Assembly (NCBI GenBank): GCA_003550275.1
Contig: QXCW01000002.1
Span: forward strand, 372,001-436,000
Reading direction: 5' to 3'
Length of the DNA stretch: 64,000 bases
Origin: Flavobacteriaceae bacterium MAR_2010_72
Lineage (GTDB): Bacteria > Bacteroidota > Bacteroidia > Flavobacteriales > Flavobacteriaceae
Shown here: positions 1 to 64,000 of the stretch, one piece after another
Layout of the letters: every line of letters begins with the position of its first letter
Numbering within the stretch: position 1 is the stretch's first letter
The notes under the pieces: generated by a model
What the model saw: only the letters and a program-made list of their open reading frames with translations
The model's database searches: none
What the model was told of the DNA's origin: nothing
Translations under genes and position numbers: made by a program

Positions 1-143
1 GTATTCATTCTATAAAGCGATGGGTGAGGCCATTTAGTTATCAAGATTGGCCAAACGATCTACTTCCTGATGAATTAAAAAACGAAAATCCTTTAGGTAT
101 TTTAAGACACTTAAACGGTATGCTTACAAACCAGAACATTTAA
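1..143 (+). CDS. Alpha-ketoglutaric semialdehyde dehydrogenase, C-terminal end (partial)
   Basis: The frame is open from the window edge to a TAA at 141-143 and gives about 46 residues. The tail contains RPFSYQDWPNDLLPDEL followed by NPLGILR, which matches my memory of the C-terminus of 2,5-dioxovalerate (ketoglutarate semialdehyde) dehydrogenases. That enzyme oxidises the semialdehyde to 2-oxoglutarate in the last step of hydroxyproline and pentose catabolism. The genes just downstream (4-hydroxyproline epimerase and D-amino-acid dehydrogenase) fit this role. Only the last residues are visible, so the family call rests on a short stretch and on context. Confidence 0.6.
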   Translation, partial: IHSIKRWVRPFSYQDWPNDLLPDELKNENPLGILRHLNGMLTNQNI

Positions 144-160
144 TTTTAAATAGTTGTTTT

Positions 161-1882
161 ATGAAAAGTTTCAAACTTTTATTAGTCATTTTTTGTTTTG
201 GAATGTTGTCCTTCCAAGTGCCCTCAAATTCTGATAAATTAAGCGCCATCATTGCGACATACGAAGCAGAGCGGGACTATGATTTTGAGTGGAGCGAATC
301 TGTTGAGAGCACAGCAAAATATTATCAAGCAGAGGCTGATTTTTCAAAGAAATTAAAAGAAGAATTAGAACAAGTTTCAGAAGAAGGCTTATCCGAAACC
401 GAGAAAATTTCAAGAGCCTTGTTACTGTTTGTTTTGCAAGATAAGATAGATGAAAACACCTATAAAACTTACTTAAATACCATTACAAATGAATCTGCTT
501 TTCATTTAAACTTAAGCAGAATGGGAAATAGGACGCTGAACACCAAAGAGCAAGTTGATGACTACCTTAGACAACTTGACAAATTGCCCAAACGAATTGA
601 TTATAATCTCGATTTGTTAAGAGCTTCAGCAAAAGAAGGTTTGGCACAACCCAGAGTTGTTTTTAATAATTATGACGACACCTATAACAAGCATATAGTG
701 TCAGAAGTAACAACAAGTGAATTTTACAAACCATTTTTAAATTTACCAGATTCGTTTTCTCTAAGTTTAAAGGATTCAATAATTCAGGTTGCCAAGGTCA
801 GTGTTCAAAAAAATGCGGTAGATCAATACAAAAAAATAAAGCGTTTTTTTATTGATGAATATTTCCCTAACACCAGAAAAGGACTAGGTATTTCAACGGT
901 GCCAAATGGCGAAGCGTTTTACCAAAATAGGATTAACTACTTTACAACGAGTAATCAGTATACCGCCGACGATATTCATCAAATTGGATTAAATGAAGTA
1001 GCACGTATCAAAGCCGAAATGCAAACCATTATTGATGATTTAGGATTTAATGGCAGCTTTGCTGATTTCTTGGAATTTTTAAGAACCGATGAACAATTCT
1101 ATCCTAAAACAGCTAAAGAGCTGCTAATGTTTGCGCGTGATATAGCAAAACGCATCGATGCTGAATTACCCAAATTTTTTAAAACCTTACCTCGAAAACC
1201 TTATGGGGTTATTCCAGTTCCAGCCGATCTAGCTCCTAATTATACAGGAGGAAGATATTCAGGATCTAATAGCGACACAACAGCTGGATTTTATTGGGTA
1301 AACACCTACAACTTGCCAAACAGAACTTTATATACAATTCCTGCTTTAACAGCTCATGAAGCCGTTCCTGGGCATCATTTGCAAATCTCATTAAACAACG
1401 AACTTCCTGAAACCATTCCTAGTTTTAGAAGGCGATTATATTTATCGGCCTACGGTGAAGGCTGGGGCTTATATTCAGAGTATTTAGCCCATGAAATGAA
1501 TATTTACACAACGCCTTACGAAAAATTTGGTCGGCTAACCTACGAAATGTGGAGAGCCTGTAGGTTGGTAGTTGATACTGGAGTGCACGCCAAAGGCTGG
1601 ACTAGGCAGCAAATGCTGGATTATATGGCAAAAAATACAGCCTTGTCCATTCATGAAGTGACTACTGAAACCGATCGCTATATTTCTTGGCCTGGGCAAG
1701 CCTTATCTTATAAAATTGGTGAGATTAAAATAAGAGAGCTACGTAAAAATGCAGAGGCAGGTTTAGGTGATAAATTTGATATCCGAGAATTTCATGAAGT
1801 CATTCTCGCAGAAGGTACAGTTACACTTTCAATCATGGAACAGCGTGTAAACAACTATATCGAGAACGTTAAAAATGAGTAA
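161..1882 (+). CDS. DUF885 family secreted metallopeptidase-like protein
   Basis: 573 residues with an N-terminal hydrophobic signal (residues 1-20), so probably exported to the periplasm. The body is the DUF885 fold; the zinc-type motif HEAVPGHHLQ begins near residue 399, followed by the helix YGEGWGLYSEYLA. DUF885 proteins are predicted metallopeptidases related to gluzincins and their substrates are mostly unknown. The gene begins 17 bp after the upstream dehydrogenase and overlaps the hydroxyproline epimerase by 8 bp, so it is probably co-transcribed. Inference: it may release peptides or imino acids that feed hydroxyproline catabolism. The family call is firm; the substrate is not. Confidence 0.85.
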   Translation: MKSFKLLLVIFCFGMLSFQVPSNSDKLSAIIATYEAERDYDFEWSESVESTAKYYQAEADFSKKLKEELEQVSEEGLSETEKISRALLLFVLQDKIDENTYKTYLNTITNESAFHLNLSRMGNRTLNTKEQVDDYLRQLDKLPKRIDYNLDLLRASAKEGLAQPRVVFNNYDDTYNKHIVSEVTTSEFYKPFLNLPDSFSLSLKDSIIQVAKVSVQKNAVDQYKKIKRFFIDEYFPNTRKGLGISTVPNGEAFYQNRINYFTTSNQYTADDIHQIGLNEVARIKAEMQTIIDDLGFNGSFADFLEFLRTDEQFYPKTAKELLMFARDIAKRIDAELPKFFKTLPRKPYGVIPVPADLAPNYTGGRYSGSNSDTTAGFYWVNTYNLPNRTLYTIPALTAHEAVPGHHLQISLNNELPETIPSFRRRLYLSAYGEGWGLYSEYLAHEMNIYTTPYEKFGRLTYEMWRACRLVVDTGVHAKGWTRQQMLDYMAKNTALSIHEVTTETDRYISWPGQALSYKIGEIKIRELRKNAEAGLGDKFDIREFHEVILAEGTVTLSIMEQRVNNYIENVKNE

Positions 1883-2885
1883 GAGTACCTTTGTCTGTAT
1901 TGATGCACATACCTGTGGAAATCCGGTGAGAGTCATCAAGGAAGGCGGGCCTAGGCTTATCGGTAATACCATGAGCGAAAAACGCCAGCACTTTATAAAA
2001 GAGTATGATTGGATTCGGAAAGGCTTGATGTTTGAACCACGTGGCCATGATATGATGAGCGGTAGTATTTTATACCCGCCACACAATCCAGAAAATGATT
2101 TTGCCATTTTATTTATTGAAACCTCCGGGTGTTTGCCCATGTGTGGCCATGGCACTATCGGTACCATAACTATAGCTATAGAAGAAGGGTTGGTTACACC
2201 TAAAATACCTGGAAAAATGAGAATGGAAGCACCCGCTGGATTGGTCGAAATTGTCTACCAGCAAACTGGAGCTAAAGTTGATTGGGTAAAATTGACCAAT
2301 GTTAAAAGCTACTTGGCAGGCGAAGGATTAACAGTTGATTGTCCAGAATTAGGGGAACTAACCTTTGATGTGGCATATGGTGGTAATTTTTATGCTATTG
2401 TTGATCCACAGCATAATTTTTCGGGGGTTCACGATTTTTCAGCTTCTAAAATTATTCAGTATTCCCAAGTTGTTAGGCAACGCATCAATGAGTTGTATCC
2501 AAATCAGTTCATTCATCCTGAAAATGAAACTATTAAAGATGTAAGCCATTTGTTGTGGACTGGTAACACAATTGATCCAAATTCATCTGGAAGAAACGCC
2601 GTGTTTTACGGTGATAAAGCGATTGATAGAAGCCCTTGCGGAACCGGAACATCAGCACGACTAGCTCAATTATACGCTAAAGGCAAATTAAAAGTTGGAG
2701 AGGATTATATTCATGAAAGTTTTATAGGAAGCAAATTTGTTGGTCGTGTTGAAAAAGAAACTACTTTAAGTGATAAATTAGCTATAATTCCAAGTATAAA
2801 AGGCTGGGCAAAAATTTACGGACTTAACACCATCACAATAGATGCCCAAGACGATCCTTATGCTTATGGATTTCAAGTGATTTGA
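1875..2885 (+). CDS. 4-hydroxyproline 2-epimerase (proline racemase family)
   Basis: 336 residues. Both catalytic cysteines of the proline racemase family are present: Cys90 in MCGHGTIG and Cys255 in SPCGTGTSA. The Cys/Cys pair indicates a racemase or epimerase, not the Ser or Thr variants that act as dehydratases. It would convert trans-4-hydroxy-L-proline to cis-4-hydroxy-D-proline. The product is the substrate of the FAD dehydrogenase at 3344-4588, which supports the hydroxyproline assignment over proline racemase. The start overlaps the DUF885 gene by 8 bp, typical of translational coupling. Confidence 0.9.
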   Translation: MSKSTFVCIDAHTCGNPVRVIKEGGPRLIGNTMSEKRQHFIKEYDWIRKGLMFEPRGHDMMSGSILYPPHNPENDFAILFIETSGCLPMCGHGTIGTITIAIEEGLVTPKIPGKMRMEAPAGLVEIVYQQTGAKVDWVKLTNVKSYLAGEGLTVDCPELGELTFDVAYGGNFYAIVDPQHNFSGVHDFSASKIIQYSQVVRQRINELYPNQFIHPENETIKDVSHLLWTGNTIDPNSSGRNAVFYGDKAIDRSPCGTGTSARLAQLYAKGKLKVGEDYIHESFIGSKFVGRVEKETTLSDKLAIIPSIKGWAKIYGLNTITIDAQDDPYAYGFQVI

Positions 2886-2886
2886 G

Positions 2887-2950
2887 TAATGAGGGAATGA
2901 AATAATGAGGCAATGAAATAATGAGGTAATGAATTAATGAGGGAATGAAA
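2887..2950 (+). repeat. Four tandem 16-bp units
   Basis: Four head-to-tail copies of TAATGAGGNAATGAAA (2887-2902, 2903-2918, 2919-2934, 2935-2950) differ at only one or two positions. They lie between the stop of the epimerase and the four-helix-bundle pseudogene. Slippage-type minisatellite; no function is visible. Confidence 0.9.
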
Positions 2951-2959
2951 AAATAGAAT

Positions 2960-3319
2960 ATGGACAAATTTGAATTTGTTGAATCAAAAAAGAAGCAAAC
3001 AAAACAATTAGCTATTGACATCATTTTATTTTATGATAGAATTAAAAAAACAGATGCAACTTTAGTTATTGGGAGGCAATTAATCCGTTCTGCAACATCC
3101 ACTGCAGCAAATTATAGAGCAGCGTGTATATCTCGCTCACAAAAGGAGTTTTTTGCCAAAATGTCTATTGTTGTTGAATAAGCCGATGAAACATTGTTTT
3201 GGTTAGAATTGTTAAGAGATTCAAATTTAGCATCAAAAGAACTTGTTGACCCTTTGTTAGAGGAGGCTTTAGAAATTGTAAAAATAGTTTCAAAAGCTCA
3301 GAAAAATGTAAACCATTAA
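2960..3319 (+). pseudogene. Four-helix-bundle protein (S23/IVS-type) with in-frame ochre codon
   Basis: The frame starts at ATG 2960 and gives a protein of the family often found in 23S rRNA intervening sequences and scattered in Bacteroidota genomes (RSATSTAANYRAACISRSQKEF is near-signature). A TAA at 3179-3181 interrupts it after VVE. The same frame continues ADETLFWLELLRDSNLAS to a stop at 3317-3319, giving the normal family length of about 119 residues. A change of GAA to TAA would explain it, since EEADET is what the family usually has. The upstream 16-bp tandem repeat suggests a mobile or unstable insertion between two hydroxyproline genes. Could be a sequencing error. Confidence 0.8.
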
Positions 3320-3343
3320 TTTTTTTATTAATTCATTATTTCA

Positions 3344-4588
3344 ATGAAACATTGTATTGTAATTGGCGGCGGAATTATCGGCTTGTGTTCCGCATATTAT
3401 CTTCAAAAAGAAGGTCACCAAGTCACTGTAGTTGACCAATCCAATATGGATGCTGGAGCCTCTTATGTTAATGCGGGTTATTTATCACCAAGTCATATAA
3501 TACCATTATCTGCACCAGGTGTGATGAAAAAAGGTCTCAAGTGGATGTTTAATGCCTCAAGCCCTTTGTACATCAAACCACGTATAAATAGCGATTTTTT
3601 AAAATGGGTATTAGCCTTCAATAAATCCTGTAATGTAAAACATGTTGAAAGGGCTATTCCAGCCATAAAGGAAATTTCTTTATTAAGTCAAGATTTGTAT
3701 GACGAAATTAAAACAACCGAAAGCTTTACATTTCATTATGAAAAGAAAGGCTTATTAATGTTGTGCCAGACCGAAAAAATGCTAGAGGAGGAAATTAAAA
3801 CGGTCCATTTGGCAAGTCAGGAAGGTTTGGAAGCTCAAGAGATCAGTAAACAAGAGTTGCGGCTTTTGGAGCCTGATGTAAATTTAAATGTAGTCGGGGG
3901 CACCTATTATAAATGTGATTCGCATACCACACCTAATGAGTTTATGGAAGAAATGGTTGTTTATCTTAAGAAGACAGGTGTTGTATTTTATACCAATGAG
4001 AAGGTTGTCGATATAGAAATGAATAACGGAAAAATAGATACAATACTCACCTCAAAACGCCAGATGAAGGCTGATGAATATGTGCTTGCTGCGGGTTCTT
4101 GGAGCAGTAAACTTGCCAAAAAGTTGGATTTAAAATTATTGTTGCAAGCAGGAAAAGGCTATAGAATTAATACTCAAAGGTCAACCGGAATTAGAATCCC
4201 GTCTATTTTAGCAGAGGCTAAAGTAGCTGTAACACCCATGAATGGTTTCACACGCTTTGCAGGAACCATGGAAATAGCAGGAATTAATCACAATATCAAC
4301 AAGGTTAGGGTGGATGCCATAGCCTATGCAGTGCATCGCTATTATCCCGAAATTGAATTAACTTCAGAAGAAAAGGATAACGCAGCATGCGGTTTGCGAC
4401 CTGTATCTCCAGATGGGTTACCTTATATCGGAAAATCTACTAAATGCCAAAATTTGACTATCGCCACTGGTCATGCCATGATGGGTTGGAGTATGGGTAC
4501 AGCTACTGGAAAATTGGTTGCTGAAGTCATTTCCGAAAAGAAACCAACTTTAGACATGAAAATGTTTCACCCAGATCGAAAATTTTAG
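3344..4588 (+). CDS. FAD-dependent D-amino-acid (D-hydroxyproline) dehydrogenase, DadA-like
   Basis: 414 residues. The N-terminus is a classic FAD-binding Rossmann motif (VIGGGIIGLCSAYYL, residues 5-19). The C-terminus has the DAO-family GLRPVSPDGLPYIG and the TGHAMMGWSMG segment. The DAO/DadA family oxidises D-amino acids, passing electrons to the respiratory chain. Next to a 4-hydroxyproline 2-epimerase, the likely substrate is cis-4-hydroxy-D-proline, giving pyrroline-4-hydroxy-2-carboxylate. The deaminase expected next in the pathway is not in the window. The start codon follows an AT-rich leader without a Shine-Dalgarno sequence, as is usual in this phylum. Confidence 0.85.
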   Translation: MKHCIVIGGGIIGLCSAYYLQKEGHQVTVVDQSNMDAGASYVNAGYLSPSHIIPLSAPGVMKKGLKWMFNASSPLYIKPRINSDFLKWVLAFNKSCNVKHVERAIPAIKEISLLSQDLYDEIKTTESFTFHYEKKGLLMLCQTEKMLEEEIKTVHLASQEGLEAQEISKQELRLLEPDVNLNVVGGTYYKCDSHTTPNEFMEEMVVYLKKTGVVFYTNEKVVDIEMNNGKIDTILTSKRQMKADEYVLAAGSWSSKLAKKLDLKLLLQAGKGYRINTQRSTGIRIPSILAEAKVAVTPMNGFTRFAGTMEIAGINHNINKVRVDAIAYAVHRYYPEIELTSEEKDNAACGLRPVSPDGLPYIGKSTKCQNLTIATGHAMMGWSMGTATGKLVAEVISEKKPTLDMKMFHPDRKF

Positions 4589-4643
4589 AAGTATCTTCCT
4601 GTTAATGTGATGTTTATTTCTGAATAAGTGTTTTCATATTCAT

Positions 4644-4708
4644 TTAACTAGTTTTAATTGAGTTTGGTCGAAAAATGATGGGAATGACATAAATATTTGC
4701 CATATTTA
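4644..4708 (+). promoter_or_regulatory. Weak copy of the LytTR-type direct-repeat promoter
   Basis: TTAACTAGTT (4644) and TGGTCGAAAA (4665) are 21 bp apart. A poor -7 box CATATTTA starts at 4701, 36 bp after the second repeat. Spacing matches the better sites in this window, but the base match is weak. It would drive the STAS gene. Confidence 0.35.
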
Positions 4709-4758
4709 ATTGGAATTCAATTAATAGCCCAAATATTGACCATTAAAACTTATGTTAT

Positions 4759-5040
4759 ATGAATTTGAAAATTACCCACTACAACAATTTCTTTAAAATT
4801 AAAGGGATTCTTAATCAAAAAAACGTACACATTTTTCAAAATGCATTTGCTCATATTTTTGAAACCAATAACGCCGTAACTATAAGTGTTGAAGGTTTAG
4901 AAGGAATCGATAAATATGGTATCAAGGCATTGGCCGAACTCCATGAGCAATCTGTTTCAAAACAAAAATCACTCTCGATTATTGGAATGGGGTGTAAGGA
5001 GTTGTTCAACTTTTTTAAATCTGTTGAAAAGGCTGCCTAA
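4759..5040 (+). CDS. STAS-domain protein
   Basis: 93 residues, a single STAS-like fold with strand-helix pattern (VTISVEGLEGIDKYGIKALAELHEQS). The family includes anti-anti-sigma factors such as SpoIIAA, whose phosphorylatable Ser sits near the position of DKYG here; no obvious Ser is at that place, so partner switching is uncertain. It stands alone, 170 bp after the hydroxyproline operon and upstream of the H-NOX signalling genes. It may belong to that signalling group, but only position and a weak shared promoter motif support this. Confidence 0.65.
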   Translation: MNLKITHYNNFFKIKGILNQKNVHIFQNAFAHIFETNNAVTISVEGLEGIDKYGIKALAELHEQSVSKQKSLSIIGMGCKELFNFFKSVEKAA

Positions 5041-5108
5041 CTACATGATTGTTTTTTGAGTATTGAAATGTAACGTATCAATAATTATTATCTTCACTAA
5101 TACACCAT

Positions 5109-5175
5109 TCATCGACAGAAATGTTGACCTCCACCGATTCTTGATTAAAAAGTATTGCAATTCAAATTAGATTTG
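5109..5175 (+). promoter_or_regulatory. LytTR-type direct-repeat promoter of the 5237 gene
   Basis: Repeats TCATCGACAG (5109) and CCACCGATTC (5131) are 22 bp apart. The -7 box TAGATTTG (5168-5175) starts 37 bp after the second repeat. The predicted transcript would start near 5182, 55 nt before the ATG. Confidence 0.65.
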
Positions 5176-5236
5176 TACCAATAGTTCTCCAAGAAGAGAG
5201 ATTATAAATACAGTTTAATTTAAATTCTTTTTAATC

Positions 5237-5719
5237 ATGTCAAACATTATTTTACTTATATTATTAATCGCTGTAAGTTATTTCATTTTTTTGATAGAAA
5301 GCAAAACTACGATGTTTGGATATGCAAATTTAATAGCTTTCGGAAATAATGACCTGTTTAATCTTTTTCAGGAACTAACTAAACCAAAAAAAGACTTTAG
5401 TTTAAATTTAAATAGAGAAAAGAGTCAGCTTAACGAATTTAGGACAGACTCAAATCAAGATTTGATTGCCAAGACTATTAAACAGCCACTTCATTTAGAT
5501 AAAACAATTACTGCTCAAAGGGAATTGAAAAGCAACTTAAAGCATTTGGAATTAATTTTGGCTTTAGAAACCCCTTTAAGTAATTTAGCTTCAAAAGATA
5601 AGTGTACGGTTGAGCGACTAGAGGAGTTTGTTAAGATTAAAAAAGAAGTCCAATTAAAAATCATTGAATTGTCTCAAACCATATCTGCCTACCAATCAAG
5701 TAAGGTTAATATGTGTTAA
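5237..5719 (+). CDS. Membrane-anchored coiled-coil protein of unknown function
   Basis: 160 residues, not recognised. Residues 3-20 form one hydrophobic segment (IILLILLIAVSYFIFLI) that should anchor the protein in the inner membrane. The remainder is charged and mostly helical, with heptad-like stretches between about 90 and 150. It ends in a Cys. It lies between the STAS gene and the response regulator, and its promoter carries the direct repeats shared by the fibre locus, so it probably belongs to the same regulon. No enzymatic motif is seen. Confidence 0.6.
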   Translation: MSNIILLILLIAVSYFIFLIESKTTMFGYANLIAFGNNDLFNLFQELTKPKKDFSLNLNREKSQLNEFRTDSNQDLIAKTIKQPLHLDKTITAQRELKSNLKHLELILALETPLSNLASKDKCTVERLEEFVKIKKEVQLKIIELSQTISAYQSSKVNMC

Positions 5720-5757
5720 TTTCTTTGCTTATTAAAAGCTAAAAACACTATTTTCAT

Positions 5758-5810
5758 TCGTCGACACTTTTTCTTCATTCGTCGACACCAAACCAATTGT
5801 TTATCGAAAA
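5758..5810 (+). promoter_or_regulatory. Three LytTR-type repeats upstream of the H-NOX signalling operon
   Basis: TCGTCGACAC at 5758 and an identical copy at 5779 are 21 bp apart; both sit in the longer exact repeat CATTCGTCGACAC. A third, TTATCGAAAA, starts at 5801 (22 bp on). No TAnnTTTG box lies at the usual 36-37 bp distance, so the promoter itself is not located. Position before the response-regulator gene suggests autoregulation. Confidence 0.6.
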
Positions 5811-5874
5811 TATTGACGATAATAGACATTTAATGCGCAATTTTAATTTATATTAATCGCTTTATATTGTCTAA

Positions 5875-6288
5875 ATGTCACATAAGTTATCAATTTTGTT
5901 CATAGAAGATGACGTGGTTGAAACCATGAAAATGAATAGAACCGTTAATAAATTACAAACATCTTATAATATTCAAGAGGCCAAAAACGGAGAGGAGGCA
6001 TTACGAATATTAAAGTTAATGGGTCAGCTTCCTGATATTATTTTATTAGATTTGAACATGCCTAAAATAAATGGCATAGAGTTTTTGAAAATTTTAAAAA
6101 ATGATGAAACTCTTAAATATATCCCAACTATTATTTTAACTACTTCAAATAACAGAAAAGATGTATTAGAATGTTATAAAATTGGTATAGCAGGCTATGT
6201 TTTAAAACCCTTAAAGTATGAAGACTACGTTTCGAAACTAGAAAAAATACTAGCATATTGGAGTATTAATGAATTAATAAAAGCTTAA
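5875..6288 (+). CDS. Single-domain response regulator (REC only)
   Basis: 137 residues, one receiver domain of the Rcp1/CheY-like type: acidic pair in FIEDD, phospho-acceptor Asp in ILLDLNMPKING, Thr in LTTSNN and Lys in VLKPLKYEDY. There is no output domain, so it acts by protein contact or as a phosphate shuttle or sink. It is the first gene of a tight operon (1 bp before the H-NOX gene) with kinase and Hpt genes, so it is probably phosphorylated by that kinase. Confidence 0.9.
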   Translation: MSHKLSILFIEDDVVETMKMNRTVNKLQTSYNIQEAKNGEEALRILKLMGQLPDIILLDLNMPKINGIEFLKILKNDETLKYIPTIILTTSNNRKDVLECYKIGIAGYVLKPLKYEDYVSKLEKILAYWSINELIKA

Positions 6289-6289
6289 A

Positions 6290-6829
6290 ATGAAAGGGAT
6301 AGTATTTACAGAGTTTTTAGAATTAGTTGAACAAAAATTTGGTTTGGAAGTTGTTGATGACATCATTGAAAAATCCAATCTGCCTTCACAAGGTGTTTAC
6401 ACATCAATTGGAACCTATGATTTTTCTGAAATGCTTTCATTATTAACGCATTTAAGTGAATCGACGAAAATAAGTATAGATGACTTGTTATTGGTATATG
6501 CCGAACATTTTTTTGCGGTTTTAGCGACTAGTTACCCAGGTTTAATTGAGCAATATAATGACCCAATTGAGATGCTTGCTTCCATTGAAAATCATATTCA
6601 TGTCGAAGTAATCAAAATTTATCCTGATGCAGAATTGCCCACTTTCGAAATATTAGAAAGAACAGAAAATTCACTAATTATGATTTACAAATCAAGTAGA
6701 GCGATGCATTATTTCGGGCTTGGTTTAATGAATAAAACCTTTGAGCATTTTAATTCTAGTGCCGAAATCATCATGAAAAAATTAAAAGAGGATGGTACTC
6801 AGGTAAAGTTCATTATAACAAAAAATTAA
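6290..6829 (+). CDS. H-NOX haem nitric-oxide/oxygen sensor protein
   Basis: 179 residues, a complete stand-alone H-NOX (HNOB) domain. The proximal haem ligand is His104 in HIHVEVIKIYPDAELP, with the conserved proline (Pro117) 13 residues on. The haem-propionate motif YxSxR is intact at Tyr133-Ser135-Arg137. These residues are diagnostic, so haem binding is expected. In characterised bacteria, soluble H-NOX proteins bind NO and inhibit an adjacent histidine kinase. Here the stop overlaps the start of the kinase (TAATG), indicating a paired module. The distal pocket lacks a visible Tyr at the usual O2-stabilising place, which would favour NO selectivity; that point is inference. Confidence 0.93.
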   Translation: MKGIVFTEFLELVEQKFGLEVVDDIIEKSNLPSQGVYTSIGTYDFSEMLSLLTHLSESTKISIDDLLLVYAEHFFAVLATSYPGLIEQYNDPIEMLASIENHIHVEVIKIYPDAELPTFEILERTENSLIMIYKSSRAMHYFGLGLMNKTFEHFNSSAEIIMKKLKEDGTQVKFIITKN

Positions 6830-8826
6830 TGACTGATAAAAAGATTGAAATATTAGAGCGAGCACTAGCAAGAGAAAAGAAGGCTCGTAAAGAAGCTGAA
6901 AAAATTCTTGAAAGCAAAGCATTTGAATTATACCAATTAACCGGTCAACTCAAAGAAAGTAATAATACACTTGAAAGCTTATTAGCCAAAAAAGATCTTG
7001 AATTAAAAGGCGTTTTTAAAAACATAGCCGATGCCTATTGTGTTATGGATATGTATGGTAATGTACTTGAAATGAATGGTGCTACTTTTAATCTATTGGA
7101 TTGTACATCCAAAGAAGATAATATAAATCTTACAGAATTTGTTCATCCAGAAGATGTATCTATTGTTTACAATGTGTTTAATACACTTAAAAAACATGGT
7201 GAATTTAAGGACCTAAAAGTTAGAATAATTTCTTATAAAAAAATTGTAAAGCATATTCATATTAGTGCCAGTATAATTTTTAATTCAGAAGGCAAAGCAA
7301 TAGCTGTGCAAGGGATTGCTAGAGACATTACTCAAGAAAATAAATTAAAAGAAGGTATAATAGAATCTGAAAGCCGATTAAAAGTACTTATAGGAAATTT
7401 AGATAGTGGTGTTTTACTGGAGGATGAAAACAGGAGAATCGTACTAACCAATAAGAAGTTTTGTAAATTGTTTTCTATACCTGTTGATCCTGATTTATTA
7501 ATTGGACAAGATTGTTCAGGTTCAGCTGAACAATCTATGAGCTTGTTTAAAAATCCAGAAGAATTTGTATCTAAAATTGCTGCTATTGTAGAAAATAAAA
7601 AAGAAATTCTATCTGAAGAGATAATAATGGCGGATGGTAAAATACTAGAAAGAGACTATATTCCTATTTTTAAAAATGAAGAATATAAAGGCCATCTCTG
7701 GACGTATCGAGATGTTACCTTACAGCGTAACTACAGTAAAAATTTAGAAGCCGAAAGGCATAAATATAGTAGCATTATAGCCAATATGAATTTGGGGCTA
7801 ACCGAGGTCAATAATAATAATGAGATTGTTTTGGTTAATCAAAGTTTCGCTGAATTGACAGGTTATTCGGAAAAAGAACTCTTAGGCATGAATGCTTTGG
7901 ACGTTCTCATTCCTGAAACAGATAAGGAATCAGTTACTCAACTTGCAGATAATACTAGAGCCGGACAATCCCAATCTTTAGAAATGCGCATAAAGGATAA
8001 AAATGGAAAAATAAAATCAATTATTGCTAGTTCTGCACCTAATTATGATGATAAAGGAAAGGTCGTTGGGTCCATTGGAGTGATTTTAGATATCACTGAA
8101 ATTAAGAATTTAGAAAAGGAAAAGGAAATTTTATTGGAAAATCTCGCCAATAGTAATAATGAACTTCAAGAATATGCACATATTGTATCGCACGATTTAA
8201 AATCTCCACTTCGAAGTATCTTTGCCCTTGTATCGTGGATAAAAGAAGACAATGAAGGAAACTTAAATGCAAGTAGTTTAGCGAATATTTCATTAATTGA
8301 GTCTACTCTTGAAAAGATGGAGCAATTAATTACAGATATTTTAAATTATTCAAGTGTTACATCAGAATCAAGTTTAGGCAATCCTGTTGATTTGAATATT
8401 GTTGTGCAGGATCTGCAACAAATCTTATATGTTCCCGAGCATATTGACATAAAGGTTTTGAGTAAGTTACCAATTATTGTTGGAGATAAAACAAGGCTGC
8501 AACAATTATTTCAAAACTTAATGAGCAATGCCATTAGGTATATTGATAAGCCTGTTGGAAAGATTACTATAGATGTGAGCGAGCAATTAACACACTATCA
8601 ATTTTCTATAGCAGATAATGGAATTGGAATTGCAAAAGAATACCATGACAAAATATTTAAAATATTCCATTCCCTAAACGACAGAAAAGAATCTACAGGC
8701 GTTGGGCTTTCTATTGTGAAAAAAATTGTTGATTTATACAAAGGTGAAATATGGTTAGAAAGTATTCCAGGAAAAGGAACGACTTTCTTTTTTACATTAA
8801 AAAAAGAAAATGAAAGAGAAGCCTAA
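6829..8826 (+). CDS. Soluble PAS histidine kinase, probable H-NOX partner
   Basis: 665 residues with no transmembrane segment. Order: N-terminal coiled coil (1-55, ALAREKKARKEAEKILE), three PAS-type domains (about 57-170, 180-300, 310-430), a HisKA domain with phospho-acceptor His455 in SHDLKSPL, and a HATPase domain (about 530-660) with N box (LMSNAIRY), G1 (DNGIGI) and G2 (GVGLSIV). The cytoplasmic location fits control by the soluble H-NOX protein encoded directly upstream with overlapping stop and start. It lacks a receiver domain, so signal would pass by the Hpt protein or directly to the response regulators encoded next to it. Confidence 0.9.
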   Translation: MTDKKIEILERALAREKKARKEAEKILESKAFELYQLTGQLKESNNTLESLLAKKDLELKGVFKNIADAYCVMDMYGNVLEMNGATFNLLDCTSKEDNINLTEFVHPEDVSIVYNVFNTLKKHGEFKDLKVRIISYKKIVKHIHISASIIFNSEGKAIAVQGIARDITQENKLKEGIIESESRLKVLIGNLDSGVLLEDENRRIVLTNKKFCKLFSIPVDPDLLIGQDCSGSAEQSMSLFKNPEEFVSKIAAIVENKKEILSEEIIMADGKILERDYIPIFKNEEYKGHLWTYRDVTLQRNYSKNLEAERHKYSSIIANMNLGLTEVNNNNEIVLVNQSFAELTGYSEKELLGMNALDVLIPETDKESVTQLADNTRAGQSQSLEMRIKDKNGKIKSIIASSAPNYDDKGKVVGSIGVILDITEIKNLEKEKEILLENLANSNNELQEYAHIVSHDLKSPLRSIFALVSWIKEDNEGNLNASSLANISLIESTLEKMEQLITDILNYSSVTSESSLGNPVDLNIVVQDLQQILYVPEHIDIKVLSKLPIIVGDKTRLQQLFQNLMSNAIRYIDKPVGKITIDVSEQLTHYQFSIADNGIGIAKEYHDKIFKIFHSLNDRKESTGVGLSIVKKIVDLYKGEIWLESIPGKGTTFFFTLKKENEREA

Positions 8827-9130
8827 TCTAACTTATATAAATGCTTTGTCAGGAGGTGATATTGAATTTGAAAAAAAATTAATCAATATCATTAAAAAAG
8901 AATTTCCAATTGAAAAAGAAATTTATTTTAAAAACTTAAAAGAAAAAAAATACCAAGAAGTTGCAGAAAACGTACATAAACTTAAACATAAAATCATTAT
9001 TTTAGGCCTTGAGAACAGTTATGAACTTGCAGTAACTTACGAAAACAATTTAAAGGAAGGCAGCCTTGACCTTAAAGAAGATTTTCAAATCATACTCAAA
9101 AGCATGACAAATTTTTTAAACACCCTTTAA
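8810..9130 (+). CDS. Hpt-domain phosphotransfer protein
   Basis: 106 residues, all helical. The motif VHKLKHKIIILGL places the phospho-acceptor at His56, matching the Hpt pattern HxLK...G. The gene overlaps the end of the kinase gene by 17 bp and precedes the first LytTR regulator by 8 bp, so it is translated from the same message. Hpt proteins carry phosphate between a receiver and another receiver, so it likely links the single-domain regulator and the LytTR regulators, or the kinase and both. Confidence 0.85.
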   Translation: MKEKPNLTYINALSGGDIEFEKKLINIIKKEFPIEKEIYFKNLKEKKYQEVAENVHKLKHKIIILGLENSYELAVTYENNLKEGSLDLKEDFQIILKSMTNFLNTL

Positions 9131-9138
9131 TTTTATTT

Positions 9139-9852
9139 ATGACTAGTATTATTATTGATGATGAAGAGACGGCAAGGACAATTCTTGGGCAATTGTGCTC
9201 AAATATTAATGGATTAGACGTAATTGATGAGTTTTCAAATGCGATGGACGCGATTAAATTTTTAAATAAAAATGAAATCGACCTTATTTTTTTAGATATT
9301 CATATGCCCGACTTTACAGGGTTCGATTTTATTCAAACCTTGAAAAATCCTCCTAAAATAATTCTAATAACTTCCGATAAAAATTTTGCTATTGAGGCTT
9401 TTGAATATGAATGTATTGTAGACTATTTGGTGAAACCGTTATCATTACCTAGGTTTATAAAGGCTATTAATAAAGCAAAATCATTTAAGATAGAATCTCA
9501 AGAAACAAGTACAACTTCACCTAATATTAATGTCTCTTCAGATAGAGAATTATTCGTGAATATTGACCGTCGATTAATAAAAATTGACATTCCTACCATA
9601 AAATTAATTGAAGCTAAAGGAGACTATATTTTGTTGAAAACGGATTCTCAAAACTATACAGTGCATTCCACTCTTAAAAAAATTGTTGAAAAACTTCCCG
9701 ATTCGCAATTTTTAAAAGTCCATAGGTCGTATGTTATTAACACCAGTAAAATTATCGATATTGAAGATAATAGTGTGTTAATAGATAGGGATGTCATACC
9801 TGTAAGCCGATCTAATAGACCCGAATTAATGAGGCGTCTTAATTTACTATAA
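9139..9852 (+). CDS. LytTR-family response regulator 1
   Basis: 237 residues: receiver domain (1-115, phospho-Asp in LIFLDIHMPDFTGFDFI, Lys in YLVKPLSLPRF) joined to a C-terminal LytTR DNA-binding domain (about 135-237, with IEAKGDYILLKT and LKVHRSYVINTSKI). LytTR proteins bind direct repeats spaced about two helical turns apart. It is the last gene of the H-NOX/kinase/Hpt operon and is paralogous to the regulator at 9992. It is a candidate binder of the direct repeats found throughout 4.6-19.7 kb. Confidence 0.95.
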   Translation: MTSIIIDDEETARTILGQLCSNINGLDVIDEFSNAMDAIKFLNKNEIDLIFLDIHMPDFTGFDFIQTLKNPPKIILITSDKNFAIEAFEYECIVDYLVKPLSLPRFIKAINKAKSFKIESQETSTTSPNINVSSDRELFVNIDRRLIKIDIPTIKLIEAKGDYILLKTDSQNYTVHSTLKKIVEKLPDSQFLKVHRSYVINTSKIIDIEDNSVLIDRDVIPVSRSNRPELMRRLNLL

Positions 9853-9901
9853 TGCTGTAAATTCATTTCAATTTTGAATATAGGCGGTCTTTAAGGGTCA
9901 T

Positions 9902-9966
9902 TCGACTATTCAATTCAGTGCTCTATCGAAAAATTATAATACAAATTTAAACCGTACTTATTTTTG
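9902..9966 (+). promoter_or_regulatory. LytTR-type direct-repeat promoter of LytTR regulator 2
   Basis: Repeats TCGACTATTC (9902) and CTATCGAAAA (9923) are 21 bp apart, followed by -7 box TATTTTTG at 9959-9966, 36 bp after the second repeat. The transcript would begin about 19 nt before the ATG at 9992. Suggests autoregulation or control by the upstream paralogue. Confidence 0.6.
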
Positions 9967-9991
9967 ATTTTAAATTAAAAATAACCTACTT

Positions 9992-10693
9992 ATGAATTGT
10001 ATTATAATAGATGATGAAGCCGCTTCTAGAAGTATTTTGTATAAACTCTGCTCTAAAGTTAATGACCTTTTTGTAGAAGATGAATTTGAAAACCCTACAG
10101 ATGCTTTAGTGTTTTTAGAATTGAAAAAGGTAGATTTTATCTTTTTGGATCTACACATGCCCATGCTCAATGGGTTTGACTTTATAGATGTTTTAAAAGA
10201 TCCTCCAAAAATTATTCTCACTACTATTGACCGTGAATCGGCAATAAAAGCTTTTGAATACAAATGCATTGTTGATTATTTAGGCAAACCTTTTGAATTT
10301 CCGCGTTTTATAAATGCATTAGATAAAGTTACAAGAGCGATTAAGATTACAAATCAATCACAAACTATTGGCGACTATGATTTAGAAGATATATTTATAA
10401 ATGTCAATAAAAAACTTGTAAAAATTGCATTAAATGATATTGATTTTATAAAAACAGATTCAAAAGGAATTAAGCTTTGCACAAACAATAAAACCTATAT
10501 TGTGAAGTCCTCTCTCAATAAAATTTCAGATAATTTACCTAAATCTCTATTTTTAAGAGTTCACCAATCTTTTATCATTAATATTTCTAAAATAATAGAT
10601 ATTAAAAATGGACATGTATTAATAAATGATGTACGTATACCTATTAGTAGATCTCGTAAATCGGAATTATTGGGCAGAATAAATTTGTTTTAA
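9992..10693 (+). CDS. LytTR-family response regulator 2
   Basis: 233 residues with the same layout as the preceding regulator: receiver (phospho-Asp in FIFLDLHMPMLNGFDFI) and LytTR domain (about 130-233, LRVHQSFIINISKI). One difference is YLGKPFEFPRF where the paralogue has YLVKPLSLPRF; the receiver Lys is kept. It is separated from the first regulator by 139 bp that hold its own promoter with direct repeats, so it may amplify the response. It lies directly upstream of the fibre locus, which makes it a likely dedicated regulator. Confidence 0.95.
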   Translation: MNCIIIDDEAASRSILYKLCSKVNDLFVEDEFENPTDALVFLELKKVDFIFLDLHMPMLNGFDFIDVLKDPPKIILTTIDRESAIKAFEYKCIVDYLGKPFEFPRFINALDKVTRAIKITNQSQTIGDYDLEDIFINVNKKLVKIALNDIDFIKTDSKGIKLCTNNKTYIVKSSLNKISDNLPKSLFLRVHQSFIINISKIIDIKNGHVLINDVRIPISRSRKSELLGRINLF

Positions 10694-10754
10694 TCATTAA
10701 GTTAATAAATGGGTTTGTCTTGTTATAGACCTCTGAAAAGATATTTAAGTTTAT

Positions 10755-10820
10755 TCATCTACACTAAACGTTTGCTCATCGAAATTGCAATCTCAACTTA
10801 AACCCCTTAACATACATTTG
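10755..10820 (+). promoter_or_regulatory. LytTR-type direct-repeat promoter of the first fibre-subunit gene
   Basis: TCATCTACAC (10755) and TCATCGAAAT (10776), 21 bp apart, then TACATTTG (10813-10820) 37 bp after the second repeat. This is the best match to the shared layout. Predicted transcription start about 30 nt before the ATG at 10856. Confidence 0.75.
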
Positions 10821-10855
10821 CTTCATATTAATATTAACAATTTAAACAATTTATT

Positions 10856-11485
10856 ATGAAAAAAATTAACCTACTTACAATGGCATTATTAGCACTGGGT
10901 GCACAAAATGCAATGGCTCAAGACAATGATGACACCAATGTGGATCAACATGAATTACAAGTGTTAGTGCAAGAAGTTGCATTACTAGACATTTGGGATG
11001 CAAGTTTAGCTACACCAGCCGATGTTGGCGTTATTACGTTCGACATGGCAGATGCTACAACTGTTGGAACAAATGCAGAAGCAGGTCTTTATGACTTTAC
11101 TGCATTATCTTACGACGATTTGTGGTTAAATTACACAAGTGTTGTTTCTGCAGCTGAACCAACACGAAACATTTCTGTGAGGTTCAACGGTGGTTCATTC
11201 CCAGGTGGTGTGAAATTAGCGATTACACCTCAAGAGTCAACTGTGGAAAATCCAGACAATGGAGTTCCTGGAACAATTGATACAGCTAACCCAATAAAAC
11301 TTGGAGCAAATGATATTGTTACTGGAGCAGCACAAAACATTGTAACCCAAATTGAAAGTGTGTACACAGGAGATGAAGCCTTTGGTGTAAGACTTAATTA
11401 TACAATTGAGCAGTTTGGAAGTTTCGCTGGTTATATTGCTGGTAACTATTCAACTCAAGTTGTATATACGTTATCAGATTTGTAG
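10856..11485 (+). CDS. Secreted beta-rich fibre-subunit-like protein 1
   Basis: 209 residues with a cleavable signal peptide (cut after NAMAQ, residue 22). The mature part is beta-rich, with DLWLNYTSVV near residue 88 and a terminal strand YSTQVVYTLSDL. The same core, D-[LI]-W-[LI]-N-Y-T, occurs in the subunit at 16505, and all three subunits end in a VxYT-type strand, so I infer one structural family resembling WxL or pilin-like subunits. It has its own promoter and a strong terminator, so it is probably made in excess as the main subunit. I do not recognise a named family. Confidence 0.65.
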   Translation: MKKINLLTMALLALGAQNAMAQDNDDTNVDQHELQVLVQEVALLDIWDASLATPADVGVITFDMADATTVGTNAEAGLYDFTALSYDDLWLNYTSVVSAAEPTRNISVRFNGGSFPGGVKLAITPQESTVENPDNGVPGTIDTANPIKLGANDIVTGAAQNIVTQIESVYTGDEAFGVRLNYTIEQFGSFAGYIAGNYSTQVVYTLSDL

Positions 11486-11501
11486 TAAACAATTTTTACC
11501 C

Positions 11502-11535
11502 CAAAAAAAAAGCCCTTTTTAAAGGGCTTTTTTTA
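11502..11535 (+). terminator. Rho-independent terminator after subunit 1
   Basis: A GC-containing stem (AAAAGCCCTTT / AAAGGGCTTTT) flanked by A and T runs, 20 bp after the stop codon. It separates subunit 1 from the chaperone-usher operon. Confidence 0.9.
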
Positions 11536-11658
11536 TGCGCTTTATTTATGAGAAGGAAGTGAATAGTTATATACAACTAATTTTTACTAATGTCAACATA
11601 AATAAACAGCAATTTCTTTCAGTTGCTATGAAAACGTTAATAGGGCATGAAATACTAC

Positions 11659-11723
11659 TGACCGACACATAAATGCCAATTAACGAAAGAGAATTTATTC
11701 TTGGTGAAAAGACCATTTCTTTG
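11659..11723 (+). promoter_or_regulatory. LytTR-type direct-repeat promoter of the chaperone-usher operon
   Basis: TGACCGACAC (11659) and TTAACGAAAG (11680) are 21 bp apart. The box TTTCTTTG (11716-11723), one mismatch from TAnnTTTG, starts 36 bp after the second repeat. The transcript would begin about 38 nt before ATG 11768. Confidence 0.55.
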
Positions 11724-11767
11724 TTAAACCAAGACGGTACTTAAAAATAAATCTAAAAATCTTTTAT

Positions 11768-12556
11768 ATGAAATCAATTACATTATCATTTATTAGTTTT
11801 CTTTTTTGCATTCAAATAATGCAAGCTAATGTTGTAATCATAAATGGACTTACACATTCTTTTTCAGGAGTTTCAGGACAGACGTTTCAAGGACAAATAA
11901 TGCTGGCTAATACATCTAATGTAGATCAACGGGTAACCTTTGATTTAAGTGAAGCTATTTATACTTGTGCCGATGGTAGAGTTTTTACAAAAGAAACAAT
12001 GCATGAAAACTCTTCAACAAATTGGTTTGAAAGTTCTACAATGGATAAAGTATTGGCTCCAAAAGAGAAATACATATACAAATACAGTATTACAATACCT
12101 AATGACGCAACTTTAAATGGGTCTTATTGGACAACACTAATGGTAAATGTTGATAAACCAATTAGAGAAGAAGTAGTTAGTAGCATAGGTTTAGATACTA
12201 AAATAAGATATGCTATTCGACTTTTAACTGATGTTAATGTAAAAGAAGAAGTTGATATCGATTTTGAAGGAGTTAATTTAAGTATTAACTCGGTTAACAG
12301 AAAAAGACAGTTAGAAATAAAAGTTCTCAATCAAAGTATTTTTATTGAAAACGTGAAATTATCATTAGAGATTTTTGATACTTATGGTAATCTACTCCTA
12401 GATACAGAAACAAAAAGAGCAAAAGTGTTCCCAGAAGTCTGTAGAGATTTTATTATAGATGTATCAAAACTCCCACAAGGTACATATCAATGCGTGGTTA
12501 TGGCTGACTCTAGAGATGAGTATGTTGGTACTAATATGAGTTTAACTATAGAGTAA
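11768..12556 (+). CDS. Periplasmic Ig-like chaperone (PapD/DUF916-like)
   Basis: 262 residues with a signal peptide (residues 1-20). Two Ig-type beta domains are apparent. The first shows the pattern of pilus chaperones and DUF916 proteins: a boundary strand, TSTNWFESS, then LAPKEKYIYKYSITIPNDATLNGSYWTTLMV. The second spans about 150-262 (LEIKVLNQSIFIENVKLSLEIFD). Such proteins hold secreted subunits before assembly. It is encoded just before the usher-like protein and two subunit-like proteins, which supports the chaperone role. Sequence similarity is general, so an adhesin or WxL-interacting role is possible. Confidence 0.6.
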   Translation: MKSITLSFISFLFCIQIMQANVVIINGLTHSFSGVSGQTFQGQIMLANTSNVDQRVTFDLSEAIYTCADGRVFTKETMHENSSTNWFESSTMDKVLAPKEKYIYKYSITIPNDATLNGSYWTTLMVNVDKPIREEVVSSIGLDTKIRYAIRLLTDVNVKEEVDIDFEGVNLSINSVNRKRQLEIKVLNQSIFIENVKLSLEIFDTYGNLLLDTETKRAKVFPEVCRDFIIDVSKLPQGTYQCVVMADSRDEYVGTNMSLTIE

Positions 12557-12600
12557 ACAAGAAGCACCCCTTAAATCTATTACCCTAAACAGAAGAAATT

Positions 12601-15600
12601 ATGAATAAATACCTACTTTTTACGCTACTAGCTCCTCTTTTTATATTTGCTTGCGCTAAAGAAGTGGAGGAAAATATTGAGTTTTTGGAAGAATTAGAGC
12701 TAGATAATAATATAGAAGCTTTTAATACTTCAGAAAAAAATGACTCTAATTTAGATTCTGTTATGGTAATGAGCCAACTGAAGATATCTAAAAATAACAA
12801 AGAAGCTTTTAAACAAGACGACCTTGCCAAAAAAACAAATTCAAAAGCTGAAATAAAGCAAGATCAGATTGAAAGAAATACTGAATCTAACAAGGTTGCC
12901 TCTAATATTCCCAGCACTATACATAAGTTTAAAAAAGAAGGCGAAGTAATTACTAAAAACAATTCTTTTACTGAAGAGATTGTATCTAATAACACAAGGC
13001 CACAAAGCTATGTGAGTCAGAATAAGAGTATAGTCAAAAAAGATAGAATATTTAAGTTAGACACTCTCTATTTTGATGATGTTATAGAACAAAACAATAA
13101 CAAATATGATTCTTTAATTTTAAGTATAAACAGAGTAGAGGAGCAATTAATGCAGTTAGTATCTCAAAATAAAGAGATCAATAAAAAAAGTAGAGCATAT
13201 AAAGCTGATACAATATTTTTGGATGAGGCTTATGTCTATAATACTAATTTAAAAGAAAGTAAAAAACTCTCAAATTTATCTCAATTAAGAGATAACAATA
13301 AGTTAATAGCAAGTCTTCCGAACAAAGACAATATTCCAAAAAACATTTTTGAAGTTTCAAAAAAGGAAGTGCAAAATAAGGTAAATACTAATGATAGTAT
13401 TGAAAGAGAGTCTTTTAAAGCAAAAGAGAATAATCAAGCAAAATCAAATAATAATTCTGTGGAGAGGACCTTTAGATCTAATCTAAATAATGGAGGCAAT
13501 TACAAAAATACAAGCAATCGTAAAGACACAGAAATAGAAGAGAATGAAATAACGGCATTGTTTACAGATCCAGCCGCGCATAAAAAGAAGTTTAAAAAGG
13601 AAAAACCATTAAATTCTAAATTAAAAGTAGAAGCCTATAAAAATTCTACTCAAAATACATTGAGTTCAACTATTAATAAAGCTGAAGCTAAACCTGTTAT
13701 AAATACAAAGCCTGTAAGAAAAACCAATACCCCTCTAAAAGAAGTATTAAAACCGATTGAAGTAACCACCACAGTTAAAAACCTAGAAACACCATTAAAG
13801 AACGCTTCAAAGGTAAATAGACCGGTATTAAACAACGCTTTTAAAAGAAACACATTAAATAACAATGAGTTTTATGTAAAGCTAATGCGCAAACAAAGTT
13901 CATATAAAACTAATGAAAATCATACCCTATTAATAGAAGTTACAAATAATGGAGATTATATAGAGCCAATAAATTTAGTTGCAGATTTGCCTCAAGATTG
14001 GAAACTCATTTCTATAAGCCCTTTAGTTTCTTTAAATGCTAATGAAAAAAAGATTAGTTTAGTAAGTTTTTATATTCCTACTCAAAGTGCACCTGGAAAC
14101 ACAAAAACAACTTTTATATTAAAAACTAACAACTATAGTATTCAGTCTTTTGACTTTGATCTAAATGTTGAAGATAATTATGATTTAGAAGTGTTTAATA
14201 TTTCCGCACCAAAACAACTGGAAGCAGGAGAAACTATTGAGGCATTTTATGGTATACGTAATAAAGGAAATGTTTCTCAAGAGTTGAGTTTAACATCTAG
14301 AAATACTATAGATGGAGAATCGAAAATTTTGATCCCTAAAGATTCAACAATTGTTGTAAAAATTATTCAAGAAACTAATTCTAAATCAAATACATTTAGA
14401 AAACTATCAACAAACTTAGATGTATTAAGCAATGCTTCTGGTAAGACATATTATAACTCAAAATCGGTTGATGTTATACCTACAAAAATTGCTCAAAAAG
14501 ACCCATTTTTAAGGTTTCCAGTACAAGCAAGTTTATATTACAGCAGCTATACTAATAACAACGACCATTATTCAACAATGTCAGCAGAACTTAAAGGAAA
14601 TGGTTTTTTAGACGAAGCTAGAAATCACCATTTAAACTTTACAATACGGGCTCCCAAAAAGGAAAACTTAAGACGTTTTAGTATTGTTGACCAATATAGT
14701 TTAATCTATAGATACAAGAATAAAGCTACTTTATATCTTGGTGATCATTCTTATTTCATTAATAGGCTCGGTTTTGGTTCAAGATACGGAATGGGCTTTA
14801 AATTAGATTATAATATTAACAAATGGACATTATCGGCTTTTTATAGCAAGCCTAGGTTGTACAACTATAGATCTAAAGCTTTATACGGTTTAAGGGCCGA
14901 CTATTTTATGTCTGATACCCAAAATATTGGTATCACATTAGAAAAATCTCAAGGTAATGTTTATACCTATAGAAACCTTTTTAATGAACAGGGTAAAGGG
15001 CAAATATTAACTTTAGACTATGATTATCAGGATGATAATACTTTTGTAGAGGCCGAACTTTCAACAAGTTTTAATGGTAAAAAGATAGATTACGCTACTA
15101 ATTTTAACATTAGCCAAAACGTTAAAGACTTTAGATATAGTAGTTATTTATTATATGCAAGTGAAAATTATTTAGGTAATATTTCTAACAGTATACAACT
15201 CACAAATAGCTTATATTATAATAGAAAAAGTTTTAATGTTGGTGTGGGACATGCGTTGTCAAGAGTTAACAGACGTTTAGATCCTGAATTGTTTGAAACA
15301 GAGCCGTATTATGAAAATTATTTTGCATCATTGGGTTACAGGTTTACTGGTAAACACTACCTTAATTTTAGATTTGATAAGCGTATTAGAGAAGACCAGT
15401 TAATGCCTAAAAGCTATCATTATGAGGAATACGGGTTTAATTATAATTTTGTGTATACCGATAAATTATTTACCGGAAGCTTTGGTGGGCGTTTTGCAAA
15501 ATCTGAAAATTTATTAACAGCCGAAACAAATTACAGAAACACTTATACTCATCATTTAAATGTGTCTTATCTACTGTTTAAAAACTTTACGTTGAGAGGC

Positions 15601-16515
15601 GGCCTAAACCACATATACACTGGTCGTTATGGCCTTTCAGATGAAAGCATAAATTTTGTGAGATATAATTTTGGATTTAATTACAGAATAAGTAAATGGT
15701 TACGTGCAAACGGTAATTTTAATAGCGGATTTAGTCCAGAAGAAGATTATAAACGAAGAGATTATATTAATTTCAATCTCATTGCTCAAGTCAATAGGCG
15801 TCATCGTTTTGAGGCTCGTGCAAATTACTTTGAAAGACCAGGAGTTGTTAATAATAAAGAATTGTATGCTTTTGGTAAATACACCTACACATTTGGCGTT
15901 CCAGTAAAAAGGATTTTAGAACAAGGCGGTGTAAGGGGATCTGTCTATACAAACAATAAAGATATTGATATAAGAGGAATAAAATTATATACAACTGGTA
16001 AGGCTATTATGACTGATAGATATGGAAATTTTGAGTTGAATAATTTGCCTATTGGAACTAATTATATTTTTATTGATGATTCTTCTTTACCATTAGACGT
16101 CGTCTCAAAAATTAAAAATCCGATTGAAATTAAAGTCGAGGCTGATAGGACAACTGACCTTGGAATTGAGCTAATGCGTTCAGGTTCACTTTACGGTAAT
16201 TTAAAATTACTTAATAGTGATCGAGCCATAGATACAAATTTAGAGAGTTATGTAAAGTTGGAAAATAAAGATTTTACATACTATACTGAAGCGAATAATA
16301 AAGGTGAATTTAAGTTCCAAAATATCGTTCCAGGTGATTATAAATTCACTCTCATTAGATTTAAGAAAAATGACAAGTTGTTTAAACTTGTTAAAGAAAA
16401 AGATGTAACTGTTAAAGAAGAAATTGATACCAATTTAGAAATTAAAGTAACAGGTAAAGAAAGAAAAATAAGGTTTAAAAACAATAATTTAAAAGTAGTA
16501 TATAATGAAGATTAA
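12601..16515 (+). CDS. Usher-like outer-membrane beta-barrel lipoprotein
   Basis: 1304 residues. Order: lipoprotein signal with Cys at about residue 18 (LFIFACAKE); a long Asn/Lys/Ser-rich, probably disordered region (20-415); two Ig-like NEW3/CARDB-type domains (about 425-625); a beta-barrel of alternating aromatic strands (about 640-1140, including YLGDHSYFINRLGFGSRYG); and two small carboxypeptidase-regulatory-like domains (about 1140-1300, TDRYGNFELNNLPIG). The order barrel then C-terminal beta domains, beside a chaperone and subunits, resembles a chaperone-usher system, so I infer an export pore for the fibre. No clear PapC family match is visible. The stop overlaps the next subunit gene by 11 bp. 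Confidence 0.55.
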   Translation: MNKYLLFTLLAPLFIFACAKEVEENIEFLEELELDNNIEAFNTSEKNDSNLDSVMVMSQLKISKNNKEAFKQDDLAKKTNSKAEIKQDQIERNTESNKVASNIPSTIHKFKKEGEVITKNNSFTEEIVSNNTRPQSYVSQNKSIVKKDRIFKLDTLYFDDVIEQNNNKYDSLILSINRVEEQLMQLVSQNKEINKKSRAYKADTIFLDEAYVYNTNLKESKKLSNLSQLRDNNKLIASLPNKDNIPKNIFEVSKKEVQNKVNTNDSIERESFKAKENNQAKSNNNSVERTFRSNLNNGGNYKNTSNRKDTEIEENEITALFTDPAAHKKKFKKEKPLNSKLKVEAYKNSTQNTLSSTINKAEAKPVINTKPVRKTNTPLKEVLKPIEVTTTVKNLETPLKNASKVNRPVLNNAFKRNTLNNNEFYVKLMRKQSSYKTNENHTLLIEVTNNGDYIEPINLVADLPQDWKLISISPLVSLNANEKKISLVSFYIPTQSAPGNTKTTFILKTNNYSIQSFDFDLNVEDNYDLEVFNISAPKQLEAGETIEAFYGIRNKGNVSQELSLTSRNTIDGESKILIPKDSTIVVKIIQETNSKSNTFRKLSTNLDVLSNASGKTYYNSKSVDVIPTKIAQKDPFLRFPVQASLYYSSYTNNNDHYSTMSAELKGNGFLDEARNHHLNFTIRAPKKENLRRFSIVDQYSLIYRYKNKATLYLGDHSYFINRLGFGSRYGMGFKLDYNINKWTLSAFYSKPRLYNYRSKALYGLRADYFMSDTQNIGITLEKSQGNVYTYRNLFNEQGKGQILTLDYDYQDDNTFVEAELSTSFNGKKIDYATNFNISQNVKDFRYSSYLLYASENYLGNISNSIQLTNSLYYNRKSFNVGVGHALSRVNRRLDPELFETEPYYENYFASLGYRFTGKHYLNFRFDKRIREDQLMPKSYHYEEYGFNYNFVYTDKLFTGSFGGRFAKSENLLTAETNYRNTYTHHLNVSYLLFKNFTLRGGLNHIYTGRYGLSDESINFVRYNFGFNYRISKWLRANGNFNSGFSPEEDYKRRDYINFNLIAQVNRRHRFEARANYFERPGVVNNKELYAFGKYTYTFGVPVKRILEQGGVRGSVYTNNKDIDIRGIKLYTTGKAIMTDRYGNFELNNLPIGTNYIFIDDSSLPLDVVSKIKNPIEIKVEADRTTDLGIELMRSGSLYGNLKLLNSDRAIDTNLESYVKLENKDFTYYTEANNKGEFKFQNIVPGDYKFTLIRFKKNDKLFKLVKEKDVTVKEEIDTNLEIKVTGKERKIRFKNNNLKVVYNED

Positions 16516-17101
16516 TAATATAAAAAATAAGATACTATGTAGTTTTGTGTTGTTCACTTTTGTTGGATTTGCCCAAGAAACAGTTAATGGGTCAGATATT
16601 AATAGCTTTATTATAGGTGGAGGACAGGAAACAACACCAGCAACCTTATTTCTTAATGACGTTGCTATTGTAGATGTGTCGCCAGAAGGACAGGCTGTTA
16701 TTGCTGACGGAGAGAGTTTGCTTTTAGAAGCAGGCCTACCAATTTTAGCTGGTGGAACGTCAGATTTCGTTCCAGATATCTGGATAAACTATACTTATCG
16801 TCCAGCAAATCCACTCGATCAGGCTGAAATATTTATTAGAACGAGCCAGCCACTTCCGGCTGGAGTTACGTTAAATGCAAAAGTGATTGAGAAAAGTGTT
16901 GGAGGCAATTTTGATGATAGAGGGGTGAAAAAAGATTTATCAGTTGATGAAACAAACAGTAAAATTGTAAGAACTTTTGGTGCAGGGTATACCGATGATG
17001 GTGTTACTAATGGCTATAAAATTCAATATACATATTCCAATACAGGAAGTGAAGAACTACCACCAGGGTTTGCAATTATTTATGAAATAATAATAAAATA
17101 G
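16505..17101 (+). CDS. Secreted fibre-subunit-like protein 2
   Basis: 198 residues with a signal peptide (about 1-24, FVGFAQ). The mature protein has the core DIWINYTYRP and PAGVTLNAKV, which aligns with DLWLNYTSVV and PGGVKLAI of subunit 1. It ends with a strand, GFAIIYEIIIK. It overlaps the usher-like gene by 11 bp, so its translation is coupled to it. Likely a minor or tip subunit, given a shared promoter with the assembly proteins rather than its own. Confidence 0.6.
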   Translation: MKINNIKNKILCSFVLFTFVGFAQETVNGSDINSFIIGGGQETTPATLFLNDVAIVDVSPEGQAVIADGESLLLEAGLPILAGGTSDFVPDIWINYTYRPANPLDQAEIFIRTSQPLPAGVTLNAKVIEKSVGGNFDDRGVKKDLSVDETNSKIVRTFGAGYTDDGVTNGYKIQYTYSNTGSEELPPGFAIIYEIIIK

Positions 17102-17106
17102 ACAAG

Positions 17107-17709
17107 ATGAAACAATATTTAAATTATATCCTATTCATTATAGGAATTCAATTTGTTACGGCTCAAGTTCAGGATGGTACCCTTACCATAAATGGAACTG
17201 TAGATTTCTCTCAAGTTACCGCAACCATGGAGGCAGGATTAAACGATACAGAGAGCTTTAATAGTGCAGTACAGCCAGAATTATCATTTATATTAAACCC
17301 TACAACTAGCCCGCTTTTTGGCGTAACTTCTAGTGAACAAAATTGTGAAACGGTTTATCTTTATAAGGTTTTTATACATACCACTGGTGCGCCAACAGGA
17401 GCAATAGTAAAAGCAAAGACCTTTGACAATAGTGGGCAACGATTCCCCTTGGTGAGTGTTTATGATACATTACTCCCAGTAGCTCAATACTTTGGGCCAA
17501 GAGATTTAACAGCCGAAACTAATGGCGCTGATGCTGATGGCTTTATAACTATACCTAATGATGCCACACAAGCCATTAAAGTTTTTGAGTTTAAAGGTTG
17601 TAGGCAAGATATCCCTATTGAATTTAAGGTGTCTCCAGATGTGTTTACGCCTTCAGGAACATCTAGCTTTAATGTGGTTTATACTATTACTGCAGAACCA
17701 TTTAGCTAA
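17107..17709 (+). CDS. Secreted fibre-subunit-like protein 3
   Basis: 200 residues with a signal peptide (about 1-19, cut after VTAQ). The protein is beta-rich, contains two Cys that may form a disulphide (NCETVYLY and GCRQDI), and ends in the strand SFNVVYTITAEP, as in the other subunits. It starts 5 bp after subunit 2 and closes the operon. It is more diverged, so a tip or anchor role is possible. Family not recognised. Confidence 0.55.
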   Translation: MKQYLNYILFIIGIQFVTAQVQDGTLTINGTVDFSQVTATMEAGLNDTESFNSAVQPELSFILNPTTSPLFGVTSSEQNCETVYLYKVFIHTTGAPTGAIVKAKTFDNSGQRFPLVSVYDTLLPVAQYFGPRDLTAETNGADADGFITIPNDATQAIKVFEFKGCRQDIPIEFKVSPDVFTPSGTSSFNVVYTITAEPFS

Positions 17710-17767
17710 TTTGTTATTTTCAATAATTTATTTTAGTAAATACAACTTAACCTTACATTTAGTTCAC

Positions 17768-17833
17768 TTATCTATACAAAGGCTAATCTCATCTAAAGGC
17801 GTCCCAAGTACTTACAAATAGAGCCTATATTTG
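17768..17833 (+). promoter_or_regulatory. LytTR-type direct-repeat promoter, small transcript 1
   Basis: TTATCTATAC (17768) and TCATCTAAAG (17789) are 21 bp apart; the -7 box TATATTTG (17826-17833) starts 37 bp after the second repeat. No coding frame follows. Confidence 0.7.
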
Positions 17834-17838
17834 ATATA

Positions 17839-17945
17839 TAATTACGAACAGATTTAAACTTTTTTTGTCCCTAGAATAAAATTACTTAACCTTACTTAGC
17901 TTTAAAACTCATTCTTTTCAATTAGTAAAAGGAATGGGTTTTTTT
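17839..17945 (+). ncRNA. Candidate small RNA 1 (about 105 nt)
   Basis: The interval runs from the predicted start after the TATATTTG box to a rho-independent terminator at 17903-17945 (AAACTCATTC ... GAATGGGTTT then T run). It contains no ATG-initiated frame, so a noncoding RNA is the simplest reading. Its terminator stem (AAACTCAT) is shared with candidate RNA 2 and both have the same promoter layout, suggesting a small family. Confidence 0.5.
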
Positions 17946-18520
17946 ATACGTGGTGGTATTTTAATCTTAAAATAAGCTTTTAACAGTCACGCCGATATGA
18001 GATGTGTTGCAAACGCAGCATGCATCAGCAAAAGTAGCCTTTAACTATTTATTCGCTTATCCCTAGTTGGAAATTTGTGCCTTAGGCACAGGTCGAATAT
18101 GCAGACGTACTACCTTCAGGTGGGGCATTTAGCAGATACAGTTGACACGTATTGTCATTGAAGCTTGCCGAAGGCATTGTTCCTCAACTATGTTTTGTAG
18201 GAGGTTTAATCCGCACGATCTTTTGATTAAAATATTTCAGTAATTGTTTTTCGAAGCCGTGCTTTTTGGATTTTGTAAATTATTTATTTGATGATCATCT
18301 TGCATCACCTAAAAGGGCCTTGATACTCTTTTAAATAGGAATGACCCTATTTTATCAGAGTTCTTATTTTTAAATAATCTTGTTTTTTTGGAGCCCCTTC
18401 TATTGATGGGAGATAATTAGTTGGCTGTTTAATTACAAACTTAATATAGTAATTGGTGTATGATGATTAGCTTGAAGTTAGTATGAAAGCAATCTAAAGC
18501 TAATAGATAAGTGTAAAAAA
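17946..18520. other. Gene-free stretch with a short hairpin
   Basis: No plausible gene. A perfect small hairpin, TGTGCCTTAGGCACA, lies near 18076-18090. The part at 18050-18200 has a more coding-like base pattern than its surroundings but is broken by stops in every frame, so it may be a decayed gene. No homology recognised. Confidence 0.4.
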
Positions 18521-18523
18521 GAA

Positions 18524-18553
18524 GAATGGGTTTTTAAAATTAAAAACCCATTT
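18524..18553 (-). terminator. Terminator after the CAP lipoprotein gene
   Basis: Near-perfect stem AATGGGTTTTTAA / TTAAAAACCCATT. Read on the minus strand it is followed by CTTCTTTTTT, and it lies about 65 bp past the stop of the minus-strand gene. Confidence 0.65.
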
Positions 18554-18616
18554 GAGTAATTGAGAGAAGATTAAATCTAAATTGGTAGATCTAAATATAA
18601 AGGTATAAACAACGGA

Positions 18617-19117
18617 TTAATTGTTTGTGTTCATGAAAATGTTCGTGAAGTACCATTTGTCATTGTTATCTTGTTCTGCCGTGATATTAAAGTGAGTATA
18701 ATCTCCCTCAATATTTAACCGGTGTGTTTCACTATTTAACCAAGCATTAAACACCGATTGTGCATTTGAGTAACCACAAGCCACATTTTCTGAGACTTTA
18801 TTAGCACTTGCGTGGGTAATTAAGTAGCTCTTTCTTATAAAAAAATTGTCATGTGAAGCGCTCTCGTTTGTAATCATGTAATTAGTGTGTTTGGCAGTTT
18901 GTGTTCTTATTTGTTCATTTTTAAGTAAAACAGATAAGTCTTTAGTTATTCTATATGCATTGATTAATTCTAAAATTTCAATTTCAATAGACTTAATTTC
19001 CTCTAAAGAGGCAACATTTTCAACTAAAATTAATTCGGTTTCAGGAGCTTCAGTCGAACAGGACGTTATCATTATATTTAAGGTTAATAAACAGGTAATA
19101 AGGGCAACTCTTTTCAT
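18617..19117 (-). CDS. CAP-domain (SCP/PR1-like) lipoprotein
   Basis: 166 residues. Lipoprotein signal with lipobox MITSC (Cys about residue 20). The rest is a compact CAP domain: INAYR in the first helix, HTNYMITNESASHDNF, ENVACGYSNAQSVFNAWLNSETHRLNI and a terminal YFTNIFM. The HDNF and ENVA residues match the family's cavity motifs. CAP proteins in bacteria are secreted and of mostly unknown role. It is divergent from the fibre operon but its promoter has the same direct-repeat layout, so it is probably co-regulated with it. Confidence 0.85.
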   Translation of the reverse strand: MKRVALITCLLTLNIMITSCSTEAPETELILVENVASLEEIKSIEIEILELINAYRITKDLSVLLKNEQIRTQTAKHTNYMITNESASHDNFFIRKSYLITHASANKVSENVACGYSNAQSVFNAWLNSETHRLNIEGDYTHFNITAEQDNNDKWYFTNIFMNTNN

Positions 19118-19140
19118 GACATATTGATTTTATTATGATG

Positions 19141-19205
19141 CTAAATTATACCTAGAATGACCTCTATTTATTGTTTTTCGACGAGTAGGCTTTTACTGTA
19201 GTTGG
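19141..19205 (-). promoter_or_regulatory. LytTR-type direct-repeat promoter of the CAP lipoprotein
   Basis: On the minus strand CCAACTACAG (19205-19196) and TCGTCGAAAA (19184-19175) are 21 bp apart. A -7-like box TAATTTAG (19148-19141, one mismatch from TAnnTTTG) starts 36 bp after the second repeat. The ATG is 24 bp beyond. Confidence 0.6.
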
Positions 19206-19330
19206 TTGGAATTCAATTAAAGATTAATGCTATTTTGGCAAGAAAGTGTCTTGTTAGGATATTGTTTATAATTGGAAGTTTTCTCTAATAAAAATGTAAA
19301 CTATTCGGTAGAACCCTTGAAAATGTTTAT

Positions 19331-19395
19331 TCAGCTAAAGCAAAACGTCATTCATCTAAATAGTTTATTAACTGAACATATTTAAAATAGATTTG
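19331..19395 (+). promoter_or_regulatory. LytTR-type direct-repeat promoter, small transcript 2
   Basis: TCAGCTAAAG (19331) and TCATCTAAAT (19352) are 21 bp apart; TAGATTTG (19388-19395) starts 36 bp after the second repeat. Confidence 0.7.
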
Positions 19396-19400
19396 TGGTA

Positions 19401-19504
19401 TAAGAAATGCAATTGATATAGTTAAAATAATAAGCGGTTAAGATTTTATAATCAATGTGTTTCTGATTAAAACTCATTCTTCATTTAGAGGGATGAGTTT
19501 TTTA
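19401..19504 (+). ncRNA. Candidate small RNA 2 (about 100 nt)
   Basis: From the predicted start after TAGATTTG to a terminator at 19468-19504 (AAAACTCAT ... ATGAGTTTT then T). No credible coding frame. It shares the promoter layout and terminator stem with candidate RNA 1. Confidence 0.5.
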
Positions 19505-19629
19505 GTTTTAATACCTTATGATTTTGGAAGTACCAGTTTGCGTATCTACTATATTTTTGTTGTTGGTCTATGTTAGTAATACATCAAATATAGCGTCGTA
19601 AATGCCATTCAACTATAGATATTGAAGTC

Positions 19630-19694
19630 TTGTCTACAGTTATTGGTTAAATATCTAATAATTAGTTTGGCGTCCTTGATTTCGATTACTTTTG
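19630..19694 (+). promoter_or_regulatory. LytTR-type direct-repeat promoter, small transcript 3
   Basis: TTGTCTACAG (19630) and ATATCTAATA (19651) are 21 bp apart; TACTTTTG (19687-19694) starts 36 bp after the second repeat. The second repeat is a moderate match. Confidence 0.55.
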
Positions 19695-19699
19695 AAGTA

Positions 19700-19923
19700 T
19701 AATTATTAAAGTTAATTGTAACAAAATCAATTAATTATATCAGAAAATGAGTGTATCTGTAAATGGCATTGCTTGCAAGAAGTCTAAATTGAAACAACAC
19801 TCTGCAAATAATTACAGACAAGATATAATTAAGGGAATTAGATAAAGAATAGTTATTTTGAGTTAGTTAGTGATTTTATCTAAATTTTAAGAGTCCAAAG
19901 CAGAAATGTTTTGGACTCTTTTT
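19700..19923 (+). ncRNA. Candidate small transcript 3 (about 220 nt) with a 32-codon frame
   Basis: Runs from the predicted start after TACTTTTG to a strong terminator at 19889-19925. It contains a frame ATG 19747 to TAA 19843-19845 (32 codons, MSVSVNGIACKKSKLKQH...) that is basic and lacks a signal peptide. The transcript could be a small mRNA or a noncoding RNA; nothing in the sequence settles it. Confidence 0.4.
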
Positions 19924-19926
19924 TTA
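19889..19926. terminator. Bidirectional terminator
   Basis: Stem AAGAGTCCAAA / TTTTGGACTCTT with a T run on the plus strand and A-rich flank on the other. It serves small transcript 3 (plus) and the DUF4407 gene (minus, stop at 19924). Confidence 0.8.
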
Positions 19927-21024
19927 TAAAGCATTTTTTTGATGCTTGAAAAAAGCATCTGCCTGAAGTTGCATGAGCTCACGGGCTTTTTTGCGTTTAT
20001 AAGTGTATAGCTCGTCTTCTTCTGCAATATCATTATAGATCTTGTTATTGAGTGCCATATCGGTTTTCAACAGAATGTTACGTTCGTTTACTTTTTGCTC
20101 TACCCAAGTTTTAACAGCTGTTTCGGCATCTTCAAGTTTATGGTCATATTCACCTTTTGGAGATAACAATTTTGCAAATATTGGAGAGGTTTCAATGGCT
20201 AAAAACAATAAGAATATAAAAAATGATGGTAGCCAAGGTAATTCTCCCAAAGCGTTAACACGCGCCATTAAACCATCAAATCCATCAATAATAGGTTGGG
20301 TAGTTGCTACCTTAGAATCGTAATCGGTCTTTAATTGCGCAATTTGAGTTTCATTAGCTTCAATTTTAGCCTTATTGTCGGTTTTCAATTGCTGTAATTC
20401 GGCAAGTGCGGCATCGTGTTTTTCTCGTTTTTCTTTATAAACAGGACCTTTTCCTAATAATTTTGTTCCTGCTGTGCCTTCAGCTTCAGAAATATAGGTG
20501 TCATAAAGCGCATTGACTTCTGCCTCTTTGCTTGTAATTTGATTTTGTAAAGAGGTAATATCATTTTCCAATCCAGTAACAGTAGGATTAAATTGTTCAG
20601 CAATTTGATTTTGATTTGCTAGCGTTAGGTCGTTTTTTTGTTCTAATAAAACTTGATTGATTTCCTTTTCAAATATTTTTAACTCCAAAGGTTTTGAAAT
20701 CACTACAGCAATTATGATGGCAAGAATAATTCTGGGAGAAGCTTGTATTAATTCATCAATAGCATTGTTTCGTTTTTTAATGGTAGAAACTATAAATCTA
20801 TCCAGATTGAAAATGAGTAATCCCCAAATAAACCCAAAGGCAATAGCGGTAAAATAATTATCAAAAACGGTGTAAAGTGCATAGCTGGCCGCAATAAAAG
20901 CCATAACAGCCGTAAAGAATACCGTGGCGCCAATACCCGCATATTTATTTTGTTCTCCTACAGAACAATTATCTAAAATATCGGTGTCAGAACCGGAACA
21001 AATAATGAAGAATTGTTTTAACAT
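19924..21024 (-). CDS. DUF4407 family membrane protein
   Basis: 366 residues. Two or three transmembrane helices at the N-terminus (about 28-50, 55-75 and 95-112), a long coiled coil rich in Gln, Asn and Glu (about 120-240), another hydrophobic helix (about 258-280, PSFFIFLLFLAIETSPIFAKLL) and a charged C-terminal helix. This is the DUF4407 layout; the function of the family is unknown. It is transcribed alone and shares a terminator with small transcript 3. Confidence 0.85.
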   Translation of the reverse strand: MLKQFFIICSGSDTDILDNCSVGEQNKYAGIGATVFFTAVMAFIAASYALYTVFDNYFTAIAFGFIWGLLIFNLDRFIVSTIKKRNNAIDELIQASPRIILAIIIAVVISKPLELKIFEKEINQVLLEQKNDLTLANQNQIAEQFNPTVTGLENDITSLQNQITSKEAEVNALYDTYISEAEGTAGTKLLGKGPVYKEKREKHDAALAELQQLKTDNKAKIEANETQIAQLKTDYDSKVATTQPIIDGFDGLMARVNALGELPWLPSFFIFLLFLAIETSPIFAKLLSPKGEYDHKLEDAETAVKTWVEQKVNERNILLKTDMALNNKIYNDIAEEDELYTYKRKKARELMQLQADAFFKHQKNAL

Positions 21025-21085
21025 AACGGATTCGATTTTTTGGTTGATAAAGTATTAGAACGTAAAAGTTATTTAAATGTTACAT

Positions 21086-21112
21086 AAAAGCCCCGAAAAT
21101 CGGGGCTTAAGA
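21086..21112 (-). terminator. Terminator after the M56 peptidase gene
   Basis: Stem AAGCCCCGA / TCGGGGCTT with TTTTAT on the minus strand, 22 bp past the stop of the gene at 21134. Confidence 0.8.
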
Positions 21113-21133
21113 CGTTTTGGATATAAAAAGGGG

Positions 21134-22654
21134 TTAATCTTCCTTAACGACGCGTGTTTTAGAAATTTCAACCTTGGGCTGCTTAAGGTTGGTATGACTT
21201 GTTGCAATATGAAGATGCTCATTCTTTTTCACCAAACTAATCGCTTCTTTTGCCGAGATGGATTTGCCTTCGTAATAAAATTCTGCACCCTTTTCAGACA
21301 TCTCCATAATATGCTCTATAGCTGATTTCGGAGCAGGTGGTGGAGGCGGTGGCGGAGGTACGATAGTATTATGATGATCAATGGCCTTTTGCATTTTTGC
21401 TTTTTGTGCTTCGCTCGCTGATGCAGGAATAGGAGGTGGAGGAGGTATTTTCTCACCCTTCAAAACTTTTCCTGGCTCTGGAGCTTTTGGTGCTGGAGGC
21501 GGTGGTGGCGGAATTTTAATACTTGGAAAAGGCTCGGCCTTTGCCTTTTGTTCCTTGGTCATAATACCATAGAGGTATTCCAATCGCTCAACATCCTTTT
21601 TCTTGATATTCATATTTTTTTTTGGCATGTTGTTATAATGCCTTGCCAAAGCATTGTATTCTTCAACTTCTTTAAGGGTCGCCTCTTTATCCTGAGCAAG
21701 AGGTTTTAATTCTAAAGAAGAATTTAAGTCTTCAGCAGTACTAAATTTAGAATCTGAAGAATCAATATTTAAAGAATTCGTCATATCTTCTTTTAAAATT
21801 TCTTTGTGCTCGCTAAAGCTCAAAAGCGTGATTGCGAAAAGTGGCAACAGTAGTATCACTTTTGAATACCTACGTTGTTTTGATGATTTTGTTTTCATAA
21901 TTGTAAATCGTTTTTTGATGAATGAATAATTAATGGCATGTGCCAATTGAGGTTCTTTGGCGTTTGATGAAAATGTTAATAGAAGTTCTTGATATGTTGA
22001 AAGGCATGTGCCGTGATTTAGTACCGCCTGATCCGCCAAAAATTCGTGATTGAGTTTAATATCCTTTTTAAATAAGTGGATTAAAGGATTAAACCAAAAT
22101 ATGATCTGAACAAGTTCAATAAACAAAATATCCAAGCTGTGCTTTTGTCGTGCGTGTGTTTGTTCGTGAATAATGACTTCGTTAGGAATTTGACGGGTTT
22201 CATACAGATATTTATCCAGAAAAATGTAACTGAAAAATGTATGAGGTGTTTTTAATTGCTCGAGAAGCACATTAATAAAATTACTGGATTTATGTTTAGG
22301 ATTATGCTTTATTGTTTTGTAAATGGCAAAAAGATTGTATAGAAATCTTGAAGTAAAAAGAAGCACACCTAAACCGTACAATGTCCATAAGGCCAATATC
22401 CAATTCAATCCTGAATTTGAACTAACAAGGTTTAAAAGCACTGCATCATTTTCAATAGTTTGAAGTGTTAAATTGTTTGGAGCAGGGTCGATATAATAGG
22501 TGATTGTAATTATTGGGATACAAAATGCCAAAACAAGAGCAACTATTAAATAATACCGCTTGAACTGATGCATGTTTTCTTTTTCTAAAAAAAGTTTGTA
22601 GAACATCATAAAGATGGCCAAGCAAGCACCGGATTTTAGAAGATATAAGAGCAT
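21134..22654 (-). CDS. M56 (BlaR1/MecR1-type) membrane peptidase
   Basis: 506 residues. N-terminal transmembrane helices, the zinc motif HEQTHARQKHSLD near residue 163 and another membrane helix about residue 265 (VILLLPLFAITLLSF). The periplasmic C-terminal part is not a beta-lactamase sensor; it has three proline runs (PPPPPP types around 380-440) and a FYYEGKSISAKEA tail seen in many Bacteroidota M56 proteins. The family cleaves or inactivates the partner repressor. It is 2 bp after the BlaI gene, forming the standard pair. The signal sensed is unknown. Confidence 0.9.
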   Translation of the reverse strand: MLLYLLKSGACLAIFMMFYKLFLEKENMHQFKRYYLIVALVLAFCIPIITITYYIDPAPNNLTLQTIENDAVLLNLVSSNSGLNWILALWTLYGLGVLLFTSRFLYNLFAIYKTIKHNPKHKSSNFINVLLEQLKTPHTFFSYIFLDKYLYETRQIPNEVIIHEQTHARQKHSLDILFIELVQIIFWFNPLIHLFKKDIKLNHEFLADQAVLNHGTCLSTYQELLLTFSSNAKEPQLAHAINYSFIKKRFTIMKTKSSKQRRYSKVILLLPLFAITLLSFSEHKEILKEDMTNSLNIDSSDSKFSTAEDLNSSLELKPLAQDKEATLKEVEEYNALARHYNNMPKKNMNIKKKDVERLEYLYGIMTKEQKAKAEPFPSIKIPPPPPPAPKAPEPGKVLKGEKIPPPPPIPASASEAQKAKMQKAIDHHNTIVPPPPPPPPAPKSAIEHIMEMSEKGAEFYYEGKSISAKEAISLVKKNEHLHIATSHTNLKQPKVEISKTRVVKED

Positions 22655-22656
22655 AG

Positions 22657-23022
22657 TTATTTCCTTTTAATTTCGTTGTCGATGATGGCTTTTAAGTCTT
22701 CCAACTCTTCTTTGGTGAGGTCCGTTTCTTTTGTGAAGAATGAAGCGAATTGCGATGCACTATCATTAAAAAAGTTTTTAATGAGTCCGTTAACATGCTT
22801 TGAAAAATAGTCTTTCTTTTTTACCAAAGGGTAATATTCGCGAGCATTTCCGTAAAGCTTATAAGCAATGAAGCCTTTATCAGTCATTCGCTTTAATAAG
22901 GTCGCAATGGTAGTGGTTGCTGGTTTTGGTTCTGGATAGGCCTCGAGCAAATCTTTCATGAAAGCCTTTTCTAGCTTCCAGAGATGGTTCATAACATCTT
23001 CTTCGGTTTTTGTGAGTTGCAT
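22657..23022 (-). CDS. BlaI/MecI-family winged-helix repressor
   Basis: 121 residues with the BlaI pattern LTKTEEDVMNHLWKLEKAF, TTIATLLKRMTDKGFIAYK and a C-terminal dimer helix (NFFNDSASQFASFF...LKAIIDNEIKRK). It represses its own operon with the M56 peptidase until the peptidase inactivates it. Three palindromic operators directly upstream match its family's binding pattern. Confidence 0.93.
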   Translation of the reverse strand: MQLTKTEEDVMNHLWKLEKAFMKDLLEAYPEPKPATTTIATLLKRMTDKGFIAYKLYGNAREYYPLVKKKDYFSKHVNGLIKNFFNDSASQFASFFTKETDLTKEELEDLKAIIDNEIKRK

Positions 23023-23025
23023 ATT

Positions 23026-23087
23026 TCTACAAAATTAGAATTAACTCTACAAATGTAGAATAAATATTTTAATTCTACAAATGTAGA
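23026..23087 (-). promoter_or_regulatory. Three BlaI-type operators
   Basis: Two perfect 14-bp palindromes TCTACAAATGTAGA (23046-23059 and 23074-23087) contain the known TACAnnTGTA core of BlaI/MecI operators. A degenerate copy TCTACAAAATTAGA lies at 23026-23039, abutting the blaI-like start codon. Confidence 0.9.
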
Positions 23088-23111
23088 GCTGAATTATATT
23101 TTAAATAGCAA

Positions 23112-23978
23112 TTAAGTTCTTCTTTTTCTAGAACGAATACTCTCAATAACAACAGTGCATAGAATCAAGCTTCCGCCTAAAAACGTATTGGATGAAGGAA
23201 TCTCATTTAAGAACATATAGGCGATTATGATACCATAAATAGGTTGCATACTACCAATGATACTGGCTGTGCTAACTTCAAAATATTTTAAGCTTCTAAT
23301 AAATAGCGAATGACCAATAGCTGTGGTTAATAAGGCAAGCAGTAGAATATAAGGATACTGCGTTTTTATATTTGAGGTGTCCATAAAAAACAGTACTGGA
23401 ATTAAAACAATCGCCAATATAAAAACCTGATAAAACATCAAGGTGGTGCCATCGTAATTAGCCACATGAAGTTTTAAAATAAGTGTTCTTATGGAATAAA
23501 AAACCGCTGAAAGTAACCCTAATAGAATACCGATAAAGTGGTTATTTTCTAAATCAAACTCGGGGGCTAAAATGTAAATTCCTAATAGCACCATCATCCC
23601 AAGAACAATATGAATCGGGTCAAACTTGATTTTTACAAAAAAGGGTTCGAGTAGTGCAGTAATAATAGGAAAGGTAAATAAGGACAACATTCCTAATGCT
23701 ACATTCGATAGCTTTAATGCATAAAAATAGGTGACCCAATGTGCCCCTAAAAACAGCGAACTTATTATAAATGTAATGGTATCCTTTTTAGAGTTGATTT
23801 TTAAACTGATGCCTTTATATCTACAAAACACAAACAAAAACGCAATAGCCAAAGCGGAACGCCACCAAATTATAACTGGAGTTGGCATATCAATAAACTT
23901 TCCTAAAGCTCCTGAAGTGCTTATAAAAAGTGTTGCTAAATTAAGAGCGAAAAGTTGTTTTAGGTGTTCATTTTTCAT
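23112..23978 (-). CDS. EamA/DMT-family transporter
   Basis: 288 residues, about ten transmembrane helices arranged as two EamA halves (about 10-140 and 150-285). The second half holds the typical ASIIGSMQPIYGIIIAYMFLNEIPSS. DMT proteins export or import small metabolites; the substrate cannot be read from sequence. Monocistronic between the BlaI operators and the M20 peptidase. Confidence 0.9.
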   Translation of the reverse strand: MKNEHLKQLFALNLATLFISTSGALGKFIDMPTPVIIWWRSALAIAFLFVFCRYKGISLKINSKKDTITFIISSLFLGAHWVTYFYALKLSNVALGMLSLFTFPIITALLEPFFVKIKFDPIHIVLGMMVLLGIYILAPEFDLENNHFIGILLGLLSAVFYSIRTLILKLHVANYDGTTLMFYQVFILAIVLIPVLFFMDTSNIKTQYPYILLLALLTTAIGHSLFIRSLKYFEVSTASIIGSMQPIYGIIIAYMFLNEIPSSNTFLGGSLILCTVVIESIRSRKRRT

Positions 23979-24024
23979 TTCTGACCAGAATAAAGTGTTT
24001 AGTTTGATACTTTCAAACCATAAA

Positions 24025-25413
24025 TTAACGACTCAATTCTGTGAAATATTTATAGAATAATGGGATGGTCTCAATGCCTTTTAAATAATTCCAAATTCCA
24101 AAGTGTTCGTTAGGTGAATGTATGGCGTCACTATCTAAACCAAAGCCCATTAAAATAGTTTTGCTTTTCAGTTCTTGTTCAAAAAGCGAAACTATGGGAA
24201 TGCTTCCACCACTGCGCTGTGGTATTGGTGTTTTCCCAAAGGAGTCTTCATAAGCTTTAGAAGCGGCTTGATAACCAATACTGTCGATTGGAGTCACATA
24301 ACCTTGCCCACCGTGGTGAGGTTTGACCTTAACTTTAACGCCCTTGGGAGCAATGTTTTCAAAATGTGCTTTAAATAATTGTGTAATCTCTTCCCAATCC
24401 TGATTTGGAACTAAACGCATGGATATTTTGGCAAAAGCCTTACTTGCAATTACCGTTTTTGCCCCTTCGCCAGTGTAACCTCCCCAAATACCGTTTACAT
24501 CCAAAGTTGGTCTAATTGAGTTTCTTTCATTTGTAGAAAAGCCTTTTTCGCCATGGACGTCTTCAATATCTATCGCAGCTTTATAGTTTTCTAAAGAAAA
24601 AGGCGCTTTAGACATTTGACTGCGTTCTTCATTTGAAAGCTCTTCTACTTTGTCGTAAAAACCAGGAATTGTAATATGATTGTTCTCGTCATGAAGTGAC
24701 GCGATCATTTTGGCAAGGCTATTTATGGGATTGGCAACAGCACCGCCATAAAGCCCTGAATGCAAATCCCTATTGGGGCCAGTCACTTCAACTTCTACAT
24801 AACTTAAACCACGCAAACCTGTGGTGATAGAAGGCGTTTCTTTTGAAATCATTCCGGTATCTGAAATGAGTATGACATCATTCTTTAACTTGTCGTGATT
24901 TGCCTTTACAAATTTTGAAAGGTTGACACTTCCCACTTCTTCTTCACCTTCAATCATAAACTTTACATTACAAGGGAGTTGGTTTGTTGAGGTCATGAAT
25001 TCCAATGCTTTAACATGCATATACATTTGACCTTTGTCGTCACAGGCACCGCGGGCAAAAATTGCGCCTTCAGGATGAATTTTTGTCGATTTTATTACGG
25101 GTTCAAATGGTGGAGATGTCCACAAATCTAAAGGGTCTGGTGGTTGTACATCGTAGTGTCCATAAACCAAAACGGTCGGTAAACTAGCGTCTATAATTTT
25201 TTCGCCATAAACAATGGGATGGCCTTCGGTCTTACATATCTCAACAAGGTCACAGCCTGCTTTTTCTAAACTTATTTTTACTTGCTTTGCAGTTTTTAAA
25301 ACATCATTCTTGTATGCTGAGTCTGCACTTATCGATGGGATCTTTAACAGCTCGATAAGTTCACTTAAAAACCGATCTTTATGTGTTTGAATGTAGGACT
25401 GAATATTTTGCAT
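24025..25413 (-). CDS. M20 family dipeptidase
   Basis: 462 residues from the preferred start at 25413 (MQNIQSYIQTHKDRFL); the frame extends upstream to 25494 but the extra residues do not fit the family. Zinc-site motifs are present: GHYDVQP, ARGACDDKGQ, EGEEEVGS and the late PNEHFG. This is the cytosolic M20A dipeptidase group (CNDP-like), releasing amino acids from dipeptides. It is the last chromosomal gene before the integration hotspot in tRNA-Leu. Confidence 0.9.
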   Translation of the reverse strand: MQNIQSYIQTHKDRFLSELIELLKIPSISADSAYKNDVLKTAKQVKISLEKAGCDLVEICKTEGHPIVYGEKIIDASLPTVLVYGHYDVQPPDPLDLWTSPPFEPVIKSTKIHPEGAIFARGACDDKGQMYMHVKALEFMTSTNQLPCNVKFMIEGEEEVGSVNLSKFVKANHDKLKNDVILISDTGMISKETPSITTGLRGLSYVEVEVTGPNRDLHSGLYGGAVANPINSLAKMIASLHDENNHITIPGFYDKVEELSNEERSQMSKAPFSLENYKAAIDIEDVHGEKGFSTNERNSIRPTLDVNGIWGGYTGEGAKTVIASKAFAKISMRLVPNQDWEEITQLFKAHFENIAPKGVKVKVKPHHGGQGYVTPIDSIGYQAASKAYEDSFGKTPIPQRSGGSIPIVSLFEQELKSKTILMGFGLDSDAIHSPNEHFGIWNYLKGIETIPLFYKYFTELSR

Positions 25414-25517
25414 GATTTTATTTTGAATTTCAGCCAAAAATACAAAATTGAATACAACTTTTTTATTTGGAGATGCGTTTGTATATTGAAACAAATTTTT
25501 ATATTTGCAGTCCTTTT

Positions 25518-25556
25518 GCAGGCGTGGTGGAATTGGTAGACACGCTAGACTTAGGA
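25518..25556 (+). pseudogene. 5' half of a split tRNA-Leu(TAG)
   Basis: GCAGGCGTGGTGGAATTGG and the D-arm and anticodon 5' strand are present, ending in the anticodon loop at CTTAGGA; the following bases (CTTATCC) do not continue the tRNA. The matching 3' half (CGCCTGTA acceptor) lies at 54671-54725, so an insertion split the gene. Confidence 0.8.
25542..25556 (+). repeat. attL core in tRNA-Leu
   Basis: ACGCTAGACTTAGGA, identical over 15 bp to 54667-54681. It covers the anticodon stem and loop of tRNA-Leu. Confidence 0.75.
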
Positions 25557-25590
25557 CTTATCCAAATAAAAGTCTAAAAACTTTTAAAAT

Positions 25591-25672
25591 GCGGGCGTGG
25601 TGGAATTGGTAGACACGCCAGACTTAGGATCTGGTGCCGCGAGGTGTGGGAGTTCGAGTCTCCCCGCCCGTA
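25591..25672 (+). tRNA. tRNA-Leu (anticodon TAG)
   Basis: 82 nt, complete class II tRNA: acceptor GCGGGCG pairs with CGCCCGT, D-arm GGTGGAATTGGTAGACACGC, anticodon loop CTTAGGA (anticodon TAG), variable arm TGCCGCGAGGTGTG, T-arm GGGAGTTCGAGTCTCCC. It lies 34 bp inside the left end of the island, so the intact copy may replace the split gene. No CCA is encoded. Confidence 0.92.
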
Positions 25673-25697
25673 CATTTTTTAACTGTACAACAGTAAG

Positions 25698-25729
25698 AAA
25701 AGCTTCTCATATTTGAGGAGCTTTTTTTG
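25698..25729 (+). terminator. Terminator after tRNA-Leu
   Basis: Stem AGCTTCTCA / TGAGGAGCT followed by TTTTTTT. A related stem follows the tRNA-Leu 3' half at 54725. Confidence 0.75.
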
Positions 25730-25730
25730 T

Positions 25731-25880
25731 TCAGGTACAACATAGGTACAACATTTTACTGTTTTTATTGACTTAATTTAGAATAATTGGTTTTGAATGT
25801 ATTTGATATTAAAAAATATTATTTTGTTTTACTATCAATAATTTTTGTTTATGGATGATTTAAGAATCAAGCTCATAACC
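25731..25880 (+). repeat. 150-bp direct repeat, left copy (old element end)
   Basis: Ungapped match of 150 bp to 55016-55165 with about 15 mismatches by my count (about 90%). It begins with the integrase-arm motif GGTACAACATAGGTACAAC and ends in AGCTCATAACC, the anticodon region of a tRNA-Met-like 3' half, here very degenerate (to about 25915). From 25880 to 26221 no gene is seen. Confidence 0.8.
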
Positions 25881-26221
25881 TTGAGTTAACCAGTTCGGAG
25901 TCCATTTCCTCCAGCAAAAAGTAAAGAAATGCTTCTAATCAAAGTTTATATAAAGAGGTCATCTATAAACATAAAATCCAAGTAGTTTGTAAATAAGAAC
26001 TCAAAACGACTTGTATATGTGCTCCCAAAATTTGTAATAGGGAAGAATGAAAAATTGAAACACAATAGAAAACTAATCTTTAATACATTCATAGATTAAA
26101 ATTTAATTGAGCATCTCAATCGAGACGTTTCTTTGTTTTAAATCAATTTCGAATACAATAAAAATTGGAGGAATTTGAAATGTAGGAAGTCCATATTTTT
26201 AACTTTAATGAAAATGGACTT

Positions 26222-27637
26222 TTAAAAATTATTCTTATTTTGAAAATATTTACTAAATATTAAGAATAAAACACCACATAGTAACCAAGAAGGTAAGGTT
26301 ACAAAAGATAAGAACACGTCAAATTGGATGGATATAAAATAAAATAATCCAAAACTAATAGCCCAAGCTAATAAAACAGCTTTATTGAATTTTATATTTG
26401 CCACTTCAGCATAGTTTTTTACAATGCCAACTTTTTTATAGAAGAAATGTTCAAATACTATAATAGCTCCAAAGGGTGCTAAAATAAAACCGTAAAGGGC
26501 AACAAAACCTAACAATTTCATTGCGAACGCAGGGAATAAGCCAGCAATTGTAGCTACTGTTCCAGCTATAATGGTAACCCAAAATGTAGAAACCTTGGGT
26601 ATAATAGCTTGAAATGCTAATCCTGCTCTGTAAATGGTTGGGTTAGCGGTTGTCCATCCAGCAAGTACAACGGCAATAATTCCGAAAATACCAATAGCAT
26701 TATTTGCTAAAGGACCTGGAGCCACAGGAGGTGCTTCACCGTTACTTAAAAAGGCTTGAGCTTCAGGTGATTTTAAGTAGACAGCATATAATAAAGCCGC
26801 AGCTATCCACGCCATATAATGACCCACATACATTCCAGCAGTCGTTGTCCATCCTGAACTTACTTTTTTAGCAAATCTAAAAACTGATAAATCAGACATT
26901 CCTACATGCATAGCACCGTTACAAAACCATGACCAAATAACCACATGCCAAAAGGTGTATTTTATTTGTCCTGGAAACGGTTCGCCACCTTCTCCCCAAA
27001 TATTCCAAAAATCGCTAAAATTTGTAACTTCTAATTGATTTAAAGCCACAACGCCACAAGCAATAAAGGCTATAACTATTATTGGTGACATCCAGTTCGC
27101 CGCTTTAGAAACGGTGTCGTATCCTCTTGCTGCTATTAATGAGATTACAGCACCAATAATGATAACGATAATTATCCATGTAGCACCATTAGGCATTGTA
27201 TCAGTAAGTTTGGGCATTTCCATATTGAATGGAATTCCAACTGCTGTAGCAGAAACTGTTATCATGGCGCCAGCAAGGAAACAAAATAAAACACCATTAG
27301 CTAAGTTATAACCTGTAACTAGGTTCTTACCGCAAATTTTTTCTAATTGATAGTATAGGGTTAATCTATTTTTAACAGCAATTTCGGCCGTTAAAAACCG
27401 CCAGCATAAAACAGCTAATAAATTTCCAATTAATAAACCGACAATCAAATCAAAGGCACTAACACCCGCTGTTAAAAATAATGGACCAATCATAAATTCA
27501 GTTCCTGCTGCATGTTCTCCTGCATACATACCTAAAAAGCTTTTCCAGCCTTTAAGCTTTGATTGCGGAACAGGTTCTCTTTCAAATTCACCACCTGCAA
27601 TTTCTTCTATTTCTTCTTCTATATTGTATTGGCTCAT
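26222..27637 (-). CDS. NCS1-type permease in the rhamnose operon
   Basis: 471 residues, about twelve transmembrane helices, with features of the nucleobase:cation symporter-1 (cytosine/purine permease) family, such as the early GLLIGNLLAVLCWR and AGWTTANPTIYRAGLAF. It starts 10 bp after the lactate dehydrogenase gene and is the last gene of the rhamnose operon. The position suggests transport of a rhamnose-pathway compound (perhaps lactate or a sugar acid), which would be unusual for NCS1; the substrate is unknown. Confidence 0.75.
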   Translation of the reverse strand: MSQYNIEEEIEEIAGGEFEREPVPQSKLKGWKSFLGMYAGEHAAGTEFMIGPLFLTAGVSAFDLIVGLLIGNLLAVLCWRFLTAEIAVKNRLTLYYQLEKICGKNLVTGYNLANGVLFCFLAGAMITVSATAVGIPFNMEMPKLTDTMPNGATWIIIVIIIGAVISLIAARGYDTVSKAANWMSPIIVIAFIACGVVALNQLEVTNFSDFWNIWGEGGEPFPGQIKYTFWHVVIWSWFCNGAMHVGMSDLSVFRFAKKVSSGWTTTAGMYVGHYMAWIAAALLYAVYLKSPEAQAFLSNGEAPPVAPGPLANNAIGIFGIIAVVLAGWTTANPTIYRAGLAFQAIIPKVSTFWVTIIAGTVATIAGLFPAFAMKLLGFVALYGFILAPFGAIIVFEHFFYKKVGIVKNYAEVANIKFNKAVLLAWAISFGLFYFISIQFDVFLSFVTLPSWLLCGVLFLIFSKYFQNKNNF

Positions 27638-27647
27638 ATAATTGGTT

Positions 27648-28802
27648 TTAGTTGGTTTTTATTAAATGATTTGGAAAATCTTCAACGGTTTCACAGCACA
27701 ATTGTTCCATGACTTGTAGTAATTGTGTTTTTAATATAGAAATGGTATGGTCACCACCTTTGTTTCCTAAAGCAGAGACCCCGTACATAAAGCTACGCCC
27801 CATAAAAGTAAATTTAGCACCACTTGCCATGGCTCTTGCAATATCTGGACCAGAGCGAAGACCGCTATCTATCATCACTTCAATTTTATCGCCATATTTG
27901 GCAGTAATACGTTCTAATGGTTTTATGGTAGATTCTCCTGCATCTAATTGTCTGCCTCCATGATTTGATACAATAACGCCATCAATTCCTAAACGAATGG
28001 CCTCTTCAACATCTACTTCATTGGCAACACCTTTCAAAACTAATTTACCTTTCCACATATCGCGAATAGGTTTAATTTTGGCTTCATTAAGTCTGCCAGA
28101 AAAGGTGTGATCCATAAATTTCCCTAATTGTTTTAAATCTAAGCCTTTTGGCATATAAGGTTTTAAAGTTTCAAAATTTGGTTGCCCATATTTTAATGTG
28201 TTTAAAGCCCATGAAGGTTTTCCTAACACCTGTAATACGTTTTTAATGGACATTTTTGGGGGCATTGCAAGACCGTTTCTAATGTCTCTGGGTCTAAACC
28301 CAAAAGTAGGGACATCACATAAAATAACTAAAACAGGACATTCAGCTTCCGCGGCTCTTTTAATTAAATCGTCTCGTAAAGTATCTTCTGCAGGATGGTA
28401 TAATTGAAACCAAGCTTTTCCTTCGGTTAATTCACCAATTCTTTCAATACTACTAGTACTTACGGTACTTAATATAAAAGGAATGTTATGATTAAAGGCT
28501 GCTTTAGCTAGAATTTCAGGCGAATTAGGCCATATTAACCCTTGTAATCCAATGGGAGCAATACCAACAGGGGCATCATATTCAATACCAAATAATTTGG
28601 TTTTTAAACTCGACCCGTGATGATTTTTTAAATAGTTTGGTTTTAATTGTACCTCCCTTAATTCAGAAGTATTTCTAAGCAGATTCACGTCTTCATTACA
28701 ACCACCATCTAAATATTCGAATGCAAATTTTGGAATGCGTTTTTGCGCTTTATTTCTTAAATCGTCTATAGATGGGTATCTGGTATCAAATGTTAATGCC
28801 AT
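27648..28802 (-). CDS. lldD: FMN-dependent L-lactate dehydrogenase (LldD-like)
   Basis: 384 residues, FMN-dependent alpha-hydroxy-acid oxidase family TIM barrel. The catalytic region VSNHGGRQLDAGES and the FMN-binding SGLRSGPDIARAMASGAKFTFMGR are intact. It would oxidise L-lactate to pyruvate, feeding electrons to the respiratory chain. L-lactate arises from L-lactaldehyde made by the bifunctional aldolase-dehydrogenase of the same operon. 13 bp separate it from the kinase gene. Confidence 0.9.
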   Translation of the reverse strand: MALTFDTRYPSIDDLRNKAQKRIPKFAFEYLDGGCNEDVNLLRNTSELREVQLKPNYLKNHHGSSLKTKLFGIEYDAPVGIAPIGLQGLIWPNSPEILAKAAFNHNIPFILSTVSTSSIERIGELTEGKAWFQLYHPAEDTLRDDLIKRAAEAECPVLVILCDVPTFGFRPRDIRNGLAMPPKMSIKNVLQVLGKPSWALNTLKYGQPNFETLKPYMPKGLDLKQLGKFMDHTFSGRLNEAKIKPIRDMWKGKLVLKGVANEVDVEEAIRLGIDGVIVSNHGGRQLDAGESTIKPLERITAKYGDKIEVMIDSGLRSGPDIARAMASGAKFTFMGRSFMYGVSALGNKGGDHTISILKTQLLQVMEQLCCETVEDFPNHLIKTN

Positions 28803-28815
28803 AATGTTTAGTTTT

Positions 28816-30186
28816 TCACTTTATAATAAAGGGCACGTGCTTTTTAAGAGAATAATTTTCTTTTAAAAATTTAGAATTTAATTGAGTGTCTGATATTGAA
28901 ATGGCTGCTCCTAATGCAGAACCCAATGAAGAATCTGTAGTTCTTAATTTTTTATCTCTAAAATAATGAGATAATAATTTTATATATACATCATTATTAC
29001 TAAAGCCACCGTCTACATATAATCTTTTAATGTCATCATCACCAATTGCTTTTTTTATACTTTTAATTTGTAGAAGCACCAACTCTGTCATGAGTTGGTG
29101 GTAAGCATGCTCATATTTTGTATATGAGAGACTTGTTTCTTCCGGCATATCTCCATCAACAATTCCATCCCATTTAAAGTAATGTTTAAAATCTTTTATA
29201 ATTTCAAAATAAGTATCGTAATCAAATTTCACACTTCTGTGATAATCATCTGAAACTCCAAAAAGTTTATCAAGTTTAGTCACTTGAATCTTATATTCGT
29301 TACCTAAAAAAATACTATTGGCTTTTACTGCTTTTCCGTTAATACGCATATAATTAATGGCATCTTTATCGCTTTCTGAAGAAGAAATAGGATTTTTTGT
29401 AAATGGATTTAACGAAATACTCCAAGTACCTGTTGAAACTAAAACAAATTTTTTCTTGATGCTTCTTACATATGGCAATAATGCAGAAGAACTATCATGA
29501 ATACCAACGCCAATTTTTATGCGTTTACCATTGTAATTCATGTTGATACTTGTTTCGGTTGAAACTATTGGTGGTAATATTTGATGTATATTTTCGGTAT
29601 AAACCCATTGATGATAATCTTTTTTATTATAATCCCAAAGCGCTGTATGGGAACCTATACTTGTGTATTCGCTTAAAGGAATACTAGTAAAAATATAGCT
29701 AAGATATTGAGGTAGATGTAATGAGTATTTTATTTTTTTAAATATTTCTGGTTTGGTGTATTTAATCCAATAAAGTTGCATGCCTGAATTTAGCATACTT
29801 AAATCTGAACACCCAGTTGTTTTTAAAAAGGCTTCCTTGGATCCATATTTTTCTAAAAAGGAATCAACTAATCTTTTATCTACTGGTTTTGTGTAATTAT
29901 AAAGCGGTGTTAGAATTTCTCCATTTTCGTCTAGGTGCACAAAACTGGCTCCATAGGTTGAAAAGTTAATAGCTTTTACGTTATATTTTGATTGGTTAAG
30001 AATATTTTCAAAAACACGTTTTAACCATCTTTGAAGTTCTGGTAAATTCTCGGTTGGATGTCCGTCTTCATCTTCTATTTCATCAAAATGAATATATTCT
30101 TTGTGAACCTCTTTAAAATTTTTATCAAAAAGAAAGAATTTTTTATTGGTTTTCCCAATATCGAATATAGCAGTTACATCCTTCAT
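28816..30186 (-). CDS. FGGY-family L-rhamnulokinase
   Basis: 456 residues. Actin-like kinase with N-terminal AIFDIGKTNKKFFLFD, VSTGTWSISLNP in the middle and RLYVDGGFSNNDVYIKLL near the end. FGGY kinases phosphorylate sugars with ATP; between rhamnose isomerase and lactate dehydrogenase it should make L-rhamnulose 1-phosphate. It belongs to the divergent type found with RhaI in Bacteroidota rather than Escherichia-type RhaB. Start lies 9 bp after the isomerase stop. Confidence 0.88.
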   Translation of the reverse strand: MKDVTAIFDIGKTNKKFFLFDKNFKEVHKEYIHFDEIEDEDGHPTENLPELQRWLKRVFENILNQSKYNVKAINFSTYGASFVHLDENGEILTPLYNYTKPVDKRLVDSFLEKYGSKEAFLKTTGCSDLSMLNSGMQLYWIKYTKPEIFKKIKYSLHLPQYLSYIFTSIPLSEYTSIGSHTALWDYNKKDYHQWVYTENIHQILPPIVSTETSINMNYNGKRIKIGVGIHDSSSALLPYVRSIKKKFVLVSTGTWSISLNPFTKNPISSSESDKDAINYMRINGKAVKANSIFLGNEYKIQVTKLDKLFGVSDDYHRSVKFDYDTYFEIIKDFKHYFKWDGIVDGDMPEETSLSYTKYEHAYHQLMTELVLLQIKSIKKAIGDDDIKRLYVDGGFSNNDVYIKLLSHYFRDKKLRTTDSSLGSALGAAISISDTQLNSKFLKENYSLKKHVPFIIK

Positions 30187-30195
30187 ATTAAAAAA

Positions 30196-31464
30196 TTACA
30201 ACCCCGTGGCAACAGTGTGTTTTCCTCTTTCCTTTATAAGCTCTTCTCTAACGTTTAACGAACGGTATGCTTGCAATGGGTTTATGGCAGCCCCTATTTT
30301 TAAACGCGCTTCTTGCAACAAAGGACGAACATCTGTTCTATATGCGGCTTGCAGAACTTCCTGACATTTGACAACATCATTTTCTTGTTGAGCCGATTTT
30401 AATTCATTTTGATCAACCAACAACGCTTTTGCATAGGCTTCTTGGATGGCTTCAAGGGATTGAATTAAATCTTCCAATGGGTCTTTTATATTATGGCTGG
30501 CATCAATCATCCACGCTAAATCTGGATTTTGAGGATTGTTTTGCATGCCGTAAACCAATTCATTAAAAATCAAGAATAATGCATAAGGCTTAATACTTCC
30601 AACGGTCAAATCATCATCGCCATATTTGCTGTCATTAAAATGGAACCCCCCTAATTTCCCTTTCAACATTAAAATAGATACTATTTGCTCAATATTGCTG
30701 TTTGGTAAATGATGACCTAAATCAACCAACGAATACGCCTTCTCTCCACAAGCATTGGCTAACATAAAGGAGGTTCCCCAATCTTGAATAACCGTACTAT
30801 AAAAATTAGGTTCGTAAGGCTTGTATTCAATAAGCATCTTCCAATCGTTTGGAAGGGCTTTATAAATATCTTTTAAGCTGTTTTCTGTGTTTTGAAGTGC
30901 TGTTTGAAAATTGTTCTGCCCTGGAAAACAAGAGCCATCTGCTAACCAAACCGTTAAGCTTTTAGAGCCTAGTTTATTTCCAATATTTATAACATCTAAA
31001 TTATGCTGAATAGCTTGTTGCCTAACAGCTTCACTAGTATTACTCAATGAGCCATACTTATAACTTTCTTTTGCGTTTTTTTGATCTTGAAACGTATTGG
31101 AATTTACCGCATCAAACTTGATATCCAATGAACTTGCTAATTGTTTAATAGCATTGTAATCTTCTGGCACATCCCAAGGAATATGTAATGAAACCGCTCC
31201 TGCTGTTTGGGTAAGTGCATGCAATATCCCAACATCTTCAATTTTTTGTTCTAATGAACGAGGTTCTCCACCACCTGGAAAACGACCAAAACGAGTTCCG
31301 CCAGTACCTAAAGCCCAAGATGGAATGGCAATTTGAAAGTCAATTAATTTTTGGATAATACTTTCGGTTTCACCAATTTCTGATGCTGTGAAAACTAATT
31401 TATTGGTATGAGATTTAATTAAATCTTCATTATGTAAGGCTATTTTGTTTGAATCAATTAACAT
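30196..31464 (-). CDS. rhaI: L-rhamnose isomerase, RhaI type
   Basis: 422 residues, xylose-isomerase-like TIM barrel of the RhaI (Pseudomonas-type) class. Likely metal ligands: Glu in LIEYKPYEPNF, Asp and His in VDLGHHLPN and the Asp residues of FHFNDSKYGDDD. It converts L-rhamnose to L-rhamnulose. The substrate-side gene RhaM upstream is disrupted, but this gene is intact. Confidence 0.92.
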   Translation of the reverse strand: MLIDSNKIALHNEDLIKSHTNKLVFTASEIGETESIIQKLIDFQIAIPSWALGTGGTRFGRFPGGGEPRSLEQKIEDVGILHALTQTAGAVSLHIPWDVPEDYNAIKQLASSLDIKFDAVNSNTFQDQKNAKESYKYGSLSNTSEAVRQQAIQHNLDVINIGNKLGSKSLTVWLADGSCFPGQNNFQTALQNTENSLKDIYKALPNDWKMLIEYKPYEPNFYSTVIQDWGTSFMLANACGEKAYSLVDLGHHLPNSNIEQIVSILMLKGKLGGFHFNDSKYGDDDLTVGSIKPYALFLIFNELVYGMQNNPQNPDLAWMIDASHNIKDPLEDLIQSLEAIQEAYAKALLVDQNELKSAQQENDVVKCQEVLQAAYRTDVRPLLQEARLKIGAAINPLQAYRSLNVREELIKERGKHTVATGL

Positions 31465-31474
31465 AGTATTTTTT

Positions 31475-31789
31475 TTAAGGTAAATAAAAAACTTCTTTTA
31501 AAGTAGTAGTTAATGGTGAATTATCAGGATTCGTTTCCATAATATCACTCATATACTTCCACTATTTCTGTATTGCAGGGTGCTTCGATAGTTCGTCTAA
31601 TAAAGCTGGGGTTTCAATTTTTAAAACTGCAAACAAAGCATTTGTGCTTGGGTCTAAGAAAATAGAATAATCGGCAACTCCAATATTTTTTAGTAAAGCT
31701 ACAAGTTCTGGCCGGATTTCATCATGTTGGCGTTGGTATTCTTGAACCTGCTCTTGATGAAGCTGCATTTTAAAAGCTACTTTTTCCAT
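31475..31789 (-). pseudogene. rhaM: L-rhamnose mutarotase RhaM with in-frame amber codon
   Basis: The minus-strand frame starts at 31789 and gives MEKVAFKMQLHQEQVQEYQ and the mutarotase core up to HPAIQK. A TAG at 31562-31564 follows, then the same frame continues WKYMSDIMETNPDNSP to a TAA at 31475-31477. The full frame is 105 codons, exactly the usual RhaM length of 104 residues. QKWWKYM is the expected text, so TGG became TAG. The enzyme would interconvert rhamnose anomers; loss only slows the pathway, since mutarotation also happens spontaneously. Confidence 0.85.
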
Positions 31790-31874
31790 ATAAATTCTAT
31801 TTACAAATTTAAATAAATCTAACGCCCTAAAGATACGGACGTTAGAAAAATCAATTTAAAAACCAAATTCAAAT

Positions 31875-34010
31875 TTATCTGTAAAAGCCCATTGCTACAC
31901 CACCATCCACATTCAAGGCATTTCCAGTTGATTTATTCAACAAACCACCTACAAATGCAAAACAAGCATTGGCAATATCATCGGGCAATATAATTTCATT
32001 CAATAACGTACGTTTCGCATAATAAGCAGGCAGTTCTGCAACTGTAACTCCATAGGCTTTAGCACGACCTTCAGCCCAACCACCTGACCAAATATTGGAA
32101 TCAGAGATGACGGCATCTGGGTTTACGGTATTCACACGGATTTTGTCAGGACCTAATTCGGCAGCCATTAAACGAGTAAGGTGCGCTTGAGCCGCTTTGG
32201 CAGAACCATAACCAGGATTATTGGGGCCTGCAACTACTGCATTTTTGGACACAATATTTACTAAATCTCCACCAAATCCTTGTTTGCGCATCACTTCTAT
32301 TCCGGCCTTAGAAACAATAAATTGCCCTTTCACCAAAATATCATATAATTTATCCCAATCTTCTAAACTGTGTTCTGCAATTGATTTTGAGATACTAATT
32401 CCAGCATTATTAACTACAATATCAACCCCTCCAAAAGCCAAACAAGCGGCATCTAACGCTTTTTCTGTACTTTTTTCATCAGTCACGTTCAATAAAGTAC
32501 TTGAAATAGCATCTTTACCAAAAGTTTTAATAAAATCAGCTGCAGCGCCTTCTAAACGTTCGACATTGATGTCGTTGATAACTACACAAGCGCCTTCCTC
32601 AGCAAATCTTTTTGCAATAGCATTACCTATTCCACCTGCAGAACCTGTAATCAAAGCGATTCGTCCGGACAATGCTTTAGGCTTTGGCATACGTTGCAAC
32701 TTCGCCTCTTCCAATAACCAATATTCAATATCAAAAGCTTCTTGACGAGGTAAAGCCGTATATTCTGAAACTGCTTCCGCACCTTTCATAACATTTACCG
32801 CATTTGTATAATATTCTGATGCTAAGCGAGCCATTGTTTTATCTTTTGCAAAAGTAAACATCCCTACACCTGGATATAAAATTACCACAGGATTCGGGTC
32901 ACGCATCGCTGGTGAATTTGATTTTTTACAAGTGTTATAGTATTCAGAGTACATTTGGCGGTAGGCTTCAAAAGCTGGAGTCAACTTCGCTTTGATAGCT
33001 TCAACATCCGATAAATCTTCATTTGGAGCCAATTCAATTACTAAAGGACTTATTTTAGTTCTCAAGAAATGATCTGGACAAGAAGTTCCAAGAGGAGCTA
33101 ATTTTTCTAAATCATTCGAATTGATGAATTCCAACACTCTAGCATCATCTGTATAATGTCCAATCATTTTACGTTCTGAAGAACAGAAACCTCTCAAAAT
33201 TGGAGCTAATTTTGCCGCTTGTAATTGACGTGCATCAACTGGAAGGCTTTCGGTTTTTTGTCCTCCAAATACAGGACGTGTTTTACCGTAGTTGCTTTCT
33301 AAATACTCTGCACATTTTTCAATTACTTCCAGTGTATTGATGTAACTTTCATAAGAAGTATCTCCCCAAGTAAACAAACCGTGAGAACCCAACATTACTC
33401 CTTTTAATTTTTTTCCTTTCTTTTCCGCTTCTTCTAGACATGCACGCATTTGCAAACCTAAGTCGAAACCAGGACGTTGCCATCCAACCCAACCAATTTC
33501 TCCGTCGAATAATTCTTCTGTAATTTTCTTTCCCTCTTTTGCAGCACAAATTGCTATTGCAGCATCTGGATGTAAGTGATCAATATGTTTGAAAGGTAAG
33601 AAACCGTGTAAAGGCGTATCAATTGAAGGGGCTTTTGAAGCTAAATCGAAAATACAGTGATTGAATAACTCTACCATTTCATCTTCAAATTCAATCCCTC
33701 TATATACATTTTCAAGATTACGCAATCTTTCTAAATAAAGTGCCGCACATCCTGATTTTGTTAATGTTCCAATGTCTCCACCTGAACCTTTGATCCACAT
33801 TACTTCGGACTCCGTTCCAGTTAAAGGATCTTTATCTCTAATCTTCACAGAAGTATTTCCACCTCCATAATTCGTTAATCTCAAATCGGCTCCTAATAAA
33901 TTAGAACGATAGATAAAAAGTGCTACTTCGTCTCCTGCTAATTCCTTAGCTTTAACTTCATCCCAAAGGTAGCTTACGTGCTGAAAAGTCATGTTATTTA
34001 TATTTGACAT
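31875..34010 (-). CDS. Bifunctional rhamnulose-1-phosphate aldolase / L-lactaldehyde dehydrogenase
   Basis: 711 residues from the chosen start at 34010 (MSNINNMTFQHVSYLW); the frame runs open up to 34121 but the extra residues lie in the RhaT gene region. N-terminal class II aldolase (about 10-420, zinc ligands in PLHGFLPFKHIDHLHPDA and SHGLFTWG). C-terminal short-chain dehydrogenase (about 435-711, TGSAGGIG and YGSAKAA). Products are dihydroxyacetone phosphate and L-lactate (via L-lactaldehyde). This RhaE/RhaW-type fusion is common in Bacteroidota. Intact. Confidence 0.92.
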   Translation of the reverse strand: MSNINNMTFQHVSYLWDEVKAKELAGDEVALFIYRSNLLGADLRLTNYGGGNTSVKIRDKDPLTGTESEVMWIKGSGGDIGTLTKSGCAALYLERLRNLENVYRGIEFEDEMVELFNHCIFDLASKAPSIDTPLHGFLPFKHIDHLHPDAAIAICAAKEGKKITEELFDGEIGWVGWQRPGFDLGLQMRACLEEAEKKGKKLKGVMLGSHGLFTWGDTSYESYINTLEVIEKCAEYLESNYGKTRPVFGGQKTESLPVDARQLQAAKLAPILRGFCSSERKMIGHYTDDARVLEFINSNDLEKLAPLGTSCPDHFLRTKISPLVIELAPNEDLSDVEAIKAKLTPAFEAYRQMYSEYYNTCKKSNSPAMRDPNPVVILYPGVGMFTFAKDKTMARLASEYYTNAVNVMKGAEAVSEYTALPRQEAFDIEYWLLEEAKLQRMPKPKALSGRIALITGSAGGIGNAIAKRFAEEGACVVINDINVERLEGAAADFIKTFGKDAISSTLLNVTDEKSTEKALDAACLAFGGVDIVVNNAGISISKSIAEHSLEDWDKLYDILVKGQFIVSKAGIEVMRKQGFGGDLVNIVSKNAVVAGPNNPGYGSAKAAQAHLTRLMAAELGPDKIRVNTVNPDAVISDSNIWSGGWAEGRAKAYGVTVAELPAYYAKRTLLNEIILPDDIANACFAFVGGLLNKSTGNALNVDGGVAMGFYR

Positions 34011-34060
34011 AGTGTGTTGTATAAAAAGTGATATATATAAGAATCTGATTTTTTTTATTA

Positions 34061-34324
34061 TTAAAGTGAATTTCCTATTCCAACTAATACAATGGAAGCG
34101 AGTATTAGACCTATTCCCCAAAGAAAAGTTCTACTAATGATTTCTACAAAGTTTGGAATAGTCAAATACGCTGCAATTGGAGGAACTATCAACCAAGAGA
34201 AAAATCCTCCCACAATCCAATAGCTTTCCCAGGCCCAACCTCTAACCTTTTTAAAAGGCATATAAAAACTCCCTGAAGAGAAACCTCCTATCGAGTGAAA
34301 AAGCAATCCGAGTAATGATTCCAT
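34061..34324 (-). pseudogene. rhaT: L-rhamnose/H+ symporter RhaT with an internal deletion
   Basis: Only 87 codons remain of a family of about 340. The first 58 residues match the RhaT N-terminus (GGFSSGSFYMPFKKVRGWAW, VGGFFSWLIVPP). After PNFVEIIS comes RTFLWGIGLILASIVLVGIG, which is the last transmembrane helix and C-terminal end. Some 250 residues in between are gone and the reading frame is kept. The remnant cannot be a working transporter, so rhamnose uptake must depend on another protein. It lies at the head of the rhamnose operon. Confidence 0.8.
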
Positions 34325-34360
34325 TTGGTAATTTAATTTATAGTTATTGATTATGGTGTT

Positions 34361-34406
34361 GTAAAATAAGAGAATATCTAGAACAAAACAGTCCTATACA
34401 GTCCTT
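34361..34406 (-). promoter_or_regulatory. Rhamnose-type promoter motif upstream of the rha operon
   Basis: On the minus strand AGGACTGT occurs twice 10 bp apart (34405-34398 and 34395-34388). A -7-like box TATTTTAC lies at 34368-34361, starting 28 bp after the start of TAGGACTGTT. The same layout is found at two other promoters in the island. Confidence 0.6.
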
Positions 34407-34541
34407 ACAAAACCCCTTTTTTTTTATTATACTCTCCTAATCCTTCAGGACTCTCAAAAGAGTGGAAGACTTGATAAGAATCGGCGACTAGTCATTTATA
34501 TTTTTCTCAATGAATCTATTATTATTTTGAATATAAACTCA

Positions 34542-37229
34542 TTACAATTCCATTTCATAATGATATTTGCCCGAGCCAACAGTTATACTTTTGGCATTAA
34601 TAACTGTTTTATTTTCTTTAATTGTTTCTATTTTATTTGTTGGAAATTCAATAATCGCATTGGTGTTGGGTGGAACTTCAACATCCAAAATAAATTTGTT
34701 TCCTTCAATTTTCCAAGAAGAAGACAGCAAGCCATAATTAGTTTCTAAACTAGCTTTGGCAAAAGTCAAATCCCCCCCTATTTCAGGTTTAATGATACTT
34801 GATTTATAACCCGCACCTTCGGCTTCTTTAGTATCAATACCTGCAATGGTTCTGTACATCCAATCTCCAACTGCACCATATGCATAGTGATTGAAAGAAG
34901 TCATGCTTGGATCTTGAAAAGTACCGTCTGGTTTTATAGAATCCCAACGTTCCCAAATAGTAGTCGCACCATGTGCTTTTATTGGATACAACCATGAAGG
35001 ATAGGTGTCCTGAAGCAACAATTTGTAAGCCACGTCATTTCGACCAAAACGAGTTAAAACTGGATTTAAAAAAGGAGTCCCCAAGAATCCTGTAGTCAAA
35101 TGATACTCATAACTTTCTATGTTTTTCACCAAGCGATCTACAGCTTGTGCTCTTAAATTTTCAGGTAACATATCAAATTGTAAAGCCAAAATATATGCAG
35201 TTTGTGTTTCTGAAATCAATCGACCAGAAACTGTCATATATTCCGCTTGAAATGCTTTCTTAATGCGCTCCAACAACGCTTGGTATTCCTTTACTTCAGC
35301 TGTTTTCCCTAATAAAGCAGCTGTTTTTATCATAATTTGAGTATTGTAGGCATAAAAACATTGTGCTACTAAATAGTTATCGGTGATAGCTGATTTCATT
35401 CCAATCATCCCTTTCGAATCATCTACTCTATAGCTCAACCAATCTCCAAACTGAAAACCAGTATTCCACAAATCATTTTTAGCCGCTCCTTGAACATAGT
35501 TTAAATATGCCTTCATACTTGGATACTGTCTTTCCACAATCTCCCTGTCCCCATAACTCACATACATATTATATGGAATAATTATACTGGCATCTGCCCA
35601 ACCTGCAGCACCAATACCCATATCCCATTGAGAACCTTTCAAAGCGTCTGGTATTACAAAAGGTACAGATCCGTTTTCTTTTTGATCAGCAGCAACATCA
35701 ATCAACCATTTGGCAAAAAACTGATTCACATTAAAATTATAAGCCGCTGTTCTTGAAAATACTTCGGCATCGCCTGTCCATCCCAGTCTCTCATCTCTTT
35801 GTGGGCAATCAGTAGGAACATCTAAGAAATTTCCTTTTTGCCCCCATTGAATATTACTTTGCAATTGATTCACCAATGGATTTGAACATTCAAAAGTTCC
35901 TGTTTGTTTCATATCTGAATATAGAGCAATTGCTGTAAAATCATTGGGATTTAATTTCCCTGAAAGTCCTTCTACTTTCACATATCGAAATCCAAAAAAT
36001 GTAAAATGAGGTTCTAAGGTTTCTATTCCATTTCCGGTAAGGGTATATATTGCTTGTGCTTTGGCAGAACGTAAGTTTTCAAAATAAGGCACTCCTTTTT
36101 TGTCCAACATTTCTACGTGAGAAAGTTTAATTAAATCACCCGGTTTTCCTTGAATATCAACTTTTACCCAACCCACCAGATTCTGACCAAAATCTAAAAT
36201 GGTTTCCCCGTTTGGAGAAGTCAACACTTGAACGGGTTTAAAGTTTTCCTGTTTCCTAATCGGTTCATTTATTGATGCTGTAATATAATCTTTAGGAAAA
36301 TCCTTTTTGGTTACATTTACCCAACGACTGTCATCAAAATTAGCGGTAGAATATTTTTTTTGTTCTAAATTTAAATCTTGAATTTCACCATTATAAATTT
36401 CAGAATAAAGAATAGAGCTATTACTCGTTTTCCAAGAAGTATCAGAAACTACAGTTGCAGTAGTTCCATCAGCATATTTAATTTCCATTTGAAAAAGCAA
36501 CGCCGTTTCTTTTCCATAAATATTTTGCTTGTTTTCCCACCCTAAACGAGTGCGGTACCAACCACTTCCTACAATCGCTCCGATGGCATTTTTACCTTCT
36601 GAAAGTAAATTAGAAACATCATACGTTTGATATTGCAAATGCTTATCATAACTTGTCCATCCTGGCGACAAATAAGAATCACCCATTCGTTTTCCGTTGA
36701 TTTGAACCTCATACAAACCTCTTGAGGTGACATATACTTTCGCTGAAGCAATTTTTTTATTGGCCAAAAATGATTTTCTGAACAGGGGTACAACACCATT
36801 TACAGTATCACTTTTTAAACCAGAGGAGATCCAAGTCGCTTTCCACTCATTCGAATGAAGCAAGGCAGTTCCAAATGAAGCTGTTGCCCAATTAGAAACT
36901 TTTCCTTGATTATCCCAAACGCGTACTTGCCAATAGTATTTAGCATTAGATACCAATGGCGAACCTCCGTATCTATTAAAAATAGAAGCATCAGATATCA
37001 CTTTTCCAGATCTCCAAAGGGTATTGGTTCCTTCTTTTACCTGAATTTCGTAAGCAGTTTGCTTAACGTTCTGTTTATTAGAAACCAATTGCCAACTAAA
37101 ACGAGGTGTTTCCACTCCTATTCCAATAGGATTAGTTGCATTTTCGACTGTAAGGTTTCGAAGATTGGTTTGTCCAAAAGCTATTGTACTGAAGCAAATG
37201 AATACTATAAGTAAAATGTGTTTTTTCAT
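34542..37229 (-). CDS. Alpha-L-rhamnosidase, GH78
   Basis: 895 residues with a signal peptide (1-19, IAFGQ). Bac_rhamnosid beta domains lead to an (alpha/alpha)6 catalytic barrel (about 440-790) with DVPTDCPQRDERLGWTGDAE, the signature region holding the general acid Asp or Glu residues, and a C-terminal beta domain. The enzyme removes terminal alpha-L-rhamnose in the periplasm or at the surface. Third gene after the TonB receptor and esterase on the same strand, 22 bp from the esterase. Intact. Confidence 0.93.
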   Translation of the reverse strand: MKKHILLIVFICFSTIAFGQTNLRNLTVENATNPIGIGVETPRFSWQLVSNKQNVKQTAYEIQVKEGTNTLWRSGKVISDASIFNRYGGSPLVSNAKYYWQVRVWDNQGKVSNWATASFGTALLHSNEWKATWISSGLKSDTVNGVVPLFRKSFLANKKIASAKVYVTSRGLYEVQINGKRMGDSYLSPGWTSYDKHLQYQTYDVSNLLSEGKNAIGAIVGSGWYRTRLGWENKQNIYGKETALLFQMEIKYADGTTATVVSDTSWKTSNSSILYSEIYNGEIQDLNLEQKKYSTANFDDSRWVNVTKKDFPKDYITASINEPIRKQENFKPVQVLTSPNGETILDFGQNLVGWVKVDIQGKPGDLIKLSHVEMLDKKGVPYFENLRSAKAQAIYTLTGNGIETLEPHFTFFGFRYVKVEGLSGKLNPNDFTAIALYSDMKQTGTFECSNPLVNQLQSNIQWGQKGNFLDVPTDCPQRDERLGWTGDAEVFSRTAAYNFNVNQFFAKWLIDVAADQKENGSVPFVIPDALKGSQWDMGIGAAGWADASIIIPYNMYVSYGDREIVERQYPSMKAYLNYVQGAAKNDLWNTGFQFGDWLSYRVDDSKGMIGMKSAITDNYLVAQCFYAYNTQIMIKTAALLGKTAEVKEYQALLERIKKAFQAEYMTVSGRLISETQTAYILALQFDMLPENLRAQAVDRLVKNIESYEYHLTTGFLGTPFLNPVLTRFGRNDVAYKLLLQDTYPSWLYPIKAHGATTIWERWDSIKPDGTFQDPSMTSFNHYAYGAVGDWMYRTIAGIDTKEAEGAGYKSSIIKPEIGGDLTFAKASLETNYGLLSSSWKIEGNKFILDVEVPPNTNAIIEFPTNKIETIKENKTVINAKSITVGSGKYHYEMEL

Positions 37230-37251
37230 TTTTTGAAAATTTTAATTCGTT

Positions 37252-38247
37252 TTATTTATTTATTTTTAAAATCCAATCCATACAAGAGTCTATCCATTCT
37301 ACATCACTAGTTGAATTATCTATTCCGTAACCGTGTCCTCCTTTTGCATAAAAAAAAGATTCAACCATCACTTTGCTCTTTTGTAAAGCTGCAATAAACA
37401 GTAATGAATTTTGCACTTTAACTACATTATCATCTACAGCATGTGTAATAAAAGTAGGAGGTGTATCAGATGTCACTTTCAATTCATTAGAGTATTCTTT
37501 AATCATTTCTTCATTTACTGGCAGATTGGCTAATTTTTGTTCGGATGTTTTCCAATCACTCATAATTGTTTTCAATGCTTCAGGTGATAACTCTTCACCT
37601 ATCAAATTGTATCTTGAACCAAAGTGTGTCAAACTATCTGCCATACTGATAACAGGATAATTTAAAACCAAAAAATCAGGACGTAAACTAGTTTTAAGAG
37701 GATTATTTATTAAAGCTTTTTGATAATGTGTCCCAGCATTCGAAGCTAAATGTCCTCCGGCCGAATTCCCTTCTATACCAATTTTATGGGGATTGATTCC
37801 CCATTTCTTAGCATTCTCTCGAACCAATTGAATTGCACGTTGTGCATCCTGCAAAGGAACAATTTGTTTATTTTCGACATATTGAGCATTTGGCAGACGG
37901 TATTTTAAAACAAAGCCTGCAATCCCTTTTTCATTTAATTTTTTTGCAATATCATATCCTTCATGTTCAATTGCTAAACCCGAATAACTTCCACCTGGAC
38001 AAATAATAACTGCTATTCCGGTAGCTTTACTTTTCTCTGGTAAAAAAACAGTTAAATCTGGACTGGAAACTCTCAAAATGCCTTTAATAATTTTATTTCC
38101 CACAGGAACAGAAATAATGGAATCTGTCAATCCTACTATCTCTTTAGAATTAGGGACTTTTCCATTATACAGTGGAAATACTTCTTGGGAATATAGATAA
38201 AAATCAAATCCAATAATAAAAATCAATGAAATCAATAATTTTTTCAT
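37252..38247 (-). CDS. Secreted alpha/beta-hydrolase, carbohydrate-esterase type
   Basis: 331 residues with a signal peptide (about 1-20). Oxyanion segment PGGSYSGLAIEHEGYD, nucleophile elbow GNSAGG (Ser of GxSxG), Asp in THAVDDNVV and His in GGHGYG make a full catalytic triad. BD-FAE/acetylxylan-esterase-like family, expected to remove acetyl groups from polysaccharides. Located between TonB receptor and rhamnosidase, so probably deacetylates rhamnose-containing glycans. Confidence 0.85.
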   Translation of the reverse strand: MKKLLISLIFIIGFDFYLYSQEVFPLYNGKVPNSKEIVGLTDSIISVPVGNKIIKGILRVSSPDLTVFLPEKSKATGIAVIICPGGSYSGLAIEHEGYDIAKKLNEKGIAGFVLKYRLPNAQYVENKQIVPLQDAQRAIQLVRENAKKWGINPHKIGIEGNSAGGHLASNAGTHYQKALINNPLKTSLRPDFLVLNYPVISMADSLTHFGSRYNLIGEELSPEALKTIMSDWKTSEQKLANLPVNEEMIKEYSNELKVTSDTPPTFITHAVDDNVVKVQNSLLFIAALQKSKVMVESFFYAKGGHGYGIDNSTSDVEWIDSCMDWILKINK

Positions 38248-38314
38248 GTTGTACTTTTAGGTAATATTAAAAAAATGATGCAACTGTAAAATTGATAATT
38301 AGTTAGTAAAAAAA

Positions 38315-38342
38315 CAGATAGGATGATTATTCACCCTATCTG
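38315..38342 (-). terminator. Hairpin after the TonB receptor gene
   Basis: Minus-strand stem CAGATAGGGTGA / TCATCCTATCTG with TTTTTTT after it. Could be a terminator or attenuate expression of the downstream esterase and GH78 genes. Confidence 0.7.
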
Positions 38343-38369
38343 GTTAATTATATAAATTAAAAAACAAAT

Positions 38370-41198
38370 TTAAAATTTATATGTAGCTGTCAGGTACATT
38401 GATCTTGGTTGAATCGTAAGGATACTAAATGAAGCATTTGGATTTGCTGCTAATTGAGCAGGAGTAAATCCTTGTCTGTCCAATGATGCTGGAAAACCTC
38501 CCGGTGCAAGCCAACCCATAACACCTGTTCCCTGAAAAGCATTTACAACGTTAAAATTGAAATCCAATTTGTCCGTTGCTTTGAAATTTAATCCAAGGTC
38601 AAACTGGCTAAAAGAAGGTAATGTAAAAGTATTAGCTACATTTGCAGGCCTTTCCCCCATAAAACTCCAGTTTCCATAAACATTAATTTTATTGGTAATT
38701 TGGTAATCAGGTGAGATGTTAAACATAATATTCGGATTGTTGTCGAGTTTATTACCCGAAAAATCCAGTGTTGTATCATCAGAACTACCATTAGCCCCGA
38801 GCATCCATACTTTCCATGCTCTTGCTTCTCCCTTTTGTAATGTAAAGACTCCTCTTATTCCAAATTTCTCTATACTATATTTTGTTTCCAATTCCAAACC
38901 ATAGGTTTGCTGTTCATTGAAAATATTAGGTGTAAAATATGCAGTCCCATCTTCATTTTGGGCACTCACTGCGGTTGGAATATTACTTAACAAACTATAA
39001 AATGGAGTAACAGTAATTTGAATTTGATCTAATTTAGTTTTGAACCCAATTTCAACCTGTTTCAAATCTTGCGCACGTGGGTCTAAATTGTCAATAGTAA
39101 AATCCGTAATTGCAGTCGTATATAATATCAAATCTGGAGCTTTCTTACCTACTGAAAAACGAGTGTAAATAGCATAATTATCAGAAATACTATAGTTTAA
39201 AGCACCTGTATATGAGAATATGGAAACATTTTTATCAAAATTTCTTTTAGGTCTATCTGATGTGGCATAGTTGTCATAAATTGTATTTACATTTCCGTCT
39301 AATCCTCCAGTTCCATTATCTACACCATTTGTACTAAAATAATTTTCCCCTTTTGCTCCAACGTTATCAAAACGCACCCCCCAGTCAAAATTTAATTTTT
39401 CGCTTATTTGCCAGTTGTGACCAAAGAAAAGTGCCATTTGTGTTTGATCAATATTACTTGTGTTAAAGCTAGCTCTTCCCATTCCAGCAGCTCCTACTGA
39501 ATTAGTTACGTCCATAACATCTCCTGATGAAGTGGTAAGTGTAATCCCTATTGGATGAGGACGGTTTTCGATAGTACCAAACGAAACACCTGCAAATCCT
39601 GTATCAACATTTACATTTGATTTTGCAAAATATCCGCCAAGAGTAAAACTCATATTGTCTATTTTCTTTGACAACGAGAATTGATCAATAATTTCGTTTA
39701 CTTTGTTGTTATTTACTAATAACCCTTGAAACATTACACCATTGCTTTGCACATTTTGCCCTGGCAAAGAGTTAGCAGTTACAGTATGTGAAAATCCATC
39801 TGAAGAAGTTACAGTTGCAACAGGCTGACCTGTAACTAGATCAGTATACTGATAAGTTCCAGCTTTACCTAAAGTATTAGAGAAAAAATAAGGAAAAATT
39901 CCACTTATATCTACAGGGCTAATTCCTGCACCTGAATTCCAATTAGAAGTTTTAGCTGTATATTTAAAATTGTTATTAAATTTCCAACCTTCACCAAATC
40001 TATGTGACCACTCCATACCAGCTGCAAAATCAATAGAATGCGCTAACCTAGTAGGATCATATGTATCCATTGTTCCATCGTTGTTCTGGTAATCAAATTT
40101 AATCTTTTTTGAAGGTAAATAGGCATCAGTAATAGAAACACCTTCCGCTAACTGTGGATTGCTAAAATTTCTGGCAGGAGAAAATTCAAACCAGCCATTG
40201 TGGTCATTAAGATATTTTGCATACACTTTTAAAAAACCTTTATCATAAGTTTTAATAATATTACCTTTAACCTGTCCACCATTATTCATAGCATATCCTG
40301 GATTTCTTGATCCATTATCATAACGATAAAATCCACCAATATTATAAGAAATTGAATTGTTTATGCTGCCTCCTACATTTAAATCTGTGCGATAATAGGG
40401 ATTATTATCTCCTTGTAAACCTAATTTAACTTTTGCTTCACCTTGAAATCCAGGTTTTCCAGTTTTACTAATATAATTAAAAATCCCTCCTGGTGCATTG
40501 GGTCCAAAAATAGAAGCTGACCCTCCTCTTACCGCTTCAACTTTTAAAATATTAGCATCCAATCTTAAAAAATAATCCGGTCCATAATTACCATATGTTA
40601 CATTCGTTACCGGTAAACCGTCTTCCTGCATTGAAACATAGTAATATCCGCGATCACCATCAGATGAATTTGCAGAAACACCACGTGAATACACCACATT
40701 TCTTATCTCTCCCAACGCTGAATTAACATAAACTCCAGGCACATTTTTTAGTAAATCGGCTGCACTTGCAGGTACCATTTTACTCATATCTTTAGCACTT
40801 AATGAGCTTATCGCGATGGAAGATTCCATCTTTGTTCTAGCATCACTAACTCCAGTAACAATTACTTCATCTAATGCTTGTGTATCTTCTTGTAAAACCA
40901 CATTAACATTAGTTTGATTGGTGATAACTACTTGTTTCGATTTAAAACCAACATAAGTGAATACTAAAGTAGCACTACTTTTAGCTTCTATGCTGTACTT
41001 TCCGTCAGCATCTGTGTATGCTCCTTTATTGGTTCCTTTAACAGCTATACTTACACCAAAAAGTGGTTGACTATTATCATCAGTAACTTTTCCCTGAACA
41101 ATTTGTTGCGCAATCGCTTGGGTACAGAATCCCAAATACAACACCAATGCCTTTATCAGGAACAGGGCAACTCGATGTTGTTGTAAAAACTTCTTCAT
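38370..41198 (-). CDS. TonB-dependent receptor with carboxypeptidase-regulatory-like N-terminal domain
   Basis: 942 residues. Signal peptide (to about 30, IAQQ), a CarboxypepD_reg domain (about 33-110, VQGKVTDDNSQPLFGVSIAVKGTN), plug domain (about 115-235) and a 22-strand barrel ending in LTATYKF with terminal Phe. No SusD partner is encoded near, so it is a stand-alone receptor of the FecA-like kind, not a SusC/D pair. Position among rhamnosidases suggests import of rhamno-oligosaccharides. Intact. Confidence 0.9.
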   Translation of the reverse strand: MKKFLQQHRVALFLIKALVLYLGFCTQAIAQQIVQGKVTDDNSQPLFGVSIAVKGTNKGAYTDADGKYSIEAKSSATLVFTYVGFKSKQVVITNQTNVNVVLQEDTQALDEVIVTGVSDARTKMESSIAISSLSAKDMSKMVPASAADLLKNVPGVYVNSALGEIRNVVYSRGVSANSSDGDRGYYYVSMQEDGLPVTNVTYGNYGPDYFLRLDANILKVEAVRGGSASIFGPNAPGGIFNYISKTGKPGFQGEAKVKLGLQGDNNPYYRTDLNVGGSINNSISYNIGGFYRYDNGSRNPGYAMNNGGQVKGNIIKTYDKGFLKVYAKYLNDHNGWFEFSPARNFSNPQLAEGVSITDAYLPSKKIKFDYQNNDGTMDTYDPTRLAHSIDFAAGMEWSHRFGEGWKFNNNFKYTAKTSNWNSGAGISPVDISGIFPYFFSNTLGKAGTYQYTDLVTGQPVATVTSSDGFSHTVTANSLPGQNVQSNGVMFQGLLVNNNKVNEIIDQFSLSKKIDNMSFTLGGYFAKSNVNVDTGFAGVSFGTIENRPHPIGITLTTSSGDVMDVTNSVGAAGMGRASFNTSNIDQTQMALFFGHNWQISEKLNFDWGVRFDNVGAKGENYFSTNGVDNGTGGLDGNVNTIYDNYATSDRPKRNFDKNVSIFSYTGALNYSISDNYAIYTRFSVGKKAPDLILYTTAITDFTIDNLDPRAQDLKQVEIGFKTKLDQIQITVTPFYSLLSNIPTAVSAQNEDGTAYFTPNIFNEQQTYGLELETKYSIEKFGIRGVFTLQKGEARAWKVWMLGANGSSDDTTLDFSGNKLDNNPNIMFNISPDYQITNKINVYGNWSFMGERPANVANTFTLPSFSQFDLGLNFKATDKLDFNFNVVNAFQGTGVMGWLAPGGFPASLDRQGFTPAQLAANPNASFSILTIQPRSMYLTATYKF

Positions 41199-41277
41199 TT
41201 TTTGGTTTTTTTTTAGTTAGTATTTATTTATTCTTGGATTTTTTTATACATAACATATTTTTATGTTTTAAATTTTT

Positions 41278-41322
41278 CAAATATAACAATACCACTTCTA
41301 TTAACTGTCCTACGCAATCGTA
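41278..41322 (-). promoter_or_regulatory. Rhamnose-type promoter of the TonB receptor operon
   Basis: Minus-strand text ACGATTGCGTAGGACAGTTA (41321-41302) followed by -7 box TATATTTG (41285-41278), which starts 27 bp after the start of TAGGACAGTT. Matches GH106 (45282) at 18 of 20 or better over the repeat region. Confidence 0.7.
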
Positions 41323-41670
41323 ATAGAAATCGTTTTTTTAATTGTTTTTATTTATTATAATAATAAATTTTAGTAATCGTAATAGGTATGAAAGATAAAG
41401 ATTGTCTAGAAAAATGGGGAGATACATGTATTTAAACTGTAAAAGAAAAAAACTTAAGTACTTGAAATAATTCTATTTAAATCTTATTTCGTTTAATTAA
41501 AACACATAAACGGGAGTGTTTGTGTGTTTTTACCCATTAAAAAAATTGATTTTATATATATCTAAAAGAATATTTTTTTCTTTTAGATATAAATTTACAG
41601 GTTTTATAGTCCGTAATGTTAAAATAGTACTCTTAAAAAGTCAAAAAAGGATTTCAATTTATAAAGCAAA

Positions 41671-41713
41671 AAAAAGGTGAAACCAAACTGTTGTGTTTTG
41701 GTTCCACCTCTTT
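41671..41713 (-). terminator. Terminator after GH106
   Basis: Minus-strand stem AGGTGGAACCAAAAC / GTTTGGTTTCACCT with a run of T. It follows the GH106 stop by about 47 bp. Confidence 0.8.
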
Positions 41714-41759
41714 AAAATTAAATTCTAATTATTTCAAATCATTCGAAAGGAATAATTTT

Positions 41760-44700
41760 TTATTTCACTGATAAAACGGTTACTGTACTCAATAATCCTG
41801 ATGGTAACAATGGAGCGTCCGCTTTATAAAATGGCATAGTTGTATAGGTGATTTTTTTAACAACATCTTTTTGTGCATCACCGATAAGTCTATTTACCCA
41901 AAGATTCGTCACTTTTATTTCCAAAGTATTTTTTCCTGGTTTTAAAATTCCGGTAGCATCCACTCTAAATGGTTTTTTCCAAACTACTCCTAATGATTTT
42001 CCATTAACGATAACTTCGGCAAGGTTTTTTACATCACCAAGGTCGATCCATAATTGCCCGGCATTTTTAAACCAGCTTTTTGGTGCCTCAATTGTTTTCG
42101 AATACGTTCCTGTTCCAGAAAAATACTTCACGCCAGCATCTGAATTCTCGGTCCAAGAAGTCAGTTTATCAATCGCAATATTCGAAGGTGCTCCGCGTTC
42201 TTTTTGGAAACTCAAGTTCCAGTTTCCTTCTACAGCAGCTAATTTAGTTTCGATTACAGCAGGTAAAATTTGCGCTGCTGTAGTTGTATTGTCTTTAAAG
42301 ACAACAAATACAGCGTCATTAGGTTCTAAATGCAAAGAAACTTTGGTACGACCATCAGCAAAAGAATACGAAGCCTGCTCTATTTTACCGGTTTCAGGAT
42401 GCCAAATTTCAACAGTCTTACCAGAAACTCTGAAAGTTGCTTCAATATTTTCGGTCCTGTCGTTTCGGTTGTTTACCCAATACAACTCCTGCTCCGGTAA
42501 TTCACGGTGTACATATAATAATTGGGTATCAGCCTGTGGTTTAGTATATTCAAAATCTGGTTTAACTGCTAAAGCTGTTAACACTTTTTCGATACTTTCT
42601 CCTGTATATATTTTTCCGTTACCAATAGATTTCACCGTGTTATCAGCACCCCATAATTCATTTATTACGACATTAAATGCTGTTTTATCATCTGTTAAAC
42701 TTGGTGTTCCAATTGGTTTTGGCCCAACAACGATAGCTCCAGCTTTTACCAACTCACTAATTTTATTAGCTACTTTTAAGGTCATTTGCTGGCTATTGGC
42801 ATCCAATGCTAAAACTTTATAATGCATTCCGCTTGGCGTAATTATTTGCCCGTTTTTCACAGAAAGCACATTTAGAAGTGCATCGGCGTTGACAAAATCA
42901 TAAGTGTACCCTTCAGGAACATTTGGCAATTTTTTTCCAAAAAGGGAAGTGATATTATTGTCTTCTCCATAATAATAGATAATGTCTGCTACAAATTTAC
43001 CTTGTTGCAACATATAAGAACTTCTGGATAGATAATCTGTCCAAGATTTAGCTTGTTCCGCCCAAGTTTCATGATGGGTAAACCATTGACCGAATGGTCC
43101 AAGTCCAAGACCGGGAAAATGATCATCTGACGGTTGATGTACTGAAGTATGAATTACAAATCGGTTCAATCCACTGGCTAATTCCATATCGGCAGTTGGC
43201 TTCAGACGCTCCGGCGAAAAGGCAAAAGCATTACCAATAGCAGTAAGCGATTCGGCAGCCACTAAATTTTGTCCATAAATATGCGCCACAGAAGCGGATT
43301 CGCGGATATCTACATTATACGTCTTACCATCTCCACCTATTGTACCCGATGTCCACATGGCACCCATAGGAATATCGGCAGTACGTTTAACTTCCATACC
43401 ATCAGCAATTAACGCACGACCATTTTCATGGGATTCAGAATAGCGTTTCATTCCGCGTTCGTGTAACAAAGTCGTTAATTGATCGTAATGGTATTCTGAA
43501 ACCATTTCACTCAGTGTTTTTCGATAATCCCATAAAAAAATTTCACTTGCTTCTGAACTTTAAATAATCTGACCCGTTAGTGTAGGCATCCATGGTAATA
43601 AACTATATCCTCTTCGTTTTAAAAACTCAGCTGGTAAATTTTGTGTCCAGTTTTGCGCTCCTGCTTCCCAACTATCGGTAACGATGTATTGCAATCCTCC
43701 TTTATCTCCCATTAATCCACCTGTAGCATTTTGGTATTGATCCAGATAATTTTCAAAATACGCTTTTATGGCTACGGGATCTAACTTATCTACCTCCAAA
43801 CCTGTTGCTTCCGGTGAAGCGGGATGATTGGTAATTCCTAATAAAGAAAAACCAAAACGTACAATTTTCCAATTCCCTGCAGGTGGTGTCCAGTTTAATG
43901 TCCCATCGGCATTCAATTTACCTGATAAATCAATAATATTTTCCGGTGCAATAACATCCGAAGTATTTGGAGTACCCTTTACATCGATATTTGTAACAGC
44001 TGCAAAAGCGGCTTTCTCTTCAAATCGATCAATTTTTGTTGCACTATGCAAAACTATTTCGGCAACATCTGTTCCTGGTGAAGGAATTGGAGCTTCATTA
44101 GATCCCATCATCGCAGCAAAACTAAAAAGTGGTGGTGGGTTTTTGAAAGTTACCCTAAAATATTTAGATGTCGCATTTGAAAAATTAATGGTTTGTTGCA
44201 ACACTCCTCCAGCGGGTATAAATGTATCTTTACTAAAATGAATGCCATCATCACTTACTTCAAGTGAACGTGTATCCGCTTTCTCTCCAAAAAGTCCAAA
44301 TAGACCTTTGTCTCCACCTCCTACTACTGTAATTGCTTTAAAAGTCTGTGCTTTTGCGAAAGCAAATTGAATCCATGCACTTTCATCATTTTTAGTTACC
44401 GGCAATAAAACAGTAGTAGCTAAATCCCCATCTGTAAGTTGCTTTATTGTAAAAATTCCTCCACTTGAAGTAATTATAGGCTTTAAATCACTTAAATTAA
44501 TTTCGGGTTCTGGCAATTTATAAGCCATTAGACTGATATCTTCATAATAATCTGCTGGTGCTCCTACAGGTTCTCCTATAGGCATTGCTTCAGAGAAAGG
44601 AATATTTTGGAATGGTCCCGTTTTAGTTGGTGCTTTTGGTAAAATTCCAGTAAATTTCTTTCCGCCTTTTACACGTATTTCACTCCAAACTAATTTTTTC

Positions 44701-45109
44701 ATTCCGTCTTTTGGAGCTACCCATGGTCCTCCACTTTCACTCCAACCTGGAGATCCAGCAATTGCCATTTCTAACTTTAAAGAATCGGCCAATTTTGTTG
44801 TAAATTGAAAAGCATCTTTCCAATCATCAGTCATATATGTCAATCTTTTAGGAACGATTTGTGGTGTTGTCATTGCAGCATCAAAATTCATAAAACCACC
44901 AATACCTACACGATTCATCCACAAAAGATCTTTTTGAATTCCATCCTTAGAATGTTTCCATGCATCCAATGCCACCATACGCGAGGTTTAGCCGAATTAG
45001 GAGGTGTTTTAAAGTTATTTAATAAGGCATCTTTACTGTCTTGTGCATATGTACCATTACAAATAAGTACCAAGTAGAAAACAGATATTAATCTGGAATA
45101 TTTTTTCAT
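41760..45109 (-). pseudogene. GH106-type alpha-L-rhamnosidase, frameshifted and interrupted by a stop
   Basis: The gene starts at 45109 with a signal peptide and NSAKPRVWWHWMHGN, the GH106 start. The frame shifts at about 44950: GNI continues in the next frame as KDGIQKDLLWMNRVGIGGF, consistent with one lost A. The frame then runs to an in-frame TAA at 43560-43562 after LTGQII and continues SSEASEIFLWDYRKTLSEM to the end at 41760. The whole would be about 1116 residues, the family's usual length. Two lesions make the enzyme inactive unless both are sequencing errors. It would have split rhamnosyl bonds in polymers such as rhamnogalacturonan or ulvan. Confidence 0.85.
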
Positions 45110-45458
45110 GTTATTTAAATATATAAATTGAAAGTTATTTTTAATTTTATCAAATGAATATTAAAATCAACAATAGGAATTTGCAAAAACCCTACTTTTC
45201 TTTAAACAATAAACTCCATTTTAAATAATGAAATAGGTTTATTGTACTTGTTGATTGTAAAATAAGTGAAAATAAAAAAAATAACTGTCCTACTCAATCG
45301 TTATCGTTACAAACCTTTTGATAAATTTTATTGATTATTCTAATAAATATCTATAATTAATAAAAAATTAAAATAGGGTGCGTTAGAAACTAGAACAGTT
45401 AAGAATGTGCTTAATAAAGAGTAAGCTTTTTAACAACGAAATTAATTACCAAACTTTT
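45110..45458. other. Intergenic region upstream of GH106
   Basis: No gene. It contains the rhamnose-type promoter (45257-45302) and AT-rich sequence; nothing else recognised. Confidence 0.6.
45257..45302 (-). promoter_or_regulatory. Rhamnose-type promoter of GH106
   Basis: Minus-strand ACGATTGAGTAGGACAGTTA (45301-45282), then a -7-like box TATTTTAC (45264-45257) starting 28 bp after the start of TAGGACAGTT. Near-identical to the TonB receptor promoter. Confidence 0.7.
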
Positions 45459-46334
45459 TTATTTATTGTTGGTATTCGTCATGAGGGTTTCTTTGAAGGC
45501 AATTATTTTAGTAATTTCTAATTGCGTATTTTGAGAAAAAGTCAATTCTTTAGAAACTACTCCTTCAAAATTTGTTGGGTAACTACTAGGAAATATTGCA
45601 ATCCCAATTCCTGCATTTACCAATCCTACTAATAGTTCAACATTAGACACTTCTTGTTCAATATTGGCATCACGAGAGAATCCTACATTTCTACAAAGTA
45701 CTTCAACTTCTTCCATAATTGCAGGACACAAGTCTTTATTTAACTCAATCCATTTATCATTTCGAAGCTGTTCAATCTTAATTTTTTTATATTTTGCCAA
45801 TGGATGATTTTTTGAAATAATGACATTAAGAAATCCATTATGAAAAACCTGGTAATCTAATGCTTTATACACAACAGGCAAAGTACTAATTCCAATATCA
45901 ATAGTCCCCTTAAACAATGCTTCTTGCACAGAAACTACTGTAGTACATTCTACTATTTTAAAAGTACTATCAGGAAACTTCAATTGTAGTTTTTGCAAAA
46001 CAGCTATCACTTCATTTACAGGTGACATTTTTGGAATACCCAACTTTAATTGCCTGTTTTTTTCGCTATTTACTTTGGCACTTTTTAACGTTCTATCAAG
46101 AAGATCTATGACACGACTCACTTCTTTCATCAAAAAAGATCCAGCTTCAGTAAGCTCCACTTTTCGATGATTTACCCTTTTTTCTTTATCAAAAAGATCA
46201 AAACCCAACTCGCTTTCTAATTGTTGAATTTGATGGGTTAAAGCGGGTTGTGTAATATTTAATTTTTTTGCTGCTTTTCCAAAATGCAATTCTTTAGCAA
46301 CAACAAGAAATGATTTTAATTTACGTAATTCCAT
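45459..46334 (-). CDS. LysR-family transcriptional regulator
   Basis: 291 residues. N-terminal winged helix (ELRKLKSFLVVAKELHFGKAAKKLNITQPALTHQIQQLE) and a periplasmic-binding-like effector domain (about 90-290). It follows the GntR-type regulator with 10 bp between them, so they are transcribed together. The target may be the rhamnose locus, but nothing in the sequence proves this. Confidence 0.92.
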   Translation of the reverse strand: MELRKLKSFLVVAKELHFGKAAKKLNITQPALTHQIQQLESELGFDLFDKEKRVNHRKVELTEAGSFLMKEVSRVIDLLDRTLKSAKVNSEKNRQLKLGIPKMSPVNEVIAVLQKLQLKFPDSTFKIVECTTVVSVQEALFKGTIDIGISTLPVVYKALDYQVFHNGFLNVIISKNHPLAKYKKIKIEQLRNDKWIELNKDLCPAIMEEVEVLCRNVGFSRDANIEQEVSNVELLVGLVNAGIGIAIFPSSYPTNFEGVVSKELTFSQNTQLEITKIIAFKETLMTNTNNK

Positions 46335-46344
46335 TATTATATTA

Positions 46345-47376
46345 TTATAAAGATCCTCTTAGGATAAGTTCAAATGGATTTTCGATTTGTTCTTTAGAAG
46401 AGTCTAAAACTAATTGTGCTGCAGTTCTACCCATTTTTTCAAAATCAGTAGAAATGGTTGTAAGTCCATTCATGATGAATTTTTTTAAAGGGGTTTCATT
46501 GTATGAAATCACTCCTACTTGTTCCCCAATGGTTAAATCAAGAGCTATGATTTTATCTAAAATTTTCACCAAATCAGATTCCATTAAATTAATATAAACC
46601 TCTCCTTCATGTACTTCTTCAAGGTCAAAATCATCTACGACTTTATAATTAAAAGTATAATTATAACAAAAGTTTTTAAATCCCTTCACAATCTCTTGTG
46701 GAAAATAACTGTCAACAGGAAAAATTAATTTCAGCGTATGATATTTGCTCAAAGGCTCTAAAGCTTTGCTTAAAGCATTATAGATATTATCTTCAAAATT
46801 TTCATAAACGGTACCATAATTTCCAGAAATACCTTCGATTTTTTTATCAACTATAATGAGTTTTTCTTTTGGTATTTCTTCAATTAACAACTGATACCCT
46901 TCTGCTTTTTCAACAAAATGAGGAATGATTACATAATGAGTATAATCATTTTTTTGTTTATTTAGTAACTTTTTAAACAAAGCATAATCATTGTTATAAA
47001 TATAAAAATCTATAGCTGCTTTTTCTCCTAAAGTATCAACAAATGAATCATATATAATCTTCTTATGTGCACTTAATTTATTGAACATCAAGAAAATTTT
47101 TAAATCCTGCGAAATATCAGTATTAGCAATAAAATAACCTTTGCCATGAAATGCTTCTAAAATACCTATTTTCCTTAATTTATTATACCCCTTTTCAATG
47201 GTAACTCTTGATATTTCATATTCAAAACTTAGTTCATTAATTGAAGGCAAGACATCTCCTTTTTTAAAGACACCTTGCTTTATGGCATTCAGTACTGCAT
47301 TAACCAATTGTTGGTATTTAGGAGTAGCTGAAAATTCATCAATTCTGAGACTATCGATTTTTGAAGACTTTTTCAT
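46345..47376 (-). CDS. GntR-type regulator with LacI-like sensor domain (rhamnose regulator candidate)
   Basis: 343 residues: GntR winged helix (about 15-85, KYQQLVNAVLNAIKQGVFKKGDVLPSINELSFEYEIS) joined to a periplasmic-binding-like ligand domain (about 90-340). This arrangement is typical of Bacteroidota sugar regulators, including those beside rhamnose genes. It may bind the TAGGACWGTT repeats at three promoters. GntR proteins usually bind palindromes, so the direct repeats leave the assignment open. Confidence 0.85.
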   Translation of the reverse strand: MKKSSKIDSLRIDEFSATPKYQQLVNAVLNAIKQGVFKKGDVLPSINELSFEYEISRVTIEKGYNKLRKIGILEAFHGKGYFIANTDISQDLKIFLMFNKLSAHKKIIYDSFVDTLGEKAAIDFYIYNNDYALFKKLLNKQKNDYTHYVIIPHFVEKAEGYQLLIEEIPKEKLIIVDKKIEGISGNYGTVYENFEDNIYNALSKALEPLSKYHTLKLIFPVDSYFPQEIVKGFKNFCYNYTFNYKVVDDFDLEEVHEGEVYINLMESDLVKILDKIIALDLTIGEQVGVISYNETPLKKFIMNGLTTISTDFEKMGRTAAQLVLDSSKEQIENPFELILRGSL

Positions 47377-47610
47377 CTCGTAATAAAATTAAAGGACAAT
47401 AAATAGTGCAAATACTAGTAAGAAATTGAAGGTAGAACTGCCAGTTTTAAATACCCTCTACATTTAATAAATCAATTTACATCGTCGAAATTTAATCTAT
47501 TTATTCTTACAAACCAATACCATTGCTTCTAAATGAAGCGAAAAGCATGAAATTGAAGATGGCCATCTAACAAATTATTAATAAGAATTACGATCCCATT
47601 TAAGGTCATC

Positions 47611-48050
47611 GTGAATAATCCCGCAAAAACCTTCTTTTTGGAAGTGTTTCAGGAATCCATAGAGGATTTTGCAATGTTGTATTTATGCCTTCAGAAAGGC
47701 AATTTGATCAAAGCAGTACCACTAAAGATTAAGCAAGATTCATTGGTAAAAGAAGAGCAAATTACCAAAGACTTTTATAAGGATTATTCCCAATTTAAGC
47801 GCGAACTTTACAGGGATTTGATAAAGCGGAATAAAAAAACGTTTAGAACTACTCTACAGGGCGATACAAAGATCCCTGAAGACACAGAACATCTAAATGA
47901 CCTAGAACACCTGGAGAAAAATGTAAAGCTCACACTCTTCAAAAAATCGCAAAAACTTATAGATAGGTTTCTATTCATATTTTTTGCAGAGGACCGAGAT
48001 TTACTAGAATATAATTACACTAAGAAGTTATTAAAAGATTGGCAAGAAGT
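47611..48050 (+). pseudogene. Fragment of an Eco57I-type restriction-modification methylase
   Basis: The frame holds LTLFKKSQKLIDRFLFIFFAEDRDLL, a stretch typical of the N-terminal part of Eco57I-like methylases. Upstream and downstream parts of such an enzyme (about 1000 residues) are missing. The frame then runs into DNA belonging to a sugar porter in a different frame, so it is a fusion scar, not a working gene. It begins with GTG and has no clear promoter. Confidence 0.6.
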
Positions 48051-48053
48051 TCG

Positions 48054-48683
48054 CAAATTAGTGAAAATGTTATTTTTATTGGGATCGCACTTTCCATTTT
48101 TCAACAATTTGTGGGTATCAATGTGGTGCTCTATTATGCACCGGAAATTTTCAAAAAAATGGACTCCGCCACAGATGGGGCACTGTTGATGACTGTTCTT
48201 GTTGGAATCGTGAATTTCACATTTACCTTTATTGCCATCAAAACAGTAGATAAATATGGAAGAAAACCGTTGATGGTAATTGGTGCCATAGGAATGTCGG
48301 TGGCCATGTTCGCCTTAGGTTTTGTGTTCTTTGCGGAATCTACGGGATTATTCGCATTATTTTGTATGATGCTTTATGTCGCAAGTTTTGCCATGAGTTG
48401 GGGACCTGTTACATGGGTCTTATTGTCGGAAATCTTTCCAAATAAAATTAGAGGTAGAGCCATGGCAATTGCTGTAGCAGCCCAATGGATTGCCAATTAT
48501 TTGGTATCACTAACGTTCCCGATGATGGATGATAATACCTTTTTAAGTGAAAAGTTCAATCATGGCTTTGCTTATTGGGTCTATGGTCTGATGAGTTTAT
48601 TGGCTATGTTTTTTGTTCTGAAATTCATTCCGGAAACTAAAGGGAAAACGCTCGAGGAAATGGAAAATCTTTGGGATAAATAA
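48054..48683 (+). pseudogene. Sugar porter (MFS, XylE-like), C-terminal half only
   Basis: About 205 residues from FIGIALSIFQQFVGINVVLYYAP onward, covering the last six membrane helices and the motif PETKGKTLEEME. A whole sugar porter is about 450-500 residues, so the N-terminal half is gone. The break lies at about 48045-48060, joined to the methylase fragment. It precedes an intact galM and FGE-like gene on the same strand, so the original transcript may have read through. It cannot transport alone. Confidence 0.85.
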
Positions 48684-48705
48684 AGAATTTTCAATACCAA
48701 CAGAA

Positions 48706-49767
48706 ATGGAAAAAAATGCTTTTAAACTTGAGATGGAAGGTCAACAGATATATGGTTACCAACTTATAAACAAACATGGTTTAAAGGCATTTTTTACCAA
48801 TTTTGGTCAACGCTTGGTGTCACTATTTGTTCCCGATAAATCAGGAGATTTTGAGGATATTGTTTTAGGGTATAATAATATTGAAGGGTATTTGAATTCA
48901 AAAGAACCTTATTTTGGAGCCATTATTGGCAGATATGCCAATAGAATTGCCAAGGGCGAGTTTACTATTGATTCCAAAAAATACATATTGCATCAAAACA
49001 ACGGTCCCAATCATTTGCATGGAGGAACTCAAGGTTTTCATAACATAGTTTGGGATGCAAAGCAAATAAGCAATACCGAAATTGAATTTTCAAGAATCTC
49101 TCAACATTTAGAAGAAGGATATCCTGGAAATTTAACGGTTCGTGTCAATTATAAGTTGACGGATGATAATGAATTACATATTAAATATTTCGCAACCACC
49201 GATCAAACGACCACTATAAATCTTACCCATCATTCCTATTTCAATCTTGCAGGGGAAGGCAATGGAACCATCAATGACCATCAATTGCTTATTAATGCCA
49301 ACAACTATACTCCAGTTGACAAAACTCTGATTCCCACAGGAGAAATCGCTCCGGTGAAAGATTCGGCTTTCGACTTTACAATAGTAAAGGATATCGGAAA
49401 GGACATCGATAATTTGGATGAACAATTAAAATTTGGTGAAGGTTATGATCATAATTATGTTTTGAATAAATCAAATAGCAGTTCTAAAGAAGTAAGTTTT
49501 GCAGCTAGAGTCAGACATCCAAAAAGTGGTAGAACGATGGAAGTTTTTACGGACGAACCTGGAATTCAATTGTATTCTGGGAACTCATTGGATGGTTCTG
49601 TCATAGGGAAGAATGGAAAATTCTACCAATTTAGATCCGCTTTTTGTTTGGAACCACAACATTTTCCGGACGCTCCAAACCAATCACATTTTCCTTCGAT
49701 AATCTTAAAGGAAAATGACACTTATACATCGACTACAATTCTTAAATTTACAATCTCACAGGTTTAA
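48706..49767 (+). CDS. galM: Aldose 1-epimerase (galactose mutarotase family)
   Basis: 353 residues. GalM family: active-site His in NHLHGGTQGFHNIVW and LTHHSYFNLAGEG, catalytic Glu region in the late EPQHFPDAPNQ. It speeds interconversion of alpha and beta sugars. No signal peptide, so cytosolic. 22 bp after the porter fragment and 11 bp before the FGE-like gene. It may partly replace the disrupted RhaM, though its known substrates are galactose and glucose. Confidence 0.9.
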   Translation: MEKNAFKLEMEGQQIYGYQLINKHGLKAFFTNFGQRLVSLFVPDKSGDFEDIVLGYNNIEGYLNSKEPYFGAIIGRYANRIAKGEFTIDSKKYILHQNNGPNHLHGGTQGFHNIVWDAKQISNTEIEFSRISQHLEEGYPGNLTVRVNYKLTDDNELHIKYFATTDQTTTINLTHHSYFNLAGEGNGTINDHQLLINANNYTPVDKTLIPTGEIAPVKDSAFDFTIVKDIGKDIDNLDEQLKFGEGYDHNYVLNKSNSSSKEVSFAARVRHPKSGRTMEVFTDEPGIQLYSGNSLDGSVIGKNGKFYQFRSAFCLEPQHFPDAPNQSHFPSIILKENDTYTSTTILKFTISQV

Positions 49768-49778
49768 TTAATTGACTA

Positions 49779-50837
49779 ATGAATATTTTAAAGAGATGCT
49801 TTATTCTTTCACTTTGTGTGACTGTTTTTCATTCATGCAAAGACGTAGACAATAAGAAAGAACCAATAAAGAACCCGCCCAAAGGAATGGTTTGGATTCC
49901 TGGCGGCACTTTTGCGCAAGGAGCAGTTCCGCAAGATAAAATGGCCATGCAACATGAAAAACCACGTCATGAGGTTTTTGTGGATGGATTTTATATGGAT
50001 ATTACAGAAGTCACAAACGCAGAGTTTTCAGAATTTGTCAATAAAACGGGTTATGTCACGATTGCTGAACGTCCTATCGATTGGGAGGTCATGAAAAAAC
50101 AATTGCCAGAGAACACTCCAAAGCCGCTCGATTCTTTATTACGACCAGGATCTTTGATATTCGAAAAATCAAAATCTGCTCTACCTAATTTATTTGATGT
50201 TTCCCAATGGTGGAAATGGACGAACGGAGTAAATTGGAAACATCCAACAGGGGAGAGCAGCACCATTGACGGGCAAGAAAATTATCCTGTGGTTCATATT
50301 GCCTTTGAAGATGCCGAAGCCTATTGTATTTGGAAAGGAAGACGATTGCCTACAGAAGCCGAATGGGAGTTCGCTGCCCGGGGGAACAATAAAAACAGCA
50401 TCTATAATTGGGGTGATGATGCCACAGCGTTAAATGAAAGAATAAATAGTTGGGAAGGTGATTTCCCAGTAAGCAATTCACGAAAGGATGGATTTGAGGG
50501 AATCGCTCCTGTAAAATCCTATCCACCAAATGATTTTGGACTTTATGATATGGCAGGAAATGTTTGGGAATGGACATCCGATTGGTATGATGTCAATTAT
50601 TATTCGGAATTAGCCTCAACAAAAACTGCTACCAAAAACCCAAAGGGATCATCTAGTGCTTATAACCCGAACAATCCATTTGTACAGGAGAAAATTATTA
50701 AAGGAGGTTCGTTTTTATGCAATGCCTCTTATTGTGCAAGCTACAGAACTTCCTCAAGGATGGGTACCAGTATGGATTCATCTTTTGAGCATTTGGGTTT
50801 TAGAACCGTTGTTTCTCGCAAGATAATGAAAGAATAG
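49779..50837 (+). CDS. Formylglycine-generating-enzyme-like lipoprotein
   Basis: 352 residues. Lipoprotein signal with lipobox (FHSC, Cys about 20). FGE-sulfatase domain fills the rest, with GRRLPTEAEWEFAARG and NVWEWTSDWY. The two active cysteines of FGE are present: Cys314 and Cys319 in SFLCNASYCASYR, five apart as in known FGE. It could oxidise sulfatase cysteines to formylglycine. No sulfatase is in the window, though sulphated rhamnose polymers (ulvan) would need one. Other family members do different work, so activity is inferred. Confidence 0.8.
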   Translation: MNILKRCFILSLCVTVFHSCKDVDNKKEPIKNPPKGMVWIPGGTFAQGAVPQDKMAMQHEKPRHEVFVDGFYMDITEVTNAEFSEFVNKTGYVTIAERPIDWEVMKKQLPENTPKPLDSLLRPGSLIFEKSKSALPNLFDVSQWWKWTNGVNWKHPTGESSTIDGQENYPVVHIAFEDAEAYCIWKGRRLPTEAEWEFAARGNNKNSIYNWGDDATALNERINSWEGDFPVSNSRKDGFEGIAPVKSYPPNDFGLYDMAGNVWEWTSDWYDVNYYSELASTKTATKNPKGSSSAYNPNNPFVQEKIIKGGSFLCNASYCASYRTSSRMGTSMDSSFEHLGFRTVVSRKIMKE

Positions 50838-52102
50838 TTTCATCTTTTATTAGTAATAGCTAAACATCAAGGTTTACTATTAAATATTTTATTCATATTG
50901 ATTTGGAATTGGTAAAGCCATTGGGTTATTCTGGGTATTTTAAAATACTACAATGAAGCAGTTTTGACTTTCTAATAATTTTTTAAGAATGACTTTTAAA
51001 AAGAGTTTTGTTAATGAGCGAAAAGGTGGTCTGAAAAGTGGTCAGTTTACCAAGGATCTAGAAGATTCAAAGGATTTTACGCAGAGTCAGAAGGATATAT
51101 AAAACTTATTATGGGCAACTATACGTTGACACGCCATCAAAGCAAAATTATAAGAAGGATTTATAGCACTTTTGGAACTCTATTTTCCTGTTTAATTAAA
51201 TCCTCCTAGAGAGATTATTCCTCATTCAAAAACCATTCAGCACATTGCCACTCCATTTCGCGAAAAAGCTTCATTATGGGCAAAGCCCTTCATTATAAAG
51301 TCTTGGACCCAATTCCAAAGTTTACGGTTTTCCTTATAAACAATCTGTATATATCTTGAAAATCTTTGCTCGAGATCTACATTGGTCAACTTTGGAATAG
51401 CGTCCGCTAGAAAAAGAGATCACTATTCCATTTTCTTCACAAAGTTTAAAATTTAGCTCGAGACAGACTGCATAACCGGTCGTGCCTCCCTTTTATAAGT
51501 CCTTACTCAATCTAAATTTTAGATTTGGTGTCCGAAAGGTAACAGCGATAGGCACTATGGGAAGTAAATGGATAAGAAGATGACAATGGTTCGTCGTGTT
51601 CTTATTATCAATATTATAATTATGGTCAAGTGTGAAGTCACAATATTGCATCTCAAAAAAGGAAAACGCTCTGGATATAATAAGTATATGGATTTATGCC
51701 ATTATGGCAACCAATTGAAAGCATTTTATACCAAATAATATGTCTTATATGTTGTTCCATTTCAATATATGTCAAAAACTTAAAGGCAAATATTTTTGCG
51801 ATTTTTTTAAGGATAATTTAAAAATTTAAACATAATCCTGTTAAAAAAATGATTGTTACCAATCTTCCAAATTTGGTTTTTTAGCTTTTGATAAAAAGTA
51901 TGGAAGCACCGAAATGAAATGAAGGAATGGAATAGCAAGAGGGTAACACGCTGCGCGATGTTTCGATACGAGTCGTTTTGCAAACGTTTAAAAATCAAAT
52001 AATTAAATGAAATTCCTCGTGAGCTTTTCAAATTATTGGATTTGATTTTTACTAAAAAACACAATAAGCTCAATAGATTAGGAAAATTTTTTACTAAAAA
52101 AG
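50838..52102. other. Gene-free stretch with decayed remnants
   Basis: No intact gene in 1.26 kb. A 37-codon frame (50990-51103) and minus-strand coding-like pieces at about 51235-51500, broken by stops and frame changes, look like decayed genes. The only families guessed are unrecognised. Confidence 0.5.
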
Positions 52103-52501
52103 ATGGATGAAGGCTTTGAAAAAGAACAATTTGAGACCTTGAAAATCAAGGCTTCTGTGTCTGTAAAATTTAGACGATTTTGTAAAACTATGTCAAAATC
52201 ACAATCAATGACATTGCTTTTGATGCTGGATTTTTTTGAGGACAATGGAATATCCCCTACTGAAGCAATGGGTCCACGGATGGAAACTTTGGAATATAGA
52301 ATCTCGATTCTCATCAAAAAGCGAATGAATGGTATGATTGCCATAATGAAGGATATAGAGAAACACCAAACGAAGCCAACCGTTGCGATGATTCAATCAT
52401 TATTTGCTGAAACCGAACCCAAGAAAGAAAGACCAATTATGCGTGAGAAAACTCCAGAAGAATTCAAAGCCCAATTTGAAAACAAAAAAACTGAATTATA
52501 A
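52103..52501 (+). CDS. BfmA/BtgA-family mobilisation protein
   Basis: 132 residues. The N-terminal LKIKASVSVKFRRFCKTMSKSQSMTLLLMLDFFEDNGISP is the conserved part of the family found in Bacteroidota mobile elements, thought to help nick or hold oriT DNA. It precedes another short element gene and the integrase. A matching relaxase is not seen. Confidence 0.85.
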   Translation: MDEGFEKEQFETLKIKASVSVKFRRFCKTMSKSQSMTLLLMLDFFEDNGISPTEAMGPRMETLEYRISILIKKRMNGMIAIMKDIEKHQTKPTVAMIQSLFAETEPKKERPIMREKTPEEFKAQFENKKTEL

Positions 52502-52519
52502 TCTAAAAAATGATCATAA

Positions 52520-53179
52520 ATGGAAAAAGTAAATTACATCGTACAGATGAACGCTGCACTGGATTCTTTCAATAATGATTGGAGAATCAAACAGGGACAC
52601 ATAACACTATATCTTGCGTTCTTTCAGAAGTGGAACCGGGAATTTTTCAAAAAAACAATTACAATCAATAGGGAATTGGTCATGGAAAGGGCAAAGATCA
52701 AATCAAAAACTACCTACCATAACATTCTGAAGGATTTGAATGATTGGGGCTATTTACAGTATTATCCTTCCTATGACCCAAGAAGAGGGTCAGTGATTAG
52801 GATGGCCATTTTTTTTGCACAACCTGGTCAAAAATTGGGTAAGTATCTCCAAGAACCTAGCCAAAACATGGTATCTTCTTATAAACAAAAAACATTTAAA
52901 AACTATAATAAACTGGCAAAGCCATTTAATATTTTAGAAGTTTTACTTTTTTTTAAAACAAATAATTGGACTGCTGATGAAGGAAAAAAATATTATGAAT
53001 ATTATCAAGAAAGAGATTGGAAATTAAGTAGGGGCCTTGAAATTAAGGATTGGAAAATCGCTGCGCGAAAATTTGTTGAGAAAGGGCGTGAAATGGAGCG
53101 TGAGAGCACCAGGCCATTTTCTGGACAGCATGATTATCTTCATTCAAAACAGGAAAAAGACTATGGAATGCCTCTGTAA
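52520..53179 (+). CDS. Element-encoded winged-helix-like protein, unknown function
   Basis: 219 residues, not recognised with certainty. The part at about 20-100 has replication-initiator or winged-helix character (RELVMERAKIKSKTTYHNILKDLNDWGYL); the rest is helical and charged. 18 bp after the mobilisation gene on the same strand, so probably in one operon. Likely helps replication or regulation of the element. Family unknown to me. Confidence 0.6.
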   Translation: MEKVNYIVQMNAALDSFNNDWRIKQGHITLYLAFFQKWNREFFKKTITINRELVMERAKIKSKTTYHNILKDLNDWGYLQYYPSYDPRRGSVIRMAIFFAQPGQKLGKYLQEPSQNMVSSYKQKTFKNYNKLAKPFNILEVLLFFKTNNWTADEGKKYYEYYQERDWKLSRGLEIKDWKIAARKFVEKGREMERESTRPFSGQHDYLHSKQEKDYGMPL

Positions 53180-53216
53180 ATTAATAAGTTTGAACTTAAA
53201 CACAAGAACTAAGTGT

Positions 53217-54431
53217 TTAAAAGTTTGTCACACTATCCAAGGCATCATCAGCGTCTTTATGAATAAAGTTTGCTTGATAGTTTAAAGTCGTCTTTAAATC
53301 ACTGTGTCTGTACAGCTTTTGTAACATCAATGGATGAACTGTGTCACCTGCAATATTTCCAAATGAATGTCTGGCAATATGCATAGTGAGCTTTTTAGTT
53401 ATGTTCGCCTTCTTGGCAATGGATTTTAAATTGGTATTAAACTTCCTGTTCGCTGTTTTAAGCTTTTTAAAAACGTCTTTTGCATCATTAAGGTCTGCTT
53501 TTTTTAATTCGGGAAATAGGAAATCATTATTGTAGATCTTGTCATTTTTATAGAAATCTAATATTTTTAAGGCTTTTACAGGAATTTTCATTGAAATTAA
53601 TTTGGAGTTTTTATGCATTCTATACTGCAGTCTATTGTCATTGATATCTGACCATCGTATTTTAATTACATCGGACACTCTCATACCTGCGAAGTTGAAA
53701 CTAAATAGCCAAACATTGCGAGTATGTACTTCAACTGAAGTTAAATTATTGAGTCGTTCAATGTTTTGAATCTCTTTAACATTTAATCCAATTTTATTGG
53801 ACTGTGGAAATTTGATTCTGATTTGGTCACCACCAAAAGGATATAGATCTCGTATTACTATTTTTTGTTTAATGGCCCTGTTATATAATAAACGAATCAA
53901 TATCATGATATTCATGATAGAGGTTTCAGATAATTTATGGGATGCCTTTAGATAGATCATAAATTTTTTTAAAAATCTTTCATCTATTTCCTGAAAAGTA
54001 AGATGTTTTGATTTGTAAAATTTTAAAATATATCCTATCCAAGCTTTGTCACAGGATAATCTATTTAATTTTTCTGAACTTTCTAAATCTTTAAGATGTT
54101 CCTCCGCTAATTCAAAAAATGTTGCATTGCTATCAGAGTGATAAATATCTTTTTTTATTTGATTAGCAGAAGCATCTTTATGTTCATACTGAAGAGATAT
54201 GAGTGCTTTGTTGACTTCAGAGAGTTGCGTAGTCATCAAGCTGTTGAGATATTCGGAATTAGGATGTGATTTCTTCACATTGAAATTTCTCCTGTCCCAT
54301 TCTTCAAGCTCTATATAGTGGCCGATATATTGAAATGTTGAACGACGGTTTTTAGTAATGCGAATTGCAAGAGGATACAAGCCTTCTTTATTAGGCTTTT
54401 TGCGAAGAACTATTTTAGCTTTCGATGACAT
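53217..54431 (-). CDS. Tyrosine recombinase integrase of the island
   Basis: 404 residues. N-terminal arm-binding domain (1-90), SAM-like core-binding domain (about 105-205) and catalytic domain (220-400). Catalytic residues seen: Arg in FAGMRVSDV, Lys in LISMKIPVKA, His-x-x-Arg in HIARHSF, His in YRHSDLKTT and Tyr in TLNYQ. It would integrate DNA into the tRNA-Leu anticodon region. Its start is about 35 bp from the arm-type repeat GGTACAACATAGGTACAAC, with the attR core 236 bp upstream of the gene. Confidence 0.93.
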   Translation of the reverse strand: MSSKAKIVLRKKPNKEGLYPLAIRITKNRRSTFQYIGHYIELEEWDRRNFNVKKSHPNSEYLNSLMTTQLSEVNKALISLQYEHKDASANQIKKDIYHSDSNATFFELAEEHLKDLESSEKLNRLSCDKAWIGYILKFYKSKHLTFQEIDERFLKKFMIYLKASHKLSETSIMNIMILIRLLYNRAIKQKIVIRDLYPFGGDQIRIKFPQSNKIGLNVKEIQNIERLNNLTSVEVHTRNVWLFSFNFAGMRVSDVIKIRWSDINDNRLQYRMHKNSKLISMKIPVKALKILDFYKNDKIYNNDFLFPELKKADLNDAKDVFKKLKTANRKFNTNLKSIAKKANITKKLTMHIARHSFGNIAGDTVHPLMLQKLYRHSDLKTTLNYQANFIHKDADDALDSVTNF

Positions 54432-54464
54432 AATTGACCAATTTTGTACACGAAAGTCACATCA

Positions 54465-54568
54465 GGTACAACATAGGTACAACATTCAATTTTGAATGTA
54501 TTTTTTGCCTAATAGTTACCTCAAAGATACGAATTTATTGGTCTTTTCAGGTACAACATAGGTACAAC
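54465..54568. repeat. Integrase arm-type repeats
   Basis: GGTACAACATAGGTACAAC at 54465-54483 and 54550-54568. Each unit is an internal GGTACAAC direct repeat with 11-bp period, characteristic of arm sites near Bacteroidota integrases. Further copies at 25734-25752, 55019-55037 and, partly, 55250. Confidence 0.7.
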
Positions 54569-54666
54569 AAATGCTGAAATCAATTGATATTAGATGATAT
54601 TAAGCAAAATTAAAATTTATGTAATCAATTGAGAATGAATGACTTTGGTGTTGTTTGGGCAAATAT

Positions 54667-54681
54667 ACGCTAGACTTAGGA
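54667..54681 (+). repeat. attR core in tRNA-Leu
   Basis: ACGCTAGACTTAGGA, identical to the left core at 25542-25556. Confidence 0.75.
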
Positions 54682-54725
54682 TCTAGTGCCGCGAGGTGTG
54701 GGAGTTCGAGTCTCCCCGCCTGTAC
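54671..54725 (+). pseudogene. 3' half of split tRNA-Leu(TAG)
   Basis: Contains anticodon loop CTTAGGA, variable arm, T-arm GGGAGTTCGAGTCTCCC and acceptor CGCCTGTA, which pairs with GCAGGCG at 25518. The 5' half is absent here. Confidence 0.8.
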
Positions 54726-54960
54726 ATTACAGAAAGCTTCTCAATTTTGAGAGGCTTTTGTTTTTTAGATGCACTATAATAGTTTTTGGGGAGACGAGAA
54801 GTTTACCCTGAGCGAAGTCGAAGGGAGTCTCCCCGCCTGTACATAACAGAAAGCTTCTCATGATTTGGGAGGCTTTTCTTTTTTAAATGTGCCATAATAG
54901 TTTTTGGGGAGACGAGAAGTTTACCCTGAGAGAAGTCGAAGGGAGTCTCCCCGCCTGTAC
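54708..54960 (+). repeat. Tandem repeat built from the tRNA-Leu 3' end (about 117 bp units)
   Basis: GAGTCTCCCCGCCTGTAC starts at 54708, 54825 and 54943, with 117-118 bp units between. Each unit carries a tRNA-type terminator (AGCTTCTCA stem) and ACCCTGAGNGAAGTCGAAGG. Confidence 0.9.
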
Positions 54961-54992
54961 AAAAGCCGAAGATTCATCTTCGGCTTTTTTCG
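54961..54992 (+). terminator. Hairpin with T run
   Basis: AAAGCCGAAGA / TCTTCGGCTTT stem followed by TTTT. Confidence 0.7.
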
Positions 54993-55015
54993 TTTTTAAA
55001 GTGTGTGTTTTTTAC

Positions 55016-55165
55016 TCAGGTACAACATAGGTACAACATTTTACTATTTTAATTGACTTAATTTAGAATAATTGGTTTTAAATATATTTGACATCAAAAA
55101 CTATTATTTTGCTCTACTATCAATAATTTTTGGTATTGGAAGATTTAAGAGTGAAGCTCATAACC
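55016..55165 (+). repeat. 150-bp direct repeat, right copy
   Basis: Matches 25731-25880 with about 15 differences and no gaps. Starts with the arm motif and ends in AGCTCATAACC. Confidence 0.8.
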
Positions 55166-55200
55166 CGAAGGTTCACTGGTTCGAGTCCAGTCCTCGCTAC
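55155..55200 (+). pseudogene. 3' half of a tRNA-Met-like gene
   Basis: GCTCATAACCCGAAGGTT, then T-arm CTGGTTCGAGTCCAG and acceptor TCCTCGCTAC; anticodon CAT. No 5' half precedes it, so it is an attachment-site scar. Confidence 0.75.
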
Positions 55201-55209
55201 TAATAAAAT

Positions 55210-55242
55210 CAAGCCTTTACAGAAATGTGGAGGCTTTTTTAT
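55210..55242 (+). terminator. Terminator after the tRNA-Met scar
   Basis: AAGCCTTTACA / TGTGGAGGCTT stem followed by TTTT. Confidence 0.65.
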
Positions 55243-55527
55243 TATATTGGGTACAACATAGGTACACATTTTATTGTTTTACTTGTCCTAATTCAAAATG
55301 ATATTTAATGGCTTTAATTGCTATCAAATAAAATTAAAACCATTTTACAGCTTGCTTTAATAGGCGTTGACATTTCTTTATTTGTCCTGATAAATGATTT
55401 AATGTTTCTAATAATTAGTCCATATGACTTAGGTATCCTCAACGATTTATTTACAGGCTTGCTGTTCATCTATTTTTCTTAAATAAATTTATTAATCTAT
55501 ATTTATCCATATTAATATTTTTTAGCA

Positions 55528-57732
55528 ATGTATGATATTTACTTAATTAACAAGCTTAGATTCTTCTTTTCAATTTTCACAGTTTTATTTTTACTCTCGT
55601 CATGTAATAAATCACAAAATTCGTATTTCAAAATTAAAGTTGTGGACTCAGAAACAAGCAAAGGCGTGCCATTAGTTGGTTTAATTCCGCTTACACAAGT
55701 AAAGTATTATACAGACAGTAATGGATTTATTGCATTTAATGAATCTGGATTAATGGACAAAGAAGTGTATTTCGAAATTTCTACCGAAGGTTATGAATAC
55801 CCATTAAGTGAAGAAGGTAAAAGAGCAATCACCTTATTTTGTAAAGCTGGTGATAGCGTAATTGTAAAATTGAGAAGGAAAAATGTAGCTGAACGTTTAT
55901 ATAGAAGCACAGGTTTAGGGATTTATAGAGATAGTAAACTTTTAGGTGAAACGATTCCTATTGAAAACCCTATTATAAACGCAGAAGTTTTAGGGCAAGA
56001 TTCAAATTTAGCAACAGTTTATAATAACGAGATTTTCTGGGTTTGGGGAGACACTTTTTTACCTTCTAATTACAATGGTAATTTTTCAGTTGCTGCTGCC
56101 ACAAGTTTATTGCCAGAACAAGGAGGTTTAAATCCAAATGTAGGTGTAAATTACAATTACTTTGTTGATGAAACCGGTAAAAGTAAACCCATGATTAAGC
56201 TAACAAAACCTGGTTATGTTTGGTTCGATTGGATTGCTAGTATTAAAGATGAAAACGGAACAGAAAAGTTAGTCGCTAAATATGCCAATGTCAATTCATA
56301 TTTTGCAAATTACGAACGCGGTATTGCTATATATAATGATGAAAATCAACAATTCGAAAATCACAAGGCAATTCCAGAATGGATGTCAGAACAACATACT
56401 TGTCAGCATCCGTTTTTTGGATTAGAAGATGATCAAGAATTCATGTATTTAACTACTGAATTTAATTTCTTAAAAGTTAAGCCAACACTAAACGATTTAG
56501 CATCACCTGAAAATTATTATGCGTTCACATGCTTGAAAGAAGGCTCTAAATTTAATGGTGAAAATCCTGAATTAGAAAGAGATTCTAATGGAAACTTAAT
56601 ATATGATTGGAAGTTAAACACCGATGCCATAGATTTTAAAAAGCAACAACAATTAATAACTAATGGGCAAATTTCTAAAGAAGAAGCTTGGTTGCAATTA
56701 ACCAATATTAATACAGGCGAAACTATTGAACGGATTGGTAGAGGTTCAATTTATTGGAATGAATTTCGACAAAAATGGATTCTCATTTGTGGTGATGTTG
56801 ATATCTGGTTTGCTGAAGCAGATTCACCAATTGGTCCATGGGTTTATGCGAAAAAAATTGTTGAACATAAGAGTTTTTTATACAATCCAACGCATCATCC
56901 ATTTTTAGATCAAAATGGTGGAAAAGATATTTTCTTTGAAGGCACTTTCACCAAATTCTTTAGTGATGAAGAGAAAGTCCCACGTTACGATTACAATCAA
57001 CTATTTTATAAATTATCTTTAGAAGACGAACAAACGTTTTTACCCTCAGCAGTATATAAAGTGAATAATCAATATGACTTTAGAGACAATCTCAGTCTAA
57101 ATGTAACTATTAATGATATTGAAGAGATTGGCTTTTATGCCCTTCAGCCTCATCAAAATGTAGAAGGCTTAATTCCTATTTACCAATCGGAAGATAAAAA
57201 CCTTTCACTATCTGGTAATAATCCACTTTTTTATGCAGTTCCAAATGATATAGATGAGAATAAAAAGTTTTTAGGCACTTGGGAAACTAAAGTAGATTTT
57301 CCACATTTTAATAATACGTTTAATATCACTATTAAGGAAGAAAATGATAAATTAATTGCGATTTCAAATAAAGAAGATTTCAAAATTTCAAAATTTCAAA
57401 TTAAAAATGACAGTATCAATTTAACGTTTGTTCATCCAGAAGGCATATACGATTTAAAGGCTAATGTAAAAAACGGGAAGCTAAATGGGAACTGGAAAAT
57501 TGGTTCATACAAAGGCAAATGGGAAGGTACAATAACGTCTAAAAAATGGTGGGCATTATATTCGGATGCATTAGTCAATTTATATGAATTTAAGAACGAC
57601 GATTCTGTTTATTACAGTACAATGTTAGAGCCTAAAAAGGGATTCACTAGACAATCAGTGCCAATATGTAAAGTTTGGAATAATCCAAATTCTAAAGTAA
57701 TTACCAGTTTTAATATTAAGCCAACTCAGTAG
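55528..57732 (+). CDS. Large lipoprotein of unknown function with a five-bladed-propeller-like core
   Basis: 734 residues. Lipoprotein signal (Cys about 26, LLSSC). A carboxypeptidase-regulatory-like beta domain (about 30-115), then a long region with glycosidase or propeller-type strands (about 120-560: NEIFWVWGDTFLPSN, FDWIASIKD, SFLYNPTHHPFLDQ) and a small beta-barrel domain (about 580-690, NGKLNGNWKIGSYKGKWEGT). It resembles DUF4185-type or GH43-like proteins but I do not see a sure family or catalytic residues. 50 bp precede the planctomycete-type operon, which has its own promoter. Confidence 0.6.
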   Translation: MYDIYLINKLRFFFSIFTVLFLLSSCNKSQNSYFKIKVVDSETSKGVPLVGLIPLTQVKYYTDSNGFIAFNESGLMDKEVYFEISTEGYEYPLSEEGKRAITLFCKAGDSVIVKLRRKNVAERLYRSTGLGIYRDSKLLGETIPIENPIINAEVLGQDSNLATVYNNEIFWVWGDTFLPSNYNGNFSVAAATSLLPEQGGLNPNVGVNYNYFVDETGKSKPMIKLTKPGYVWFDWIASIKDENGTEKLVAKYANVNSYFANYERGIAIYNDENQQFENHKAIPEWMSEQHTCQHPFFGLEDDQEFMYLTTEFNFLKVKPTLNDLASPENYYAFTCLKEGSKFNGENPELERDSNGNLIYDWKLNTDAIDFKKQQQLITNGQISKEEAWLQLTNINTGETIERIGRGSIYWNEFRQKWILICGDVDIWFAEADSPIGPWVYAKKIVEHKSFLYNPTHHPFLDQNGGKDIFFEGTFTKFFSDEEKVPRYDYNQLFYKLSLEDEQTFLPSAVYKVNNQYDFRDNLSLNVTINDIEEIGFYALQPHQNVEGLIPIYQSEDKNLSLSGNNPLFYAVPNDIDENKKFLGTWETKVDFPHFNNTFNITIKEENDKLIAISNKEDFKISKFQIKNDSINLTFVHPEGIYDLKANVKNGKLNGNWKIGSYKGKWEGTITSKKWWALYSDALVNLYEFKNDDSVYYSTMLEPKKGFTRQSVPICKVWNNPNSKVITSFNIKPTQ

Positions 57733-57769
57733 TAAGCAGAACTAAAGTATTCACTATCAAATAATTTAT

Positions 57770-57800
57770 TATATTTGTTGATATGTTCATATGTATGAAC
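57770..57800 (+). promoter_or_regulatory. Promoter and palindromic operator of the DUF1549 operon
   Basis: The -7 box TATATTTG at 57770-57777 is followed by the perfect palindrome GTTCATATGTATGAAC (57785-57800), which sits at the predicted transcription start. This placement suits a repressor site. Confidence 0.65.
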
Positions 57801-57818
57801 ATAGTTTTAAGAAATTCC

Positions 57819-60164
57819 ATGGCAACAAACCTAATAACACATATTAAAACTACTTTAATGGTGAGTGTGTTATGCGTGCTTTTGTCAGGATGTAAAAGAA
57901 ATTCAAGTAACTCAGAATATGTAGCAGCAAATTCATCCGAAGTAAAAATCCCAGAAACAGTTGATTTCATTTTTGATGTAAAACCCATACTTTCTGATCG
58001 TTGCTTTATTTGTCATGGTCCAGATAAAAATGCGGTTGAAGGCAATCTATCTTTACATTCCGCTGAAGAAGCCTATAAAGCCTTAGGCGAAAATTTAGAC
58101 CGATATGCCATTGTTCCTGGAGATACTTTGAAAAGTGAATTGGTGCATCGAATTTTCAATAAGGACGAAGGTATCATGATGCCACCACCAGAATCTAATT
58201 TATCGTTAACTAATTACGAAAAAGGAGTTCTAAAAAAGTGGATAGAACAAGGTGCAGAATATAAAACACATTGGTCGTTTGTTGCGCCTGAAGCACAGGA
58301 CATACCGCAAGTAAATTCAGGTTTGGTAGCTAATGAAATAGATAATTTCGTTTTAAAAAAAATCGATGACAAAGGTTTAAAATCTTCAAAGAAGGCAAGC
58401 AAAGAAAAGCTCATTAGACGCGTGTCATTTGATTTAACGGGTTTACCACCTTCCCAAGAAGCTATTCAAAATTTCGTAAACGATACTTCAGAAAATGCTT
58501 TCGAAAAAGTAATCGATACACTTTTAAATTCCACCGATTATGCCGAGAATATGGCACTAGAGTGGATGGATATTTCACGTTACGCAGATACACATGGTTA
58601 TCAAAACGATTTTGAGCGCACCATGTGGCCTTGGCGCGATTGGGTTATTCATGCCTTTAATAAAAACATGCCTTACGATGAATTTGTAACCTATCAATTG
58701 GCTGGAGATATATTACCGAATGCAACCAAAGAGCAAATTCTAGCTACTGGCTTTAATAGAAATCATAAAATCACAGGTGAAGTTGGTATTATTGAAGAAG
58801 AATATCGTGTTGAATATGTTGAGGATAGAACAAAAACGTTCGGCATTGCTTTTTTAGGCTTAACGTTTGAATGTGCACGTTGCCACGATCATAAGTATGA
58901 TCCAATCAGTCAAAAGGAACATTTCGAAATGTACAGTTTCTTCAATAATGTTGATGAAAAAGTGTTGATGGCAGATCCGACCGTTATTCCAGAACCACAT
59001 TTAAAATTGACAGCAAAAGACATTAAAGGCGTGTTAGATTTTATTGATATGGAATTGAGCCCTGAAAAGGAAATTCCGGCAATGGTTATGCGAGAAATGA
59101 AAACACCTCGAAAAGCTTATATTTTAGAACGTGGTTCATACGATCAACCAACTATAGAGGTTTATGCGAATACACCAAAGTCGGTTTTAGAGTTCCCTGA
59201 AGAACTTCCAAATAACAGATTGGGTTTATCAAAATGGCTATTCAATAAAGACAATCCGTTAACAGCTCGAGTTGCTGTCAATCGCTTATGGCAGCGTATG
59301 TTTGGCAATGGTTTGGTGGTTTCTGCTTACGATTTCGGAAACCAAGGAGCTTTACCAACACATCCAGAACTATTAGATTTTTTAGCGCTTAAATTTCAAA
59401 ATGAAGGTTGGAATACCAAAGAAATGTTGAAATACATCGCTATGTCATCCACCTATCAACAAGATGTTACAATTACGAAAGAGGCATTAGAAAAAGATCC
59501 AGAAAACAAATGGCTTGCTAGAGCACCACGATTACGACTGCCAGGAGAATTAATTAGAGATCAAGCTTTAAAAATTAGTGGATTGTTAAACACTCAAGTT
59601 GGTGGGCCAAGCGTAAAACCATATCAACCAGCGGGAATCTGGGAGGAAACAACAGGCGGAGCAGGCGGAAGCACAGCGTCTTACAAACAAAGTACAGGTA
59701 AAGATTTATACAGAAAAAGTCTATACACCTTTTGGAAACGAACCGTTCCACCACCAAGTATGCTAACATTTGATGCAGCGACAAGAGATCAATGCGAAGT
59801 TAAACGACAAGAAACCAACACACCTTTGCAAGCTTTGGTATTGTTGAATGATCCTCAAATGGTAGAAGCTTCTCGTGTCATTGCCGCTAATGCGATGGCG
59901 GAATCTGAAGATATATCCAATCAAATTTCATATATATTCCAACGTGCTACATCTCGACTTCCTAAAGAAGATGAACTCGAACTTTTAAAAACACATTATA
60001 AGGATATGATTGCGAAAGTTGATGCCAAAACCATTTTAGTTGAAGAGTATTTATCGATTGGAGAATATGTCGTTGACGACCAACTTTCTAAAAAAGAATT
60101 AGCCGCTTTAGCATTAACAGCGCATACTATTTTGAATTTAGACGAAACCATTACACGAGGCTAA
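57819..60164 (+). CDS. Planctomycete-type cytochrome/DUF1549/DUF1553 lipoprotein
   Basis: 781 residues from ATG 57819, chosen because the earlier ATGs (57783, 57795) overlap the promoter palindrome. Lipoprotein signal (LLSGC). PSCyt1 haem domain (about 40-135) with CFICHG, then PSCyt2 (DUF1549, about 190-400) and PSD1 (DUF1553, about 480-740). These proteins are common in Planctomycetes and often sit with polysaccharide or sulfatase genes; their exact reaction is unknown. It ends by overlapping the DUF1501 gene start (1 bp). Confidence 0.88.
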   Translation: MATNLITHIKTTLMVSVLCVLLSGCKRNSSNSEYVAANSSEVKIPETVDFIFDVKPILSDRCFICHGPDKNAVEGNLSLHSAEEAYKALGENLDRYAIVPGDTLKSELVHRIFNKDEGIMMPPPESNLSLTNYEKGVLKKWIEQGAEYKTHWSFVAPEAQDIPQVNSGLVANEIDNFVLKKIDDKGLKSSKKASKEKLIRRVSFDLTGLPPSQEAIQNFVNDTSENAFEKVIDTLLNSTDYAENMALEWMDISRYADTHGYQNDFERTMWPWRDWVIHAFNKNMPYDEFVTYQLAGDILPNATKEQILATGFNRNHKITGEVGIIEEEYRVEYVEDRTKTFGIAFLGLTFECARCHDHKYDPISQKEHFEMYSFFNNVDEKVLMADPTVIPEPHLKLTAKDIKGVLDFIDMELSPEKEIPAMVMREMKTPRKAYILERGSYDQPTIEVYANTPKSVLEFPEELPNNRLGLSKWLFNKDNPLTARVAVNRLWQRMFGNGLVVSAYDFGNQGALPTHPELLDFLALKFQNEGWNTKEMLKYIAMSSTYQQDVTITKEALEKDPENKWLARAPRLRLPGELIRDQALKISGLLNTQVGGPSVKPYQPAGIWEETTGGAGGSTASYKQSTGKDLYRKSLYTFWKRTVPPPSMLTFDAATRDQCEVKRQETNTPLQALVLLNDPQMVEASRVIAANAMAESEDISNQISYIFQRATSRLPKEDELELLKTHYKDMIAKVDAKTILVEEYLSIGEYVVDDQLSKKELAALALTAHTILNLDETITRG

Positions 60165-61657
60165 TGAGCGAAAAGAAAATTATACAAGACCGATCATTGT
60201 TTCTTAACCGAAGAGCATTTTTAGGAAAAGCAGCTATGGGAATTGGAGGTGCTGCATTGTCAACGTTGATGGGTTGCGAATTTTTCACAAAAGATGCCGC
60301 CACAGGCGCTATTACTTCAACAAAAAGTTCAGGTGCAAAAGGTCAATTAGATGCCTTGCATCATGCCTCAAAAGCAAAACGTGTGATTTATTTATTTCAA
60401 AGTGGAGGTCCTTCGCAATTTGAATTATTCGATTACAAACCCATGCTTTTAAAACGTATGGGCGAAGATTTACCATTATCAATTCGCGGTGAACAGCGTT
60501 TAACAGGCATGACCTCTGGTCAAAATGAATTTCCATTAGTGCCATCACCTTATAATTTCAAGCAATACGGAAAAAGTGGCGCTTGGTTTAGCGAATTATT
60601 ACCATACACAGCGCAGATGTCTGATGAATTATGTGTGGTAAAATCAATGCATACCGATGCTATAAATCACGATCCTGCAATTACCTTTTTTCAAACAGGT
60701 TCACAACAACCAGGTCGTCCAAGTATGGGTTCGTGGTTGAGTTATGGGTTGGGTAGCGAAAACGATAATTTACCGTCATTTACTGTGTTATTATCCAGAG
60801 GAACTGGCCGACCGAAAAGTCAGCCATTATATACCAGACTTTGGGGCAATGGCTTTTTACATTCCTTGCATCAAGGTGTTCAATTTAGGGCAGCAAAAGA
60901 TCCTGTGTTGTATTTAAACGACCCAAAAGGAACAGAAAGTGACACCAAACGAGCGATGTTAGATAAGATTGCTCAATTAAACGATAAGCAATATCAAGAA
61001 TTTGGCGATCCTGAAATACAAAGTAGAATTGCCCAATACGAAATGGCATATAAAATGCAAACCTCTGTGCCAGATGTTATTGATACCAAAGGCGAACCAG
61101 ATTACATTTATAGAATGTATGGAGCCGATGCTAAAATTCCAGGAACATATGCTGCGAACTGTTTGTTAGCAAGACGATTGGCTGAACGTGGTGTTCGTTT
61201 TATACAATTGTATCATATGGGTTGGGATCAGCATGAAGATTTACCAGGTGCGATAAAAAAACAAGCCAAAGATACCGATCAAGCTTCTGCAGCATTGGTT
61301 GCCGATTTAAAACAACGTGGTTTACTTGAAGATACTTTAGTGATTTGGGGAGGCGAATTTGGACGGACAAATTTCTCACAAGGAAAAATTACCGAAGCCA
61401 GTTTTGGTAGAGATCACCATCCAAGAAGTTTTACCATGTGGATGGCTGGAGGTGGCGTAAAACCAGGAATCACGTATGGCGAAACCGACGATTTTGGTTA
61501 TAATATTACCAAGAACCCTGTTCATGTTCACGATTTTCAAGCGACTATGTTGCATTTAATGGGCATTGACCATGAAAAACTCACTTACAAATACCAAGGG
61601 AGACGTTTTCGTTTAACCGATGTGCATGGTCATGTTGTAAAAGATATTTTGACTTAA
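60164..61657 (+). CDS. DUF1501 family twin-arginine-exported protein
   Basis: 497 residues. N-terminal twin-arginine signal (NRRAFLGKAAMGIGG) and a Cys after the hydrophobic core (STLMGCEFF). The DUF1501 domain, a sulfatase/alkaline-phosphatase-like fold, follows (about 60-490: LFQSGGPSQFELFDYKP, GWDQHEDLP, VIWGGEFGRTN, GRDHHPRSFTMWMAGGG). This type is paired with DUF1549/DUF1553 proteins. Tat export implies folding and cofactor loading in the cytoplasm. The overlap with the gene before shows coupled translation. Confidence 0.9.
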   Translation: MSEKKIIQDRSLFLNRRAFLGKAAMGIGGAALSTLMGCEFFTKDAATGAITSTKSSGAKGQLDALHHASKAKRVIYLFQSGGPSQFELFDYKPMLLKRMGEDLPLSIRGEQRLTGMTSGQNEFPLVPSPYNFKQYGKSGAWFSELLPYTAQMSDELCVVKSMHTDAINHDPAITFFQTGSQQPGRPSMGSWLSYGLGSENDNLPSFTVLLSRGTGRPKSQPLYTRLWGNGFLHSLHQGVQFRAAKDPVLYLNDPKGTESDTKRAMLDKIAQLNDKQYQEFGDPEIQSRIAQYEMAYKMQTSVPDVIDTKGEPDYIYRMYGADAKIPGTYAANCLLARRLAERGVRFIQLYHMGWDQHEDLPGAIKKQAKDTDQASAALVADLKQRGLLEDTLVIWGGEFGRTNFSQGKITEASFGRDHHPRSFTMWMAGGGVKPGITYGETDDFGYNITKNPVHVHDFQATMLHLMGIDHEKLTYKYQGRRFRLTDVHGHVVKDILT

Positions 61658-61658
61658 C

Positions 61659-63686
61659 ATGCAAATAGGTCATTTACATCCTTTATTAGTTCACTTACCT
61701 ATTGGCATATTGTCACTCACGTTTTTGTTGGAAATTTTCTTCAGAAGAAAAAAATCGGATGCCAGCGAGCAAATCATCAAGTTTTCATTATTGATTGGAG
61801 TTTTGTCGGCTTTAGTGTCTTTAGGAACAGGATGGTTTTTAGGCGACAATGGTGGTTATGATGAAACACTTTTGTTTAATCATCGTTGGTTAGCTGTAGC
61901 ATTGACGGCTTGTACTCTGATTCTCTATATTTTTAAACTGAAAAACTTCAAAAAATTATACATGCCTCTTTTTGTAATCGTAATGATTTTATTAGGAATT
62001 ACAGGACATTATGGAGGAACCATGACGCATGGCGAAGACTATTTATTTCAAGAACCAAAACCAGAATATGTTGGCGTAGAAAATGTTGAAACAGCTCAAG
62101 TTTATACTGAAATTATTCAACCTATTTTGAATGATAAATGCATTAGTTGTCATAATCAAAACAAATTGAAAGGCGGCTTATTACTAACAGGAAAATCTGG
62201 ATTATTGACTGGTGGAGATTCGGGTAATTTATTGGATTCCCTTTCAGGAAAAACATCCCTTTTTTTACAACGGTTACATCTTCCGTTGACGGAAAAAGAA
62301 CACATGCCACCAAAAGGAAAAGTGCAATTAACGGAAGAAGAATTAGCCTTAATTGATTGGTGGATGACAAATGAAAATTGCTTCGATTGTACGGCAGAAA
62401 CTTTAAACCAGTCACCAAAAATGGCCAAAATTCTAAAAGCGCTTGAAGTTGATAATTCTGCACGAGGAAAATTAGCAAGACGATTGGAAGCTATTCCTGA
62501 AGCGTGGTTGAATGAAATCCGTTCTAAAGATATTTCTGTTAATCGAATTGATGTAAATAGTCCCTTGCTAGTAGTGAATCTATCAGGTAAGAATCTTGAG
62601 AAATCAGACTTCTCAGTATTAAAAACTTATGCTGAACATATCGTTGAACTCAATTTAGATTATTCAAATTTTAATGATGATTTGGCGAGTCAGCTTTCTG
62701 ATTTCAACAACCTAACAAAGCTTCAATTAAAAAACACGGATATTTCAGATAAAACTATTAGTAAAATTTCAAAACTTGAAAAATTAGAATCTTTAAATGT
62801 ATTTGGAACTTCCATTACTGATGTATCATTAAAAGAATTTAAATCATTAAAAAATCTTGAAAATCTATATACTCAACAAACCCAAATTTCTGATAAAGCA
62901 CTAGTATTATTTTCAGAACAACAGGCGTCAACAAAAACAAAACATATTAGTGATAAAGCCTTTTCAAACTCGCAATTGGGTATGCCAATAATCACATCAA
63001 AAGGCGATGTTTTTAAAGACACAATGCAAGTTAAGTTGAGTAATGTTTTTGATGTTGATTTGTTTTATACTTTAGACGGAAGTGAGCCAGATTCTACATC
63101 AATCAAATATGAGAAACCTATTATTTTAGAAGCCTCATCAGTTTTAAAAACCTTTAGTTATAAAAAGGGATGGACGCAAAGTAAAACTTTAACTAAAGAT
63201 TTTAGAAAAGCAGGAATTACAATAGACTCTATTTGGTATGGCAAGCCACCAAGTCCGTATTACTTAGGAAGTGGATGGACGACTTTAACCGATTTTAAAC
63301 AAGGGGACTCAAGTGTAACCGATCCCAATTGGATTGGTTTTATGAATGAACCTGCGATTTTATATTTTGAATTAAAAACGGAGCAAAAAGTAAGTCAAGT
63401 TGCAATAAGCACAATTTCGTCGCCAATGGATTTTGCGTTTTTACCAACAGCAGCAACAGTTTGGGTGTCTAAAAATGGAAGGAATTATAAAAAGGTGAAA
63501 TATCAAGATTATGGTAAAGCCGAACCAAATTTAGAAAACAGACCAATGTATAGAGATGTTCATTTTTTACCAACTGAAGCAAAATACATTAAGTTAAAGC
63601 TAAACTATACCTTAAAAAACCCCGAATGGCATCCTTACCCTGGCAAAAATTCTAAAATGCTTATCGATGAAATTGTGATTAATTAA
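61659..63686 (+). CDS. DUF2231 / PSCyt1 / LRR / chitobiase-C-like membrane protein
   Basis: 675 residues, a fused modular protein. DUF2231 membrane domain (1-115, about four helices, starts LHPLLVHLPIG), a planctomycete cytochrome domain with CISCHNQ (about 145-250), leucine-rich repeats (about 290-420, DISDKTISKISKLEKLESLNVF), a CHB_HEX_C_1-type domain (about 445-515, LFYTLDGSEPDS) and a C-terminal discoidin-like beta domain. It probably anchors the complex and passes electrons. Third gene of the operon, starting 1 bp after DUF1501. Confidence 0.85.
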   Translation: MQIGHLHPLLVHLPIGILSLTFLLEIFFRRKKSDASEQIIKFSLLIGVLSALVSLGTGWFLGDNGGYDETLLFNHRWLAVALTACTLILYIFKLKNFKKLYMPLFVIVMILLGITGHYGGTMTHGEDYLFQEPKPEYVGVENVETAQVYTEIIQPILNDKCISCHNQNKLKGGLLLTGKSGLLTGGDSGNLLDSLSGKTSLFLQRLHLPLTEKEHMPPKGKVQLTEEELALIDWWMTNENCFDCTAETLNQSPKMAKILKALEVDNSARGKLARRLEAIPEAWLNEIRSKDISVNRIDVNSPLLVVNLSGKNLEKSDFSVLKTYAEHIVELNLDYSNFNDDLASQLSDFNNLTKLQLKNTDISDKTISKISKLEKLESLNVFGTSITDVSLKEFKSLKNLENLYTQQTQISDKALVLFSEQQASTKTKHISDKAFSNSQLGMPIITSKGDVFKDTMQVKLSNVFDVDLFYTLDGSEPDSTSIKYEKPIILEASSVLKTFSYKKGWTQSKTLTKDFRKAGITIDSIWYGKPPSPYYLGSGWTTLTDFKQGDSSVTDPNWIGFMNEPAILYFELKTEQKVSQVAISTISSPMDFAFLPTAATVWVSKNGRNYKKVKYQDYGKAEPNLENRPMYRDVHFLPTEAKYIKLKLNYTLKNPEWHPYPGKNSKMLIDEIVIN

Positions 63687-63700
63687 TTGTCTTTACTATT

Positions 63701-63724
63701 GTCTGGTCGAGCGCAGTCGAGACC
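63701..63724 (+). repeat. Short palindromic repeat (REP-like)
   Basis: GGTCGAGCGCAGTCGAGACC at about 63702-63721, an imperfect inverted repeat. Related to the CCTGAGNGAAGTCGAAGG motif in the 54.7-54.9 kb repeats. Such repeats are common in Flavobacteriia and may act as terminators. Confidence 0.55.
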
Positions 63725-63726
63725 TT

Positions 63727-64000
63727 TTAATCATCAACTTTCATCTTCAAATTCTCTACAACATAAGCACCTAAATCTCGCCCTTGTTTTACGCCAACTT
63801 CAACAGCAGTACGATAATGAATACCACCATACATTCTACTTATAGCAGCTTCATCGGCAGCTTTATTAAACGATTCAAAACTTCTAATCGGTAAATCGTA
63901 TTTTACTTCGGTATCATCATCAAAAGCAAAATTATCACCAAAAATTGAGGTTAAAGCTGTGGCGGCAGCACCAGAAACTACCGAGTGACCACTGGTATAT
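63727..64000 (-). CDS. Vanadium-dependent haloperoxidase / PAP2-like protein, C-terminal part (partial)
   Basis: Minus-strand frame from the window edge to a TAA at 63727-63729, 91 codons. It holds YTSGHSVVSGAAATAL and YGGIHYRTAVEVGVKQGRDLG, the two His/Arg-bearing motifs of the vanadate-binding site in the PAP2/haloperoxidase superfamily. The N-terminal part lies outside the window. In marine flavobacteria such enzymes make brominated compounds or act as phosphatases. It converges on the planctomycete-type operon. Confidence 0.85.
   Translation of the reverse strand, partial: YTSGHSVVSGAAATALTSIFGDNFAFDDDTEVKYDLPIRSFESFNKAADEAAISRMYGGIHYRTAVEVGVKQGRDLGAYVVENLKMKVDD

Follow-up and report, generated by a model that had tools for sequence, protein, structure and literature searches.

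Do the repeated promoter elements in this region of the Flavobacteriaceae bacterium MAR_2010_72 genome belong to one LytTR regulon and, if so, which protein binds them, which signal does it relay and which transcripts does it serve? The initial annotation of the window (the whole stretch of 64 kb that was analysed) had described eight sites in which two 10-bp direct repeats are followed at a fixed distance by a TAnnTTTG-like box. All eight were present where it had placed them: 5109, 9902, 10755, 11659, 17768, 19331 and 19630 on the plus strand and 19205 on the minus strand. The two repeats recur with a period of 21 bp in seven sites and 22 bp in 5109, and the box starts 36 bp (five sites) or 37 bp (three sites) past the second repeat, with exact TAnnTTTG in six of the eight boxes; the deviants are TTTCTTTG (11716) and TAATTTAG (19148, minus strand). 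This form, with 10-bp repeats, a 21/22-bp period and a position near the core promoter, fits that of known LytTR sites, which in the available portions of two papers (PMC6193735, PMC11347149) are direct repeats separated by 10–13 bp and lying for the most part immediately upstream of the promoter. The layout, its statistics and conservation, the gene neighbourhood and the terminators, as reported below, were read directly from the DNA.

We evaluated each site using a matrix built from the other seven, with 4 Mb of sequence from an order-3 Markov model as background, and derived the number of equally good matches to be expected on the two strands of the window. For 5109, 10755, 17768 and 19331 no equal occurred in the 4 Mb, giving 0 expected chance equals in the window, and the expectation was 0.03 for 9902 and 19205, 0.16 for 19630 and 0.35 for 11659. 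A scan of the window revealed, beyond the eight sites, a score above 14.5 only at 5779, with the next best match at 29409 (14.3). A weaker copy proposed at 4644 scored 6.2, no better than chance, and was ruled out as a genuine site. At 5758–5810 the three repeats reported earlier are indeed found, but the accompanying claim that they lack a box at the fixed distance has to be revised, with a weak box (CAATTTTA) lying 37 bp past the third repeat (score 17.1). A further repeat at 19609, 21 bp upstream of 19630, makes the latter a three-repeat site as well. Repeats alone were rejected as a genome-wide query (157 matches with 3 mismatches versus 156 for the backward pattern) and replaced by repeats plus box.

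Across 80 related loci, the matrix from the eight sites gave 197 matches above 18, compared with 1 for a column-reversed control. A spacing-free analysis placed the repeats 21 bp apart in 152 pairs and 22 bp apart in 13, with 0–20 pairs at other distances. The same analysis located TAnnTTTG at 36/37 bp in 42 cases and at 57/58 bp (three repeats) in 30, the average outside 35–38 being 0.35 per position with the 57/58 peak included. These loci were fetched with the protein encoded at 9992 (LytTR2) and the window's matrix was used to select their sites, so that motif and neighbourhood are partly dependent on each other. On the matrix-versus-control counts, Markov expectations and spacing peaks we reject a chance origin of the layout. 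Merging sites above 17 yielded 227 in 85 sources, with sequence groups of 53, 35, 33 and 28 that, named from listed members and Pfam examples, represent the response regulator (RR)/H-NOX operon or LytTR genes, large proteins, STAS and glycosyltransferase, respectively.

The best genome-wide matches are concentrated in this region. With a cross-genome model built from 60 sites of other genomes (21/37-spaced sites only), the six best matches in the 3.4-Mb genome were six of the eight window sites (E ≤0.02) and the next, elsewhere, had an E of 0.057. In this model of 21/37-spaced sites, 11659 scored E 0.17 and 5758 E 0.23, and 9902 was absent from the matches up to E 10. Among 299 family genomes, the best site reached E ≤1e-4 in 90 of the 112 with a close LytTR relative versus 3 of the 187 without, in a 2×2 table that ignores phylogeny and probably includes some genomes that supplied training sites; the other 22 LytTR-positive genomes had no site at E 1e-4. 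LytTR-positive genomes were called by a match to LytTR2 (E 1e-45) and no more than nine candidates were scored in each genome, so both labels contain errors. One exception labelled LytTR-negative (G195) carries a 72% identical copy of the LytTR protein encoded at 9139 (LytTR1) with a site beside it, and in the other two (G003 and G157) the only LytTR matches are more remote (40 and 37% identity). The repeat period, the closeness to the promoter, the joint occurrence with one LytTR gene across the family and the clustering of the top genome-wide matches here all fit one LytTR regulon.

The repeats might instead form a repressor operator or an upstream promoter element, with no link to LytTR or with LytTR acting through it negatively. 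LytTR binding is, after all, predicted from sequence, and CoxC, a LytTR protein, acts as a repressor at a site of three repeats overlying the −35 box according to the available portion of its description (PMC11347149). However, the repeats here sit upstream of the promoter core and are present at the regulator's own operon, and site and regulator co-occur, making this alternative very improbable. Activation appears to be the best reading of these promoters.

That operon follows the three-repeat putative operator at 5758..5845 (+; repeats at 5758, 5779 and 5801, weak box at 5838), and relatives likewise carry sites ahead of their RR/H-NOX operon. It encodes a single-domain response regulator (5875..6288, +; Pfam 1.2e-22), an H-NOX (haem-NO-binding) protein (6290..6829, +; Pfam HNOB 5.1e-40), an adjacent PAS-domain histidine kinase (6829..8826, +; Pfam), an Hpt-like phosphotransfer protein (8810..9130, +; Pfam Hpt E 0.0067, below the cut-off, although in the same place in relatives) and LytTR response regulator 1 (9139..9852, +; Pfam REC and LytTR). 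The second LytTR response regulator, at 9992..10693 (+), is a divergent paralogue; both LytTR proteins have receiver (PF00072) and LytTR (PF04397) domains above the Pfam cut-off. H-NOX was present in 73 of the 80 related loci and a NosP-like gene in 46, Pfam-checked for one locus (L075) in which FIST/NosP has its own kinase; tblastn found no NosP-like gene in the window. Because LytTR1 lies in an H-NOX/kinase/Hpt-like operon, to which 46 of the relatives' loci add a NosP-like gene, nitric oxide is the probable signal.

Two LytTR genes do lie amid the sites, as first reported, but the two are not equivalent: 9139 is conserved, whereas in two relatives with retained sites 9992 is absent or reduced to a short remnant. 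LytTR2 is itself preceded by a site, and the genome encodes ten LytTR domains, so that the putative operators could belong to LytTR2 or to another of these proteins. Both relatives nevertheless retain sites at their 10856- and 11768-like genes, one with no LytTR2 found (G112) and one with a short remnant match only (G301), and across the family sites accompany LytTR1-type loci. We regard assignment to a protein other than LytTR1 as improbable, and the conserved LytTR1 as the likely binder.

The sites had been attributed to eight to ten genes, which overstates the coding targets: five of the named sites (5109, 9902, 10755, 11659 and 19205) precede genes, plus the three-repeat site at 5758, while 17768, 19331 and 19630 precede short terminator-ended units with longest ATG frames of 4, 4 and 32 codons. 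The predicted promoter at 5109..5175 (+; repeats at 5109 and 5131, box TAGATTTG at 5168) lies ahead of gene 5237 and scored E 1.2e-5 with the cross-genome model, and that at 9902..9966 (+; box TATTTTTG at 9959) lies ahead of LytTR2. The promoter at 10755..10820 (+; box TACATTTG at 10813), ahead of 10856, is the genome's best match with the cross-genome model (E 6.4e-7) and has equivalents in five related genomes. Ahead of 11768, the promoter at 11659..11723 (+; box at 11716) is weak alone; five related genomes (L070/L158, L150, L152, L154 and L156) have an equivalent before their orthologue. On the minus strand, 19141..19205 (box at 19148–19141) precedes a CAP/SCP-like gene (18617–19117), and CAP-like genes lie downstream of sites in five relatives' loci.

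The target operon (10856..17709, +) opens with 10856 and 11768, both individually preceded by a site, and continues with 12601 (1304 aa), 16505 and 17107; its layout suggests that 12601–17709 is co-transcribed with 11768. The structure model of 10856 had a mean pLDDT of 60 and no PDB match at E 0.001. For 11768, the best match of the predicted fold was WxLIP (Foldseek E 1.1e-13, TM 0.51; Z 16.4, rmsd 6.5 over 230 residues), with pilus chaperones next (Z 11–13), and its product is thus predicted to have a WxLIP/pilus-chaperone-like fold. The predicted fold resembles those of WxLIP of Enterococcus and PapD-like pilus chaperones, but the host is Gram-negative, identity to WxLIP is ~13%, the superposition is loose, and the neighbours of 11768 have no WxL match in Pfam. 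STAS genes are one of the main site targets in relatives, whereas the STAS-domain gene here (4759..5040, +; 93 aa, Pfam STAS 1e-4, just under the cut-off) has no credible site. Elsewhere the targets would be exopolysaccharide genes, a STAS protein and secreted adhesin-like surface proteins and, in this clade, the operon with the chaperone-like protein.

The three remaining sites would drive short transcripts. The promoter at 17768..17833 (+; box TATATTTG at 17826) precedes a predicted small RNA of ~110 nt at 17838..17946 (+; intrinsic terminator of −10.4 kcal/mol), whose 4-codon ATG frame stays open at the unit's end. Its start was placed using the −12 to −5 position of the promoter box in F. 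psychrophilum, as given in the available part of PMC9723704. The promoter at 19331..19395 (+; box TAGATTTG at 19388) precedes a second predicted small RNA of ~105 nt (19400..19505, +; terminator at its end). The third, at 19609..19694 (+; repeats at 19609, 19630 and 19651, box TACTTTTG at 19687), where the cross-genome model aligns to the first two repeats, precedes a short predicted unit at 19699..19924 (+) with a terminator at its end and a possible 32-codon frame (19747–19845). Relatives have short units next to the regulator or arranged in tandem, and TTAATAGC often precedes their terminator; by sequence prediction, such units have a promoter of their own, no long frame and a terminator, and occur in several copies.

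These units could also be decayed gene copies or unused promoters. Those in the window have little sequence in common, and the exact TTAATAGC seen in relatives is absent from them; a model of the RNA 3′ part (R2) matches neither the window nor its genome, and the 19630 unit may encode 32 codons. Against this, a terminator lay within 320 nt of 32 of the 43 sites without a 45-codon frame versus 37 of the 236 with one (L159 repeating four units of L070), and promoter and terminator are kept in tandem copies in Mariniflexile and in copies beside LytTR1 in other genera. We regard decay or disuse as unlikely, and the units are apparently RNAs under the predicted LytTR promoters. An Rfam scan gave one tRNA in the window, one in the six loci taken together and nothing else at gathering score.

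Within the fetched loci TTAATAGC followed sites 12 times (3.0 expected), most of its 219 occurrences lying elsewhere and many inside genes. Near 1310 gene starts in these neighbourhoods, its complement, GCTATTAA, occurred 5 times versus 3.2 expected and TTAATAGC itself 6 times versus 2.9, neither a clear enrichment. R2 matched 52 of the 299 genomes at 1e-3 and was rejected as a genome-wide finder of LytTR RNAs because its matches include purE-side units and places in LytTR-negative genomes, and the genome that contains the window yields none. In the R2-match analysis 11 of 42 matches score worse than −15, and since its null set contains real sites (99th percentile 33), p values are only a guide. 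At 13.4–14.8 kb in the loci, several R2 matches lack an upstream site and may represent the 3′ end of the gene before them. The UUAAUAGC element is also found at some apparent mRNA ends and next to a purE-like gene, where it lies in a conserved unit of the chromosome.

We consider it highly probable that the sites are operators of LytTR1, fed by a nitric-oxide phosphorelay and activating surface-gene and short-RNA targets; nitric oxide as signal, phosphorelay direction, activation, binding and RNA transcription are what we infer. Nitric oxide would alter kinase activity through H-NOX as its sensor, probably together with NosP in many relatives, and phosphate would pass via the Hpt-like protein to LytTR1. 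LytTR1 would bind two or at times three repeats spaced by two helical turns, of which the promoter-proximal one begins near −48 relative to the transcription start, and would activate promoters with the main sigma factor's −7 box, that of its own operon included as feedback. Outputs would be cell-surface genes (exopolysaccharide, STAS, secreted adhesin-like and the chaperone-like operon) and terminator-ended short RNAs. Nitric-oxide sensing thus probably changes the surface coat in marine Flavobacterium relatives through one LytTR-type regulator, a shared DNA switch and apparent small RNAs. We give even chances to a broader, Qrr-like circuit across Flavobacteriaceae, in which nitric-oxide sensors, via the LytTR protein, drive tandem or clustered small RNAs with a shared UUAAUAGC just before the terminator, which, given the wider occurrence of that element, would act in trans on shared targets or titrate a common RNA-binding partner; if true, it would lie in a phylum with few such circuits known. 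For Flavobacteriaceae, the analysis defines precisely the predicted operator of a LytTR regulator and the geometry of its promoters, connects H-NOX (and NosP) with specific surface targets and predicts small RNAs, placing their start sites within a few bases, which makes nitric-oxide signalling in a major marine family directly testable. No earlier description of the operator, regulon or RNAs was found in the open-licence papers searched.

AgrA- and ComE-like regulators use LytTR response-regulator operators of a related kind; the present repeats are not known to resemble the AgrA consensus, a point against the LytTR assignment. LytTR operators of Streptococcus mutans, RcoM and CoxC, as far as the available portions of PMC6193735 and PMC11347149 describe them, resemble those here in having two or three direct repeats with a period of about two helical turns, in lying near the promoter and in autoregulation, as proposed here. 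The present system differs in its CCATTCATCTACA-like repeat, Bacteroidota −7 promoters, predicted small RNA targets and proposed nitric-oxide phosphorelay. Among multicopy small-RNA families is Qrr of Vibrio. Another, FopS of Bacteroides, has 14 paralogues acting on surface transporters in the available text of PMC11697453. Both families, like the RNAs predicted here, consist of several paralogous short RNAs that have an element in common; putative LytTR control, location in tandem or beside a LytTR gene and the lack of an Rfam match in the window and six loci set the present ones apart. H-NOX and NosP nitric-oxide phosphorelays control biofilm in Vibrio, Shewanella and Pseudomonas. As in those systems, H-NOX adjoins a kinase, with a candidate Hpt-like protein and predicted surface or exopolysaccharide outputs; unlike them, the output here would be a LytTR transcription factor with a defined predicted operator rather than a cyclic-di-GMP enzyme.

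All eight sites proposed in the initial annotation, each consisting of 10-bp direct repeats followed by a TAnnTTTG-like box, were present in the window (5109, 9902, 10755, 11659, 17768, 19205, 19331 and 19630). In register, their repeats are TCATCTACAC-like, with a spacing of 21 bp in seven sites and 22 bp in one; the box lies 36 bp from the second repeat in five and 37 bp in three, and is an exact TAnnTTTG in six. An additional repeat at 19609 belongs to site 19630. Scored leave-one-out against a 4-Mb background generated by an order-3 Markov model, four sites exceeded every background match, two corresponded to 0.03 matches expected per window, and sites 19630 and 11659 to 0.16 and 0.35, while the best window match beyond the site region scored 14.3 (29409). 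A weaker copy suggested at 4644 scored only 6.2 and is not credible. At 5758, the three repeats are present and form a putative operator, but the reported lack of a box did not hold, as a weak one lies 37 bp past the third repeat (17.1).

The layout recurs far beyond chance in related loci. When applied to 80 loci (1,548,128 bases) retrieved with LytTR2, the LytTR response regulator encoded at 9992, the window matrix gave 197 matches above 18 compared to 1 with column-reversed matrices (overlapping matches 21 bp apart each counted); reversing only the box left 43, and reversing only the repeats left 1. Merging yielded 202 sites above 17, 196 of which have the same orientation as the LytTR gene. 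Among single strong repeats listed without a spacing rule in 79 loci (excluding the Mariniflexile locus L070), 152 pairs fell at 21 bp and 13 at 22 bp, versus 0–20 at other distances (the 20 being at 42 bp, where three repeats occur); the column-reversed control gave 0 to 12, without a peak at 21. Around 416 strong pairs, TAnnTTTG was concentrated at positions 36 (25 times), 37 (17), 57 (22) and 58 (8), compared to an average of 0.35 per position outside 35–38, which includes the 57/58 peak.

A genome scan had also been proposed, and its outcome agrees with a single LytTR regulon. With a model built from the sequences alone of 60 sites in other genomes (each with 21/37 spacing and a score of at least 20; L070 excluded), the six best matches in the 3.41-Mb genome (E = 6.4e-7 to 0.02) all fell on window sites: 10755, 5109, 19331, 17768, 19205 and 19630, the last in register with the repeats at 19609 and 19630. 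The seventh (E = 0.057) lay outside the window sites; 11659 and 5758 followed at 0.17 and 0.23, and 9902 was absent up to E = 10. Across 299 genomes of the family, a best site at E ≤ 1e-4 was found in 90 of 112 LytTR-positive genomes (a LytTR2-like match at 1e-45, at most nine candidates scored per genome) versus 3 of 187 LytTR-negative ones (Fisher p = 8e-51), and at E ≤ 1e-6 in 75 versus 1, a comparison that ignores phylogeny and in which some genomes probably supplied training sites. The sole exception at 1e-6, G195, has LytTR1 (72% identity) and was labeled negative because at most nine candidates were scored; the other two at 1e-4, G003 and G157, have more distant LytTR matches only.

By tblastn, 73 of the 80 loci matched the H-NOX gene (several of the other seven being short or ending close to it), 78 the kinase, and 80 each the Hpt, receiver and LytTR1 (9139) genes, although receiver matches may reflect the LytTR protein's own receiver domain. 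Window LytTR1 shares 65–84% identity with its aligned counterparts, and LytTR2 is a divergent paralogue, of which none was found in G112 and only a short remnant match in G301. Both genomes retain sites upstream of 10856-like and 11768-like genes, which argues for LytTR1 as the likelier binder. In G130, Hpt and LytTR1 are duplicated as a pair (L152, 10977–13242), so regulator duplication may have occurred more than once. In the distant relative G353, another LytTR gene is directly followed by two 10856-like genes (L161, 4150–6400).

Merged sites above 17 numbered 227 in 85 sources, of which 79 have one, and 208 had, within 450 nt, an ATG frame 50 codons or longer. Grouped by sequence, with names taken from listed members and from the Pfam domains of ten example proteins, the targets comprised the response-regulator/H-NOX operon or LytTR genes (53 sites), large proteins (35), STAS (33), glycosyltransferase (28), genes resembling 5237 in position (8), flippase (7), and CAP-like, 10856-like and 11768-like genes (6 each, window included). 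Pfam assigned the examples to FIST/NosP, a second kinase, STAS, polysaccharide flippase and glycosyltransferase, with a type-IX-secretion sorting domain in three large proteins; NCBIfam matched the FIST protein to NosP, below cut-off. Searching with tblastn revealed a NosP-like gene in L154 and in 46 of the 80 loci, and none in the window, L150, L152 or L156. Together, these groups, domains and counts point to a likely second, NosP-like NO sensor in many relatives, and to exopolysaccharide and secreted surface proteins as their usual regulon output. For the clade of the window, the predicted output is the 10856–17709 operon. The product of 11768 (11768–12553) is predicted, by fold match only, to resemble WxLIP and pilus chaperones; WxLIP is a protein of Gram-positive bacteria. 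The operon, in which 11768 encodes the second protein, may represent a surface-fibre system in a clade that is Gram-negative.

The initial annotation had the layout shared by eight to ten genes, but at 17768, 19331 and 19630 a terminator comes next in place of a gene. Within these units, the longest ATG frames span 4, 4 and 32 codons; the first is still open where its unit ends, and the last is a possible lysine-rich frame (19747–19845). Among 279 sites above 14.5 (87 sources), 43 had no 45-codon frame within 160 nt (four being L159 duplicates of L070, and some lying inside genes), and 32 of these had a terminator within 320 nt versus 37 of 236 sites with a frame. Mariniflexile carries five short units in tandem (L070, 18551–20459) and G112 a cluster (L154). 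The STAS gene leader at 4721 contains TTAATAGCCCAAAT, also found in one Mariniflexile unit. A unit of ~70 nt lies directly 3′ of LytTR1 in Winogradskyella, Psychroserpens, Lacinutrix, Bizionia and others, with its terminator ~160 nt past the stop codon and a site often scoring under the matrix threshold. TAATAGC was the top enriched 7-mer in the 35 nt before 1,853 distinct terminators (86 sources; 35 versus 5.8 expected, not all of them LytTR units). In 15 aligned units, seven of ten terminator pairs had both partners changed in one or more sequences. R2, a model of the units' 3′ part trained on those same 15, matched within 300 nt past LytTR1 at E ≤ 1e-3 in 19 of 84 sources, seven of them outside the training set (one a near-copy of a trained sequence); the window was not matched.

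In four relatives viewed more widely, R2 also matched a conserved unit pair that adjoins a putative purE-like gene and neighbours a large gene, presumably for a peptidase. The window's genome has a single such unit there (L187, about 1978–2150), with TTGATTAATAGC upstream of a terminator-like hairpin, and the small-RNA-like pair near the middle of L183–L186 has GATTAATAGC ahead of its terminator. Inspection by eye suggests a possible further LytTR site upstream of the second unit in relatives, in the form of CATTTNATCKA-like repeats. The LytTR and purE-side units may have targets or a protein partner in common; no clear signal for RNA targets and no Rfam family for the units was found.

H-NOX acts on its kinase in other bacteria. 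Here, NO would signal through H-NOX and the kinase to Hpt and then LytTR1, which would activate surface genes, its own operon and short RNAs. PMC9723704 places the TAnnTTTG box of F. psychrophilum at −12 to −5, and the second and first repeats therefore fall at about −48 and −69, just upstream of the promoter where LytTR activators bind according to PMC6193735 and PMC11347149; the same papers give 10–13 bp between known LytTR repeats. Searches of open-licence papers returned no description of this regulon. A LytTR regulon and an NO phosphorelay are known kinds of system; their combination, the operator and the predicted RNAs appear to be new.
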